Assembly (NCBI RefSeq): GCF_932294415.1
Contig: NC_065535.1
Location: 94,008,862 to 94,072,861, forward strand
Source of the DNA: Quercus robur
Taxonomy: Eukaryota > Streptophyta > Magnoliopsida > Fagales > Fagaceae
DNA length: 64,000 nt
Reading direction: 5' to 3'
Of this stretch, positions 1 through 64,000 are shown in pieces (the first letter of the stretch is position 1; every line of letters starts with the position of its first letter). A program made the translations under genes and the position numbers. The notes below the pieces were generated by a model, which was given only the letters and a program-made list of their open reading frames with translations, made no database searches and was not told the DNA's origin.

Positions 1-399
1 CAAGATACAACATGGCTACCACACTCTAAATGAAGCATTCGTGCTAGCTAGCTGATATGTCTAATGAAGTGATGACGTGTCTTTTTTAGTTTGTCCACAT
101 GGACTTCAAATGGGTCTAGTCTAAGAGTAAACGCTCAGGAGACAACTTTGTGACACAACTCACCATATAGCAAGTTGTAAGTAGTGGAAATGTGCCCTAC
201 ATGAGCCACCATAACACTTTCATCACTCACAACTTGCGGCGTGACGAGTTGTAGCAAAAAGTTATGCACAAAGTTGTGTCTGAGCATTACTCTCTAGTCT
301 AAACTCACCAAAAGTGTATTTTGACCCAAAAAGAGAAACATTCAAACAGAATCTATTAACTAATATAAGCGTGTGCCTTGTGCGTATGCAAATTGCTAC
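1..399. other. First intron (part) of the left-edge host gene
   Basis: This non-coding stretch follows the splice donor at 398-399 of the minus-strand gene whose first exon is 400-760. I see no exon in it. It holds a small foldback MITE, listed separately. Confidence 0.5.
130..288. mobile_element. Foldback MITE in intron
   Basis: The two ends are imperfect inverted repeats. The left end reads AACGCTCAGGAGACAACTTT and the complement of the right end reads AATGCTCAGACACAACTTTG. The element is about 160 bp with no coding capacity. Its build (short foldback, ends starting AAYGCT) resembles the MITE at 45617-45744, whose ends start AATGCTAG. I could not fix a target duplication. Confidence 0.5.
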
Positions 400-760
400 C
401 TTGAATTTGGTCGTGCACTGTTGAGGCGAGAGCAGGAGGAGGGACCTTAAAGAGGCGAGCACTCGCCGCGGTAAAGGTGAAGCAGCCAAGGAAGAATATT
501 ACGGCGGCAAGGCGAAGCGACGACGACGTTTTGGGATTTGGAGAGTCATCGTCGTCGTCGTCGTGGGTAAATGATTGAAGAGATGTGACAGAATTGTGGA
601 CAGTGAGAGTGAGAGAGAGAGTGGTGGAAATGGTTTTCTTGTGGGGTTTATTGGGAAAACGGAGGAGAAGAGGAAAAGGGTTTGTGCTAAGTAAGCGGTA
701 ATGGTTGAGGAAGAGGGAGGTGTGTGTGTGTGACTGTGAGGGCAGCAGCGAGGCCGCCAT
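400..760 (-). CDS. Exon 1 of a probable chloroplast membrane protein (partial gene)
   Basis: The start codon is at 760 and the exon reads to a clean donor (CAAG then GTAGCA on the minus strand) at 400/399. The roughly 120 residues start MAASLLPSQ and are rich in Ser, Thr, His and Leu with few acidic residues, as in a chloroplast transit peptide. A DDDDDD run follows near residue 65. A hydrophobic stretch (LAAVIFFLGCFTFTAAS) near residues 85-100 could be a membrane anchor or the end of the targeting signal. The remaining exons lie beyond the left edge, so I do not assign a family. The large MULE begins at 822, only 62 bp upstream of this start codon, so the native promoter now probably lies beyond 25610. 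Confidence 0.65.
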
Positions 761-812
761 TCAGATCAGAGAGAGAGAGAGAGAGAGAGAGGAGTCAAGT
801 GTTCATCGTAAA

Positions 813-821
813 GAAATGATA
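813..821. repeat. Left 9-bp target site duplication of the MULE
   Basis: GAAATGATA, matched exactly at 25601-25609. The match extends one more base (G) on the right of both copies, so the element boundary is uncertain by one base. Confidence 0.8.
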
Positions 822-1051
822 GATTTTCGTTGCTAAATAACCCTAAAATTCTAAGTATTTCGTTAGTTGTCCTGTTACGAAACAATTTGTAATAATAGCA
901 TCTCGAGTTTCTTAAACTCGAGATCCAATTTAAAAATCGAGCTTTTAAGACTCGTTTTTGTTGTTTTTCAGTTGCTGACATGGCGAAAGTTTCCACTTGG
1001 ATAGCGAGTTTATAAAACTCGATTTTGGAAATCGAGTTTTATAAACTCGCT
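822..1051 (+). repeat. Left terminal inverted repeat with palindromes
   Basis: This end aligns with the complement of 25600 downward: shared blocks include GAAACAATTT/TCAAACAATTT, the first palindrome, and GCTGACATGGC/GCTGAGGTGGC. It contains three palindromic units. The unit at 900-924 has 11-bp arms (ATCTCGAGTTT) around 3 bases. A degenerate one lies at 937-955. A perfect 23-bp-arm inverted repeat spans 1003-1051 around a TGG loop. Confidence 0.8.
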
Positions 1052-1079
1052 TTCGCTTTAATGCTTTTTTCCCTTCCCA

Positions 1080-1347
1080 CTTAAAACAATCTACAGAGAC
1101 CCGTTCAAAATCTCTCAATCTCAGACACCGCTCTCTCAAACTCTCTCAAACTCTCTCAAACTCTTCCCCTGACTGTGGAAATTTCAAAATCAACTCACTC
1201 TCTCAAACTCTCTCAAACTCTGTCAAACTCGCCGTGCCAAAGGTGGTTCTCCCATTGAGACTCAGCCACCGAAACTGAGTTCTGCTCCCATTGACAGTGA
1301 GGCACTCAAAGTCAGTACTGCTCCCATTGAACCACCGTGCGCCTAAG
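1080..1347 (+). promoter_or_regulatory. Probable leader exon of the PMD gene in the left terminus
   Basis: Just inside the terminal repeat is a CT-rich stretch with many copies of CTCTCTCAAA (1128-1230), ending at a good donor (CCTAAG then GTACTC at 1348). The right terminus has a similar stretch rich in CTCAAACTCTCACC at the same relative place before the transposase leader intron. This suggests that both termini supply a promoter and 5' leader. No transcript evidence is available. Confidence 0.45.
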
Positions 1348-3382
1348 GTACTCTCTCTTTCTCGAACTCCAATCTTAGGTTTTGGAGTTTCATGATGTTT
1401 CCTATTTCGTTTTTCAATTTCGGATCTTTCTGGGTTTTGGTTGTTCATGTCATTTCAGTGAATGCATGTATATTATTCTGTTTGGTTGTTTGGGAAATTA
1501 ATGTTAGCAAAACTGATTGAGCATTTGATTGGGTTTCATTAGTTTAAAAAGTGTTAATATCTGGATTACATTGATATTTAATCTAGTTTGTTGGGGTTTC
1601 ATTTGATTTGTTTGTGGGTTTTGTTTGATTTGTTTGTGGGTTTTGTTTGATTTGTTTGTGTATCTTGTTTCACGGTATTTTCACTGATTTGTTTTGGGTT
1701 TGTTTTAATTTTCTGATTGTATTGTCGTTTGTGGGTTTGTAAAGCAAATTATGGGTTTGATGAAATGGTTCTATGAACGGTGTATGAGTTGTGAAGTAAT
1801 AAGTGAGAATATTCATTTGAAAAAAATGAGAACTTACACCTAAAAAATAATGGAAGGAAATGGAGTCAACAAAACAATACATCTAAGAATTTTTTTTTAT
1901 TGGGTTAAAAATACTCAAATCAAGCCAAGGAACGAAAGATAAAAAAATATTAGTTGAAGAAGAGGATTATACCTGTGTTTGGAGTGTTTGGACCAAGAGC
2001 GATTCTGTGTTTTGCATCTCAGGATGAACCGGAACCTATGGATCTTATATAACATTGGTCCACAAATCTGTTTTCTGCAATTACATTTTTAATTTTAATT
2101 TATATTTACTTATCTGGGGGAAGGGAGGGAAAAAAAGAAGAAGAGGACGAGGATTATAAAAAAGTCTTTTTCAATTCTTAACCACCCAAAGGTTAGGAAC
2201 CTCATGTGTAACTAAATATTAAGAAGTTGATGCATTCGGGTGATTGTGCAGAGGTAACACTAAGCTGAAATTAGAAGTTAGAAGTTAGAAGTTAGAAGTT
2301 AGCTGTCCACACTTACTGCACCACCAACAACATAAAATTTAGAAGTCAAACACCATCAAAGAAATCTTAAAAAGTGGGAAACAGAGTCACACCTGCAGAC
2401 TTTTGAAAATAAAGTTTGATAACTACAGATCCAATGCTACAAAAACAAAAGCAGAAAGTTATAAATCTTAAATATGTATGATAAGATTGTACAAAAAAAT
2501 AATAGTAGACAATATAATTAGCCCAATAAACTCAAAGAGATGGTACCAGAAGAGAATGTAGAGCTGTTTCAGCTTGATTTCCAAGGAAATACTGCAGAGC
2601 CATAGCAGCATGCTCCTGCAATAGGAAAATGCTAAAATAAGTAGGAAGTTTTAACCACCTGAACTAGGAGATGATTGTCAAGATTTTTCTAACATCATTG
2701 TATCTGCAAAGAAAAGAAATAACTGAAATACATTTTCACTGGCCTACATAATCACTGAAAACATTTTCTTGATCTATATAAATATTTAAAGTCCATTATG
2801 CTCCAACCCTTCATCTGAAACTCTTTATTCCGCCCCCTACTCCACATATTTTAAATACAATGCTATAACTCACTACTTCATTCGGGAAAGAATTAAAACT
2901 ATATTGGACACACACACACACTATAAGTATCTATCAAAATGGGCATAGGGGACAAAAACTTGGCAAGATTCAAAATGTAGGGTAGTCGGATTACCCGTAA
3001 AGTAACCAGAGTTGTAAAATGTTACCACTATCCTTTCTTTTTCTCTTTCTTTGATAAGTATCTCTCTTTTCTTTTCTTGACAAATTAAGAAATTTTATTA
3101 GAACAGAAACGAATTCAGCAAATAGCATGTAATTTCTACATCCTATAAAGTGATCACATTTGAAAATTTAACTTATCATAATAAAATCCAAGAAAAAAAC
3201 ACAACAGATTATTGCCTAAAGCATGCAGCCAGTTTTATCATTATCCCTTCATATATTAGCCAAAAAGGCATAGCCAGATGGGTGGAAATATATTAAGAAC
3301 TATCTGTCAAACAAAAAATCCATAAATAGAAAATATCATTCTTCTGTAAGTTTCACTTTCTGGAATTATTTGTGCTAGCCTT

Positions 3383-3389
<7 letters not shown>

Positions 3390-3426
<37 letters not shown>
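3390..3426. repeat. (AT)n microsatellite
   Basis: About 18 AT units beside the captured channel exon. Confidence 0.95.
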
Positions 3427-3437
<11 letters not shown>

Positions 3438-3480
3438 AAACACTAAGGTAGAATTTTCAAAGGTGGAAAATTAGTCTCAC

Positions 3481-3757
3481 CTGTGCTGGGACCGCAACAG
3501 CTAGCCTTGCAGGAATATTCTTGGGATCAAGGATGAGGGAAAGCTGATATAAAACTGATCCAGAAAATACCGTTGCAAAGAAAATGTTCCATATTGTAAA
3601 CCAAAGGACTTTGTTACATGCACTCTTTTCTATATCACTATGAGAAACATATCCTTGAATAGATGAAAGCAACTCCATTATAGGAGGCACTATTTTCAGA
3701 AACAACTGAAGAATAAGACTGGGAAGGTATCCTGTAACTACTTCACTAACAAATGTT
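3481..3757 (-). pseudogene. Captured exon of an OSCA/CSC1-like channel (HYP1 type)
   Basis: On the minus strand an acceptor (GGGCAG) at 3758-3760 opens a 277-nt exon ending at a consensus donor (CACAG then GTGAG). It encodes a stretch with [20 protein letters not shown], then [19 protein letters not shown], then a hydrophobic helix and [17 protein letters not shown]. This is the membrane core (RSN1_7TM/DUF221) of hyperosmolality-gated calcium channels, closest in my memory to HYP1. Neighbouring exons of that gene (about 700 residues in full) are not found on either side. A single exon with splice sites and flanking intron, inside a MULE, is best read as a DNA-level Pack-MULE capture. It is not a functional gene here. 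Confidence 0.75.
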
Positions 3758-5387
3758 CTGCCCAAAAAAAATCATAAAATTAGTACTCTGTCACCAATAG
3801 ATTAAATAAAACAGGCATTAGATTTTCTCATGAAAACATTATAATAATAACAAATTAGATTCCTCTTGATTTTTAAGTTGCATATGGGCAATTAATAATA
3901 TCACCAAATCACCCCAAATATTCAATAAAATATCAGCCAAAACCACTGCAGTTTTCATCCCCCATGCCCCATGCCCAATGGTCATTTATTTTGCATGACA
4001 AAGATTATGCAATATGATAAGTTGATATATCATTCAATGATAACTAAAACTTAAGACTTGAAACTCTCATGCTCTTCAATCTTACCAATCTCATAGCAAG
4101 CTAAATAAGTGCAATCTCCTCCTTTAAATAACACATTAGAGATAATAAAATGAAGTTAAGCCTCTCAAGGACAGACATACAAGGGGGCACCATTTCAATG
4201 TTTGTGTACCTGAGCCCCCCAGAACTAATTACACCGACAAAAAATTTCTCCCATCCCCTTGAAATTTTCTGTATCAAGACTGCTTCAGTTTGACATAAGA
4301 TGCTACAGACACCTAAACAAAGTCCCTTTACAGGATGTCTAATTTATATAACGAAGCAGCTTTACTCAAATTTTCATCAAAGGTGCCTTCTCTCAGTGTT
4401 GTAGGGTTAAGCAGAACCAGTAAAGAAGTGTGCATTAAATTTTAGAAAGTGGAATGTAGACCATGCAGTTCAGTAAAGAGCCTTCATTTATCAAAATAAT
4501 ATACCCAGCCACTCTATTTAGTGATTCTGAACTCAAATTTAATCTGAATGACAATATTTATTATTTAAAAAGTACACAGACTGGGAACTCTGAGTAGATA
4601 TCCTTAATTAATAAGAGGAAGCATTACATGGGAGAAGTACAATCATACGCCTATGAGGAAGAGTCCTGTAGAATTAAGAAAGTCATTTACTAATTACATA
4701 GAAAGTCCGGCCAACTCTCAAGCTGTCTCTTTACAGCAATAGGGCTTAGATAGGGCCTTCATTGTTGTTTTGACTACTTTAGTGAACATAAGATCAAGGG
4801 GGAATCAAGTAACCAAGTTCCTTTCAGTCAATGGCAAAAGCCAGTAAGCCACGTACAACTAAAGCTAAAATGTACTACAAAAACCAGATTCTTATTTGTG
4901 TGGTGGCAACACCATAGATATGCAAAATTCAACTATTTTAGACGTCTAAATATCCATTTATGGACTTCAATCTAGTTATTACAATTCAATAAGGGGAAGA
5001 ATCATTCTGAACCATTGTTCAACCAATTGATAAGTGGCAGGAAACATGATACTCACACAGTCCATATATGTTCAACCAATTGATAAATAAGCATGCTAAA
5101 AGTTCATAACCAACACAAAGCAGAATTAATGAAAGTAGTCATTTTATTTGGTACAGAATTCAATTTCTTTTAATTGTAAAAGTTTACAAAATTATTCCAA
5201 CTCCAAAAAATTCATTATGTTTTTTTCTAACTTACCAATTCTAATTTCTTTGATTGCGTAAACATCATCGATTTGCATGTTTTTTGGTATGATTGCGAAC
5301 TTACGTTTTTTGAAGAAAATTCTATTTTACAGTAGCACTCCTTTGCCCCTACACTATTAATGATCTCACAGTTGCATTGTTTGCAGT

Positions 5388-8345
5388 ATGGAGCCTCGGA
5401 TTGATGAGGAGTTAGAGGTCTTGGACCCCGGTCCGCGTGAGAGGTCATTGTTGACACGACAGCCATATCATCGATCAGAGGCCATTTGGAATGGCGAGGT
5501 GAAATTTCTAGTTCTAACAACTGCTTTAATATTTACGTTGTCTTTGATTGTTAGTTAGCAAGTTCTTTCAATGTTGTATTTCTAGTTCTAACAACCGCTA
5601 TAATTTTGATCGATTTTGTAGGACTCGGGCCCACTTACGTGCCGTGGTCGCACTAAGGAGATGGCAAACGTTCAGATGCAAGATAATCGAGTCATTGATA
5701 TTATCAAATTGCTAAGGCTAGAAGGATTGTTTAGAGCCCCTTCAAGAGAGATAGACAATTGCCTAATATCGGCCCTAGTTGAGCGATGGCGGCCGGAGAC
5801 TCATTCTTTCCATCTTCCACATGGTGAGATGACAATCACCCTAGAAGATGTGGAGGTAATTTTTGGACTTCCGATAGACGGTGACGTCTTGGTTGGGCCG
5901 ACTGCTGTGGTGGATGATGGGGGTTGGAGGCGATTGTGTACGGAGTTGCTGGGTTTTAGTCCGCCGAATGACAATAAAACATTGGTGGGGCAAAGAATTC
6001 TCATCAGCCGACTTGTTGAGGCCGTTGCAGCGCCATTGCCTCATGACGCAACGGAGATGCAGATACACCGGTATGCCCGGTGCTATATGTTAGCGCTAAT
6101 AGGGGACAAACTTTTCATGGACAAGTCAGGAGATAGGGTGCATTTGATGTTCCTGGACTTCATGCGTAACCTTCGTGATCCGCCACATTATAGTTGGGGT
6201 AGTGGTTGCCTGGCCTGGTTATATAGGGAGTTGTGTCGGGCAAGCGAGAAAGGGGCATCGCAGATTGGTGGGGCGTGCACCTTGGTCCAGTATTGGGCAT
6301 GGGCAAGGTTGCCATTCTTGTGCCCGAGGATAGAGCCCCCACCTGGATGTGATTATGGCCCATGGCCATATGCTCCACTTGCATTTAAGTAAGTCTTTTC
6401 TTGATACCAAGTGTGTTCTGCAATGTACATTTTTGTGTAACTAAATTGTATTATTGTTCTTATGTTTTTTGCTTGCTTGTAATTGTAGGTGGGTGCGGGT
6501 GCCAAGCCCGAAGAGTAGACCATCCGGCATGGCCTTGGTCCACTATCGCGAGCTATTAGTTACAATGCAGCCAGAGCAGGTAATAATATTCAAAAAATTT
6601 GTTTGGTTATGATCATTTTCGTTAATAATATGATTGCTTCATCCTTTAACATATCTTTTGTTATAATTTTAGTTTTTTTACCCTTTATATATGTATTTTC
6701 CCTTGTTTCACATTTGAAGATGCTATGATAATTGTTTTTTTTTTTTCTATCGTAGATTGTGTGGCAGCCATACGAGGCACACTTCAGCCACCTTCCTGAG
6801 TTCTGCATTGCAGGGAGGGATATGTGGACAGCAAGGGTGCCGCTTTTGTGTTTTTGCATAGTAGAGAAACACCACCCAGACCGTGTCCTTCGACAATTTG
6901 GCTTGGCGCAGGAGCGGCCTGACCATGTTGTCTACGATGATAGGCTGCATAAAATCGACTTACGTGGGAAGGTGGAAAGGAATTGGAGGGAGGAGCATGG
7001 ACCGTATATCATTTCTTGGGAAATGAGACGACAACAAGTTTGTCGTGCACCTCCTTAGATTGGTGAGATGCCCCGCAATCATGCCTATTACGTCTGGTAC
7101 CGTCCGGTCAGTCGAAAGTATGTCGACCGCAACAGCGCTAAATTAGATATTATGGTAATGTGTTCTACTTACATTTGATTGCCTACTTCGTTTTACTTGA
7201 GTACATGTATGAACATAAAATCAATTTCTATGAATTTCTCAGCAAATCTGGTTTGCTTTGACTGACATGTAATGAAATAGTTTTTGATACATATAGTATT
7301 CTAATAGAACTGTTAGTTTTGAGTAGATTCATAAGTCTTATATTATTCATTCATTAATTGATACATAAATGATGTTGGTTCTTTCTCCGTTTCAGATTCA
7401 AAGCCATTTAGCGCTGTTGGCGATGCTTCCTGAAGGCAGCCAAGCTCACAACCATGTCCGGCGTATCCTAAATAATGTGGCTGGCCTTGGTGGTGGTCCT
7501 GCAGTAAATGAGCATGCAAACAATGGGGATGAGACTGAACTAGCAGCTGCTGCAACCCCAAGCACAAGTGCAGCACCCGTAAGTACACCGACCCGTGGTC
7601 ATCGTGCTACTACAAGCCCAAGCACAAGCGCAGCTAGGGGTCGTCTTCGGCCTGCTACAGCAACCCCAAGCACAAGTGCAGTTAGGGGCCGTGGTCGGCG
7701 TGCAACAACCCCTCGGGTTGTAACTACTCTTGAGATGCCTCCACCCATCCCGCAAGCATCTCCTCAGCCTGAGGTCCCTTCACCCATCCCATATGCATCT
7801 CCTCAGCCCGAGGTCCCTTCACCCAGCCCACCTTCGCAGCCCAATTTCGATGTCAGTATTGACCAAAATGTGACCCCTCCTATACTCCCCGAGACACCCT
7901 CATACCCACACACTGGCTCTAGTGCACCCACTCCTGGCCTCTACATAGAGCAGGATTACCCACCTACCACATCCTCATCTGACCCTCTAGGATCTCCGGT
8001 TGGGATTGACACTGTAGAGCCACATATTGATGTACCGGACCTTAATCGCCCTCATCAGGCCTCACCCCCACGAGGTAGACCGCAACGCAGTAGAAGAGCA
8101 CCCACGTGTGGGACAGGTGGACACAAAATAGGACACCGAGGCCCCGCTATGGTATGATAACTTTAATTTGAATGTAATAATATATTTTCTACTTCACTTT
8201 ACTCTTACCATTATGGAGAATATTGATTGCATGCATGTAATGGAATTTGCAGCACGATGATGACCCTAAGGTTGATGCCCCGCAGCCTCCTCCCCCACAC
8301 AAACATTACACGAGGGCTAAAAAACACAAAATTGGTGAACCTTGA
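5388..8345 (+). pseudogene. Plant mobile domain (PMD/MAIN-like) gene of the MULE, one in-frame stop
   Basis: Six exons fit with consistent phases: 5388-5498, 5622-6388, 6489-6579, 6756-7154, 7396-8151 and 8253-8345, about 738 codons. The first exon starts MEPRIDEELEVLDPGPRERS. Exon 2 opens with DSGPLTCRGRTKEMANVQMQ and carries the PMD core: VIDIIKLLRLEGLFRAPSRE, LISALVERWRPETHSFHLPH, GEMTITLEDVEVIFGLPIDG, then the Trp-rich GGACTLVQYWAWARLPF. Exon 5 is a low-complexity Pro/Ser/Thr tail with repeats such as ATPSTSA and SPQPEVPSP. PMD proteins include Arabidopsis MAIN and MAIL1 (silencing and genome stability), and PMD genes are known from MULEs and other transposons. Codon 101 of exon 4 (7056-7058) is TAG, yet the frame stays open and PMD-like after it (IGEMPRNHAYYVWYRPVSRK). 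The gene may therefore be recently inactivated, or make a shorter protein of about 424 residues keeping most of the PMD. Confidence 0.85.
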
Positions 8346-9100
8346 GTAAGTGCCTTGAAAATTATGTTTCATACTTTACATATTAGAAACTTTAGGATTT
8401 TAATTGACTTTCAATACATTACCATTTTAGTAAATGTTATTTTCCCTAGCTCATTTGATGATGTATGCAAATTTCTATTTATGTGTTATTCCAGGGTGGA
8501 AGTTACATTTTTGAGTTTGAAAATTTCTTAGATCTTCAAGTTTGTCGAGAGTTTGTGGGTAAGTCTCAACTATTATGCACATTACTTATTTCAAGCTTGT
8601 TGACCTATAATTATGTGTTGTCAATCTAGTTCAAAGGTTTAGACATTCTGTTAGGTCAGTGTAGTTGATATGGATCTTCCCCTTTGTAAATGCATGATGC
8701 AGAATAGACATTCTGTTTGGTAGTGGTCCACCTCTTGAGTTTGTAGTTTAAGGCATCTTATATATTTTTTGTAGACGTATATCTCAATTCTAATTCAGCT
8801 TTAGTTTAATCGAGATCTACTCTTGCTTTGGTTTATGACAAATATGATGCTCAAGAAATTTCTTAATATGATAAGCATTGGTTAATTTTTGTGCTAAACA
8901 AAGTTTGATTTGCATGTTTTAGGAATAATTCTATAAATCAGTATTGTTCTTTACTGGATGCTTCCATTTAAAGATATAGAAAACCTTGGATTGGTGATGC
9001 AATCCCTTATCCACATTACAAACTTCACTGGAAAACCAGTAGCTATCAAGCACATGGTAATAAAATTCCAATTTACAGAGTCATAAGCTTTCCTTAGGTC
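8346..9100. other. 3' flank of the PMD gene
   Basis: AT-rich, probably 3' UTR and spacer. A short stretch near 8975-9052 is open as RYRKPWIGDAIPYPHYKLHW on + with a possible donor after it; I do not recognise it. No other gene is seen. Confidence 0.3.
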
Positions 9101-9109
9101 TGCTTTAAT

Positions 9110-9760
9110 AGCACATCTACCTAGACCACAGCATACCTATTACTTGAGAAAGGAGGCTTCGGAGTTACCTTAGGATTAGTAACCTTCACTTGAGCTTGCT
9201 TTCTCCTTGAATTATCAGTCTTCACTACATCTACAACCTCCTTAGCCATAGGAACCCATCGTCTCTTAGTCATCCTCTTTGGATCAACCATTTCAGTATT
9301 ACCACAATTGGCAGCAGAGTGTCCAAAAAATTTGCATTTTGGACACTTCATAGGGATCCATGGGTACTCAATCCCAACAAGAAATTAATTACCATTCCCC
9401 ATATCAACTTAAATCTCCCTAGGAAACTCAGCCTCCAGATCAACATCCACAAAAACCTGAGTAAAACTGAGCCTTTGATTCACTTCAGTTACAGTATCAG
9501 TGTACAAAGGCCTTTCAACCCCACTGGCCACATGCCCTAAACAAATGTGATTCTAGTACTCCACAGGGAGATGAAAATTTTTATCCAAATAGGAATTTTC
9601 CTTAAAGAAAGATCAAGAAATTGCATTCTTGGCTGCCACTTACACAAGAAGATGGATTTGTTTGCATTTTGTGTCTCCCGCATGAATACCCCTTCTTTAC
9701 ACTCAGGTGCATTCACACAAGCTATTCTACATTCCTCTAGTATTACTTTCTAGCATTTTT
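9110..9760 (-). mobile_element. LINE (L1-type) ORF1 remnant
   Basis: Minus-strand translation gives a DUF4283-like segment followed by a zinc knuckle, CPKCKFFGHSAANC (CX2CX4HX4C), and a basic tail (DPKRMTKRRWVPMAKE). This order is typical of plant L1 ORF1 proteins. The rest of ORF1 is interrupted by stops, and no ORF2 lies next to it, so this is a fragment. It lies inside the MULE, so it came as a nested insertion or as carried DNA. Confidence 0.7.
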
Positions 9761-10218
9761 CCCTAGAGCTGTCAAAACTTCTGCAGAATGAATGCTTTAG
9801 TAGCATATTTTTAATCTATAGGCATGTGCAATATTGAAATAAGTGCATATAAAGTGCCCACATTCTGGTTTTTGGTTATATATTGACCTTATAGCCCCTA
9901 GATAAAGATAATCTGACATGTCTGTTTCCCAAGCTTGATGAGTCTCTTAGGCTAAGATCTGGATGTATGTGTTTGACTCTGATTAGAATCAATGCCTAGC
10001 TTGAACACTTTATTTTTGAAAACCTTAGGCCAAATCCTAGCCAAACATACATTGTTTCAGGTTGGGTTAGTTGAAACTTAACGATTGTTGTTCATATCAT
10101 TTAAAAGTATGGTTTTACCAGTATGAGACAAAGGTGTGCTCAAGTATTGAAGTTTTCAAGGTTGAAATGGACCTGAAATCAGGGATTGTGCTTAATGTAA
10201 TCTTCTTTATGTGCCAGA

Positions 10219-10465
10219 TCGAATAGAGGATGCAAACTGGCATCTCAACAAATTTGAACGTGCTGGGAAGACACATGCAAAGGCTTCAAAATTGGAGGTT
10301 TCAAGGAGTGCAAATGGTTCAGAGCAGAGTGTTGCTGCATCACCAAATGAAGAGATGATGGAAATCTCTAGGGACTGTTCTTCTACAGAAACAAATCTGT
10401 TTCACATGGTCTCATTCCAACAAGAAAATTTTGTTCAGACCAACTCCACCGGAGAAGAAATATGA
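10219..10465 (+). pseudogene. Unidentified terminal exon, probably captured host sequence
   Basis: Behind an acceptor-like TGTGCCAG, an open frame of about 80 residues (starting IEDANWHLNKFERAGKTHAK, Ser-rich afterwards) runs to a stop at 10463-10465. It reads like a last exon of a soluble plant protein. I do not recognise the family and found no companion exon. Its place inside the MULE suggests a captured fragment. Confidence 0.35.
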
Positions 10466-11882
10466 TACTATCCTTTGGTAAGTTTTTTCTTGGCTATGTT
10501 ATGTCTAGTGTCTAGTATAAAGTAAAAGAAAGAGATAAGAGAATCTTCTTTTCAGGAATAAGCAATAACTTTCTTACAAAAACTTCATGCTACCTAATCC
10601 TTTTGCTTTGCTTTCATTACAGAAAAAAATAAAAATAAAACAATTTAAAAACTACCTAAATAACTTAATGCTACTAACCTCTCTCCAATCATTTAGCACT
10701 TATGTGCCTCAATTTTCTGAATGTAAAAGTTTGTGAAGTTCTTGTTTTAGCTAGTGGATAAATATATTCATGAGTTTTTTGATAACAGCTTCATTTTATT
10801 TTATTTTTTAAAAGCATTTGGGCCTCTTCCAGTTCAAAAATAGCTTTTCTAAACATCTGTAACAAATAATGGAAACAATTATTATATCGATAGTTAATAT
10901 GTATTGTTATTACATTTTACATGCTATTATAAAACTCATTTATGGTTCATATTTTGTTCAGTTATGACAAGGGAGCCTCACAGGAGGCTGTATGTCATGG
11001 GATTCCTTTTGTCTGTTATTAATCATTTGCTACTAGGCTGTAGCATTAGCTCTTCAACTCTCTTCTCTTCATGCTCTGATAATGAGCATATCTAAGCCTG
11101 TTCATCCACAATATGGAGAGTTTCTGGATTTCCTTTTATCTCAAACTTTTCCCCTTTTATCTTATTTTGTTTGTAATATTAGTGTCTCAAAATGTTTCTT
11201 CAGTGCAATAACTTTGTTGTGGAACTCATCGGGATAAAATGGTCAACCTAAGCATTCTGGTCCACCTAGCTGGTTGTCAACCAAGTAGTGAAGTGCTGAA
11301 TTGGCTTAGGTGCATTGATACTGTGCACTGAAAGCAATGTTTATAATTATTCTACAATGCTTATAAGAAAGGGTGGAGGGTAAGATTGCTGGTTCAAACC
11401 CACTACTAGGTGCATTTGTAAACTCACCAATAATAATAAAAAAAAAGAAATAAGAAAAGCTTTTATATTGCTAACTACAAATGAATTTGAATATATAGAG
11501 TTATATATCTTTATTATTTTGTTTTTGAGAAACTAGAGCACAAATATCTGATTGTTTTGAGCCATTACTAATAGTTACAAGAGCAAAAATATTTCTTTTC
11601 CCCATTTATGTCTTTTCCTCTTGCAAATTTATTCATTCCTAAACACTATATAGATGCACATTATACATCCTTGCTAGAGTTCACAATTTTCCAGACTAGC
11701 TAAGTTAGAATCCTGGCTATATTATTTTTCAGTTTTACTTTTACCTAAAACAGAATTGGCCGGTGGTGGGGTACATGTTTGGGCTGAATAACCCCAAGTT
11801 GTCTTTAATCAGGGTTGTGAGAAGGTCTTTCCAAGCATCATGTTAAATATAAACATAGGAAACATCAATCTGTTCTTAAAAT

Positions 11883-11914
<32 letters not shown>

Positions 11915-13531
11915 TAAGTCACAGCATCCTGTGGGTCATGAACCTACAGCCATGCCATCCTCCCAGTTTTTCCTGGGAGGAGGTAATATTTGAGCTAAAG
12001 CTAATTGGTTTACGATACATGAATTTGTTCTAAAATTAGATCAATGAAATCTAGGGAAATGGGCAACTTTCAGCCTAAACGGAATGATTTCCCTGCCTAG
12101 AATATAGTGCTCTTGCAACTTGAATTTGGTTATTATGCTTGCATGTATTTACACATACTTACATATTATTACAATAACTGCTTCCCCCAATTTTCTTTAC
12201 TTTCATTCTTCTGTGAGAAAATCTTTATTGTTAATAAGGCGTTTTCTGAATGTCTGTAGAATGTAAAAATCCAGTTCGAGTGCACTTGCAGCTAAGTTTA
12301 GTTTAGATCTGTTAAAAAAAAGTAGGTTAGATTTCGTATGCCTTGCACAAACTAATTAACCACAAACTGGACCTTTAGCTTGTCTTACGAGCCTCCAGAG
12401 AGGCTACCGGGGTCTCTCCAATAAATTATTCTGTTACTCCAAGTTCTAGGGTACTGTTGATGGTGATTCTGAAGAGATGGCACTAGAGAGAGGAGTATAT
12501 TTTTGGAGCACTCATTGATTTCTCTTAGAAGCTTTACATAAGATTTTCTGTGCACTCATTGATTTCTCTTGTTAAGAGGAGTTTTAACTTAGTGAGGAGT
12601 TATCTACATAATCGTCTCATCCATTACTTGACATTGCTTATCAAGTCATCCTTAGTTTAAATTCAAACTTTTCTTAGTATACTAATCCATGTGGACAATC
12701 CATGGGTCGTAGGTCAGGTCCTGTATCTAACAAGATCTAATTGTATTGTTTCTGAAATGGCATTTGGTATTGGCCTAGAATATTGTACACTTACATAAAG
12801 CGTTCGTAATTCTCTTGTGACTGAGTGACATTATGAAGATTTGTTTCCTTGTATGGCACTAATCATTAAGCATAGCACTAATTGCTTTTTTGCCAACTAT
12901 AACATTAATAGTTTGTGATACTCTCTAATTTCATATGTTATTTTTTCAAAAACTTTCAATTTTAATTTTTTTTACAGAAAACTTCAAACATATACCATAC
13001 TTTTCTTCATTTAACACTGCAATAAGAGCACTGCAGAACAGTGTAGAAGATGTATTTCTCCTTTGAAGAAAAATGTGCGAACATAGCCTAAACCGTTGGT
13101 GTTATCAAGGCAATCTAATAAAAATATATACAGAATCAGTAGCATCTATAAATTTATCTCTACAGAATAGCATTCCTATGTTAAAATGTTCTGTTGATAT
13201 TAACTTCTCTGTTAATTCTTTCCATTTGTTGATGTATTTAAACCATCACCATGTGAGGAGAAAGAGTCAGTTGGTAGCTAAGAGTATAGAAACACTTGTT
13301 TTATTTATATGTTATAAAATAATGGAATGATTTTGATTGAAATGCTTCGAGTTGGTGTGTCCTTAAAAAAAAGAAAAAGGAAAGAAGACCTTATTGGGTG
13401 GAATATGGAACAAAGTTTATAAACAAACACGTTGAATGTTTTTGCAAACTATTATTTATTATCAGTGAGAAAAGAAAATGACTAGGAAAGACGGTAGGCT
13501 GTAAGAAACTTCCCCTCTGTGGTTAAAATCA
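10466..13531. other. MULE interior without clear genes
   Basis: AT-rich sequence with a SINE-like piece (11370-11450: GGTTCAAACCC box, then A-rich tail) and a T run (11883-11914). The open frames at 10904-11095 and 13073-13330 show no family signature and have composition like the non-coding surroundings. Confidence 0.3.
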
Positions 13532-13544
13532 TTGGAGGAGTTTT

Positions 13545-13729
13545 TATTTTTGATAACTAATCAAGCTCCGTTTAATCTCCCAGAAGCAGAAGCTGAATTA
13601 GTTGCAGGCTATAATGTAGAATATGCATGGGATGCGATCCTTAATAGTCCACTGTTGGCAGAAGCCAATGTCCTGGGGTCACGGGGACTCATTCTGACTG
13701 AAACAAGGGGTGGGTCTTTACCAACTTAA
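13545..13729 (+). pseudogene. Unidentified exon-like fragment
   Basis: An open frame with protein-like composition ([20 protein letters not shown], then [20 protein letters not shown]) stands out from AT-rich surroundings. I do not recognise the source protein. It is likely another captured host exon, with uncertain splice borders. Confidence 0.3.
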
Positions 13730-14188
13730 AAATATTCGATTTTAGGGAAACCAAAAAACATGAGTGCCTAGGACAAGCCTTTTTGAAAACTCAAGTGATA
13801 AGTTTTATTAAGAAATAGACATATGTAGCCCAAGTACACAGGAAGTATACAATAAGTAACTCTAAAGGTTCAATGATCAATAAAATCTAATAAGTTGGAA
13901 AATGAAAATAATCCTGCTGCTGTCATTGGTCATCCATTCAATTGTGGTTCCTCAAAACACCAATCTCAAATCTAAAGTGGTCGCTTCACACCTCTCAAAG
14001 CTTCTAAATTTCCTTTCTAGACAATTGTTAAGTTTTCTTACCTTACGTGTTTTGGACTTGTAATAGCCTTATCATGCAATTTTGTAGAATGTGCTACTAC
14101 GTTTGTGTTAGTTATGTTAGTTATGCTCTTAAGCATTTCACATTTTAAGGTCGGTAACTTTTCTTCGCTAATGGTTTTATCTTGCACA

Positions 14189-14402
14189 GAAGAAGAGAAT
14201 GGAGAAACCCAATCTGGACGAATTGTAGCACGATGTTACCAGTCGTGCAGTCAAATTCATCGACTACGGCATGATGGGTGATGGTTCCAAGTCTGAAAAC
14301 AAAAAAGAATTCAACACAAGTTGTTTAGGGAATTTCGCGAAGAATTTGGTCAGGAAGAGCCTGGGCGAAGGTGTAATGTTCCCTCCAAATCAACTACTTC
14401 CT
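14189..14402 (+). pseudogene. Unidentified exon-like fragment
   Basis: After TTGCACAG (acceptor-like, ending 14189) a reading frame with one early stop continues as VKFIDYGMMGDGSKSENKKE and on to LGEGVMFPPNQLLPVFIVG. It looks like decayed coding sequence of a host gene. Family unknown. It may belong with the fragment at 13545-13729, but nothing proves it. Confidence 0.3.
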
Positions 14403-14721
14403 GTTTTTATTGTAGGTTAAAGCTTAGTCATTGCTTTTCGAGATCTTTTTTATTGGGTTATTACTGTGACTTTTTTGATTACAATATTATGAGACAACAA
14501 CTGTGGAATTTGGATGAGTATGATCTTCTATACAAGAAATACAAATTGTGCAATTTGGATAAGTATCACGTATCAATTAATTATATTGCAATGACCTCTA
14601 TTTCGAAGCATACAATATATAGGCAAAGGAGAGTGATTGACCATTATATACATATTACTAATAGATTTGTAAAAAAAAATAAAAAATAAATTGCCACAGA
14701 TTGAGAAAAATGGAAGAAATT

Positions 14722-15070
14722 TTGTTTTTTTTTGATAAGTAAGAAAGATATATATTAAAAGGTACCTCATGAAAACACAAGGCAGAACAGAGAATAAGAC
14801 TGGAAACAAACAAAAAATAGAGACAATGAGATAACTGAAACAAGAAAACAAACGGAGACAACAAAGAGCATATTAATTACAGAGAAGATAACTACGGAAC
14901 ATAGGGATAGAATCACTAGAGGTGAGTCCCCAAGCCTTAGACCAATCAATAAGAGAGCCACTAAAATAAGCGAGCAACTAGTCATCGGACTTGTCCCTAT
15001 CCTGAAAAGTACGCCAATTACGCTCCCTCCAAATACACCACAATAGGCACACCGGAAGTAGATAAAAATG
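14722..15070 (-). mobile_element. LINE (L1-type) 3' end
   Basis: The minus strand encodes PVCLLWCIWRERNWRTFQDR, the conserved WRERN motif near the C-terminus of plant L1 ORF2 (zf-RVT region). It is followed by a short 3' UTR ending in TTACTTATCAAAAAAAA. The element is strongly 5'-truncated, as is usual for LINE insertions. Confidence 0.75.
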
Positions 15071-15895
15071 GAACAATTATTACTAAAGAATAGACTAACT
15101 TCTACGGGTAAAAACCTAAAACGCGGGGGTTTTTTTATTTAAATTTTTTTTCCTTTAAAGATAAAATTGTAAAATCATGGAGAAAATTGCTTGTAAATAA
15201 TAGGCAAAATTTTAGGAATAAAAATACCGGGTAAAAACGTTTTTTTTTCCTCTTCTGTTTAAAGTTATAATTATAAAATCATATCCAAAATGGCTTCTAA
15301 ATAATAGGCAAACTTTTAGGAATAAAATTACCTAAACATGGGTTTTAAATTTTTTTTTTTTTTTTTGCTTGAAATTGTAAAAAAATTATCAACACAACGT
15401 TCAAGGATCACAATTGATTAACTGAAACAATAAAAGTAATGCATTTATTTTTCACCAAAACTCTATTGGATATTGTTATCCTTAAACATAGCAATTTATC
15501 CTTAACAATATTGCACAACTCCAAAATCCTGAATCTCAACCGTGGAACATAATAACGAATGTTAAAAAATAAATGTAAAACACAAAGATAATTTAGGATT
15601 CTAAAATCCTAAAACATTTTATTTATTTATTTTACTTGTAAATAATGGGAAACTGTGCTGGTTAGTAGGCCATTTTTATTGAGAATCTGAAATCCTAAAA
15701 TTTATTCCATACTTATTGCATTATTATGTAATAACTAAATTATTTTGATTTTTCTTATTGCATGGAAGACCTATTGCATAAATTTGTTTTAAACTTTATT
15801 CCTTTAACTTCCCAAATGCAGGTCCTTTATGGGCTAGAGTCTGTAGGTCTGTTATGGGCTGGACTATGAAGGTCCTTTAAATTTTATGATTGTTT

Positions 15896-16230
15896 TCCTG
15901 GTCGATGCATGTTCTGGCGCTCATGCATACGGTGCTGAAGCAAATGCATCTTCTGCATCGAATGTTGACGAGCTTCATCAAGAAATCTCAGTTCGTTCAG
16001 CAGTAGTCATAATTCCATTGATTATTGTGTGGACACACACACATATTCCTTGGAGTATTTTCAAGAAAATCCAAAGAGGATGTACAAGAGAAGAAGATGT
16101 TGCTGGAAAAGCTACAAGTCAAAATGAATGAAGCAGAAGCAAAGGCCAACAAGCTTAAAGTGTCATTGGAGAATCTATGTGGTATACTAACAAGGTTTTT
16201 ATGAACTATATTTTGTTTTTATTATAAATA
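15896..16230 (+). repeat. Left arm of inverted duplication (SMC6-like fragment)
   Basis: This roughly 335-bp stretch recurs in inverted orientation at 17615-17949, about 95% identical by eye. In the better kept copy (minus strand) it holds an exon ending DELHQEIS at a GTGAGT donor, a short intron, and an exon encoding a coiled coil: KYIEEVQEKKMLLEKLQVRM, then NEAEAKANKLKVSLENLC. This resembles the coiled-coil arm of plant SMC6 (SMC5/6 DNA-repair complex), a tentative match from memory. The left arm has small changes at both splice borders. Confidence 0.6.
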
Positions 16231-17001
16231 AATGTGAACAAGTTGAGATCTGCTGGGTGTAGAGTGAAAATATGGATTGTAGATTGGTTTGCCCAGCTAA
16301 CCAATAAGATGGGAGGTCAGTTGAGGAAAATTGATGTTGTTGGGCGCTACCTCATTCAGATTTGGAAGGCCGTTGGGATGGATACTGATGGAGGGAAGGT
16401 GGAGTTTCTGCGGTCGTGGAACGATAAACCGAATCAAGCTCATGAGTACTAGCCTCTTGTGATGGATATAGCACAAAGGAATACGGTTTCAAGGATAAAA
16501 ACGTGAATTATGGTATGATGATTATTATTATTACTTTAATATGCTGGTGATGTAGTCGTTATTTTTACTTCTATTATATTTTGCTGCAGGTGTCGTCACA
16601 TTATGGGTCGAAGTGATGAGGACGAGTTCACTGCAGCACAAATGTTCTACCCACGCATGCAATGTGCTTATGTGTGGTCTTTATTTGTTTTGCTTACTCG
16701 TAATTTACAAACATGTTACCCAGTTTACAACAAGGTCAGGAGAAGATGTCGAAAAGTGATCCACTATCTTCAACTTTTATGGAAGATGACGAGGTAGGGT
16801 GCATGTATAGGGGTATCAAATTGCCATATAGGGGGCTACATACTGTTTTCTTTATTAGTTGCGCATAGCATAATGATACTGAAATCAACACCTAAATTCC
16901 TTAACTCTGTGCTCTACCATCTTTGTTCTGTCTATTTGTAGCGTGTAAGAGAACAGTTCAAGCATGACAATAATGCAAAAGATCTTTTGAAAAGAGTTAA
17001 G
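16231..17001 (+). pseudogene. Captured tyrosyl-tRNA synthetase fragment
   Basis: Four blocks read as cytosolic plant TyrRS. First, NKLRSAGCRVKIWIVDWFAQ, then LTNKMGGQLRKIDVVGRYLI and a VEFL block (16234-16450). Second, after an intron with TGCTGCAG acceptor, CRHIMGRSDEDEFTAAQMFY (16591-16680). Third, QGQEKMSKSDP with the class I KMSKS signature (16729-16797). Fourth, RVREQFKHDNNAKDLLKRVK (16942-17001). There is a stop after HEY in the first block, and the 5' end abuts the SMC6-like arm at 16230. Introns are kept, so this is DNA capture, not a retrocopy. It cannot make an enzyme. Confidence 0.75.
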
Positions 17002-17089
17002 GTATGGTTGATTGGCTTTTAAAATTAATTTCTTTTAATAATGCGTTTTGAAAATGTTAAGAGTGAGAATTAGCAGTTGCACATATAAA

Positions 17090-17245
17090 TCGTGCCTTGA
17101 ATCAAGCCTTGCTCTAGTGGTCTGAATTAGCAGTTGCACTAGTGGTCAAGCCTTGTTGCAATGACAAGTGCCTTTCACCAAAAGAGGTTGTGGGTTCAAC
17201 CTTAACCACTGAAAAACCCCACAAATATAACTAAGTTTTGTGCAC
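17090..17245 (+). mobile_element. SINE-like element
   Basis: The sequence contains CTAGTGGTCAAGCCTTG and, downstream, AGAGGTTGTGGGTTCAACC, which fits a tRNA-type B box (GGTTCAA). Part of the start is duplicated just upstream. A short, probably 3'-truncated SINE is the best reading. Confidence 0.4.
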
Positions 17246-17614
17246 TTAGTACTACGACGTTGCAGCCAGTTGTATTCCTTCATTGAGAAACATAGTCGTT
17301 TTAGGCAAGTATTAGATTCAATGTTTTTTAAAAAAAAACTATTATGACATACATATTCAAAATTTCAATTGCATTGGGTTTTGATTAGAATGATTGCGTT
17401 ATTTGTAGGCACAGATATCACTGTTATATCAAACCTCTGGAAGCATTGGAAGGTGAAGAGTCCAGGAAAAGAAGGCAGACCGCTTCTTCATCATGTAGGG
17501 CTTGTTCAAGCTTTATCAGATCATGTTCTACTTTTTCCTACGATATATATTTCCCATCGTCTGATTGCGCTCTAACATACCCTTATGGAAGAAAAATGTC
17601 TTCAATGATTGGAA

Positions 17615-17949
17615 TTATTTATAATAAAAACAAAATATGAAATGTAAAAACCTTGTTAGTATACCGCATAGATTCTCCAATGACACTTTAAGCTTGTTGG
17701 CCTTTGCTTCTGCTTCATTCATTCTGACTTGTAGCTTTTCCAGCAACATCTTCTTCTCTTGTACCTCCTCTATGTATTTTCTAGAAAATACTCCAACGAA
17801 TATGTGTGTGTGTCCACACAATAATCAATGGAATTATGACTACTGCTGAACTCACTGAGATTTCTTGATGAAGCTCGTCAACATTCGATGCAGAAGATGC
17901 ATTTGCTTCAGCACCGTATGCATGAGCGCCAGAACATGCATCGACCAGG
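17615..17949 (-). repeat. Right arm of inverted duplication (SMC6-like fragment)
   Basis: Inverted copy of 15896-16230. Here the exon borders are intact: donor GTGAGT after HQEIS, acceptor TTTCTAG before the KYIEEVQEKK exon, and GTATAC after ENLC. The retained intron shows that the capture was at DNA level. Confidence 0.6.
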
Positions 17950-18548
17950 GAAAAATTGATAAAGACATAAATAATGTAAGTTGGATTTACATTTGATAAA
18001 GACATACATAATGAATGATAGATTTTTGTTTTTTGCATTATATGGGAAATGTGATAAAATTATTCTGTTTGTGATTTGTATTAGGTACCATCATGACGAT
18101 TTCAAAGGACCGAGTAAAGCCATCCCCAATGCCTGACAGTTGGAAGTTAAAAGGGTGGATAACTTTCTTTTCCGTGCCATTTCTTAGTGTGATTGCAAAT
18201 TTTGTATAGAGCGAACAATGTATTGAGATGTGGATATTTAAGCCTTGATTGGCAGGAATTTTATGTTTTGTATAGAGAGAACTATGTAGTTGATACATTT
18301 TTTGGATCAAAACCTTGTGTCTCATATTATTTGGAGTTAAGATCATTTCACTATATTGTGAAAAGCACTCATTTGGTGTTATGGAGTGGAATAGTTTATT
18401 CAATGCAATGCATCTATAGGTTACTCATATTTAATAGTTTATTCAGAAGTTTTTCCCTTAAACAGTTATAAAAAGCTCATTTGTAGAGAAGAACAACAAT
18501 TGTGACCTTTAAAATTTTTAAATACATAAAATAAACAAATTTAAATTT

Positions 18549-19139
18549 CCAGTGGAACTCGAGTCTATGAAACTCGAGTTCCACTGGTGCCTCTCTGACT
18601 AAACAGAGCAAAACGGAGGAAAAAAAATTCCAGTGGAACTCGAGTCTATAAAACTCGCGAACCATCTGGAACTCGAGTTTCATAGACTCGAGTTCCACTG
18701 GAAATTTTTTTTTCCCCCTTGGTTTTGCTCTGTTTACTCAGAGAGGCCCAATAGGGTGCTCTGTTTTTTCCAGTGGAACTCGAGTTTCATAGACTCGAGT
18801 TCCACTGGAAAAAAATTTTCCCTTGGTTTTGCTCTGTTTACTCAGAGAGGCCCAATAGGATGCTCTGTTTTTTCCAGTGGAACTCGAGTTTCATAGACTC
18901 GAGTTTCACTGGAAAATTTTTTTTCTATGTTTTGCTCTGTTTACTCAGAGAGGTCCAAGAGGCTTGCTCTGTTTTCCTCTGTTTTTCCCAGTGGAACTCG
19001 AGTTTTATAGACTCGAGTTCTAGTAGGAAATTTTTTCTCCTGGTTTTGCTCTGTTTACTCAGAGAGGTCCAAGAGGCTTGCTCTGTTTTCCTCTGTTTTT
19101 TCCAGTAGAACTCGAGTTTCATAGACTCGAGTTCTATGG
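18549..19139. repeat. Array of six long perfect or near-perfect hairpins
   Basis: Units at 18549-18587, 18630-18701, 18770-18808, 18874-18912, 18988-19027 and 19102-19139. A typical unit has 16-bp arms CCAGTGGAACTCGAGT and the exact complement, around a 7-base loop (TTCATAG type). Spacers of about 65-75 bp repeat TTTTGCTCTGTTTACTCAGA. From 18770 on the units are direct repeats every 104-114 bp. The first spacer is inverted about an axis near 18665. The array lies between the convergent genes, 3' of the transposase. Its CTCGAG core is shared with the terminal palindromes of the same MULE. Confidence 0.85.
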
Positions 19140-19771
19140 AAATTTTTTTTTTTTTTTTGTTTTGCTCTGTTTTCCTCTGCTCATTCCAGGAATCATTCAC
19201 TGGGGAATTTTTTCTTTCATTTTTCCTGGTTATGCAGACAAACCAGAAACTGAAACGTGTGCAAGCACCAGGTGAGAAGCAAAGATAAACAAACTACGAA
19301 TATAATCCATAAACCCTCATTTAGAGGCAAAGAAGCTAAGAATGTAAATACACGTACATTACATCAAACGAAACTACTAAAACTTCTACGCTCTCTGTAT
19401 AAACATGGTTTTACAATGCAAAATGCAGTTACATCGCAAGAAAAGGCATTCTCAATATCAACATCCTAAACATGCCCAACCACGCTTAATTTGCAGTTCT
19501 AACCATACTATTGAAATCACAATCTTCATAGGCATACATTCAATAGAGATTTACAAGTACATTCAACAAAAACCAAAAAGTTCACATAGACCCAATACAA
19601 CGTAGTCACTTTTCCTAACATCGGCTGTCCACACAACAAAAACATCGTCCTTGGAAGCATGCCTGAAAAACGTAGAGTAATCACATTAGGGGAAAAGATA
19701 GTAAACATTAGGTCAACATAGAATGAACAACAAATATTTAACCGATGTATAAGTATTTGCCATCTACCTAC
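19140..19771. other. 3' flank of the transposase gene
   Basis: Probable 3' UTR and spacer of the minus-strand transposase gene. I see no further coding sequence and no clear terminator signal. Confidence 0.35.
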
Positions 19772-22561
19772 CTAGTGTGGAACATGACCGCTTGTGGAAG
19801 CGCCACGGGACTGCGGACATTTTCTGCGGTTATGACCAGAAGCATGACACAGTCCACATGTCTGCTTGGACTGACTCTCTATCAAATCTGCATCCTCCCT
19901 CCGCCATCCCGGTTCTCGAACCTTATTCCTCACTCCATCCATCTCATTCCTTATTCTCGACTTCACTGGTCGACCTTTGGCCCGCAACAATGCTGGATTA
20001 GGCAACCACTTTGGCCCTATGGGATCCCTCCACAAAGCCATCGACTTAGGAACCACAAATGCATGCTCATAAGTGTTAATGGCATTGTTCAAACCATAAC
20101 ACGGGTGAATAAATGTGGTCGAATCAATATTTAAATAGTCACATACTCTAATTGCATGTGAACACGGGATCCCTATGTTTTGCCATTTCCCACAACTGCA
20201 TGTTCTTTCCTGTAACCGAACTTCATAACTGTGGTTTCCCCCTCCTGCACTACACGTGTTGATTTGGGTAACTATTTGAAATATCAGCTCTTCATTGCTA
20301 AATGGCTTGAGATAATGTTTCTCAGATTTGCTCTTATTCTCATCCCACTTGAAGAAGGCATATTTACTCCATTTCTTACCCTCTGAGAACTCAAAAAGGT
20401 ATTCTTTGCGACGGTCGTGGAAATAACTGACAAGTTTGTTCCAAGTGAACTCAACCAACGCGGCAATAGGAAGGCCCCGTGCACCTTTCAATACACCATT
20501 GAAGCACTCTGATATATTGGTTGTCATTGCCCCAAAACGTCTCCCACCATCATGTGACTGGGTCCACATATCCACTGACTCGCCCATTAGGTATGTGTAT
20601 GGAAGATAATCTTGATTCTTTTCCTTGCCATCCTTCCCCGTCAACTTCTTCTTATTTCTAATGGCCTCAATTTCCGCCTGCTTAATGGTCTCCATTATGG
20701 AGGTAAATTTCACTGCCTGACTAGCATATCCAGCTTTCAACGCCGCTGACTTCAGAGTCGAGTTCTGAAAATGTGTGTTAAAGTTGCTAGCAACATGTCG
20801 AAGGCAATATCTATGAAATACCAGTGCTCTTCCATCATCCCTTCTAGGCCAGTTTGCAATGGCGTTTTTGATACCGAGATGTCGGTCAGAAATTATGCAA
20901 ATGCCTTCGTTAGGTATCACGCGGCCAATCGCATCTCTGAGACATTGTAAAAACCACCTCCAACTAGACCCTGACTCAGAATCCACAATAGCAAAGGCAA
21001 GAGGGAATACCTTGTTGTTAGCGTCGGTTGCCATTGCAACCAACAACTTTCCCTGATATTTACCATACAGATGAGTCCCATCAATACTGATAACCGGCTT
21101 GCAATATTTGAATCCATCAATGCTTGGACCGAAAGACCAAAACACATAATTCAAAAATACTGTGTCATCTTCACCGGTGGATGTGGTACGATAGAACACC
21201 TGGGTAGTCGGATCCTGATCAATATATGCCATTAGCAACTTTTGCAACCTTTGATAAGACTCTTCCCAATTCCCAAACATCTTCTCAATCGCCTTTTGTT
21301 TCGCATCCCACACCTTGTAGTAAGAAGGCTTTTGTCCCTCATATTTCGACTCTATCATAGATCTGAGATGCTTAATTGGGGTAGTGTGATCCTCACATAA
21401 CTTCTTAAGGATGTCATCTGCAATAAATTTACAACTCATCATTCTACCATCATTTCGCACCCCAGTCCGTATACACGTGTGAGGACCCTTGTACACGGTG
21501 ACTATCCATAGATTGTGGAACTTGGGCTTCTTGACTACGCAGACATACCACGTGCATGACTCATCAACACATTTCGCACAAAGTTTTGTCGTGGTTGACC
21601 TACTGATCAAAAAATGTTTGTTTTCCTTGAGGGCACACTTTGTTAATACGCGTTGCACCTCCATTTTATTGGCAAAAGTCAAGCCTTTGCACAAATTCAT
21701 CCCCTCAATCCAACTAGACACAAATGGTGTCTCAATATGTGAAGGATCAACAAAATTTTCCCAAGTATTTTCATAAAATGACAAGGCAGGTGGTGAGTAC
21801 ACAGGGATTGTGTCCGTAATGTTTTGGACACTAAGAAAATTGTATGCATCAGGTTGACTACCTTCCAATGTCTCATCGTCATCAATGTCCCTCTCAAAGT
21901 CCCTAAAGTCCCCTTGTTCAATCCTGTCTTCAATCTCATCTCTATCGCCAAAATCTTCACCATTAATGGCAATATTTTCATCAACATAGTCATCATCATC
22001 ATCCTGATCCTCGTCCTCATCATCATAATCATCATCATTCTCATCCTTATCCTCATCCTCATGATCATCATCATCATCATCGGCATGAACATCTTCATCG
22101 GCATGAACATCAGCATGCTCTACATGTGTAAAATACTGGTATTGAGCATCTGGAACTGTAACTTGTAAACTTGTTTGTGTTTGTTGGATTTCCTCAATAC
22201 TAACTTCTGCACGTGGCTCCAACTGTATGTACAACTCAATGTTAGTTACTTCAGGTATTCTCTCCAACTTGTCAAACATGATCTTCACATGTTTGTCTGA
22301 TTCTATCGCCATGTACTTGTAATTAATCCGGTGCTTCAGGATTTCATTTGGCATGCGATAAGTAATGTGTATGTTGTGCACAGCAGGGTTCTCACACAAC
22401 TCTTCCATAACCATCATATTCAATTGATCAAGGGTCTTCAACCTACGATCAATTTGGGTATAATAGGTCTTTATACCCGGCCCTTCAAATGGCAATCCCT
22501 TGTTCGCATTGGCATTCTTCAACGGACCACCGTGGTATATGATTATATCAATTTCAGGCAT
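19772..22561 (-). CDS. Mutator-like (MURA-type) transposase, intact 929-residue frame
   Basis: A single uninterrupted exon. Order of parts: an N-terminal ubiquitin-like/PB1-like region (1-120), a long Asp/Glu tract (about 151-235), a WRKY-GCM1/FLYWCH-type zinc finger (C331, C336, H361, C363), and the MULE DDE nuclease core. Candidate catalytic residues are D494 (ISIDGTHLYG), D559 (IISDRHLGIK) and E685 (TNISECFNGV). Then come a SWIM zinc finger (C788-S-C790 with C800-S-H802) and a C-terminal zinc knuckle CGLCHASGHNRRKC (902-915). The enzyme would bind the element's ends and cut and rejoin DNA in the nucleus. The acceptor TGTAACAG lies 8 bases before the start codon, so the leader is spliced. 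Its length and complete domain set suggest a young or constrained gene. It converges on the PMD gene. Confidence 0.95.
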   Translation of the reverse strand: MPEIDIIIYHGGPLKNANANKGLPFEGPGIKTYYTQIDRRLKTLDQLNMMVMEELCENPAVHNIHITYRMPNEILKHRINYKYMAIESDKHVKIMFDKLERIPEVTNIELYIQLEPRAEVSIEEIQQTQTSLQVTVPDAQYQYFTHVEHADVHADEDVHADDDDDDHEDEDKDENDDDYDDEDEDQDDDDDYVDENIAINGEDFGDRDEIEDRIEQGDFRDFERDIDDDETLEGSQPDAYNFLSVQNITDTIPVYSPPALSFYENTWENFVDPSHIETPFVSSWIEGMNLCKGLTFANKMEVQRVLTKCALKENKHFLISRSTTTKLCAKCVDESCTWYVCVVKKPKFHNLWIVTVYKGPHTCIRTGVRNDGRMMSCKFIADDILKKLCEDHTTPIKHLRSMIESKYEGQKPSYYKVWDAKQKAIEKMFGNWEESYQRLQKLLMAYIDQDPTTQVFYRTTSTGEDDTVFLNYVFWSFGPSIDGFKYCKPVISIDGTHLYGKYQGKLLVAMATDANNKVFPLAFAIVDSESGSSWRWFLQCLRDAIGRVIPNEGICIISDRHLGIKNAIANWPRRDDGRALVFHRYCLRHVASNFNTHFQNSTLKSAALKAGYASQAVKFTSIMETIKQAEIEAIRNKKKLTGKDGKEKNQDYLPYTYLMGESVDMWTQSHDGGRRFGAMTTNISECFNGVLKGARGLPIAALVEFTWNKLVSYFHDRRKEYLFEFSEGKKWSKYAFFKWDENKSKSEKHYLKPFSNEELIFQIVTQINTCSAGGGNHSYEVRLQERTCSCGKWQNIGIPCSHAIRVCDYLNIDSTTFIHPCYGLNNAINTYEHAFVVPKSMALWRDPIGPKWLPNPALLRAKGRPVKSRIRNEMDGVRNKVREPGWRREDADLIESQSKQTCGLCHASGHNRRKCPQSRGASTSGHVPH

Positions 22562-23539
22562 TGTGAACCTGTTACAGTCAAGTTACTATGTTAGTTAACA
22601 AATCCATCTATCCTTCCTATATACAAGAGGCTAATTACAGCAACATGGTATGAGAGGTAAACACATGTAAAGCAAAAGATAATTGCAAATGCAATTTTTT
22701 TTAACACATACAAAATTGCAAAACATAATGGGGGACTAAATAATTGCAAAAGATATATCATTGTAACACAAACACAGCCACATGGATGTAGTTTCCAGTG
22801 TCATGTAATACTTGCATTTTTTTCCCTTTACATTCTATGAGGAGCTGTAACATTTTCTTTGATCTTTTAAGATTCTCAATCATAATTTTATTACCTGTTA
22901 CTAACTTATCATAATCAAGGGCTGTTACATTGGAAGGCTTGGTTTATCTTCATTTTTTCATGAGGATAATTTTCTTCTTCTTTATCATTATAGATGAGAG
23001 AAGACTGTAACTGCCCCTCTCTAGGTTACTATTACAGGCTTAAAAGGTTAGAAAAAGGTTCCCTAAGCAATTGTTTTTAGAGAATAGCACAAATACTCAA
23101 GTGCCAGATGAACCCTTCTGTGTCACAGGCTCAAGGACACATCCAAGAATTCAATTTAGGGAAATTGTGGAAAGATGTGTTTCATCTCTCAATAAATTGA
23201 TCAAGAGGGCAGACTGTATCTTTTCACCCACAGTTTGTACCATAGTGATGCAGCCTGAATAAGGCAGCAAAGATGACGTGTTTGCTGTAAACAGCAGATA
23301 AAGGCTATAAGGCAGAAAAGGGAGTCAGTAACCCCAGAAATAAGATTAATTTTCTGTCAAAAATAGCCAGTTTTCTTCAGATTATTACTTATTTATAAGA
23401 GAAGCAATGCCTGACTAGTCAAAGACACATAATAAATGCTAGACAGCTGACAATACATTTAGAGATTGGAGCATCAAGTGGAATTATGCTGATGTAGGAT
23501 ACAAGAGTCATAGATAAACTTGAAGAGGCAGTAAGTGAT

Positions 23540-24320
23540 TTTTCAGTTTATTCTTGATTTCAAAATGTGGTTGATGGTTTTGAATGGACTTTTTTTGGAG
23601 TGTATGATCCTAATGCAGATGCAAATAGATAGCAGCTTTGGGAAGAATGGGCAAGGGTATATAGTTGGTTGGTGCATAGGGGAGGCTTTCAACATAATTC
23701 CTTTTCCAAGCAAAAGGATGAGCTTTAAGAACAATGGTAAGGATGTGGCATTTTTCTGGAGTTTATTTCAGAACATAGCCTAATGGACTTACCATTGGAG
23801 GAAGGTGTTTAAACTTGGTCAAACGATCATGGTCACCCATCAATGCCCAGGTTGGACAAATGTTTGATCTCACTAGCTTTGGAAGAACAATTTCACTATT
23901 TGAATCAGAGATTTCTTCAAAGATCATATTCAAACTGTTTTCCCATGTTACTTGATGGTAATGATATCAACAAGGGCAAGGGCTTATTTACATTTGAAAA
24001 TATGCGGTTAAGAACTGAGGGCTTTGTGGATAAAGTGAGAAATTGGTGGGGGAGTTATCACTACCATGGGTCTCTTAGTTATATATTGGCTTCGAAACTC
24101 AACTCCTTGGAAGACAATATGAGAAATAGGAGTAAGGAGACTTTTGGAGATGTGACAGTATGGAAGAAACATTTATTGGTGCTAAATGAATGGAGGAAGA
24201 GGGATGCCTGATTGTTGAAGTTTCTTTTATTCCAAAAAATATCGGGGCTTCAGATGCTAAAGATTATAGGCCGATCAGCCTTATTGGTGGCGTCTATAAG
24301 ATTGTGGCTAAAGTGCTAAC
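23540..24320 (+). mobile_element. LINE (L1-type) ORF2 remnant
   Basis: Several short frames on + read as L1 ORF2. One has the end of the endonuclease and the linker (DKCLISLALEEQFHYLNQRF, VRNWWGSYHYHGSLSYILAS). Another has the start of reverse transcriptase, FIPKNIGASDAKDYRPISLI followed by GGVYKIVAKVL. Pieces between are missing and frames change, so it is dead. It lies in the transposase leader intron. Confidence 0.7.
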
Positions 24321-24690
24321 TACATCAATTACCTTAAATAAATTAAATGGTTTAAATTATTTAGTTTGGACACACGCTATGATTTGAAGCAACATAAGCG
24401 ATATTGAGAGGAATATATGATTACTACATTACTGTCTGCCTTAGATTCTGATCTACATGGTTTTAAAGAGCAGATTCTTTCTAGTGAAACCCTCACTTCA
24501 GCTGCCAATGTTAATTCTCATTATTGTGCTCATGCTTAGGCCAAGGTTCTATTGAGACAACCATAGTCTTTTGCTTTAGTTTCTAGCATTGGAGGTTGTA
24601 ATAGCTTCTAGTGGTAATGGTTGTAATGGTGGATGTGGTGACAACAAGTGCTCATTTGGTGGTATGAATTGTACTAAACGTTATTGTTGG
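24321..24690 (+). mobile_element. Fossil of a Ty1/copia-type gag region
   Basis: A short stretch resembles the N-terminal gag motif of copia-like elements (KLNGLNYLVW type), followed by sequence like the Gly/Asn-rich gag tail. No LTR, protease or polymerase is seen. A decayed, broken fragment next to the LINE remnant. Confidence 0.45.
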
Positions 24691-24936
24691 GTGAATTAGT
24701 AATAAATCAAAGAAAATATAACAAATAATATATAGCTCAAATGACATGCAAGCCAATAAAAACATGGAATTGAAATCAACAACAAAAAGATACTACAAGA
24801 AGAACATCTTATATTAGGAAAAAACATGGAGTCATTGGAAAACCCATAAAGTCATTGGGAAGTTCTCTTAGTGGCAAAACCCATACACAACTAATACCCA
24901 ACTACAATAACAATCAAATCAAAAAACCCATACCTG

Positions 24937-25190
24937 AAATATGAAATTCTTGAGAGGGAAGAGCAGTGAGAGAGGCAATGTGGTGAGTGAGAGTGAGAGG
25001 TGTGAGAGTTAGTGAGGCTAAGTGTATGGGTGAGAGTTGAGGATGCTTTGTTTTAGGGTGAGAGTTGAGGATGCTTTGTTTTAGGGTGAGAGTTTGAAGA
25101 TACTGAGTGTGGACTGAATAATCTATTCCCAGGAAATACCTTTCAAAACTACTGTTATCTGTTTTTGACTGTGGACGGAATAGAGTTGTA
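24937..25190 (-). promoter_or_regulatory. Probable leader exon of the transposase gene in the right terminus
   Basis: Read on the minus strand this is rich in CTCTCACCCTAAAACAAAGC repeats (two direct copies near 25030-25090) and CTCACTCTCAC, ending at the donor at 24936. Position and composition mirror the leader at 1080-1347. Confidence 0.45.
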
Positions 25191-25370
25191 AAATAGTTCC
25201 ACCAGAACTCGAGTCTTATAGACTCGAGTTCTGTTCAAAGTTAACTACATTGTTTGGATAAGTAAATCTCGAGTCTTATAGACTCGGTTTGCGCCACGAA
25301 AAACTCGAGTCTATAAGACTCGAGATCCCTTGAAATTATTATTATTCTTATAATTAAATCTCGAGTCTTA

Positions 25371-25600
25371 TAGACTCGGTTTGTGCCAAGCGAAACTCGA
25401 GTCTTTAAGACTCGAGATCCGCGTGGCAATTTTTGCCACCTCAGCAGTGCAGAACTAATGGAAAGCGAGTTTATGAGACTCGGTTTTTAAGTTGAATCTC
25501 GAGTTTCAAAAACTCGAGATGTTAGTTTTCTAAATTGTTTGAAAACGTGCCTAACTAACTAATTTGAATGGTTGAACGAATCTGATTTGCACAATACCTC
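25371..25600 (-). repeat. Right terminal inverted repeat with palindromes
   Basis: Read inward on the minus strand this matches the left end. Its outer palindrome (25496-25520) has the same ATCTCGAGTTT arms as 900-924. Further CTCGAGTCTT...AAGACTCGAG units continue inward at 25392-25418, 25298-25326 and 25206-25231, so this end has more palindromes than the left one. The inner limit is approximate. Confidence 0.8.
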
Positions 25601-25609
25601 GAAATGATA
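25601..25609. repeat. Right 9-bp target site duplication of the MULE
   Basis: GAAATGATA, identical to 813-821. Its distance from the inner terminal palindrome (80 bp) matches that on the left (78 bp), which makes a chance match unlikely. Confidence 0.8.
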
Positions 25610-27111
25610 GGACTTTCTGTTTTTTGTTCAGGACTAAACAGATTTTTCGAAAGTGTACTTTCAGAGTAGTAAAGTTTGAGAGTTCCATGGTTTTTTTTTT
25701 TTTTTGTTTGTTTTTTTTGGGAGTAAAAATTAAAGGTTAAATTGCAAATTATATTTCTAAAATTTGAAAATATTTTAATTTTACATTATTAAGTTTCGAA
25801 ATTTTTATTCTCCTTAAAATTTAAGTGTAATTAGATTCTAACATCTAATATTTGAGAGGTATTTGAATTTTATATCTGAAATTTAAGAATTTAGATTTTC
25901 CCATGAAGTTTTATATTAGTAATAAAATGTTCTAAATTTTTATAAAAATATTTTTTTATAAAATTTATCAGTCTCCTTGCTTATTTTGTTTCTCTCTCTT
26001 GATGTTTGAAGAAATTTAGAATATTTTGTTACTAATAGAAATATAATGACAAGAAAAAAAAAATGTTTTTTCAAACCAAATTCAAGAGCTGTGCTCCTTA
26101 TTAAATTTATAGAAAAAAAAATTACATAGAACTTGAGTTTGTAAAAATCAAGTTCTATTTACTAAATCGAGTTCTATTTACTAAAAACTCATTGTGCTTG
26201 AAACTTAATTTTGTAAAAATTGAGTTTCAAACCATGTTTTTTAACTAAATAACTTTCAAAAGTGTATTTTTGGTAAAATAATTCGGAAATATTGCATTAT
26301 TTAGCAAAAAGAGACCATCCATCAGCCTCTCATATTTTTCTCTCTTTCCCCCCAGCTGCCATTCCATTTAATATGTTTTTCTTCAAACTCCTTTTTTTAT
26401 ATTACTTTATGACAAATTCCCTTCCTTTCCCTATGCCATGAAAATGATACCACATTGCCAAACTTGTTTGAACTTTTAAGTTATATCGTTGATAAATAAA
26501 TAAATAAAACTTTTAAGTTATATCCACCCTAGTGTAACAACTAGGTCCCTATAAAATAATAATAAAAAATATATAACCATCTAGTAATCACCCTTACCAT
26601 GATTCACTGAGACCAGTTACAGCAAGCCTTCGATAAATTGTTAAGACCATTCTTACCATAATTCTGTAAGACTAGTTAGAACAACAAATCGATTTTAAAA
26701 ATATAGGTCCTTTTTACAGAATTTTGCAAACAGAACTATTAATAGAACTATAATACAGAGAGTGGACTATACAACTTTAATCAGAATTCAGTAAGGACAA
26801 CTTTCTGATCACTGTTTCTAAAAAAGAAATGCAGAAATCATAAAGCTAGATGCAGTGGAAACCAGATTTATTGCGTATCCACATACTTAATTTTTCTAAA
26901 TAACCCCACAAAAGTGGGATTTTTTATACTAAATACGACCCTTTTTTTTAGATTAAAATTTACAAATTTAGACCCCTATCAGCACGTGCAAGCAGCACAA
27001 TGCTTGAAGCTTGCAAAAGTTGTGTATAAGTTTTGCATCCAAGAGGAACTAACTATAATACAGAAGAAAGGAATGTACAGCTTTTAATCAAGGACAAGGA
27101 CAACCTTGTGA
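25610..27111. other. Host spacer right of the MULE
   Basis: AT-rich. By the target duplication it was contiguous with position 812 before insertion, so it should hold the old promoter of the left-edge gene. A degraded palindrome cluster is listed separately. I see no gene. Confidence 0.4.
26125..26228. repeat. Degenerate palindromes outside the MULE
   Basis: AACTTGAGTTTGTAAAAATC..., two copies of ATCGAGTTCTATTTACTAAA-like sequence, and an inverted repeat at 26200-26228 (arms GAAACTTAATTTT and its near complement around GTA, 12 of 13 pairing). They look like worn relatives of the MULE terminal palindromes. Confidence 0.4.
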
Positions 27112-30100
27112 TCAGGTTTTCGAGCTTTCTTCTAATAACTTGCTTGCTGGTGCTTTCTCTTGCCTTTCTACATAAGCAGAGGGAAACCATCCAGCCTTCC
27201 CATTGTATTCTCCTTCAGACCATCCATTAGCAGCCACCTGACAATTACATGCATAAAAGATAAAGTAAATGTAAATCCAAGATAAACCAATTCAGTATGA
27301 GATGGGCTAAAGTAAATATCAAAAAAGAAAAAGTATGAGATGGGCTAGCCGTATTTTAATGTGTCTAAATTGCCGTGAGAAACAAATTTGGCATCAGAAA
27401 ATGAATAAGACAGGCATAATGCTGCTGAGACCTACAGCTTAAGCTCTCAAAACAAGTGATAATTTACCAGGGTAAGTGGTCTCGATTTTGAACCATGTCT
27501 CACTCTACCTCCCATTTAAAAGAAAACTCCACGCGTTATGCCTCACTTAATTGAGAAAATCACGGGTCCACACATAAGAGGGAGTGTTAGAATAATGATT
27601 AAATGCTTAAATTCACCCTTGCATATTAGCTTAAGATTTTTGGGACATATGGTTGTTTATCAACTCCTACATATGGAAAGCCCTTAGCAACTAAAACTGA
27701 AAATCTCTTCAAAGACAGCTACTCGACTCTTATTTCAGGCTTGCATTATTAGCCATTCAAGAGCACAGTCCATATTTCAATTAACAGTGAAGAATGTACC
27801 TGACGAACCACAACATAATCATCAACTGATAGGCTTAACTCCCCTTCTGATTGAGCATCAAATGAATGTACTGCCTGCAAGAAAGGAAAACAAAGGGAGA
27901 GGGAGGGAGTAGGGGAGGAACAAAGCTTGAGTTGTTAAAAGCAACAAAGGCAAAGTCAACTAGGAATAGAAAATCTCAGACATTCATAGAAACATCTAAT
28001 ATCAATATATTTCAACAACTAGGATTGTGATACTGATTTCAATTCTAAATATTTCCAAGTAAGCCAGAGTTCCTATTACATGTATGTTTCACCTAGCAAT
28101 TGCATTCATGTTCTCTAGTCTAAAAAAGCATGTGTCAAATCATGTTGATAGCGAAGAGAGGCATAAAGGTCTTGCTCCTATGGTGAATCCTGTGGGGAAC
28201 AATAGGAACTTCAAAAAGAAGATGAACTGTAGCCTGCCTAGCAGTGAAGTGACTGGGGAGTCTACAATCACGAAGGCATATAACCCAAAACGAGCAAATC
28301 AGTACTTCCTTTTTAAAAAGTAAAATTATATTAATGCTTGTAACTTAGTACTTTTTTGTTCTCTTCTTTCTTTAAGTTACTAGTTTCTACAAATAACAAA
28401 TGATCAACAATGTTGAGTTTTCTTTGTTTTTGATTGGCATGGCAAGTTGGCCACAAGAAGATGAAAAGCGCAGCAATTACTATTTTAAAGAAAATAAATC
28501 AGATTTACCTATGGATTTTTTATTATCACCTAGTCATATTTAAAACCATTGTTTTGAAGACCAAACTGGACAGGTCAATCAGACTAGTTTAACTGATAAT
28601 TGATCTAACCTCCAATACTGAGAGGTGAGTGCTTAAAATCTTCTTACGTACCCTGACCTCCAAACCAAGAACTTTGGCATGAAAATGCTAGCGACCTTAA
28701 CAAAGATCAAATATGTCCTTGGCACGTTTAATAACGTAATGACTCACATGCTTCTCCACATTAGTTGCAACATAGTCACCTACTTCCTTATGTCAGTTAT
28801 GTGAGGTGTTTTTTTTTTTTTTCCTATTCTTTTTTATACATCCATAGTTGGGGGTGGGGAGATTTGTACCTAGATGTCTCCATCAGAAACACTAGGAGAT
28901 GTCAATTAAGCTACAAGGCTCTTAGCTTATGTGTAAGTTAAGAACTATTAAGGACTGGCAACTGTCCTTACTCTCATGCTTCTTTTTTAAGGTTAGAAAT
29001 AACCAAAGAAGATTCTTTTTGTTCCTAACTTGATTTTATGTATCAGAAATTAATATTCTTTAGAGTAAAATAATGTAATTTGATGGTAGTGAAAATCGAC
29101 AGTAAAGTTAATGAGATAATTCTATAGTTGATAATAAATCCAATTATCCAAGTGCTATGCAAGTACGAGCAAAATTTCAAGTTGACAAAATAAAACAGTT
29201 CTAATAGTGAGGGATGGACAATTTTTATATAAAACAAAAAAAAAATCTCTATAGAAAGGATATTTTAAAAGGTGGGAGGATGAAATCCTGAGAGAGTTCA
29301 GAGAAATCACCTTTGCAATGAAGTACTCTTCATTTTGATTAATATGTCCATGATCATCAGATACATTTGAATTAATATTTTCATGCACCTGCTGATTATA
29401 CACATCTCCCTTCATTCTCCCTGAATGCAAGGAAGACTCTTTCGGTTGCTTCTCCAGTATCATCTACCTCCAATCATAAGCATACAATAAATAAGAAACT
29501 AGTAAAGGCAATCCTTTGACAACCAAGAAAATATACGACAGTCCCTGGGAATAGAACAAATTCTCAGATGAATGAGTCAAACATCATAGTAACAAACCTC
29601 AGCATGTAGCTTGTCTAAAATATCAAGAACCTTTTGATGATAGGTTTTCTCAGCATCTACCTGCAAAATGATTTCTTTTCAGATTCAAAAACTATGCATG
29701 TATGATCATGAGCAGAAAAATTAGGAGATCTAAACCACATTTTAACAAGATGCACAATTTTACATCAAACAAACCCCACTAGTAGGATGAGCAACATAAC
29801 ACTATCACAAACTTTTAAGTATCTAGAAGGATCATTATTCATAACTAGAAATAGTTGATTGAGAATGCTTTAGAAAATATCAGGTTAAATGAAAATTGAA
29901 CAACTAGTCTTGGTCAAGTAAATCAGTAACAAGCAGAATACCATAGATTTAGAAAATACCAAGATAGATGAAAACCAAATAACTAGTCTTGGTCAAACAC
30001 AGCAGAAACAAGCAAAATACCATAGTAAGAAGCTTCTGGAAAGTTTTTTGTTGCTGCTCACTCTCAACTGATAACATGGCAGAAGTTGCTTCTTTCCCAA

Positions 30101-32409
30101 GTGCCATCATTGTAGATTTTAGCTCACTTAGTCTTGCATCCGCCGTTTGAAGCCTCATTGAACTCTCAGCAGAAATAGAGGATTCCTTGGACTTCAATTG
30201 GCGCCTCAATACTTCACCTGCCTATTGAGAAGATGTCTACAATGTGATATGCTATAGAACCTTCAGGGCTATTTACACCCAGATAAGATAAGACATAAAT
30301 GATCACCTGGGCTTCAACCTCCTGGCGCAATTTGTCATAACGATGTGTCAAGTGGCGAGCATCTTCCAAAGGAGCTCCAGTTATTTGTGCCCGCAATGGC
30401 TCAGAAACCTACATATTCAGTACCTGTAACACAATTAGAGACATAAAAATAAAAAAAATAAAAGTAATATTGGACAAAGCTCCAAAATTAATGCATTAAA
30501 ATATGACAGAACATAACCTAAAGTATTCTTTTTTCTTGGAAATTTATGTCTTAAAATATAGAGTACACCATTCAAGATAGTCAAAACTTTGGTCCATTAC
30601 ACAACCCAAAATTGGGAGAGAGTGCCTTAAAAAACCTATACCAACTCTCAGATGCTAAGAATCCCAAATCCTACTTCATATGGTTTTGTCCAAAATTTTC
30701 AACTCATTAAACATACAATCATGCATCTCACCATCATATTTTTATTTTTTCAACATTTAGGAAGTATTTATTTTGAAATTTAAGAGCAAATTCAAATTGC
30801 TAACCAAAAATACCATATATCTATGTGATAATGTATCTTGTTATTCAGTTACTCTGGCATGTAATCCCATCAAAGAAATAGATACAAAAATTTCAATTCA
30901 CGAGATGGGTTGACTGTCTGGTAAAAATACCAAAGTATTTATAGCATAAATGAAATATGTGAAGAAATTACCTGATCAAGAAGGACCCCAAGCAAAGTCT
31001 CCCTCTCCTCCTCCATTGAAGAATGTGAGGTACCAAAGTGAAGAGCAGCTCTTGCAAGAGGAGAATTGGTGCTTTGATTATCACCTCCATATTTACAACA
31101 ATCTTGAGCCAACTTCCTTACTAGAATATTTAGTGCAAAAATTTCATGTATCCACCTCATAAAGGAACTAAACGCAAGAAAGTACCCAAACTTCTTCTTT
31201 TTTTATAAGTAGTAATACAAGAAAGGAGCAGAACTATACTCACCTATCTCCATTTGCTTTGAACTTATAGAAACAAAGGCTTCAATTCCATGAACAATAT
31301 GCCGCTGAAAATGCTGTGCAACATGAAATATTTTTAAGACTTTGCACAGAATAAACCATCATTGATGTAGCTGACGTTGCATCACAGAATTCATCCATCA
31401 GATTCACCATTACAAATAAGTAAACCCTGATATTACTCAACAATGCTTTTGAGGACTTTACCTTAGCTACTCTTGTAGAATTGTATAGATTTTGAAGTTG
31501 TTGCTGACATTGAAGTTCAGCGTCATCAACCATGAGTACTTCATGACCAAAATGTCCCAAGTGTCTCAACACTGCCTGCAACATAATGATCATTGGAATC
31601 CGAGTATGTGACAGCGATATCAGGCATCACATACCATGTGGATACAATCATTTTTCAGAAACCAGGACACAATATACTTGGGATACACGTACGAGAAAAA
31701 CCACTCCTAATCAGTTTACACATAAACAGGTATAAAGAAGCACACTGACATATTTGACATGACATCTGGGGAGATGCATAGACACCAAAGATGCTTTTGC
31801 AAAGTGTCTTTAGTCTTAACTACTACTAGCAATATCAGCATTCTACTGATCTATTGAGCAGAATGCAGTGCAGCATACTACTATTCTACATATAAGCATT
31901 CCGAAGAGGTCTCACATTTGTGAGATTAGAGAATCATTCCTATAACAACATCCTCATCGCCAAAATTTTGGGGCTGGTAATAGATTCTCAACAGACTAGT
32001 CAAGTCGGTCACATCTATTCTTTTATGTCATTTTAACAAAATCATCCCTAGCCTGTCAAAAATAAAGAAAAAAAATGTTTTAAAAAATAAAATAGAAAGA
32101 ATGCCCACTTTTTTTTTTATAGGTAATCAATATCATAGACATCGAAAAAGCTACAATTGACATGATATGTTGGTGTTCATGATATGATATCTTCCAAATG
32201 CCATCTCAAAACTCTAAAAAGGTTAAAGCATCATTCTTTTTATAAGTGTCACATATAAATCACCATAAGAACCATAATTACATGATTGCTTAGAACAAAA
32301 GCAAAAAAGGGGTTGGTCTTTTCTTTGACAAAAAGAACAAAGAGATCACCTGCTGTTGCTTGGCAACTTGCTCTCTGAGCTTGCTCGCTTGCCTCCGTAT
32401 ACTTTCCAT
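27112..32409 (-). CDS. SH3P1: SH3 domain-containing protein, SH3P1 type (BAR-SH3)
   Basis: Nine coding exons, all with good splice sites: 32350-32409, 31462-31575, 31244-31313 with 30972-31120 (split codon), 30307-30408, 30021-30221, 29598-29660, 29311-29463, 27800-27874, 27112-27237 (ten genomic segments counting the split pair separately). They give 370 residues, close to the Arabidopsis SH3P family (about 350-440). It starts MESIRRQASKLREQVAKQQQ. The N-terminal 250 residues are the BAR-like coiled coil (GAPLEDARHLTHRYDKLRQE). A short linker (PKESSLHSGRMKGDVYNQQV) leads to a C-terminal SH3 domain (AVHSFDAQSEGELSLSVDDY, GWSEGEYNGKAGWFPSAYV) with the ALYDF-like, WSEGE and PSAYV positions kept. 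Known relatives bind membranes in endocytosis, clathrin-vesicle uncoating and autophagosome formation. The linker is shorter than in Arabidopsis SH3P1. No break is seen. Confidence 0.93.
28084..28323 (+). other. Orphan open frame inside an SH3P1 intron
   Basis: A 79-residue frame opposite to SH3P1 in the 1.4-kb intron before the SH3 exons, with protein-like composition (SLPSSEVTGESTITKAYNPK). I cannot identify it. It may be a decayed insertion. Confidence 0.2.
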
Positions 32410-33567
32410 GTAGACTGAAGAAAAACAGGATCTTCAGAAAGAGGAAGCCAAAGTTTTGTTTTGTTTTTTTTTTTTTTTCTTGGGTCTAGCTCAACTTTAT
32501 CATGGAGAAAGATAGAGGAGAAGAATACACTGAAAAAGGAATTTGGTAGTGTAAGTGAATAAAAAAATGTCGGGAGAAAGAGAGAGAAAAGGTGTCTGTC
32601 TATTTGTTTCTTTTTGACTACCAACTGTAAGAAAGCACGTGCCCGTCACACATTTGCTATGGGTAGTGTCTTTCACTGTCGGCCTCTGCCGTCCAAAAAG
32701 TGATGAGTTTATCAGGTTGAGTTTTATAGGATTGAGGTGAATTTGTCACTCCCATTTTACTCTATTTGTTTAAGAGATAATGTCCGTTTGTTAAGAGATT
32801 TTTTTAGTAAAGTTGTTTCATTTTGTGAAAATAACTATGGTTGAGAAAGGGTATAAAAATATATATTGTGGTGTTAAACACTAATACTAAATGGTGCCAA
32901 TATTTTCTAGAAAATGAGTAATATTTTAAAAAATATTTTCTATAAAATTATCTTATATTCCTATATTTGGTAGAAATTTTAAATGAATTAAAAAATAATT
33001 TTCGAATTTCTCTTATTTAACTTGTTAAGAGATAAAGTTGTTTTCTAAAAATATTTAATGGAAAACAATCTCTAAAAATAAGGTATACTTTTTTTATTGA
33101 CTAAAAATAGTTTTTCTTTGACTTTTTTTTTTTTTTTTAATATACAACCAAATAACGAAAAACATTGAAAACTATCTTTATGCAAAATCTCCCATCAAAA
33201 CAAATAGAGCGTAGGTGAACTCGATACTCAACTTAACCATGTTATGTGACAAAACATTTGGACTCTCTTCTAATCATTGGAATGGTAGAAATCAACCACA
33301 CCCCTATTTTTGAGCGATCAATTGAATTTTTGGGTGGGTAGTGTTTTACACAAATTTATGAAAAATGGAGAAACCAAATAAGATATTCCAAGAGTAAAAA
33401 AAAACAATGCTAAAATTTTCAACAAACTAGGGAGAATCATGTAAAACAACTATACAAATTCAAATACAATGAGAGAGATTAAATTGTGGATGGACCTTTT
33501 GGTGGAGGAAATGTGAACACATGCTAAATTCTTACATAAAATAGGTTGATTAAATACTAATAATAAT
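32410..33567. other. SH3P1 upstream region
   Basis: Contains the likely 5' UTR (32410-32640) with CT-rich stretches when read on the minus strand, then AT-rich spacer. No defined promoter element stands out. Confidence 0.35.
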
Positions 33568-34337
33568 TGTGGGGGCCGGTTAATCAATAAATTATTAAAA
33601 TCGTGTTAACTGGGCCTGTGGCCCATCCGAGGACGTAAAACTGTCCGAGAAGGCCCATATCAGGTTATAAGGGTAACCAAATGAAAAGGAGAGTAGATAT
33701 CACGTGAGGTGAGTTCAGTATTCGTCCGAGGACAAAATCCTTTTCGGCAGTATGAGTCCAAGGACGACCTGAACGTCACATTGTTGCAAACACACCTCAG
33801 AGCTACATTACCACTGAAGGTGGGACATGAGACCAAGGGTAAGAAAGAAAAGGTAAATAAATATCTTTAACAACAGTTGCCTCCGCATTAATTGCCTCTC
33901 AACCAACTCTCTGGCTGCATTAATGTAGAGGTGATACCTGAACAATGATAAGGCAGCCTTATAGCTGCTGGTTGGAGGTTCCAGGAGGTGTTGGATGGGA
34001 CAGGAAGGGATCCCCTGAACCCAACCTACACATATGTGGTGAAGATGACACCAAGAGGGCAGTATATAACATGGAAGAATGCATTAAGAAAAAGGATCGG
34101 AACTTCTAAACAAAGAGGACTTAGAAGAAAAACCTTATAAAATAAAGAACTGAACTTGTTTCAAGGAGAAATTGATCGTGATATTAGTGTTAATCCATTT
34201 ATAAACGTGAATTTTAATCGTTTTTCTTTTGGAGTTAACCTAGTTCTTTGACATCCACGCTCTACAAATTTATTGTTTGGGCTTTTAACATTCGAACCCA
34301 ATACGAATTTGGGATCGTTACAAATTAAGTCCTTACA
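33568..34337. mobile_element. Solo LTR
   Basis: A 770-bp block begins TGTGGGGGCC and ends TCCTTACA, flanked by ATAAT on both sides (33563-33567 and 34338-34342), a 5-bp target duplication, though in an AAT-rich context. It shares GGCCCATCCGAGGAC-style wording and the CTTACA end with the LTRs at 37764. No internal region is attached, so it is a fossil left by recombination between LTRs. Confidence 0.75.
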
Positions 34338-34852
34338 ATAATAATAATAATAAAAGAGTAAGGTTTGGGATTAAAACAAAAACAAATATATATATACACA
34401 TAATTATTGACAGATTTTTTTTAGAAGAAATTATTGACATAGTTGGTTGTGGTTTATGCAACATTATTCTTGTTTAAATCTATCATTAACATTATTTCTA
34501 TTGTACATTAATCACAACAAAATAATATCAACCAGTATAAATTTTTTTTAACGATATTTTATAATACAATAATTTTATTTTTAAAGTAAAATGCAAAAGC
34601 CTCTCGAGATTAAGATTAAAGTACCACCAATTATTTTTAAAAATATCCAATTTGTTCTCTAAGCACAAACTGCACTTAACACGCTTGAAAGTTTCTCTAC
34701 TCCTCCAAATACTCTGCCTCCTTCTAACAACTTAAGTGCACATATTTCACAATGATTACATTATGACAATTATGTTGGAAATATAATAATGAATAAACAA
34801 TTTTGATACAACAAACAATATCCCAAATAATTTGCAAGAATGTAAATAAGCA

Positions 34853-34890
34853 ATAATCTATATCTATATCTATATCTATATCTATATAAT
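34853..34890. repeat. (TATATC)n microsatellite
   Basis: Six or so copies of CTATAT next to the presumed Helitron start. Confidence 0.9.
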
Positions 34891-37171
34891 AACTAATAGC
34901 CGAAACGTTTGACCTTTTGTTGACCACTCCTCATTCTGCCACTTGGCTACATAAATTAATGCCATGTCTACCATTAAAAATATTGAACATTATATCTTTT
35001 CGGTGGTTTCCTTATTTAGTTTTATTGAGTAACTACTTATTATTGTTTATATACACGATTTACTTTTTGTTTTCTTCTTTCCATTTTTCCGTTTTCTATT
35101 TTTTTTTTTTTCCCACTGCGAAAGAAAACAAACCCAGCAAAGGTTGTGGACAAAAAACAGAGTGCCCTTGACTGCTATTGGTAATTCTTTTCTTCACAAA
35201 CATTAGTTGGTCTTGCTTATTCTTGCATTTGTTGGTCTAACTCTTTCAAACCCACACCATTTCAGTGGGTAACTACTTACAGCGAAGGTTGTGGACAAAA
35301 AACAGAGTGCCCCTGACACTACTGTTATTGGTAATTCTTTTCTTCATGAACATTAGTTGGTCTTGCTTACTCTTGCATTAGTTGGTCTAACTCTTTCAAA
35401 TCCACATTGTTGATTTTTGTTTTCTTCTTATCGTTTTCTGTTTTCTGTTTTTTTTTTTTTTTTTTTTTCCTCTGCGAGAAGAAACCTAGCAAAGGTTGTG
35501 GAGAAAAAAACAGAGTAACCTAACAAAATCACTACGGTAACCTTCCACTAATTTGATAGAAATATTGTTTTTCCATTGTCTCTCCCTCTATCCGAAATAA
35601 AAATTGGGTTAACGTAGACAACCTTACAATATATAATAGCCCCCATCTGAAGGAGAATCACGCAAAGCCAACGACGAAGGTTGGTCATTTAGATCATGTG
35701 ATGATTTTGTTTAAACAATATTTGACTATGTTCTGTGAGAAAAAAAGGAAAAAAATTATTTTAAAATGAAAAAATTCATTATTTTAGAACTCAATAATTG
35801 ATCGTTGAAGCCAACGGCCTCTCATTGGAACCAAAACTGCGAAACTGAGAGAGACTCTTCAATTTGTTTGTTCTACCTGTTTGTTGTGTTATTTGTTGCA
35901 TTACAGGAACTGTTCAATTTGTCAACAGGTTGTGTATTTTTGTTTTTAATTTTTTTTTTAATAATTACAAATGTTAATAACTAAGACATTGAAATTTTGT
36001 GCACACCATGTGTTTGACAAAATGCCTTACTTACTCTTGCATTAGTTTATAGCCACTTTATAGTTTGTGCATCTTGGTTTAAGTTGCTACTGGTCATTGA
36101 CTACTTTTTATGCATCTTGCATAAATAATCACTGTTCTTAATCAGTAGATTTGATTACAATTCCCAAATTTTCAATTGATATAGAAATAATGGAAGGATG
36201 AATTGTTGTTCTTTTCAAATTTTTTTATAATGAGTTTGTTCACCCAATTATAAGCCATGTTTGGGTGAACATGGCTTATGAACCTAATTGATAGTTTAAA
36301 TTTTAAAATTAAAAAGTTTTAAAAAACCTTATTTTGCAGGTCCTCTCATTTTTGGATAAAGAGCTGCATACTTTTTGAGGGAAAGAACTACATAACTGTG
36401 TCAACTCCAGGTTTGTTAACAATTGCTCTAATTTTTTTTAAAAAAGTTTATGTTGCATTTCTTTTCTACATATTCAGAATAATTATTAATGTCATCTTCA
36501 ACAAAAATTTGCAGCATAAAAATGCTAATTAACAATAGATACATGCTTGAAAGAATATTCCCTTTTTTAACGCCTATTTGCTATCTTTTATTTATACAAT
36601 AATAGTTATGATTTGATCTTCTATAAATACTATGTTTTTTATTATATTTCCAAAGTATGAAGAAAACTGATTCAATAGAAAAAAAAAAAAAAAAAATCAA
36701 AACTTAATGCATACAAATTCTTGATGCATATAAAAGCATGACACGGCACTTGATGCAAAGAAACATAATCATGGCCTACTACGATTAACGTGAATCAATA
36801 TATATCTCATATATGAAATGTAGCATAGCATATAGGTTCAAAAATCAAAAGAGATTTTCAAAAACAATCACGGCAGAAAACTAGAACACCAAGAAATCAG
36901 TTTTTCTTTAATTCTATAACTCAATCACATGTTATATATTTTCTAAATTTTCTTTATTTATAATGAACGATGATATATTCATCATGTTTGTATGTGTTGA
37001 GACAATGTTGTCACTTTTAGATGGTTCTTGGACGTATAGCTGTTAGCAAATGTTTTAGTTACATGATTTTATTTTACAAATTCAATTTTGGTGTTGTAGT
37101 AAAATAAACCAAGATTAAATTTTATATTGTACTCAATAACTTTCTCATGCATCGCACGGGTTAGAGACTAG
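34881..37171 (+). mobile_element. Probable non-autonomous Helitron
   Basis: The right end shows the Helitron 3' signature: a partial hairpin CATGCATCGCACGGG, then TTAGAGACTAG followed by T. The left end is TCTATATAATAACTAATAGC, a start I associate with plant Helitrons, next to a (TATATC)n tract. The interior has imperfect direct repeats (AGCAAAGGTTGTGGA at about 35136, 35281 and 35486 with shared TTAGTTGGTCTTGCTTA flanks). No RepHel gene is present. The exact 5' end is uncertain because of the repeat tract. Confidence 0.55.
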
Positions 37172-37763
37172 TAATATAAATTTAAGTAAATAGGATCAAT
37201 CTCACAGTGCTATAAAATCACGCAAAAAGCGTTATTCTTAAAGGTTGATTCGTGCCACCCAAAGTAAAACTTGGTGCGATTGGTTCTCTTAGTCAAACAA
37301 CCCCCTAGGATTAGACTATAGTATCGACTTTTGTGATGTACGTACTTCCACTCACAAAAAGGTTTAAGAACAACCTTCTATTGTCTTTCCTTAAAAAACA
37401 AATATTCTTGTAGAAAAATATGTGGAAGAGAAAGATCATAGAATTGTGTATATCTAAATATAGAATAGTAAAAAGACCCTTTAGAGAAGGTATTATGATG
37501 AGTATTATATATGCTACTTATGAAGATAATAGTTTATAGTTATTGGTTACTAATAACTCTTAAAAGCCCAATGTCTATATTATCAATTATTGCCTAATTG
37601 CTATTTTTCTCATAATTGACTAATGGCTATTTTACTCATAAATTTTCAAAAGTTATAAAATAAATAAGAATAAAAGTGTTTGGAATACAAACCCACGCCA
37701 ACAAATTATATACACGAGGTTGAAGTTAATAGTAGATATATAATAATTTTTGTTCTTAAGGAA
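37172..37763. other. Spacer between Helitron and LTR element
   Basis: AT-rich with no gene. The last five bases (37759-37763, AGGAA) are the left target duplication of the LTR element. Confidence 0.4.
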
Positions 37764-38460
37764 TGTAGGGCCGGGGAGCTTATGATCCGGCCCACGCTCT
37801 ATCCGGGCTCAGGGCCCGTGCCGAGGAGGTACTGTGCCGAGGACGAGTGATCAAAGGCCGAGGTGTTAAGGGGGACAGTTGAGGACGATCCTATCCTCGG
37901 CACTCCAGGACTTCGGTGAGAAGAGCAACGTCTTGGTGAGGGCTATCCCCAAACAGCTCCCTGAAGGGGATGTGAGTGGAATAGGGCCCACGTGGAGGTA
38001 CGGTGCAAAATTGGTTAAAAGGAAAATACGTCCCCTCCGCATTAAATGCACCTGCCAGCGTCCTAATCATGTTAATGAGAAAAGACGCTTGGACGGTGTA
38101 ACTTCGATCATCGCAACTAACAGAAAGTAAGAGGGGACAGCTGATGGGACGGGTACAGAAGTAAGCACCTGCCTGACCAACAAGTGGAGGGCTAAGATCA
38201 ACTAAGAAGGACTATATAAAAGTTAGTGCACCAAGAGGGGGCTGGAAAAAATGGCCAAAAACCAGAGCCTTCCAGCCCGCCTCCAGGAGAAAGACTCCTA
38301 GGACGAAAATGACTTAGCCATGTATGTATACCACGAAAAACCCTCCGTTTGGTGACCAAGGCCTAGCCTTTCAAACCCATGCTCTACAAATCATATTGTT
38401 TGGGCCTTTTTACGTACGAACCCAACACTGTTACAAGTCGTTACAAATCGCGTCCTTACA
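37764..38460 (+). repeat. Left LTR
   Basis: 697 bp, TG...CA ends, pairs with 43065-43766. Confidence 0.9.
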
Positions 38461-38680
38461 ATTGGCGCCGTCTGTGAGAAAGGCTTGTGTGTTGGCATAG
38501 GCGGTAGGTTAAGACAATTCCCTTGTCATTTCTAACAGCCGGTTATAGTGTTCTAGCGTAAAGTTCCACTAGGGGCTATGATTCTTGACTAGGGGCTACG
38601 CTTTGTAACGTCAATCGCATGGATGGTTCTAGGGGCTTGGCCGAGGAGCCAATCCCCCTAAAGCCAAGGCCCCATGCCAA

Positions 38681-39455
38681 AAACTGAGTTTTGGACAGAA
38701 TCAGGGTATTGCATGGTCCTCGAACTCAAACCTATGGGGAAACCAACTACTTGGAAGAAAAATTGAGTTTTGGACAGAACCAAGATATTGCATGGTCCTC
38801 GGACTCAAACCTATGGGGAAACCAACTACTTAGAAGAAAAACTGAGTTTTGGACAGAACCAGGGTATTGCATGGTCCTCGGACTCAAACCTATGGGGAAA
38901 CCAACTACTTGGAAGAAAAACTGAGTTTTTTACAGAACTAGGGTATTGCATGGTCCTCGGACTCAAACCTATGAGGAAACCAACTACTTGGAAGAAAACT
39001 GAGTTTTGGATAGAACCAAGGTATTGCATGGTCCTCGGACTCAAACCTATGGGGAAACCAACTACTTGGAAGAAAAACTGAGTTTTGGATAGAACCAAGG
39101 TATTCAATGGTCCTCGGACTCAAACCTATGGGGAAACCAACTACTTGAAAGAAAAACTGAGTTTTGGACAGAACCAAGGTATTGCATGGTCCTCGAACTC
39201 AAACCTCTGGGGAAACCAACTACTTATCAAAATCGAGTTTTGGACAGAACCAAGGTATTGCATGGTCCTCGGACTCAAACCTATGGGGAAACCAACTACT
39301 TATCAAAATCAAGTTTTGGACAGAACCAAGGTATTGCATGGTCCTCGGACTCAAACCTATGGGGAAACCAACTACTTATTAAAATCAAGTTTTGGACAGA
39401 ACCAAGGTATTGCATGGTCCTCGGACTCAAACCTATGGGGAAACCAACTACTTTA
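38681..39455. repeat. Ten-copy tandem array in the LTR element
   Basis: A 76-80 bp unit (TTTTGGACAGAACCAAGGTA, then TTGCATGGTCCTCGGACTCA, then ACCTATGGGGAAACCAACTA) recurs about ten times. The last three to four copies have a shorter junction (TTATCAAAATC). Several long frames on both strands come only from the repeat and are not genes. Confidence 0.93.
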
Positions 39456-39841
39456 AAAAACCTGGGCACAAAGCAGGACTTAGCGACTACACATGACATC
39501 TAAAATGATGCCTATATCTTCGTTGAATAAGGGTTAGAAATGAGTCCAAAGCTCTGCAGATACAGGTAAGCTAGGATTTTGAAACGTAATGTTAAATGTA
39601 TCGCGTGCACAAATATTCACACATGTTAAGATAAATTAGCTCAAAATTCATAAACAATAGTAAGTATCGACAAGGGCAACTAAACAAGTAACCAAAAGGA
39701 AAAATGAAGAAAAAGATTTCATACATACATGTTCAACAGGTTCAAACTATTAATGGATTACAAAGTTTTCAAAATGAAAAAGAAACAAGTTAATCGTTAA
39801 ACTAAAAACAAATACGAAGCCTAGCCAGGGTCCCTACTTCT

Positions 39842-42530
39842 TTAGTTTTGCGTCGACCACGTCCTGGGAAGGAGGAACGGGATCAGCTTTGACGCCCTAG
39901 AGGATAGTCCCTTCTGGGGAAGGCTGAACAGGGTCAGTATCGGTACTCTTGGGGACCGCAGCAAGGGGAATTGCCTGTGGGGGCTGGGCAAGTATGGCTC
40001 GCTCCTCAGCATTAAGCATCTGAGTGCCAACCACGGGCTCAGTAACCTCTTTGGGTACATCAGGATCCGTATGCTGAGATATTTTTATCACATCCTGAGG
40101 TTCTCCCTCTTTGAGCGTCTTGCCAGGAGAGCCGCCGACCTGTAACTTTTCCGACTGGGTGACCCCTTCCTCGGGTTGGTCGCTCATAGCCACGGAGCTG
40201 GAGGAGGTGGCCTCACGGATGGCTGTAGGGTAAAATATGTTCTCCGCTTTCCACAAATCGGATGAAGCATTCACCCCAGCTCGCTTCAATGCCTCTTCCC
40301 AAACCTGGGAGCAGTAAAGCCTGCATACTCCAGGAATCTGGGCTTTAAGGATGGCTTGGGTTTCAGCTACCCCCGCATTATAACCATCATCCTCGACCGT
40401 TTCCTTGGTAGTTTCAGCCTCATTTCTGGCATACTCGGCCTCCTGCTTGGCCCTTATGGCTTCGTCACGGGCATACTTCGCCACACCTTTGTCATGCTCT
40501 GCCGCGGCTAGCTTTTTACTTAATCCTTGATCAGGTCTTTAGCTATTTGCAACTGATCCTCGGCTTCTAGTAGACGTTTTGTTTGGTCCTCGGCCTGTTT
40601 TTGGGCGCTAGCTAAGCCCGCTGAGGCGTTATCCCTTTCACGGATAGCGACTGTTAGGTCAGCCTTGGCCTTGGTGAGGTCATCCTCAGAAGCTTGGAGA
40701 GTCTTCGCGGCCGTTAAGCGCTTGGTGCGTTCATTATCGGCCGCCTTACTCTTATTATTCACCTCTTCCTCCATCCTATAGGTGGCCTGGAGAGCCTGGC
40801 AAGGGAGATAAATGCATAGTTAATGACAAACCAGGAGCGAGAGTTAATAAATTTTTAGGTTTCAAGAAACCTTACCATGCCCAAGTACCTCTTAGTACTG
40901 AGGAAGACCTCCTACATCCTCATTTTCTTCAGTCCATCCATGTTAGTGGGAAGTAGCATGATTCTCCCTAGTGCGTCTGCCACGTAGCCACCTTCGCCAT
41001 CTCCAAGGTCCCTCATAGATGCAGTTTCCAGTAGTGGACCCCCGTGAAGCATTGGGGCAGGAAGCCAGGCGCTTGGCGAGGACTGGGCCTCGATCCCCCT
41101 TCCCTTACCTTGAGAGGATTGGACTTCAGTTTCTTTACTCTTACTTTGGTGTCCAATCTACAATTGTTTTGTGCGCGGAGCCTCCTCCTTCTCCTTAGAA
41201 GGTTGGGATTTTCCCCCGTCCATGGTTTCCTTGCCCTTGGGGCTCCTCTTTCTCTTTGAATCAGTGCCTTCCGGCCGAGGAGGCAGAGCTGGTTGGGAAG
41301 AAGCAGGAAGTTTGGGGTGGGGGGATTGTGGCTGTGACTTGGTGGAAGATGACCTAGTCTGGACAAACTGGGGTTGAAGTGGTGGGGAAGAAGCATTGGG
41401 TTGTGGCGTTCCCTGCGTATCCTTCCCAGGTTGACCCTCGAGGAGTTCAAGTAAGGGGGTCGGGGGCTTTCTCTTGAGTCCCATCTCGGCTTGAGAAGAG
41501 GTGCCTACTGACGACAATTCCACCTCGGACAAGGCTGGGTTACCTATATCACCAGAAGGATCCTCGGATTGGTGGGCTAGGTCAAATACCCCAAAACCTT
41601 CCTCGGGCCGGTCTAGCTCGCCTTCGTCCTCTGCTACTTGATGAGACGAGAAGGGGCCCACCGGTGGGATGTTCTCAGGGACAGATGGTTCCTGGGAGAT
41701 TAAAAATTCTGTCTCGACCACAGTAATTTTTGGAAGCCAAGGACGGCTGACGCTGATCACGTGCCTTGCGTCCGCAAATGACTTCTGAACAGGAGGGTAC
41801 CCTAGTATTTTGTGAGCTGCTCAGACTTGACCATCTCCGTCATTTACGAAAACTGTCGCTTGTAAGACAGTCTCCAAGTCCGCCCGGTTTACTAAGTGAA
41901 AATGTCATTAGTAGGCGTGTGGATCTACAAAAAGAAAAACACGTATGCATGGTTAGTTACCGAACAACATCAGATTAGAATGGCGTAAAGGTTCATCGCC
42001 CTTCCATTGCCAGTACCCCACCTGGTTCTCCTTCTACTATGGGGCATGGATCGCCATTGTGCCATTCACCAGAGACGATAAGGAAATCCTTGTTTAATCC
42101 CTTGTTAGAGTCAGGGAGGCACTGGATTAATCGAACCCTTTCGTCCTTCGTCTTCACGTAGTAGGTTTTCCCCTTCAAGTTTTGGAGATTATAGCACCAG
42201 TTCACATCATGGTGGGTCAGTCTTAACCCCATCTTCTCGTTTAAAGCGCCCACGCAACCCAGAATCCTAAAAACGTTGCCGGCGCACTAGGTGGGGGCTA
42301 ATCGGAAGTGCCTGAGGTAACCCCTCGTTACCGGCCCCATAGGGATTCTCATACCCCCCTCTACAAAGGCGAGGACGGGAATTACTACCGCGCCTGTTTC
42401 CCTCTTATAGTGCCACTCTCCCATCTTACAATGCCTCAAACTTACGTTGGGAGGAATCCTATAATCGACGATGAACTTATTCATTACCTCTTCAGTATCG
42501 ACTAATTTCCTTAGTCTCAATTTAGCCATC
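39842..42530 (-). mobile_element. Antisense coding tract of the LTR element
   Basis: On the strand opposite to the LTR direction are several protein-like stretches. The 5'-most resembles the plant 'putative gypsy type transposon' domain (Transposase_28 type: MGPVTRGYLRHFRLAPT). Later parts are Pro/Ser-rich and then coiled-coil (ADLTVAIRERDNASAGLASA). This layout is known from plant LARD-type elements. It is treated here as a fossil, and intactness was not assessed. Confidence 0.6.
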
Positions 42531-43064
42531 TCTATGATTTACTAAACAAACCCAACCCGCGATGGGAGAAGAAAGGGAACCAAAGAAAAATAAACCCAGA
42601 AAAGAAAAAGCACGAATTAATGGAGGTAGGGAACTTACATAAAAGAGGAAAGGCGCTTCGGATAGGCTTTTTGTGCTGGAGATAGACTTGAATTTGGACG
42701 AAAGTTCAGATGAACCCAGAATATACGCGTTAGAACTCTTAAGTGCAAAACTGAAGAGACAGATCCGTTCCAAAAAATCTCTTATACTTTCTAGAGTAAC
42801 TGCACAAATTTTCCCGCCCATAAAGACCAAGGGATCACCACCGTTCGATCTTCATCATGCCATAGAACGTGGGAAACACAAAGCCACCCGTATTTAATAA
42901 GGCCACGTTTTGCCTTCCAAGGGCTCTAGGAACGTGTCTCGGGTAGATAAAAAGTCTTGGGAACCGATAGATGACAAGGATGGACAGGCATTGGCAGATG
43001 TCTGATGTCATCAAAACCCTCCTATCTGTCCGAGGAGTCGGATAGCAGGATTTTAAGGGGCTAT

Positions 43065-43766
43065 TGTAGGGCCGGGGAGCTTATGATTCGGCCCACGCTC
43101 TATCCGGGCTCAGGGCCCGTGCCAAGGAGGTAGTGTGCCGAGGACGAGTGATCAAAGGCTGAGGTGTTAAGGGGGACAGCTGAGGACGACCCTATCCTCG
43201 GCACTCCAGGACTTCGGTGAGAAGAGCAACGTCTTGGTGAGGGCTATCCCCAAACAGCCCCCTGAAGGGGATGTGAGTGGAATAGGGCCCACGTGGAGGT
43301 ACGGTGCAAAATTGGTTAAAAGGAAAATACGTCCCCTCCGCATTAAATGCACCTGCCAGCGTCCTGATCATGTTAATGAGAAAAGACACTTGGACGGTGT
43401 AACTTCGATCATCGCAACTAACAGAAAGTAAGAGGGGACAGCTAATGGGACGGGTACAGAAGTAAGCACCTGCCTGACCAACAAGTGGAGGGCTAAGATC
43501 AACTAAGAAGGACTATATAATGTAAAAGTTAGTGTACCAAGAGGGGGCTGGAAAAAATGGCCAAAAACCAGAGCCTTCCAGCCCGCCTCCAAGAGAAAGA
43601 CTCCTAGGGCGAAAACGACTTAACCATGTATGTATACCACGAAAAACCCTCCGTTTGGTGACCAAGGCCTAACCTTTCAAACCCACGCTCTACAAATCAT
43701 ATTGTTTGGGCCTTTTTACGTACGAACCCAACACTGTTACGGGTCGTTACAAATCGCGTCCTTACA
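43065..43766 (+). repeat. Right LTR
   Basis: 702 bp, nearly identical to the left LTR, with a short extra stretch (near 43520) as the main length difference. Confidence 0.9.
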
Positions 43767-43771
43767 AGGAA

Positions 43772-45140
43772 CAACTTGAATATTTTTAAAGTTTTAGTAA
43801 CACTAGGCCTGTTTGATTTTAGCAGAAAGGGGGTGCATTATGTATTCATTTTCAAGTTTTCGTGGGACCCATACTAAAAAACTTGTTTGACTTTGTATTT
43901 GTATTCAGTTTTCATTTTCAGTATCCAAAAAAATAGGATTTGAATATAAAAACTAAATACAACTTTTTGGTGTTTTCATTTTCTTAAAAATGAAAACAAT
44001 TGTATTTTTGTAAAAAAAATCAAATCTATGGATCCCACTAACATTGACTTGTCCCATCAAAAAACACACTCTCTCTCAATTGTGTTGAATTTTTAATTGA
44101 AAAATATAAAGTGAAAAAAAAAAAAGAAGAAAAAGCAAAAACTAGACCAGAAAATAATGCCAAACATGAAATGGGTTGGATAGAGAAAATAAATACAAGA
44201 ATTGATAAACTAAAAATGAATTCAAAAAATTAAAAGAAAAAATAAATCCATCCCATTGATAACCAAATAGGGGTAACATTAGAGCATCTTCAATAATTTA
44301 GCCAAATTTTCACATGTTTTGGAGAGCAACCAATTTTAGTATTTTATCTAACTATTTTTTAAATATAATTTTCTTCATTATTACTTTAATCTTTCTTTAC
44401 TAGAATTATTTTATAGACAAAGTTTAGCAACAAAATTAGTTATAGTTTTACTCAATATCTTGTTATTGGGAGTAAATTTTGACAAATCCACCGTTGGATT
44501 ACATTTTCTTCTTATATCCTCAATGCTTACAAAATTTCTATAAAATTAAATATCAATAACCATGTCATCAATAAATTTTTTAAATTGCAATTTTTTGTAG
44601 TTTAAAATTATGCATAAAATATAAATTTATAGATCATAAAGTAAATAATATCCAATTAGCACAAAATTTGATATGTGTATTAAAAACATAAAGAATATGC
44701 AATCCAACTGTTAGATTTTCAAAATATGTAATAATGTGAAAGATATTGAGTAAGACTGTGATTTTAGGATACAACCAATTTTGTAGCTAAATTTTCTACT
44801 TATTTTATCTGTTTTTCTGTTCCTCAAAAAAAAAAAAAAAATTATCTGTTTTTCTCTCCTAATATCTCTCCACATAGACTGACTCGATTTCTTCCTAAAC
44901 CAAACTCAACCCATAGTCTCACACAAACCCGTGAGAGAGAGGAAATCAATCAGCGGCGTGCCTCCATTGCCACTATCGTCCTTGCCTTCCTCCGTCATGC
45001 TTGTCCACCCCCTACCCTCCACCACCGCCACTCCACTACTTAGGTCGAAATCGTCCCTTCCACTCTAACGTCATTCCTCTTTGCTGTTGATTTTGTATTT
45101 CTTCTAGACCTAACCTCTATTTGTCTTTTTTGGGCCAGGA
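43772..45140. other. Spacer before MED22
   Basis: AT-rich. About 44283-44815 begins AGAGCATCTTCAATAATTTA and looks like a common plant MITE type, but I could not match its far end. No gene. Confidence 0.35.
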
Positions 45141-45212
45141 CAGAATTTGGCCCAAGTTAGCCATTTTAGGCTTTCGTTTGTATCTGTGAGAGTGCCCAGA
45201 GAGAGAGAGAGA

Positions 45213-47697
45213 ATGAATAAAGGCGGAGCAGGTGGAGTGGGTGGAGGCGGAAGTGGGAGCAGCAGTGGCGGAAGTGGACCCACCGCGGCTGCAACGGCAG
45301 CAGTAGCTCAAAAGCAGAAGACATTACTACAAAGAGTTGAAGCCGACATTGGCAGCATCGTTGACAACTTCACCCACCTCGTCAATGTCTCACGGGTATT
45401 CAAATATTTGTATTACATTGCTGTTTTTTTTGCTAAGCTTTTCTAACTGGGTTATTAAAATTTTAAGTCTTTGTGGGTCTTATTGGACAAAACTTTTGGA
45501 TCTTCCTTGCTTAATCATGGAAACCTGTGCTACACTCAAATGTTAAATTGCTTGATTTATGAATTGAGTTATTACATTTCACTATCAACAAATTTAACCA
45601 AGAATTTGTATCGAAAAATGCTAGGACCACGACAAATTACACAACTTTTGTCACAACTTGAGTGGTGGAGAAAAAGTGGTTGGTCTATGTGGGTTCACAT
45701 ATAGTTGTGACAAAATTTGTGTAATTTGTTGGGGTTCTAGCATTGTTGATTTGTATCTAGCTTTAAAATGGTTGTTTTGTTTGTCTTGGTTGGTTGCATG
45801 CTTATTCTCAATAACACGTGCATTGTTTGTATTAGAATAATGGTTAGTGATTAAATTTATCATGCTCTATTGGCTTAAGTTTTTCAAACTAAAGGGGTAG
45901 TTTAACATAGTATCAAAGTAGGTAGTCCTAAAGTCTAACCATGTCTCCACTTTACGTCACATTTCTAGTCCATTTGGATTGAGGGGGGAGGAAAGGAGAG
46001 TGGAGGGAAGTAGAATATAGTTGGCCAGAATTAGGCTAATTTCCAGTTAGCTCTACCCTACTCTCCTCTATTCCCCCTCCTTCCCCCTCAATCCAAACAG
46101 ACTAAAGGTGGGCTCACACCCAAGAGGGAGTGTTAGGATGATGGTCAAGTGGTTAAATTTGCCATTTCCTATCAGCATAAAGTTTTGGTACTAAGTGGTA
46201 GTTTAACAGATTGAACTGACTAGCCTTATCTTGTGGTTTTCTTCTTATCTGTACTAAGTTTTGAACAAATGGTTGTTCCCATCATCCTTAGCCTCGGTAG
46301 CATAGCTTGTGCCTATCATTGGTATCAACATGTCATTTTTAATGGAAGCTTTTGTTTTGTGTTGAATAGTTGTTTTTATAGATCCCATATTACCCAATAT
46401 CAACTTATCTAGGAGTTCAGTTGATGAATGAAAGCCTTTGATGCTTTAGGATTACAAGGCTGTGTTACTTGGGGGGGGGGGGGGGAATCAAGAGGGGAAG
46501 ATTTGGGGAAGAGACAGGATATGAAGTGGGGAGAAATAATCTGATTTGGTTGGACATCAAATTAAGTCCGTTAGGAAATAGATAGGATGAGAATGCTGAG
46601 AACTTAGCAAGGGGGACAGAGAGTGGATTTGAGAATATCAGCAAGAGAGAATTGAGAAAGAAGGTAAGAAAGAAAGAGGGGAAGGGGAGGGAGTCGAATA
46701 CAATGTTGGTAAAAGCGAGGGGCGCCCTTAGGCGCACAGGCCTCTTGGAGCCTAGGCACAAAGCGCAAAGCGCAAGTGCGCACCTGATTGAAGTGAAGCG
46801 CACATTTTAAAAAAATAAGTATTAATGAGAAATGCAACAATCAAATGATCAATTTCTCATATAAATTGAAATAAATTTTTTTATATAATTCATATAACAC
46901 TAGATAAGCCCTACTTTTACAATTTTAACACAAAAATTGCAAGTCAAGTCATTTTTTTTGGATAAGCTAGATATGAGTACTTCCATCTAATATCCTTTCT
47001 TAAATCTCCTATATCCATATTGCCCTATGAGGCTATGACTAATTAGTAATATTAGTTAGGGTAAAATATTATTTTGGTCTCTAAATTTTAATAAAAGTTT
47101 GTTTTTTGTCCTTAAAATTTAAAAAGTTCTTTTTTCATCCTTAAACTATTGAAAAGTTCATCTTTCATCCATAAACTATTGAAACTATTTTATTTATGTC
47201 CTTAAACTTTACTAAAAGTTTGTTTTCATCCCTAAACTATTGGAAAATTTTCTTTTTTCATCCCTATTTGTGTCTCTAAACTATTAAAAAAACTCTTTAC
47301 AAAGTTTAGGGATGAAAAATGAACTTTTTAAAATTTAGGGATGAAAAACAAACTTTCATTAAATTTTAGGGACCAAAATAGTATTTTACTCTATTAGTTA
47401 ATAATTTAATCACTTAATGACTATAACCCTATAAGAATTAGTTTGCTGTGTTCAACATCAACCACTAAAGTAACTAAACAATTACCACATATATTATATC
47501 ATACTTTTTTTTTTTTCATGAATGAGCTAAGAATATGAGGACATTGCAACATGATAATTGGTACCAAGCAGATATCCAAAAGGGAAAAAAATAGAATAAG
47601 AAGTAGTTAGGTAGGTTACTGTTTCAAGGAGAAAAAATAAAAATAGAGAAGAATTGGGAGGTTGTGGGTTGGGTTTTAGGACAAGTTATACTCAAAA

Positions 47698-47728
<31 letters not shown>

Positions 47729-49742
47729 TATAAGTAAGTTACACTAAAAATATGTCAATCAATGGATTATATCAATAATGTCAAGATCCTATAGTTTTAA
47801 TTCAGTTTTGGTTTATTTTTTTGAAAAAAATAAAAAAGCTCCAAAAAGGCACGCTTCTTTGAATGAGCATAGCTTTTGAGGCAAAAGTTTAAGCGCGCTT
47901 TTAACAACACTAGTGGAATAAAACTCAACAAAACTCAAAATTTCAATTCATTCATCTGCTAAAAGATCTTATTTAGCTACAATTACTTCCCATGGAAGTT
48001 CTTGCACTCTCTTTAATTTTTTTAATAAGTACTAAAATTTTATTTCAAAGAAACAAGGCGAAGCCTGAATACATGAGAAGTATGCAAGCGCAACCCAACA
48101 AATTAAGACCTAAAATTAAAAAGATCCAAGAGCTCTAAAAGAGAACAACAAACATACCTAATATTCCTCAACCAATCAAACAAAGATCTAAGAACGCATA
48201 GTTTCAAGTGAAGCAAGTAGGCACGGGCATTTTCATTTAATTCATTGTATCACTACTGCATTGCCTACACTTTGCTAAGGAAACAATGGGCTAACTCATT
48301 ACCGAGGAAATTTTCTTGCTTATTGGTAAAAGGGAAAGATGCCTTTGCAGATAATCACCTCCCAGCCAGTGCTTGCACATTTTGAACTTTGGCTTTTTGT
48401 GCCAACTAGTTCATTGCCTTGATTGAGTGAACTTAGTTACTGATGTTGTTGTTAACTAGCTCTTGAAGTTGGTATGAAGCTAGAACTTCGTATTTTGATG
48501 TTTTGTTACATTTGGTGGGTGCCCCCTTGTCTCTGGGATCAGTGAGGATCATTTAGTCTCTAGAAGGGAAGGGAACCTTATACCTACTAATTGCTATTAA
48601 TGTATTATAATTTTTTAATCTCTAGAATGGAAGGGAGCCTTCTTCCCTATAATTGCCAAGGTGTAAAATCAGGAAAGGGAGCTATAGGGGCATAAGGCCT
48701 TTCCAAATTTTGGGAAGTGCTTCTTAACAAACTTGCCTTTTAAAATGTGAAAATTAAACGAACAATTAAGAACCATCCAAATATACCAGAGTTGAGTAGT
48801 TTAGATCTAGAACCCGCTTGTTTAATTGGTTTTTTCTAAGGAAGTAACCTGAGCTTTTGGTTTATGTTTTAATTATTACTGAAAATTTGAACATATATAT
48901 TCTTAGAAGTTTTGTTTAATGTGATTATTTTCATGGAACCTTGCTTAATGTAGGTGAATGATCTTCCTGTCAGAAATTCACAAGAAGCTTTCATGATGGA
49001 GATGCGTGCAGCTAGAATGGTAAGAACAGTTACAACTCTCTCTCACTCATGCGAGCATGCACAAGAATGTAGACATGTATATATAGTTTAAAATTGAAAT
49101 CTCATTCATCTATTTTTAGATTTAGATCTTGGAAAGATTGTTGTGGTGCAAAAGGAAAGTTTGGGATGCAGTTTGTGAGTTTCTTTTTTGCATATCCTTT
49201 TTAAGGGATTTAGAGAGATTCCACGCACCACAAAGCCATACACTTGCCCATAAAAAATTGAAGAACTCAAGGATGCATCTCCCATTGAGCTATTGAATTT
49301 CTTAGACGATACGAGTTTATATAGATTTTTTTTCTTTTCTTTTCTTTTCACTGAGATAATGAGATACTTGCTAAAAATAAGGTTGTTGATAATGGATTTA
49401 AAATTTTGGATTTGTTTAAATTTATTATTATTATTTTTACTGTTAAGACTATCTAAGCCTTATTCTATTTTAGTTACTGAACACCAACATCTTCAATTAT
49501 AGGTTCAGACAGCTGACTCTCTACTTAAGTTGGTATCAGAGCTTAAGCAAACCGCAATCTTCTCTGGATTTGCATCCCTTAATGACCATGTGGAGCAAAG
49601 AACAGCTGAGTTTAATCAACAGGCAGAGAAGACAGACCACATGCTGGCAAGAATTGGAGAGGAGGCAGCTGCCAGCCTCAAGGAGCTTGAATTGCATTAT
49701 TTTTCTTCGGCAGACAGGGCTAGTGATACTCCGCAGTTGTGA
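45213..49742 (+). CDS. MED22: Mediator complex subunit 22
   Basis: Three exons, all phase 0: 45213-45395, 48954-49019, 49503-49742, giving 162 residues. The N-terminus ([20 protein letters not shown]) is a Gly/Ser-rich tail, followed by the helical MED22/Surf5 fold: [83 protein letters not shown]22 sits in the Mediator head, pairing with MED11 and MED17 to contact RNA polymerase II and TFIIH. The spacing SR|VNDLPV and RM|VQTADS matches the plant family. The first intron is 3.6 kb because of transposon insertions. The start codon was chosen because it opens the glycine tail after a CT-rich leader with an in-frame ATG-free upstream. The frame is complete and likely functional. Confidence 0.95.
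45617..45744. mobile_element. Small foldback MITE in MED22 intron 1
   Basis: 128 bp whose two halves pair almost throughout: left AATGCTAGGACCACGACAAA, right complement AATGCTAGAACCCCAACAAA. It would form a long hairpin in the pre-mRNA. Confidence 0.75.
46703..47908. mobile_element. Possible non-autonomous DNA transposon with GCGC-rich ends
   Basis: Left end GTTGGTAAAAGCGAGGGGCG and the complement of the right end GTTGTTAAAAGCGCGCTTAA pair imperfectly, and both sides carry GGCGC/AAGCGC words (46715-46800, 47848-47905). No convincing target duplication was found. A younger MITE (47059-47391) lies inside. Confidence 0.4.
47059..47391. mobile_element. MITE with 9-bp target duplication (Mutator type)
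   Basis: 333 bp. TATTAGTTA occurs at 47050-47058 and 47392-47400. Ends pair over more than 50 bp (left GGGTAAAATATTATTTTGGT, right complement GAGTAAAATACTATTTTGGT). The interior consists of repeats of CATCCTTAAACTATTGAAAA type. Confidence 0.82.
48005..48185 (-). mobile_element. LINE 3'-end remnant in MED22 intron 1
   Basis: Sequence of the form TTTTTTTAATAAGTACTAAAATTTTATT, then a tract without clear coding, is like the 3' UTR ends of the L1 copies in this window (compare 14722). Short and truncated. Confidence 0.4.
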
Positions 49743-50726
49743 ATGGGTGGCATAAGAGAAGCATGCTAATCACCATTTGATTCTACTCTTAAAGTACTGC
49801 GATTTCTAGTTCTACTTTAGTTTACCAATTTGATCCGATCAGTTTTTAATCCTTTGAAAAAACAAATGTAGCCTTACATGTGTTTTCTATCAATGTAACA
49901 TAATTCATGTTGGTTTGGATGCTTTGAGCCAAATTTTTTTTGAAAGAGTTAATTAGGTTTTTTCTTTTATTTTATTTTTTTATAGAGATAATCTATTACA
50001 AATTTTTTTTACAAATTGAGTTAATTAAAACCTATATATGGTAGTTTATTTGTTTTAGTAAAAAAAAAATAGTTTATTTGTTAAACGCATATGCAAAATT
50101 AGCTATAGAAAATAATTAAAAGGTAAACTAAATTGGTCTATATCCTTTAAATCATATTTTAATTTAGTGAATCAATTTAGTTCTTAACATTTCAATGTTA
50201 TGTTAACTTAGTCTGTACAGTTATTTCTTTGATGGAAATTGACGATGTAACAAACAATCAAAATAAAAAATTAGTTTATTGATATATCAATAGAAATTAA
50301 TTTTTTTATTTTAACTGTTTGTGAATTCAATAATTTTCTTTCAATAAATAACGATAAAGATTAAATTGACAAGGCATTGAAAAGATAGGGACGAAATATA
50401 ATACAAAGGATAAACCATAATTAAATAAGTAAATGAACCTATACGACCGACAAAGTGTATTTTTTTTCTCCACAAGGATAAACATAAACTTAAAAAACTC
50501 GTGAAGTCGTGATAGCTTGAGTTGGTACTTTTGTAATGTTAAATGTCAATGAATCCAAACCCCACACACGTCACCGGTTCAGAGTATATACCTCAAAAAA
50601 TCTTTTCTTATTTATTTTTGCCTATTTTTCCTCTCAAGCGGCGGCGTTTCAATCATTTCTCTCCCTCTTTCAAACACTGTCACACACACACACACAGAGC
50701 TCGAGCTGTAGCAAAGCGAAAAAGCA
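49743..50726. other. MED22 3' flank and HISN1 promoter region
   Basis: Contains a worn MITE (about 50118-50440: AGGTAAACTAAATTGGTCTA at the left, GATAGGGACGAAATATAATA at the right), related to the better preserved copy at 60555-60923. From about 50640 the sequence is CT/CA-rich, probably the HISN1 leader. Confidence 0.45.
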
Positions 50727-53700
50727 ATGTCCATGTCCATGTCGATGCTCCAGCCATGCCTCTCAGGCTCAACGTCTTCATTCCCCTTCAAACGCACCGT
50801 TTTGGTGTGCTGCGCTCCGTCGCAGCAGTCCCACGTGGCGCTGGTGAACGGACCGGTGCTCGACGCTCGGATCCCCCAGCGAACCGAGATCCGATTCGGT
50901 TTACCTAGCAAAGGCCGCATGGCCTCCGATACACTAGATCTTCTCAAAGTACGCATTGTCCTTTTTTTCTTTTTTTTTTTTTCTTTTTCCTCTCTGTTTG
51001 GTTCCGGAGAAAATTGCATTGCATTGAAATTTCTTAGTAACTTTTTGTTTTGTTTGTGTCAAAGGATTGTCAATTGTCTGTGAAGCAAGTGAATCCACGA
51101 CAATACGTTGCGCAAATTCCTCAGGTATGCGAAAGCGTTACCTTGTTTTTTGTGAATTGCATTTGTGAGAATTAGAAATAGGCTTATATACATTGTTGGT
51201 CCCTAAAGTTTTGTGCATGAGCGATTTTAGTTTTCTAGAGACTAAAATTGATAATTTCAAGTTTATTAGGGACTAAAAGTGACCACTTTTAAATTCGTTA
51301 GGGACCAAAAATTGATCATTTCAAGTTTATGAGGGACTAAAAGCAATCTATTCAAGTTTTTGGGGACTAAAAACAATCATTTTCAGCTTGTTAGGGACCA
51401 AAAAACTATTACTTTAAGCTTGTTAGGGACTAAAAATGATTAGGTTATGTTTTTTAGGGACTAAAATCGATAACTATAAGTTTTTTTAGAGACTAAAAGC
51501 ATTCAAATTTAGTTTTCTAGGGACTAAACGCTATCAAATTTGGTTTTTTGGCCTTAGAAATGACATTTTGTTGTTGAAAATCAGGAATCAGTGATAATTC
51601 TGAAGGAATGCTGAGATTGATTTTACTCGTTTGTTCTAACTGATACTTTATAAGCAACTGGTTTTGAGTCTGACACTTGTTTAAGTAAAGAATACTGTGA
51701 TTGCATTCCCAGTTGATTTTCCCTTCCTTTTTACAACATGCAGCAATAGTCTCATTACCAGTGTCATTTGACTCAATTAACCTGACTTGAGTCATGCCCA
51801 ACTTTAGCCATGTTTAGTGTGTTTGGTTTAGTTTATAAATAAATGAACTAAGAAAAAATTTAATCTATATATAAAAAATTCTTAGATGTTTGCTCAGAAT
51901 ATAATTTTTCCCAATGCAGTAATATGACCTAGCGTCTTTGGGCATGTCCAGTGGGGTATGTGTCATATTGCTTGAATTAATTTGTATGAGTTGCTTGAAA
52001 AGCTAACAATGGAAAAGACATGTATAGGAAGTTTTTAAAAAAATTGTCTCATGTTTGTGCTATCGTGTGCTCCAATAATTCATAGGTCAATCAATTATAA
52101 TGGCACTTCCTGGGTTCAAGCCCATTGGATGCCTGTGTGACTGACCAATAATATAAATAGTTAATCCTAGATACATTCTGTAGCCAAATTTTTTAATACC
52201 CATGTGTTTTACAGCTTGCCAATTTGGAAGTTTGGTTTCAGCGACCAAAAGACATTGTTCGGAAATTGGTCTCTGGAGATCTAGACCTTGGTATTGTGGG
52301 TTTTGATACAGTCAGTGAATATGGCCAGGTAAGCATTAAGTTATGAACTGTTTCCGGTTCATTATTTGGGTAATTGGGTCCCTGGGTGTTCTTTTGATGT
52401 TTACATATATATGGGCATAGTGACAATATTTTGCTTTATAAGTCGAAAAGTAAAAACTGAAATGCCTTCCCCTTTCTTCCTTAAGAGTAATTTTCCTTCC
52501 AGTATATTCATTTAGAAGTTTGTCACTCTCTCTCTCTCTCTCTCTGTGTTGTTAGTTTGAAGGCCATACGTTTGAAAAAGTATCCTTTACTTTGATGAGG
52601 AAAATGCTCGTAGAGTGTGCACAAGTGTGAGTGTATATATGTATATTAAATAAAATAAAAATTGAACGTTAGGTTTGTATTGGATGTTTGATCCTAACCT
52701 AGTTTATGACATCTTCAGAATCAATGATCTATAAACCATTAAGATTGGATACTCAATGTTACTAAAGTTATTTAGAATGCCTATTAAGTTGAGTACTCAA
52801 TGCTACCATCTGGAGTAATTCAAAATGCCCATATAAGGTTAGATACTCAAGCATGCTTTGTCACTTTCTTTTGCTCTCTGCTATGTGTTACTGTGTTTTT
52901 TCCGTGTTTCTGGCTGTTCCAGCTGTGCTTCTATAGTGTCATTGTACTGATCTGATGTATTTCCTCGAACTAAAAATTTGCTTATTCATAAAAAAATGGG
53001 GGTAAGATACTCAAGCATGGCTTAGAACCCAGAGCAAAATTGTAAGATTTGATTCAGGGAAGAATTTAACCTCTTAAACACACACACACACGTGCATCCA
53101 ATGAACACTCTAATTATGTGAAGCATTCCTCCCTTTGTCATTACCTCAATAGAAACTCGTGCATGTAGTTTACACCTTGGAAAATAGGCAGAATGCTTCC
53201 AAGACCCTCCATATTGGGGGTTACAGACACATAAATGCAATGGGATCCTGTAATTAGCTGGTAGATGCTCTGCCATACTCATAGAGGTGGATTGTTAGTA
53301 AAGGGTCTGATACTTTTATTAAAGGGAAGAGTTGCAATTAGCAGCAGATCATGGACTCATTATGAAATTTAACTAGCAAAATTTCCTTGTTTCTTGTGTA
53401 TATCTTGTGTACTAGGATAGTGCTTTTATTTTTGCTCCTTTTTTTTTAATGAAATTCTATTACTTATAAAAAAAAAAAGAGTCCTTGTTTTCTTATCAAG
53501 GATTGGTATGAGGAAGTGCATTACCATTAAAAGTTCTTCATTTTTGTTCCTGCTGGCAGGGGAATGAAGATCTTATTCTTGTTCATGATGCTCTTGAGTA
53601 TGGGGACTGCCATTTATCACTGGCTGTAAGTTCTTGCAGATAGCCAACTGAAACTTACTGCTTATCTCATAAATTTTAATGTTAATAATCTTGGTATATC

Positions 53701-56700
53701 ACCGATCATAACAATCTTGGTATATCCTTTGTCCTTTCAGATTCCCAAATATGGGATTTTTGAGAACATAAATTCTCTAAAAGAGCTAGCACAAATGCCT
53801 CAATGGACTGCTGAAAAGCCTCTGCGAGTCGCTACTGGATTCACCTACGTATGATCTGTGTTTCATTTTATTATATTATGAAAAGTTCAGTTTATTTTTT
53901 ATTTTTGTAATATTTTCAATTTTGGCCCTATCCTTCTGCACAGCTAGGTCCTAAATTTATGGAAGAAAATGGACTAAAGTATGTGACCTTTTCAACTGCT
54001 GATGGAGCACTGGAGGCAGCTCCTGCGGTGAGAAATGCATTCTTTCTCTATGATTTACATATTTCTTTGTTTCTTTTTTCTATTTTCATTTTCCTCAATT
54101 TAGAACTGAATTGTTGCTGTCCATTGAGATAGTTGATCTAGTCCCTTGTCATATATTAGCACAATGCATGTTGTTCTTGGGGAAGAGGCTTAGAATTTCT
54201 TTTGATCCAGAATATTGATCACCCTGCTAGTTAGTTTATTTGTTATTAACATATTCTTAATATTCTTTTCCCTTTTAATGAAGATTGTTTATTTTGGTTA
54301 TCTAATTATTTATATTCTCTATTGTTTTACCAGAATAATGGTTGATGAGATAAATTGTTTGATTGTCAGTTCTGTATACAGCACCGGACAATCTCTTTTC
54401 ATATTCCCCCCTTGCTTAGAGACATAATTTTTTTGAGAGATGATAAGAATGGAAACCATAATTAAGCTAGTATGGATTTTTTTTTTTTTTTTTTGGTGGG
54501 GATGGAAGGGTGGGGGGAGGTTGGTCTAGTTCATAAAAAGGCACAACAAGAAATTGAGAGAATGAATAAAAAATGGATAGAAGCACAACTAAAATAGAAG
54601 TAGAAGCTAAGATGGGTGACTGAAATAGAAATAGTCAAATAGCCAAGCTCATTCACTGAAAACACTACTAAGTGAGTTATGCAGCGGAGAAGGCAGTCTC
54701 CGACAGAGGAGTCCAAATTGTTGGCTTCACAGGTTTCTTAAAAGGAAAATATGGCTTTTTTCCTTTGGAGGAGGGGTGTGGAGTGAATGCATAGCTGACC
54801 TTAATTCACATGAAAGGATACAGTTGTATAGTGCAATTTAGATGCTACTTTCCGCTTCTTTTTTTGGTTTTGTTTTGTTTTTGACTGGTAACTCTTCAAA
54901 CCCACCATAATGCACCCTAGACTGGATCACAAGCTTGCGTGACCGAGCTTGGCTACTTTTCTATTTTGACTTCTGTTAGTTTTATAATAAAATAAAATAA
55001 AAATGGTAAGAAACCTTGAAATAATCGATTTTCGTTGGACACCTTACTTGTCTTCCCTTGAATTCTCTCCACTTCTTCTCCTTAGAGAAAGAAAAAACGA
55101 TGACCCTTCAAGTACATTTTGTTCACTATTGTGAACACGATGTACTCTTCTCAATAAAGTATTTATTACCAATCCAAAAAAAAAAAAAATGATGACCCTT
55201 TTCCTCTTTACCCATCATTCTTTCTTTTGTTGTTTTTAGGTGATGAGCATAATGCTCACTAAAATGTTGATAAATATGTCCTAAATTAAAAATCCTGAAT
55301 GCTTCGACGAGCTATGGATAACAAATGACACAGATGATCATATATGGTTTAGTTTTGTTTTGTTCAGTCTGTTGTCATGTTATAGCTCTTTCTGCAATAT
55401 TTGCCTTAATAAGATTCAGCACTTCAAATATCCAATTGGTTGAAGTTGTCATAACATAGAGCTGTATGCAATGGCTTCTGAAGGAAAGTTGTGGGTCTTG
55501 GGTGACAGTTCTGTATGTACAGCAATTAAAATATGAATAAAATAATTCATTTTGTTACATAATATTTCCCGTGGAATATGTTGCCTTTTGGTTTAAGACA
55601 TTCATGGTTTGGATAATGATGTCACTAGTTAAAATGGAAATTTTGTATTGGATAATGGTGTTATCAAGTGTAGCTGACTGCTTAACAAATACATGCTATC
55701 TCCACATGAATTTTATATAGACCACTTGTCTTTACTGTAAATTCAGATGGGCATAGCTGATGCAATTTTGGACCTTGTGAGTAGTGGAACAACACTGAAA
55801 GAAAACAACTTGAAAGAAATTAAAGGCGGAATTGTGTTGGAAAGCCAGGTTAGCTATGTTGGACCTTGCCAAGCATCAGATTTTGTAGTTTCTAGAATGC
55901 TCTTAAAGAGGGACTTCAGGCAACTGCTTTTGTGACACGGTTAATTTTGCATTTTGTCTTTATCACATCTTGTCTTGCAACATTCTTCAGGCTGTTCTTG
56001 TTGCAAGCCGGAAAGCATTGATCCAGAGGAAAGGTGCATTGGACATAACACATGAGATTCTTGAAAGATTGGAGGCACATTTGAGGGCTGTTGGTCAGTT
56101 CACAGTATGTCATGTTCTTCTGCTGGTGCTGCATTTTATTTAAATTTAGTTTTATGGTGCTTACACACTTAACTGGCAGGTTACTGCAAACATGAGGGGA
56201 AGTAGTGCAGAGGAAGTGGCTGAGAGAATACTGAGTCAGCCATCATTATCTGGACTGCAGGTGTGCTTTGGAATGAAATCAATCACTTTCCTTCTCCCAA
56301 CTAAGTTTCCCCCAATGGTTTTTTATAAGTAATAAAAAATTTTAAAATGGAAAGGCTCTGGCCCTAGTACACTGGAAGTATAAAGAGAGGCACAAAGAAA
56401 TCTAAGAACACAAAAAAAATAAAAATCTAAGATCCAAAATTTCCAAAAAAAAGTAAGAAGCAAAGCCCTCAATCGCCCTCAAGGTTTCCCATTTTTAGTT
56501 TTCATATTTGGATGAGTGAATCACAAATCATGATTTGGATTTTTAATCACCATTCCTGAATTTCAAGAGCTTTTCTTAATCCGTTATATTTGTGCAGGGA
56601 CCTACTGTAAGTCCAGTATTTCGTAAACGTGATGGGAAGGTAGCCTCAGATTACTTTGCCATAGTCATATGTGTACCCAAAAAGGCATTGTACAAGTCTG

Positions 56701-57501
56701 TAAAACAACTGAGAGCGGTGAGCCTTTTTATTATCTTTTTTTTACCAGTTCATTTTTTTATCTCTATGTAATATTAATTATTTGTACGTATGCTTGTGTT
56801 TCTGTCTCTCCTTATGTGTCATGAGGAAAATGTTAGTTCTTTGGCTCAGACTTGTGTGTCATTTTGTGGCTTGGATTGATATTTTCCCATTAGACTAGTG
56901 TTTAGCCTTTTGGATTAAAAGATAATACTAGAGTAGCAAATGTTTTAGATCTGTGAGGTATCTGCTCTTTCTCTGATGGATAATTTTACAGAATTAACCA
57001 GCTTTTGAAAGGTTCACCTCTCCCCCCTAGGATTGATAAGATCTTTTAATGTATGGACAAGCTAGGTATTTCGTAAGAAACAAATGTCTTGACCTTTTCA
57101 ATTGAAACCAGCTTGTTTTTAAACAGGTTGGTTCAACTTAACCTGGTATGACATGCAGGTTTGTCCAGTTTATGTAGCACCAGTTACTGAGTTTTGCGAC
57201 TTAACGTGTAGATTCTGAACTCATAAGAAATATCTGTGCCCATCTTCTGTATTGAACTATATAATATATGTTAAAAGACAAGGACACTATTTTCTGGCAT
57301 CTCTCATCTCTCTAGGGATTTTTGTATCTGGTTCCACTTTGAATTGAGTTTCCCCGTCCAGAAATCCACCTGCAAACTTAATTGTTTGGATATTGGCTGA
57401 TGCAGGTTGGAGGCAGTGGAGTTCTTGTTTCTCCTTTGACCTACATTTTTGATGAAGAGACTCCAAGATGGCACGAGCTTCTCAGAAAACTTGGACTTTA
57501 G
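50727..57501 (+). CDS. HISN1: ATP phosphoribosyltransferase, chloroplastic (histidine step 1)
   Basis: Eleven exons, every one phase 0: 50727-50948, 51065-51124, 52215-52328, 53560-53625, 53741-53848, 53944-54027, 55747-55848, 55991-56104, 56180-56260, 56598-56717, 57406-57501; 388 residues. It joins ATP and PRPP to give phosphoribosyl-ATP, the first and feedback-controlled step of histidine synthesis in the plastid. Residues 1-50 ([20 protein letters not shown]) look like a transit peptide. The catalytic HisG domain follows: [84 protein letters not shown]. The C-terminal regulatory HisG_C (ACT-like) domain has [20 protein letters not shown] and ends [20 protein letters not shown]. As a long-form HisG it should form histidine-inhibited hexamers. 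No break is seen. Confidence 0.97.
51205..51545. repeat. Minisatellite in HISN1 intron 2
   Basis: About nine imperfect copies of a 35-40 bp unit built on TTAGGGACTAAAA...TGAT.A.TT.AAGTTT. The left border GTTGGTCCCTAAAGTTTTGT suggests a MITE-like start from which the unit was amplified. Confidence 0.8.
52070..52160 (+). mobile_element. SINE-like fragment in HISN1 intron 2
   Basis: CTGGGTTCAAGCCCATTGGA resembles a tRNA B box and is followed by an AT-rich tail. Short and partial. Confidence 0.35.
54475..54725 (-). mobile_element. LINE-like 3' tail in HISN1 intron 6
   Basis: On the minus strand a non-coding stretch ends in a long A run (T run at 54479-54495). This fits the 3' end of a truncated retroposed element. 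Family uncertain. Confidence 0.3.
56318..56485 (-). mobile_element. LINE-like 3' tail in HISN1 intron 9
   Basis: TTTTTTATAAGTAATAAAAAATTTTA followed by CCCTAGTACACTGGAAGTATA resembles the 3' UTR seen in other truncated L1 tails here (for example 13800-13855). Short. Confidence 0.4.
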
Positions 57502-57959
57502 TCCATTGTAGTAATTGTGTTGAGCATGTTATTGCAGCTATGCTGTTTGCATCAATGTTGAAGAGTTTTTTGTGCTCATCCCAGCTAGAAGGCAGACTTG
57601 ATCATACACGGTGTACTTTAGTAATGAATTTTTTCAAGCAATTTTTGTGATCTTATTTTTTATATTTATATTATTGACTTTTTTTTTTTTTTGTTTACAT
57701 ATATTTTGTTTATTGCTCTGTAATGTATATTGCACAGGCATGGGACTAGTTGTAGTTTATTTGGTTGTTATAGCTCACTTGTGGACATGATGGGTTGCTG
57801 TTTCATTGTAATTATTCTCACTCCCACATCAAGCCGATCATTGCAGATAAAGGCTTTCAACATATGTAGCTGCCTCGATTTTTGGGTTGGGATTATATAA
57901 TGTACCTGTATAGGTTTAATCTGTCAAATTGTATTCTATCAATTTGTAATAGCATTCTA
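57502..57959. other. HISN1 3' flank
   Basis: Probable 3' UTR and spacer between two converging genes. No defined poly(A) signal stands out among several AT-rich candidates. Confidence 0.35.
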
Positions 57960-58997
57960 AACTCATTCCAACACGTTTAACTTCTGTCTCCCGCATTAAA
58001 ACCTTTTCACCATTCTTTGAGGCGCACATAGGCCTCAAACAAGTGCCCAAATATGGAATGGTCGCCAATCTGGTCCAAGATTCCTTCATCACCCATAGCT
58101 GAATACACAAGTTTTTGCGGGATTTGTCGGTGCACACAGATAGACACAGGCGTTCTCCAAAAGTCCCCAGCTCCTATAAACTCGATGTATAGAAACGTTT
58201 TCCTGATGATCCGTCTCTTATGCAATGCAAAACAGATTCAGGCCATGGCAGCTCATGAAATATTTTCTTTGCTAAGGCAAAATAAATGATTGACGGCTTC
58301 ACATATTTCCTAGCACTCCAATAAATTGCCCCATTGCGGTAGGTAGTATTTGGGATCAATGGAACACTGTGGTTACAAATATTGTCCACATCCACCAGAA
58401 TTGTCTTCCAAGTAAAGGTCTTGAGTGAAAAGATCTCAATCCTTTTTATATCAAAAGGGAAAATCTGGTAGGGCCTTACTATCAGTGGAATAATCATAGC
58501 CAAAACCAAAACGGTAAAACCAACAAGACATTGAATCAGGTGTTGATGTTGGTCTTGGTATGTTTTTGTAACTTTTGGTAGATGGGTTCCAAACCAAATA
58601 TTTGGATGTACGTTTACGCCTATTATATATAATTCAATACATACCAAGCCATTGCAAGAAGCCAAGTTTGTCTCAACATATTCTTCACCCCACAATGGAA
58701 AACCTTGAAAATCAACATCAACTGGTTGACCAAGAGCACGGGTTTGAAATGGTGTTTCATAACCTAACGATAAACCACAATTGTTACTAAAAACAAGGAC
58801 GTTCATGCTGGGTTTTTGAGATGCTCTCTGAAAATGGGATTTAGCGAATTGGCGACTGATCAAAGTGTGCCATGCTTTGGATACGCACTTGAATCGGATG
58901 AGAGACTTCACTGGTAGTCTTGAAAGTATGTTCTTGAGTCTTCTACGAGGTCATTTGGGATTGTAAATCTTTGCCGCTGTGCCTTGCAAATTCGCAT
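57960..58997 (-). pseudogene. F-box protein gene, frameshifted
   Basis: The start codon at 58997 opens MRICKAQRQRFTIPNDLVED, the start of an F-box (IPNDLVEDILSRLPVKSL pattern). Right after VED, eight extra bases (TCAAGAAC) shift the frame. The frame then resumes as ILSRLPVKSLIRFKCVSKAW and runs about 250 residues through a typical F-box-associated region (NLASCNGLVCI, RIEIFSLKTFTWKTI, RNGAIYWSARK, FALAKKIFHELPWPES) to a stop near 58174. Another frame (FLYIEFIGAGDFWRTPVSIC) overlaps the C-terminal end and may show a second shift. Intact relatives are SCF ubiquitin-ligase substrate receptors. A start further in at MKSLIRF would give a protein lacking most of the F-box. The extra bases resemble nearby TCAAGACT, so slippage is likely. 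Confidence 0.8.
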
Positions 58998-60545
58998 GCT
59001 TCAGCTCAGGTCCTGGGCTCTCTATAATCAATATATATAAAGAAAGAAAGAAAAATGATTAAATAGTTATATTTTAAATCCAGTAGTTAGAAATGTAACA
59101 AATTAAAATTTATAGTTTCAAAAGCATTAAACCCTAACAATTCAAAAAGTAACAAATTAAACCCGCAACTCATTAGAAGCAAAATGGCAGGTAGCAGCAA
59201 AATGAAAGGGTCCATCCTAAACAAAGCTGTGTGTTAATTTGGGGTATTGTGTGCTGTCCTAGCTTTGTAAAAGTTGTTGGTTGTGCCCCTTGCACTGCAT
59301 CACATATGTAGTTGAATGGTATAACTATTAGTGCTTTAAAAAGACAAAGATGTTCGTTAGGAGCATATCTCTTTGCATAGAGCCTTAGATATTTAGTTAT
59401 TATTTAAATAACTATAATTACTTGAGAACTTTAGCTTATCTAGCTCAACCTGACAATATCAAGTTCAAAATCATATATAATAAGTTTATTATAAAAAATA
59501 AAAATCAAGTAAACAACAACATGCTTAAAAAAGGGATATAATTAACCTTTGAGAAGTTTCTTACCATCAGAAAGTTGAGTAATAATGTAAATGATTGTGG
59601 ATGCATAACAGTGTTTCAGCTCTATTTTAGAGCTTGATCTTGTTACATTGACTTCAATTGTATGTGCATATGCATTCTAGATGTTATCTTTTTACATGGA
59701 CTTCAATTGTATGTACATGTGATTCATCACTGATTCTTATGTATATAATTTTTACCTTAATGGTTTAAGAAATCAATCCTAGCACAAGATGACATTGGAA
59801 AGGAAACAAAGAGAAAATTATTCATACTGATAAGTTAAGTTGTTAAAATTAGTAATTATTTTTAAAAGAATATGTTATAAGTGTTTGGACTCATTTACAG
59901 AAGCAATACATAGAACATAATAAGCAAAAATTATAACTTATTTAATAAACACATCCATAAAGGATTTGACTAATAAGGTAGATTTTTATCAAGGTATTTA
60001 GTCCAGTCCAGTAAGGATAGTTTCAAAATTAACCCACCAAAACAAAAAGCAAAATTTTTTTTTTTTTAAGAAATAAATACACACACAAGAGAGAGGAAAA
60101 GAAGTTCTAACAGAAAAACACACCACAACTCCACTCAAAAACCATGGTAACTAAATCAGGGTTCTAAAACAAAAAGCAATTAAATGGTAATTGCTACTGA
60201 TTTTTCACAAGGTCTCAGTCCAATCCACTTAGAATTACTCAAATATTGAATCTTATGCAATCAATTGCTTTGAAATAAAACTAATGAAAGAGAAAGAGGA
60301 AACAAAACAAACCAAGAGCACGCAAATAGAGGGGGGCAGCAGTAATATGCAATTAACAAGCATTTAAAATAAAAACTAAGACCATTTATATATGTTAACT
60401 TGCCTTCTCGATAACTAATTGGTATCCACTTAAATTGAATATAAACAATCAAGATTAAAAACTATTAGATTTAATGGTCAAGATTTGAGTGGGTACCATA
60501 GCCACTAAAACAATATGAAGTACCATAGAATAACTCTTAAAATAA
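58998..60545. other. Spacer without genes
   Basis: AT-rich. A partial direct repeat (TTACATTGACTTCAATTGTA at about 59643 and TTACATGGACTTCAATTGTA at about 59692) is the only structure noted. Confidence 0.35.
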
Positions 60546-60554
60546 AAGAATATA

Positions 60555-60923
60555 GGGTAAACTACATATTTGGTCCTTATTCTTTACACCATATTTCAAT
60601 TTAATCCCTTACCTTTCAATTGTTTCAATTTGATCCCTAACCTTGCAATGTCGTGTCAATTTAGTTCCTGATGTTATATCTTAGATGAAAATTGCTAACA
60701 TGACAAACGACCAAAATTAAATTTAAGTTTATTGTCTCATCAACGTAAGCTAATTTTTTGTTTTGACGATTAGATACGTCATAAATTTTCATTCAAAAGA
60801 TAACGGTAGAAACTAAATTGACATAATACTAAAATGTTGGGAACCAAATTAACACAATTAAAAGGTTAGGGATCAAATTGAAATATAATGTATAAGATAG
60901 GGACAAATTACATAGTTTACCCA
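60555..60923. mobile_element. MITE with 9-bp target duplication (Mutator type)
   Basis: 369 bp. AAGAATATA occurs at 60546-60554 and 60924-60932. Ends pair over about 50 bp: left GGGTAAACTACATATTTGGT, right complement GGGTAAACTATGTAATTTGT. The interior repeats TTTCAATTTAATCCCT-type words in both orientations. Begins GGGTAAA like the MITE at 47059. Confidence 0.85.
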
Positions 60924-60960
60924 AGAATATATAAAGTACTGAACGTAAACCAAACCCTAA

Positions 60961-60988
60961 CTAGTCGCTAACCCGTGCGATGCACGGG
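60961..60988 (-). mobile_element. Helitron 3' end
   Basis: On the minus strand: a perfect hairpin CCCGTGCATCGCACGGG (7-bp stem) then TTAGCGACTAG followed by T. This is the Helitron terminal signature and is close to the one at 37148-37171. The 5' end, at higher coordinates, was not found, so the element's extent is unknown. Confidence 0.6.
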
Positions 60989-62987
60989 AAAGCACAAAGA
61001 ATATCTACAAAATCTATATAACATCATTGTTATATTTGTTAGGTTCAAACACCCTCTTCTTGAATTATCAAATTATTAAAAAAAAATTAATCCTCTTCTT
61101 CACTTTTTACTCAAACTTGTTTTCATAGCTCATATTTAAACAATCGTAGTAGGAAATTTTCTATTAATAGTAAAATTTGTGTAAAGACAAATTACAGTTT
61201 CATATAAAGTGTACATACCCATACTCTATACCTCTAAGGAAGGAAACATCACAAACCCTTTACATATGTAGGTTAGATTTAAAACAAACTACATATATTC
61301 CAAGTCTGATAAGCCAACTCAATGGTAGAAAAATGTTCTTTATAAAATTAGATAGTAACATATTTTACAAAAGGGGGCAATTTTTTGTAACTCTATCTTG
61401 CTACTCATATTCTGTAGTATATAACAAAGTAATTTGTATATCTAGATACAATGGGCAATAGCATTGGCTGTTCTTAAGCACAATTCAATATAGACAAATG
61501 AGATAGAAAAGAAAAAAAGTAACATAACAAATACAAAAAGTACCACTGTTCCAGCCCTCTATAACTCCATAAACAGAATCCTTTCCTAACCCAAAAAGAC
61601 CACCAACAACTCTCCACAACAGTCAAACCAACCTCTCAAAGAAACCCAAGGAAAGCACGACCAAAAACGTATAAAGCTTCCTCCTTTTTCTTATTGAACC
61701 AAGAAACCCAACAAAGGTAGCTCCTTTTCCCATTCACCCTGCACAACCAACGGGAAGAACATATACAACAAAGCAAGCAGCAAGACATGGGAGCAAAATA
61801 TAGAAAATAACTCTATCTCTACCTTTCCCAACATCCTTGATTGTAGGTCCTTACTTTCTCTTAGCTTCTGTTTTAACATATATAGTATTAGATTAGATAT
61901 TGATTTGAAATCACGTGAATAAACTGCTAGTTTTCCATCATTCTTTGGACAATATTCTCCCCCCTCCTTGTAATAGGATTTCCGAAAGAGCAATTAAGAA
62001 TTTTAATTGAATGATTAAATTTATTAGTTTCTAACAATTTACAATTTTTAGATAAGTGGTAATTTATTTATAGTATCAAGGCAGATGGAATTGAGTATGA
62101 AATATCTTAAAATTTAAAGTCACACCATTGCCTGAAGGAAAAATGTTATACAGGTCTTGCATAATGAACTTATTTACTTCTTTGGATTACCAAAGCATGG
62201 TTGAAAAGAAATAATATTCATGATGGTTTATACAGTCTCAAAAGATAAATAAATTCATGATGGCTTATAATTGCCTAAAAAGTATATCTTCGTACATAGT
62301 CTCAAGAGATGAGATTAGAAGGCTTAGTCTATATTATAAATTTCAATACCAGAAGACTTGAAAAAATAACCTGAAAAAATTAGCAAGGAGGAGAATCTTT
62401 CCAAACTTAGAATTTAAAAGCTTAGGGAACTGGAGGTAGAAAGCTCTAGTATGGATCTAGGAACTAAGTTATGTGGGAAAACAGATAACCAAAAATTAAA
62501 GAAAGAATCTTCCACCTCTAGAGGAAGAAGCCAGAGTTTGAAAACCCACTAAACTGTTCAAGTTCTACCACAATAAAACCAAAACAAAAAAAGCAAATAC
62601 TTTACCGGTTACGGGGATACGGCCTATCTCTCTTTGCTTGTGGTTCCGACAAACCTTAACTGAACAATAGACCTAAATAAGATTAAAAAAGAAAAGCAAA
62701 TATCAGCACAACATTCAATCCTACACTTATTTGATCCCCAGGATTTCATTAAGATTAGTTACAGAAAATTGTTTTTACTTTGAAAAAAATTATCAATAAG
62801 TCTAAACAATAAACCCATTTATTGTGACCAAAGCATCCAAATTAAATTACTAAACCCAGTTCCAAAGCAATAAATTCAACTTGTCACCATTTAGAGAGAA
62901 CTGCGATTCCAAAGGAGCTTCAATTAGAAAGAAAAAAATAGAATAGGAAATATTTCCAAATTAAAAAATCCAGGCCCAATTGTCCAC
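60989..62987. other. Spacer, possibly Helitron body
   Basis: AT-rich, with no coding sequence that I can support. The frame at 61691-61993 (minus) has hydrophobic composition but no family signature. Confidence 0.3.
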
Positions 62988-63346
62988 TAGGGGTGTGCAT
63001 GGGTCGGGTTGGGTCGGGTTGAGGAAATTTTTTGACCCAATCCACTATGGTGGGTCAAAAAAAATTCAACCCAACCCAACCCATCACATAAATTCAACCC
63101 AACCCACGTGGGTCGGGTTGAACCCATGGGTTTGACAATTTTTTATTTATTATTAAATTAAGTAGAAAAAAAATATAAATATTAATATATTAAAAAAACC
63201 TAAAGATTAGTATCAATCTAACTCCTTGAAGGCTCAACACTAATGACTAAACAACAATAGCAATTTATTAGAATTTGTGTGAACTAATTGGCTTTTATAC
63301 AGGATAGGAAGAATTGGTTATTTAAAAAAATTTATTAATTATATAA

Positions 63347-63378
<32 letters not shown>

Positions 63379-63693
63379 TAAATTAGTATTAGTAGAAGGA
63401 ATTGAGGAAATGCAAATTATTAAATATAATATATATATATATATATATATAAAAGTGCCTTACAATTGATTTTTTTTTAAATTATTAAATATAAAATATA
63501 TTTTAAATATATATTAAATATGGGTGGGTCGGGTCGGGTTTGGCGGGTTTGTAATTTTATGACCCAAACCCAACCCGACCCGCTATAATAATTTTTTTGG
63601 CAACCCAACCCAACCCACCAAGCCTTAAAAACCGACCCAACCCGGTGGGTCGGGTCGGGTTTGGCGGGTCGGTGGGTTTTCTGCATACCCCTA
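62988..63693. mobile_element. hAT-type non-autonomous element
   Basis: 706 bp. TTGTCCAC occurs at 62980-62987 and 63694-63701, an 8-bp target duplication. Ends are TAGGGGTGTGCATG and the complement of the right end TAGGGGTATGCAGA, typical of hAT. Subterminal regions are made of GGGTCGGGTT on one side and AACCCGACCC with GGGTCGGGTT on the other, around an AT-rich core with (AT)n tracts. Confidence 0.88.
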
Positions 63694-63701
63694 TTGTCCA
63701 C

Positions 63702-64000
63702 TGCCCTTTGCTCTTTGCCCTTTGCATCGTGTGTGTGGGTTTTGAGTTTGACTTGTGGTGATAGAGTCCTAAACCAAAACACGATGCAATTCCACAATAG
63801 TATACCCATCAATTAGCACTGTTTCTGGCAGGGAGAGAATGGAAAAAATAAATTAAAAAAATTAAAAAAAAAATTCCAAGGGAAAAAAACAAAAACAATA
63901 AAGTCATCTATTTTTTAATAAGGGTGAAAGAAGAACCCTAGACAATTCAGAAGGGGAAATTTCTTTAAAAATATATACAGACGACTTTAAATTCAATTTT
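63702..64000. other. Right edge, no gene seen
   Basis: Short AT-rich flank. GCCCTTTGCTCTTTGCCCTT is a local repeat. Nothing codes here. Confidence 0.3.

Follow-up and report, generated by a model that had tools for sequence, protein, structure and literature searches.

The window analyzed here, the whole of a 64,000-nt stretch of Quercus robur DNA (position 1 being its first letter), carries a PMD gene and a MULE transposase gene between two unlike inverted ends, and raises the questions of whether these parts form a single transposable element and, if so, what a PMD gene does in it. We find that positions 822 to 25600 are a single insertion belonging to a MULE family of autonomous type with two genes. 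This structure, together with the standing of PMD as a selected gene of the element, we regard as close to certain, whereas for the whole explanation, in which PMD would also be an anti-silencing accessory, we estimate a probability of about 0.7.

A single element with two unlike ends

Identical 9-bp flanks (GAAATGATA, at 813 to 821 and 25601 to 25609) had been noted from the sequence alone and were upheld as the left and right target-site duplications by comparison of copies. The left terminal region (822 to 1060, plus strand) is imperfectly inverted relative to the right one (25190 to 25600, minus strand), which holds four 21-bp palindromes (ten CTCGAG). The claimed relatedness of the ends likewise stood: 880 to 958 and 25462 to 25540 are 78% complementary, and both carry the palindrome ATCTCGAG...CTCGAGAT, 78 bp inside one end and 80 bp inside the other; on the left, a CTCGAG palindrome occupies 902 to 922, and degenerate versions of it lie at 1004 and 1032. 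When the outer 239 nt of both ends were aligned with gaps, 174 of 262 columns matched, and the outermost 58 and 60 nt are weakly alike, with an equal score in 10 of 500 shuffles. The element thus has the hallmarks of a MULE, namely, terminal inverted repeats (imperfect, about 240 nt long, and weak in the outermost 60 nt), a target duplication of 8 to 11 bp at defined ends (9 bp in the window), and a MULE-type transposase with Mut DNA-binding and SWIM domains.

The left and right ends were then searched separately in a 786-Mb plant assembly and subsequently paired. Two unlike ends of the window type pair in the right orientation at 25 places; exact 9- to 10-bp duplications flank 15 of these copies, 4 more have a duplication with one mismatch, and 6 have none, while wrong end pairings used as a control yielded an exact duplication in 0 of 600 cases. 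Most relatives have 10-bp duplications, against 9 bp in the window copy. Divergence of the left ends is correlated with that of the right ends (Mantel r = 0.676; 0 of 5,000 permutations; 21 of the 25 copies). Chance is excluded for the window element because its ends pair again in other copies. Fourteen of the 25 paired copies are 23 to 33 kb long, and 13 have both PMD and transposase, convergent in every case. The proposal of a single 24.8-kb MULE with convergent PMD and transposase genes was therefore borne out by the 25 end pairs, their duplications, and these 13 convergent copies.

It might be argued that the two ends come from different, nested or abutting elements and are paired by accident, given that they are not identical and that a palindrome array near 18.5 kb resembles a terminus. 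That account is refuted by the correctly oriented pairs, the duplications, and the correlated divergence, as well as by copies in which both ends and a duplication survive although most of the interior is gone; we assign it a negligible probability. No pair among the 25 placed the left end in a smaller element that closes with another right end, the arrangement that would have refuted the sequence-only reading, and left-end matches without a partner (5 of 30) are all distant and partial. The array itself comprises seven 21-bp CTCGAG palindromes, one of them degenerate (18558 to 19131), largely in 104- to 114-bp tandem units directly downstream of the transposase gene; such palindromes occur nowhere in the element except at its two ends and in this array. 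To read the array as the concealed end of a smaller transposase element is disfavored, since 25 left ends join the outer right end and the array is missing from the copies at C4:40.24 Mb and C6:5.51 Mb, which retain both outer ends.

A paralogous empty site for the window insertion was not found in this single assembly. A relative in the family with both genes, each damaged, interrupts an NLR gene, and paralogues represent the empty site, with 36 of 40 rows running across the joined flanks.

Two convergent genes

The transposase reads inward on the minus strand from an open reading frame of 929 aa, counted from the first Met (19772 to 22561; DBD_Tnp_Mut, MULE, and SWIM), in which PF10551, PF03108, and PF04434 all exceed their cutoffs; a leader exon, read from the sequence, is placed approximately at 24930 to 25000, with a donor near 24935. 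On the plus strand, the PMD gene (5388 to 8345) reads inward from the left and matches Pfam PMD with E = 1.5e-49. Our exon model, read from the sequence, predicts 738 codons in six exons (5388 to 5498, 5622 to 6388, 6489 to 6579, 6756 to 7154, 7396 to 8151, and 8253 to 8345), the five intervening introns all being GT..AG, preceded by a predicted leader exon (1080 to 1347; start approximate) with a donor GT at 1348. A comparison with solved structures gave a best match of only E = 0.36 for PMD. In the window, PMD is cut short in exon 4, by a premature stop at codon 424 of the 738, whereas the copy at C2:93.03 Mb has an open 738-codon gene covering profile positions 7 to 347 of 347. Because the window copy combines an open transposase with a truncated PMD, only other copies could supply full-length PMD protein.

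The convergent layout extends beyond the paired copies. With all 148 PMD rows used, a PMD match lies within about 45 kb at 31 of 49 transposase loci and is absent at 18; the nearest match is convergent at 29 of these 31. One exception has a divergent nearest match 37 kb away; at C37:19.09 Mb a same-strand match is nearer, yet the element's own PMD is convergent. The layout persists at loci of 58 to 63% identity. Ten of the 25 copies have no PMD exon 2 match, and PMD is missing even from some with exact duplications. The truncation in the window and the 10 copies without an exon 2 match are as expected if needed functions act in trans, and also if PMD is dispensable.

Selection on both genes

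For PMD exon 2, dN/dS against two sister-family copies is 0.219 (0.126 to 0.393) and 0.218 (0.115 to 0.398), and that of the transposase between sister families is 0.362 (0.283 to 0.469), at similar dS (0.21 to 0.23 for PMD exon 2 and 0.22 for the transposase); the sample comprised five PMD and four transposase sequences, and the intervals of the two genes overlap. Both genes are thus under purifying selection between sister families, and PMD is a gene that selection keeps in the element, about as strictly as the transposase. This result fits some PMD function in the element, without saying which. In the closest pair, the window copy and C2:93.03 Mb, PMD exon 2 has two nonsynonymous and no synonymous differences, and the whole gene has 11 differing residues (including the stop) against three synonymous codon differences. 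Since residue changes outnumber synonymous ones in this pair, PMD constraint inside the window's own subfamily is not established and may be relaxed, the selection result being one between sister families.

Possible roles of PMD

In the mechanism we propose, the transposase, whose gene reads from the right end, would act on the two unlike ends and generate the 9- to 10-bp target duplication, with movement probably by cut and paste, as the known biology of the family suggests. PMD, read from the left end, is the second gene of the element, and its protein, a putative accessory, would sustain expression of the element, either by disturbing the host MAIN/MAIL1 silencing complex or by mimicking it. 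We favor this counter-silencing role tentatively, at somewhat less than even odds.

Maize MuDR, an element of about 5 kb, likewise has two convergent genes reading in from its ends, the second being mudrB; here the second gene is PMD by its Pfam match and the element is 24.8 kb long. PMD matches mudrB in position and orientation and might therefore do a mudrB-like job as a helper for efficient integration rather than in anti-silencing. The purifying selection on PMD fits this equally, and mudrB is cited as crucial for new insertions (PMC9168764). We nevertheless consider such a role unlikely, as published work places the host PMD proteins MAIN and MAIL1 in silencing and gene expression (PMC5418596 and PMC8616336) and the material examined yielded no link of PMD to integration. 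That PMD is cargo, an unused captured host gene as in Pack-MULEs, is improbable: the family does capture host DNA, the window PMD is broken, some exactly duplicated copies do without the gene, and the two closest copies differ by more residue changes than synonymous ones, but the dN/dS of 0.22 between sister families has an interval well below 1 at a dS like that of the transposase, and both the layout retained at 58 to 63% identity and the open 738-codon copy count against disuse. PMD could also recruit host silencing onto the element, limiting the harm done to the host; MAIN and MAIL1 promote silencing (PMC5418596), and tea PMD genes give rise to phased siRNAs (PMC10673657). Selection on a self-restraining gene in a multicopy element should, however, be weak, and we hold this to be very improbable.

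A narrower form of the counter-silencing role would have a parallel in VANDAL elements, in which an accessory gene, VANC, accompanies a MULE transposase and a short motif is repeated in noncoding parts (PMC5735166). PMD would then be a sequence-specific anti-silencing factor, a VANC analogue of unrelated origin acting at the 21-bp CTCGAG palindromes as candidate binding sites. In that case the element would have turned a type of host silencing protein against silencing, and PMD from a few intact copies would act in trans to keep a 23- to 33-kb family active, including PMD-broken members such as the window copy. We think this improbable. The VANC Pfam family was absent from a six-frame scan (X at stops) of 800 to 5620, 8158 to 18500, and 22583 to 25600 and from the long open reading frames of 5620 to 8158 and 18500 to 22583, the comparison being with Pfam profiles.

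Relation to described elements

Although the window copy is unusually large, its convergent layout is not new, contrary to the sequence-only reading, because Dupeyron et al. 2019 list antisense PMD for most MULEs of their MUDR group, and PMD for several other groups, in Table 1 (PMC6446971). Group 50 "MUDR" and groups 42 and 45 to 49 share the SWIM transposase and 9- to 10-bp duplication with our family; for group 50, that table gives terminal inverted repeats of 30 to 320 bp and no element size. Our elements have PMD opposite to the transposase and 9- to 10-bp duplications, a likeness to group 50 in features. The anti-silencing idea has also been printed, by Ikeda 2017 (PMC5418596), for MULE-borne PMD-C fused to the transposase in grasses and Amborella; here PMD is a separate, convergent gene of six predicted exons and not a fusion. 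Abermu (8.2 kb) resembles our element in having an extra open reading frame opposite the transposase with Ka/Ks below 1, but this ORFR carries no assigned function, and the term PMD does not occur in the accessible text of that paper (PMC9168764). Mutavine-1/Mudravi1 of grape, at 17.7 kb, is likewise of great size for a MULE, occurs in many copies, and has short terminal inverted repeats (PMC2528002), while here most paired copies are larger, and both the second gene and the selection on it are resolved.

In the open-access papers examined, with subscription papers and Repbase outside this scope, we found no demonstration that selection keeps a MULE-borne PMD as a separate gene of the element. 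The present work adds such evidence for PMD and resolves a family in which 14 of the 25 paired copies measure 23 to 33 kb. A multicopy, precisely bounded family that includes both open genes and broken copies, and that offers a candidate binding site, makes the PMD question testable. Transposition efficacy is reviewed as dropping markedly above 6 kb of cargo (PMC6431247); despite this, the family includes DNA transposons of 23 to 33 kb with exact target duplications.

Acquired host DNA

Acquisition of host DNA explains part of this length. A segment of an RSN1_7TM channel gene, comprising exon and intron sequence (2669 to 5019, minus strand), sits antisense within the predicted PMD leader intron and itself matches Pfam RSN1_7TM. 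A nonelement locus at C3:64.95 Mb with Pfam RSN1_7TM, taken as its source, is 98.2% identical over 2,351 columns. We take the channel gene to be OSCA/CSC1-like. Like Pack-MULEs, the window element therefore has host gene fragments between its ends (this segment and, more weakly, a tRNA synthetase-like one), but its open transposase reading frame sets it apart from them as not nonautonomous. The tRNA-synt_1b-like fragment (16228 to 16500; 22.5 bits against a cutoff of 21.1) is flanked by 349-bp inverted repeats of 95% identity (15883 to 17963). The 2.35-kb channel-gene segment is present in 5 of the 25 elements, and the sequence between the repeat arms is found in 17.

Paired ends and target duplications

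The left end (579 bp) and right end (421 bp) of the 24.8-kb MULE at window 822-25600 were queried independently against the whole 786-Mb, 42-contig Quercus robur assembly, in which the window occupies C2:94008862-94072861, and yielded at least 72 and at least 88 matches, respectively (lower bounds, with the best 40 candidates for each end). Pairing used the best 30 matches of each end, with a partner in the right orientation at most 60 kb away, and among these at least 25 left ends had such a right end; five left-end and five right-end matches had no partner. The 25 listed pairs span 4.8 to 41 kb (23 to 33 kb in 14 of them). Exact duplications flank 15 of the 25, being 9 bp long in 4 and 10 bp, the commoner size in the family, in 11; four further pairs show one-mismatch duplications and six show none, the left match falling short of the tip in three of these six. 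The window copy carries the 9-bp duplication GAAATGATA on both sides. As a control, the same flanks were wrongly paired, and this gave 0/600 duplications. Left-end distances correlate with right-end distances across 21 of the 25 copies (r = 0.676; 0/5000 permutations), the other four being excluded for partial or distant ends. Given the pairs, the duplications against the control, and this correlation, the element is a real unit whose two unlike ends move together, and the 24.8-kb MULE with 9-bp flanks proposed in the sequence-only reading is borne out.

Shortly beyond the right end, degenerate palindrome-like repeats similar to the terminal motif lie at window 26130-26226. At C37:19102301-19104987, two oppositely oriented right ends are separated by 75 bp, and next to the outer of the two stands the left flank of the element at C37:19070363 in reverse complement, an arrangement that suggests an inversion.

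Convergent gene layout and its precedents

Both a PMD and a transposase gene are present in 13 of the 25 listed pairs, the transposase alone in 6, PMD alone in 2, and neither in 4. The two genes converge in 13/13 two-gene elements. Layout counts used all 148 PMD matches and 49 transposase loci (55 matches with fragments merged). A PMD match lies within ~45 kb of 31/49 transposase loci, with none at 18/49, and the nearest one is convergent at 29 of the 31; it is divergent at one locus, 37 kb off, and at C37:19.09 Mb a same-strand PMD match is nearer, yet the element's own PMD is convergent. The layout is kept in a sister family carrying both genes (~85% transposase and 91% PMD identity) and also at two loci with identities of 58-59% and 63%.

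The sequence-only reading knew of no described element with exactly this layout and size, but the layout is already in print: Table 1 of Dupeyron 2019 (PMC6446971) reports PMD for groups 42 and 45-50 and gives it as antisense in most members of group 50. Other reports describe MULE transposases with fused PMD, for which anti-silencing was proposed (Ikeda 2017; PMC5418596), and the 17.7-kb grape Mutavine-1 (PMC2528002). On these precedents, the element belongs to a kind already known, a MULE with PMD antisense to the transposase. According to Nicolau 2020, eudicots have mostly genic PMD-C.

Coding capacity, selection, and the role of PMD

The transposase ORF (19772-22561, minus strand) is open and contains MULE, DBD_Tnp_Mut, and SWIM domains; four copies, the window included, are full length and stop-free at 99-100% identity. 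The plus-strand PMD gene reads as six predicted exons with five GT..AG introns and 738 codons. The window copy has a stop at codon 424, inside the final residues of the Pfam domain, which occupies positions 75-439 in the close relative at C2:93.03 Mb; PMD in that copy is open along its whole length and covers profile positions 7-347 of 347. In another relative, at C4:69.10 Mb, a deletion seen in the stretch C4:69111000-69112350 begins no more than a few bases from the position of the window stop codon (window 7051-7058), which may reflect coincidence or a preferred truncation. At least 148 PMD exon-2 relatives occur assembly-wide, many of them stop-free at 61-65% identity, which suggests further high-copy PMD-bearing families.

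By the Nei-Gojobori method, dN/dS for PMD exon 2 is 0.219 (0.126-0.393) and 0.218 (0.115-0.398) between the window and two sister-family copies, 0.32-0.33 between the C37:8.76 Mb copy and the same two, and 0.40 (0.18-0.91) between the window and C37:8.76 Mb. For the transposase, the window gives 0.362 (0.283-0.469) against the sister family and 0.41 against the stop-bearing C37:22.55 Mb copy. The dS values of PMD (0.21-0.23) and transposase (0.22) are similar, as expected if the two genes descended together. The closest pair (window and C2:93.03 Mb) differs in exon 2 by two nonsynonymous and no synonymous changes, and over the whole PMD gene by 11 residues (stop included) versus 3 synonymous codons; hence, judged from these comparisons, PMD constraint is demonstrated between families and not within the youngest subfamily.

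Most likely, the transposase would move the element, with PMD aiding in trans. Counter-silencing is our leading guess for the PMD role, given that MAIN and MAIL1, PMD proteins of the host, function in silencing (PMC5418596; PMC8616336); a mudrB-like helper role would be equally compatible with the gathered data.

Acquired DNA and internal palindromes

Acquired host DNA makes up part of the element's length. Inside the intron predicted for the PMD leader, window 2669-5019 holds a 2.35-kb antisense segment that shares 98.2% identity with C3:64.95 Mb, a non-element locus encoding an RSN1_7TM domain, which we take as its putative source gene. This segment is found in 5/25 listed elements, and a different 1.65-kb segment occupies the same place in 5/25 and at one further locus. 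The short stretch TTCAACCAATTGATAA at its right joint is repeated ~60 bp further along, a recurrence compatible with copying during break repair. A region common to 17/25 listed elements contains a tRNA-synthetase-like fragment; in the window (15883-17963) this fragment is enclosed by 349-bp inverted repeats, 95% alike, a structure that may stem from an older element or from foldback capture. A weak minus-strand RVT_1 match (E = 0.0024, below the cutoff) lies mid-element at 8930-9121.

The C4:69.10 Mb relative has 1.26 kb between PMD exon 2 and the transposase because the counterpart of window 7056-19176 is missing. Most of the interior is absent at C4:40.24 Mb and C6:5.51 Mb, where the copies keep both ends, the leader regions, and exact 10-bp duplications, the latter copy also retaining short 5' pieces of both genes; the two copies were either mobilized by transposase from elsewhere or deleted after insertion.

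Of the 28 CTCGAG sites in the window, 25 lie inside the element, and these 25 all fall within three clusters (left, 2; an array at 18558-19131 beside the 3' side of the transposase gene, 13; right, 10), mostly paired into a 21-bp palindrome. The two interior-less copies retain the terminal clusters only, which fits these clusters being candidate transposase binding sites; the array may supply an additional set. In VANDALs, VANC proteins bind motifs that are repeated in noncoding parts (PMC5735166).

Insertion context

The allele lacking the insertion that the sequence-only reading envisaged was looked for in this single assembly and none was found for the window copy; an empty site was recovered for the relative at C4:69104824-69117127. 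This copy, bounded by a 10-bp duplication, carries both genes in damaged form (one stop in the transposase; PMD 3' exons deleted), and its flanks encode NB-ARC and LRR domains. Joined with a single duplication copy, the flanks form one open frame, and 36 of 40 matches, which do not equal separate genes since some adjoin each other, cross the joint, 34 of the 36 at C4:67.9-69.6 Mb; the remaining four are the element's own two flank halves and two partial matches.

Window 1-812 contains a minus-strand host reading frame starting MAASLLPSQSHTH, with its ATG at 758-760, that appears plastid-transit-like by eye; the element lies ~61 bp upstream of this likely host start codon. Elsewhere in the window, outside the element, an F-box gene fragment lies at 58174-58950 on the minus strand.
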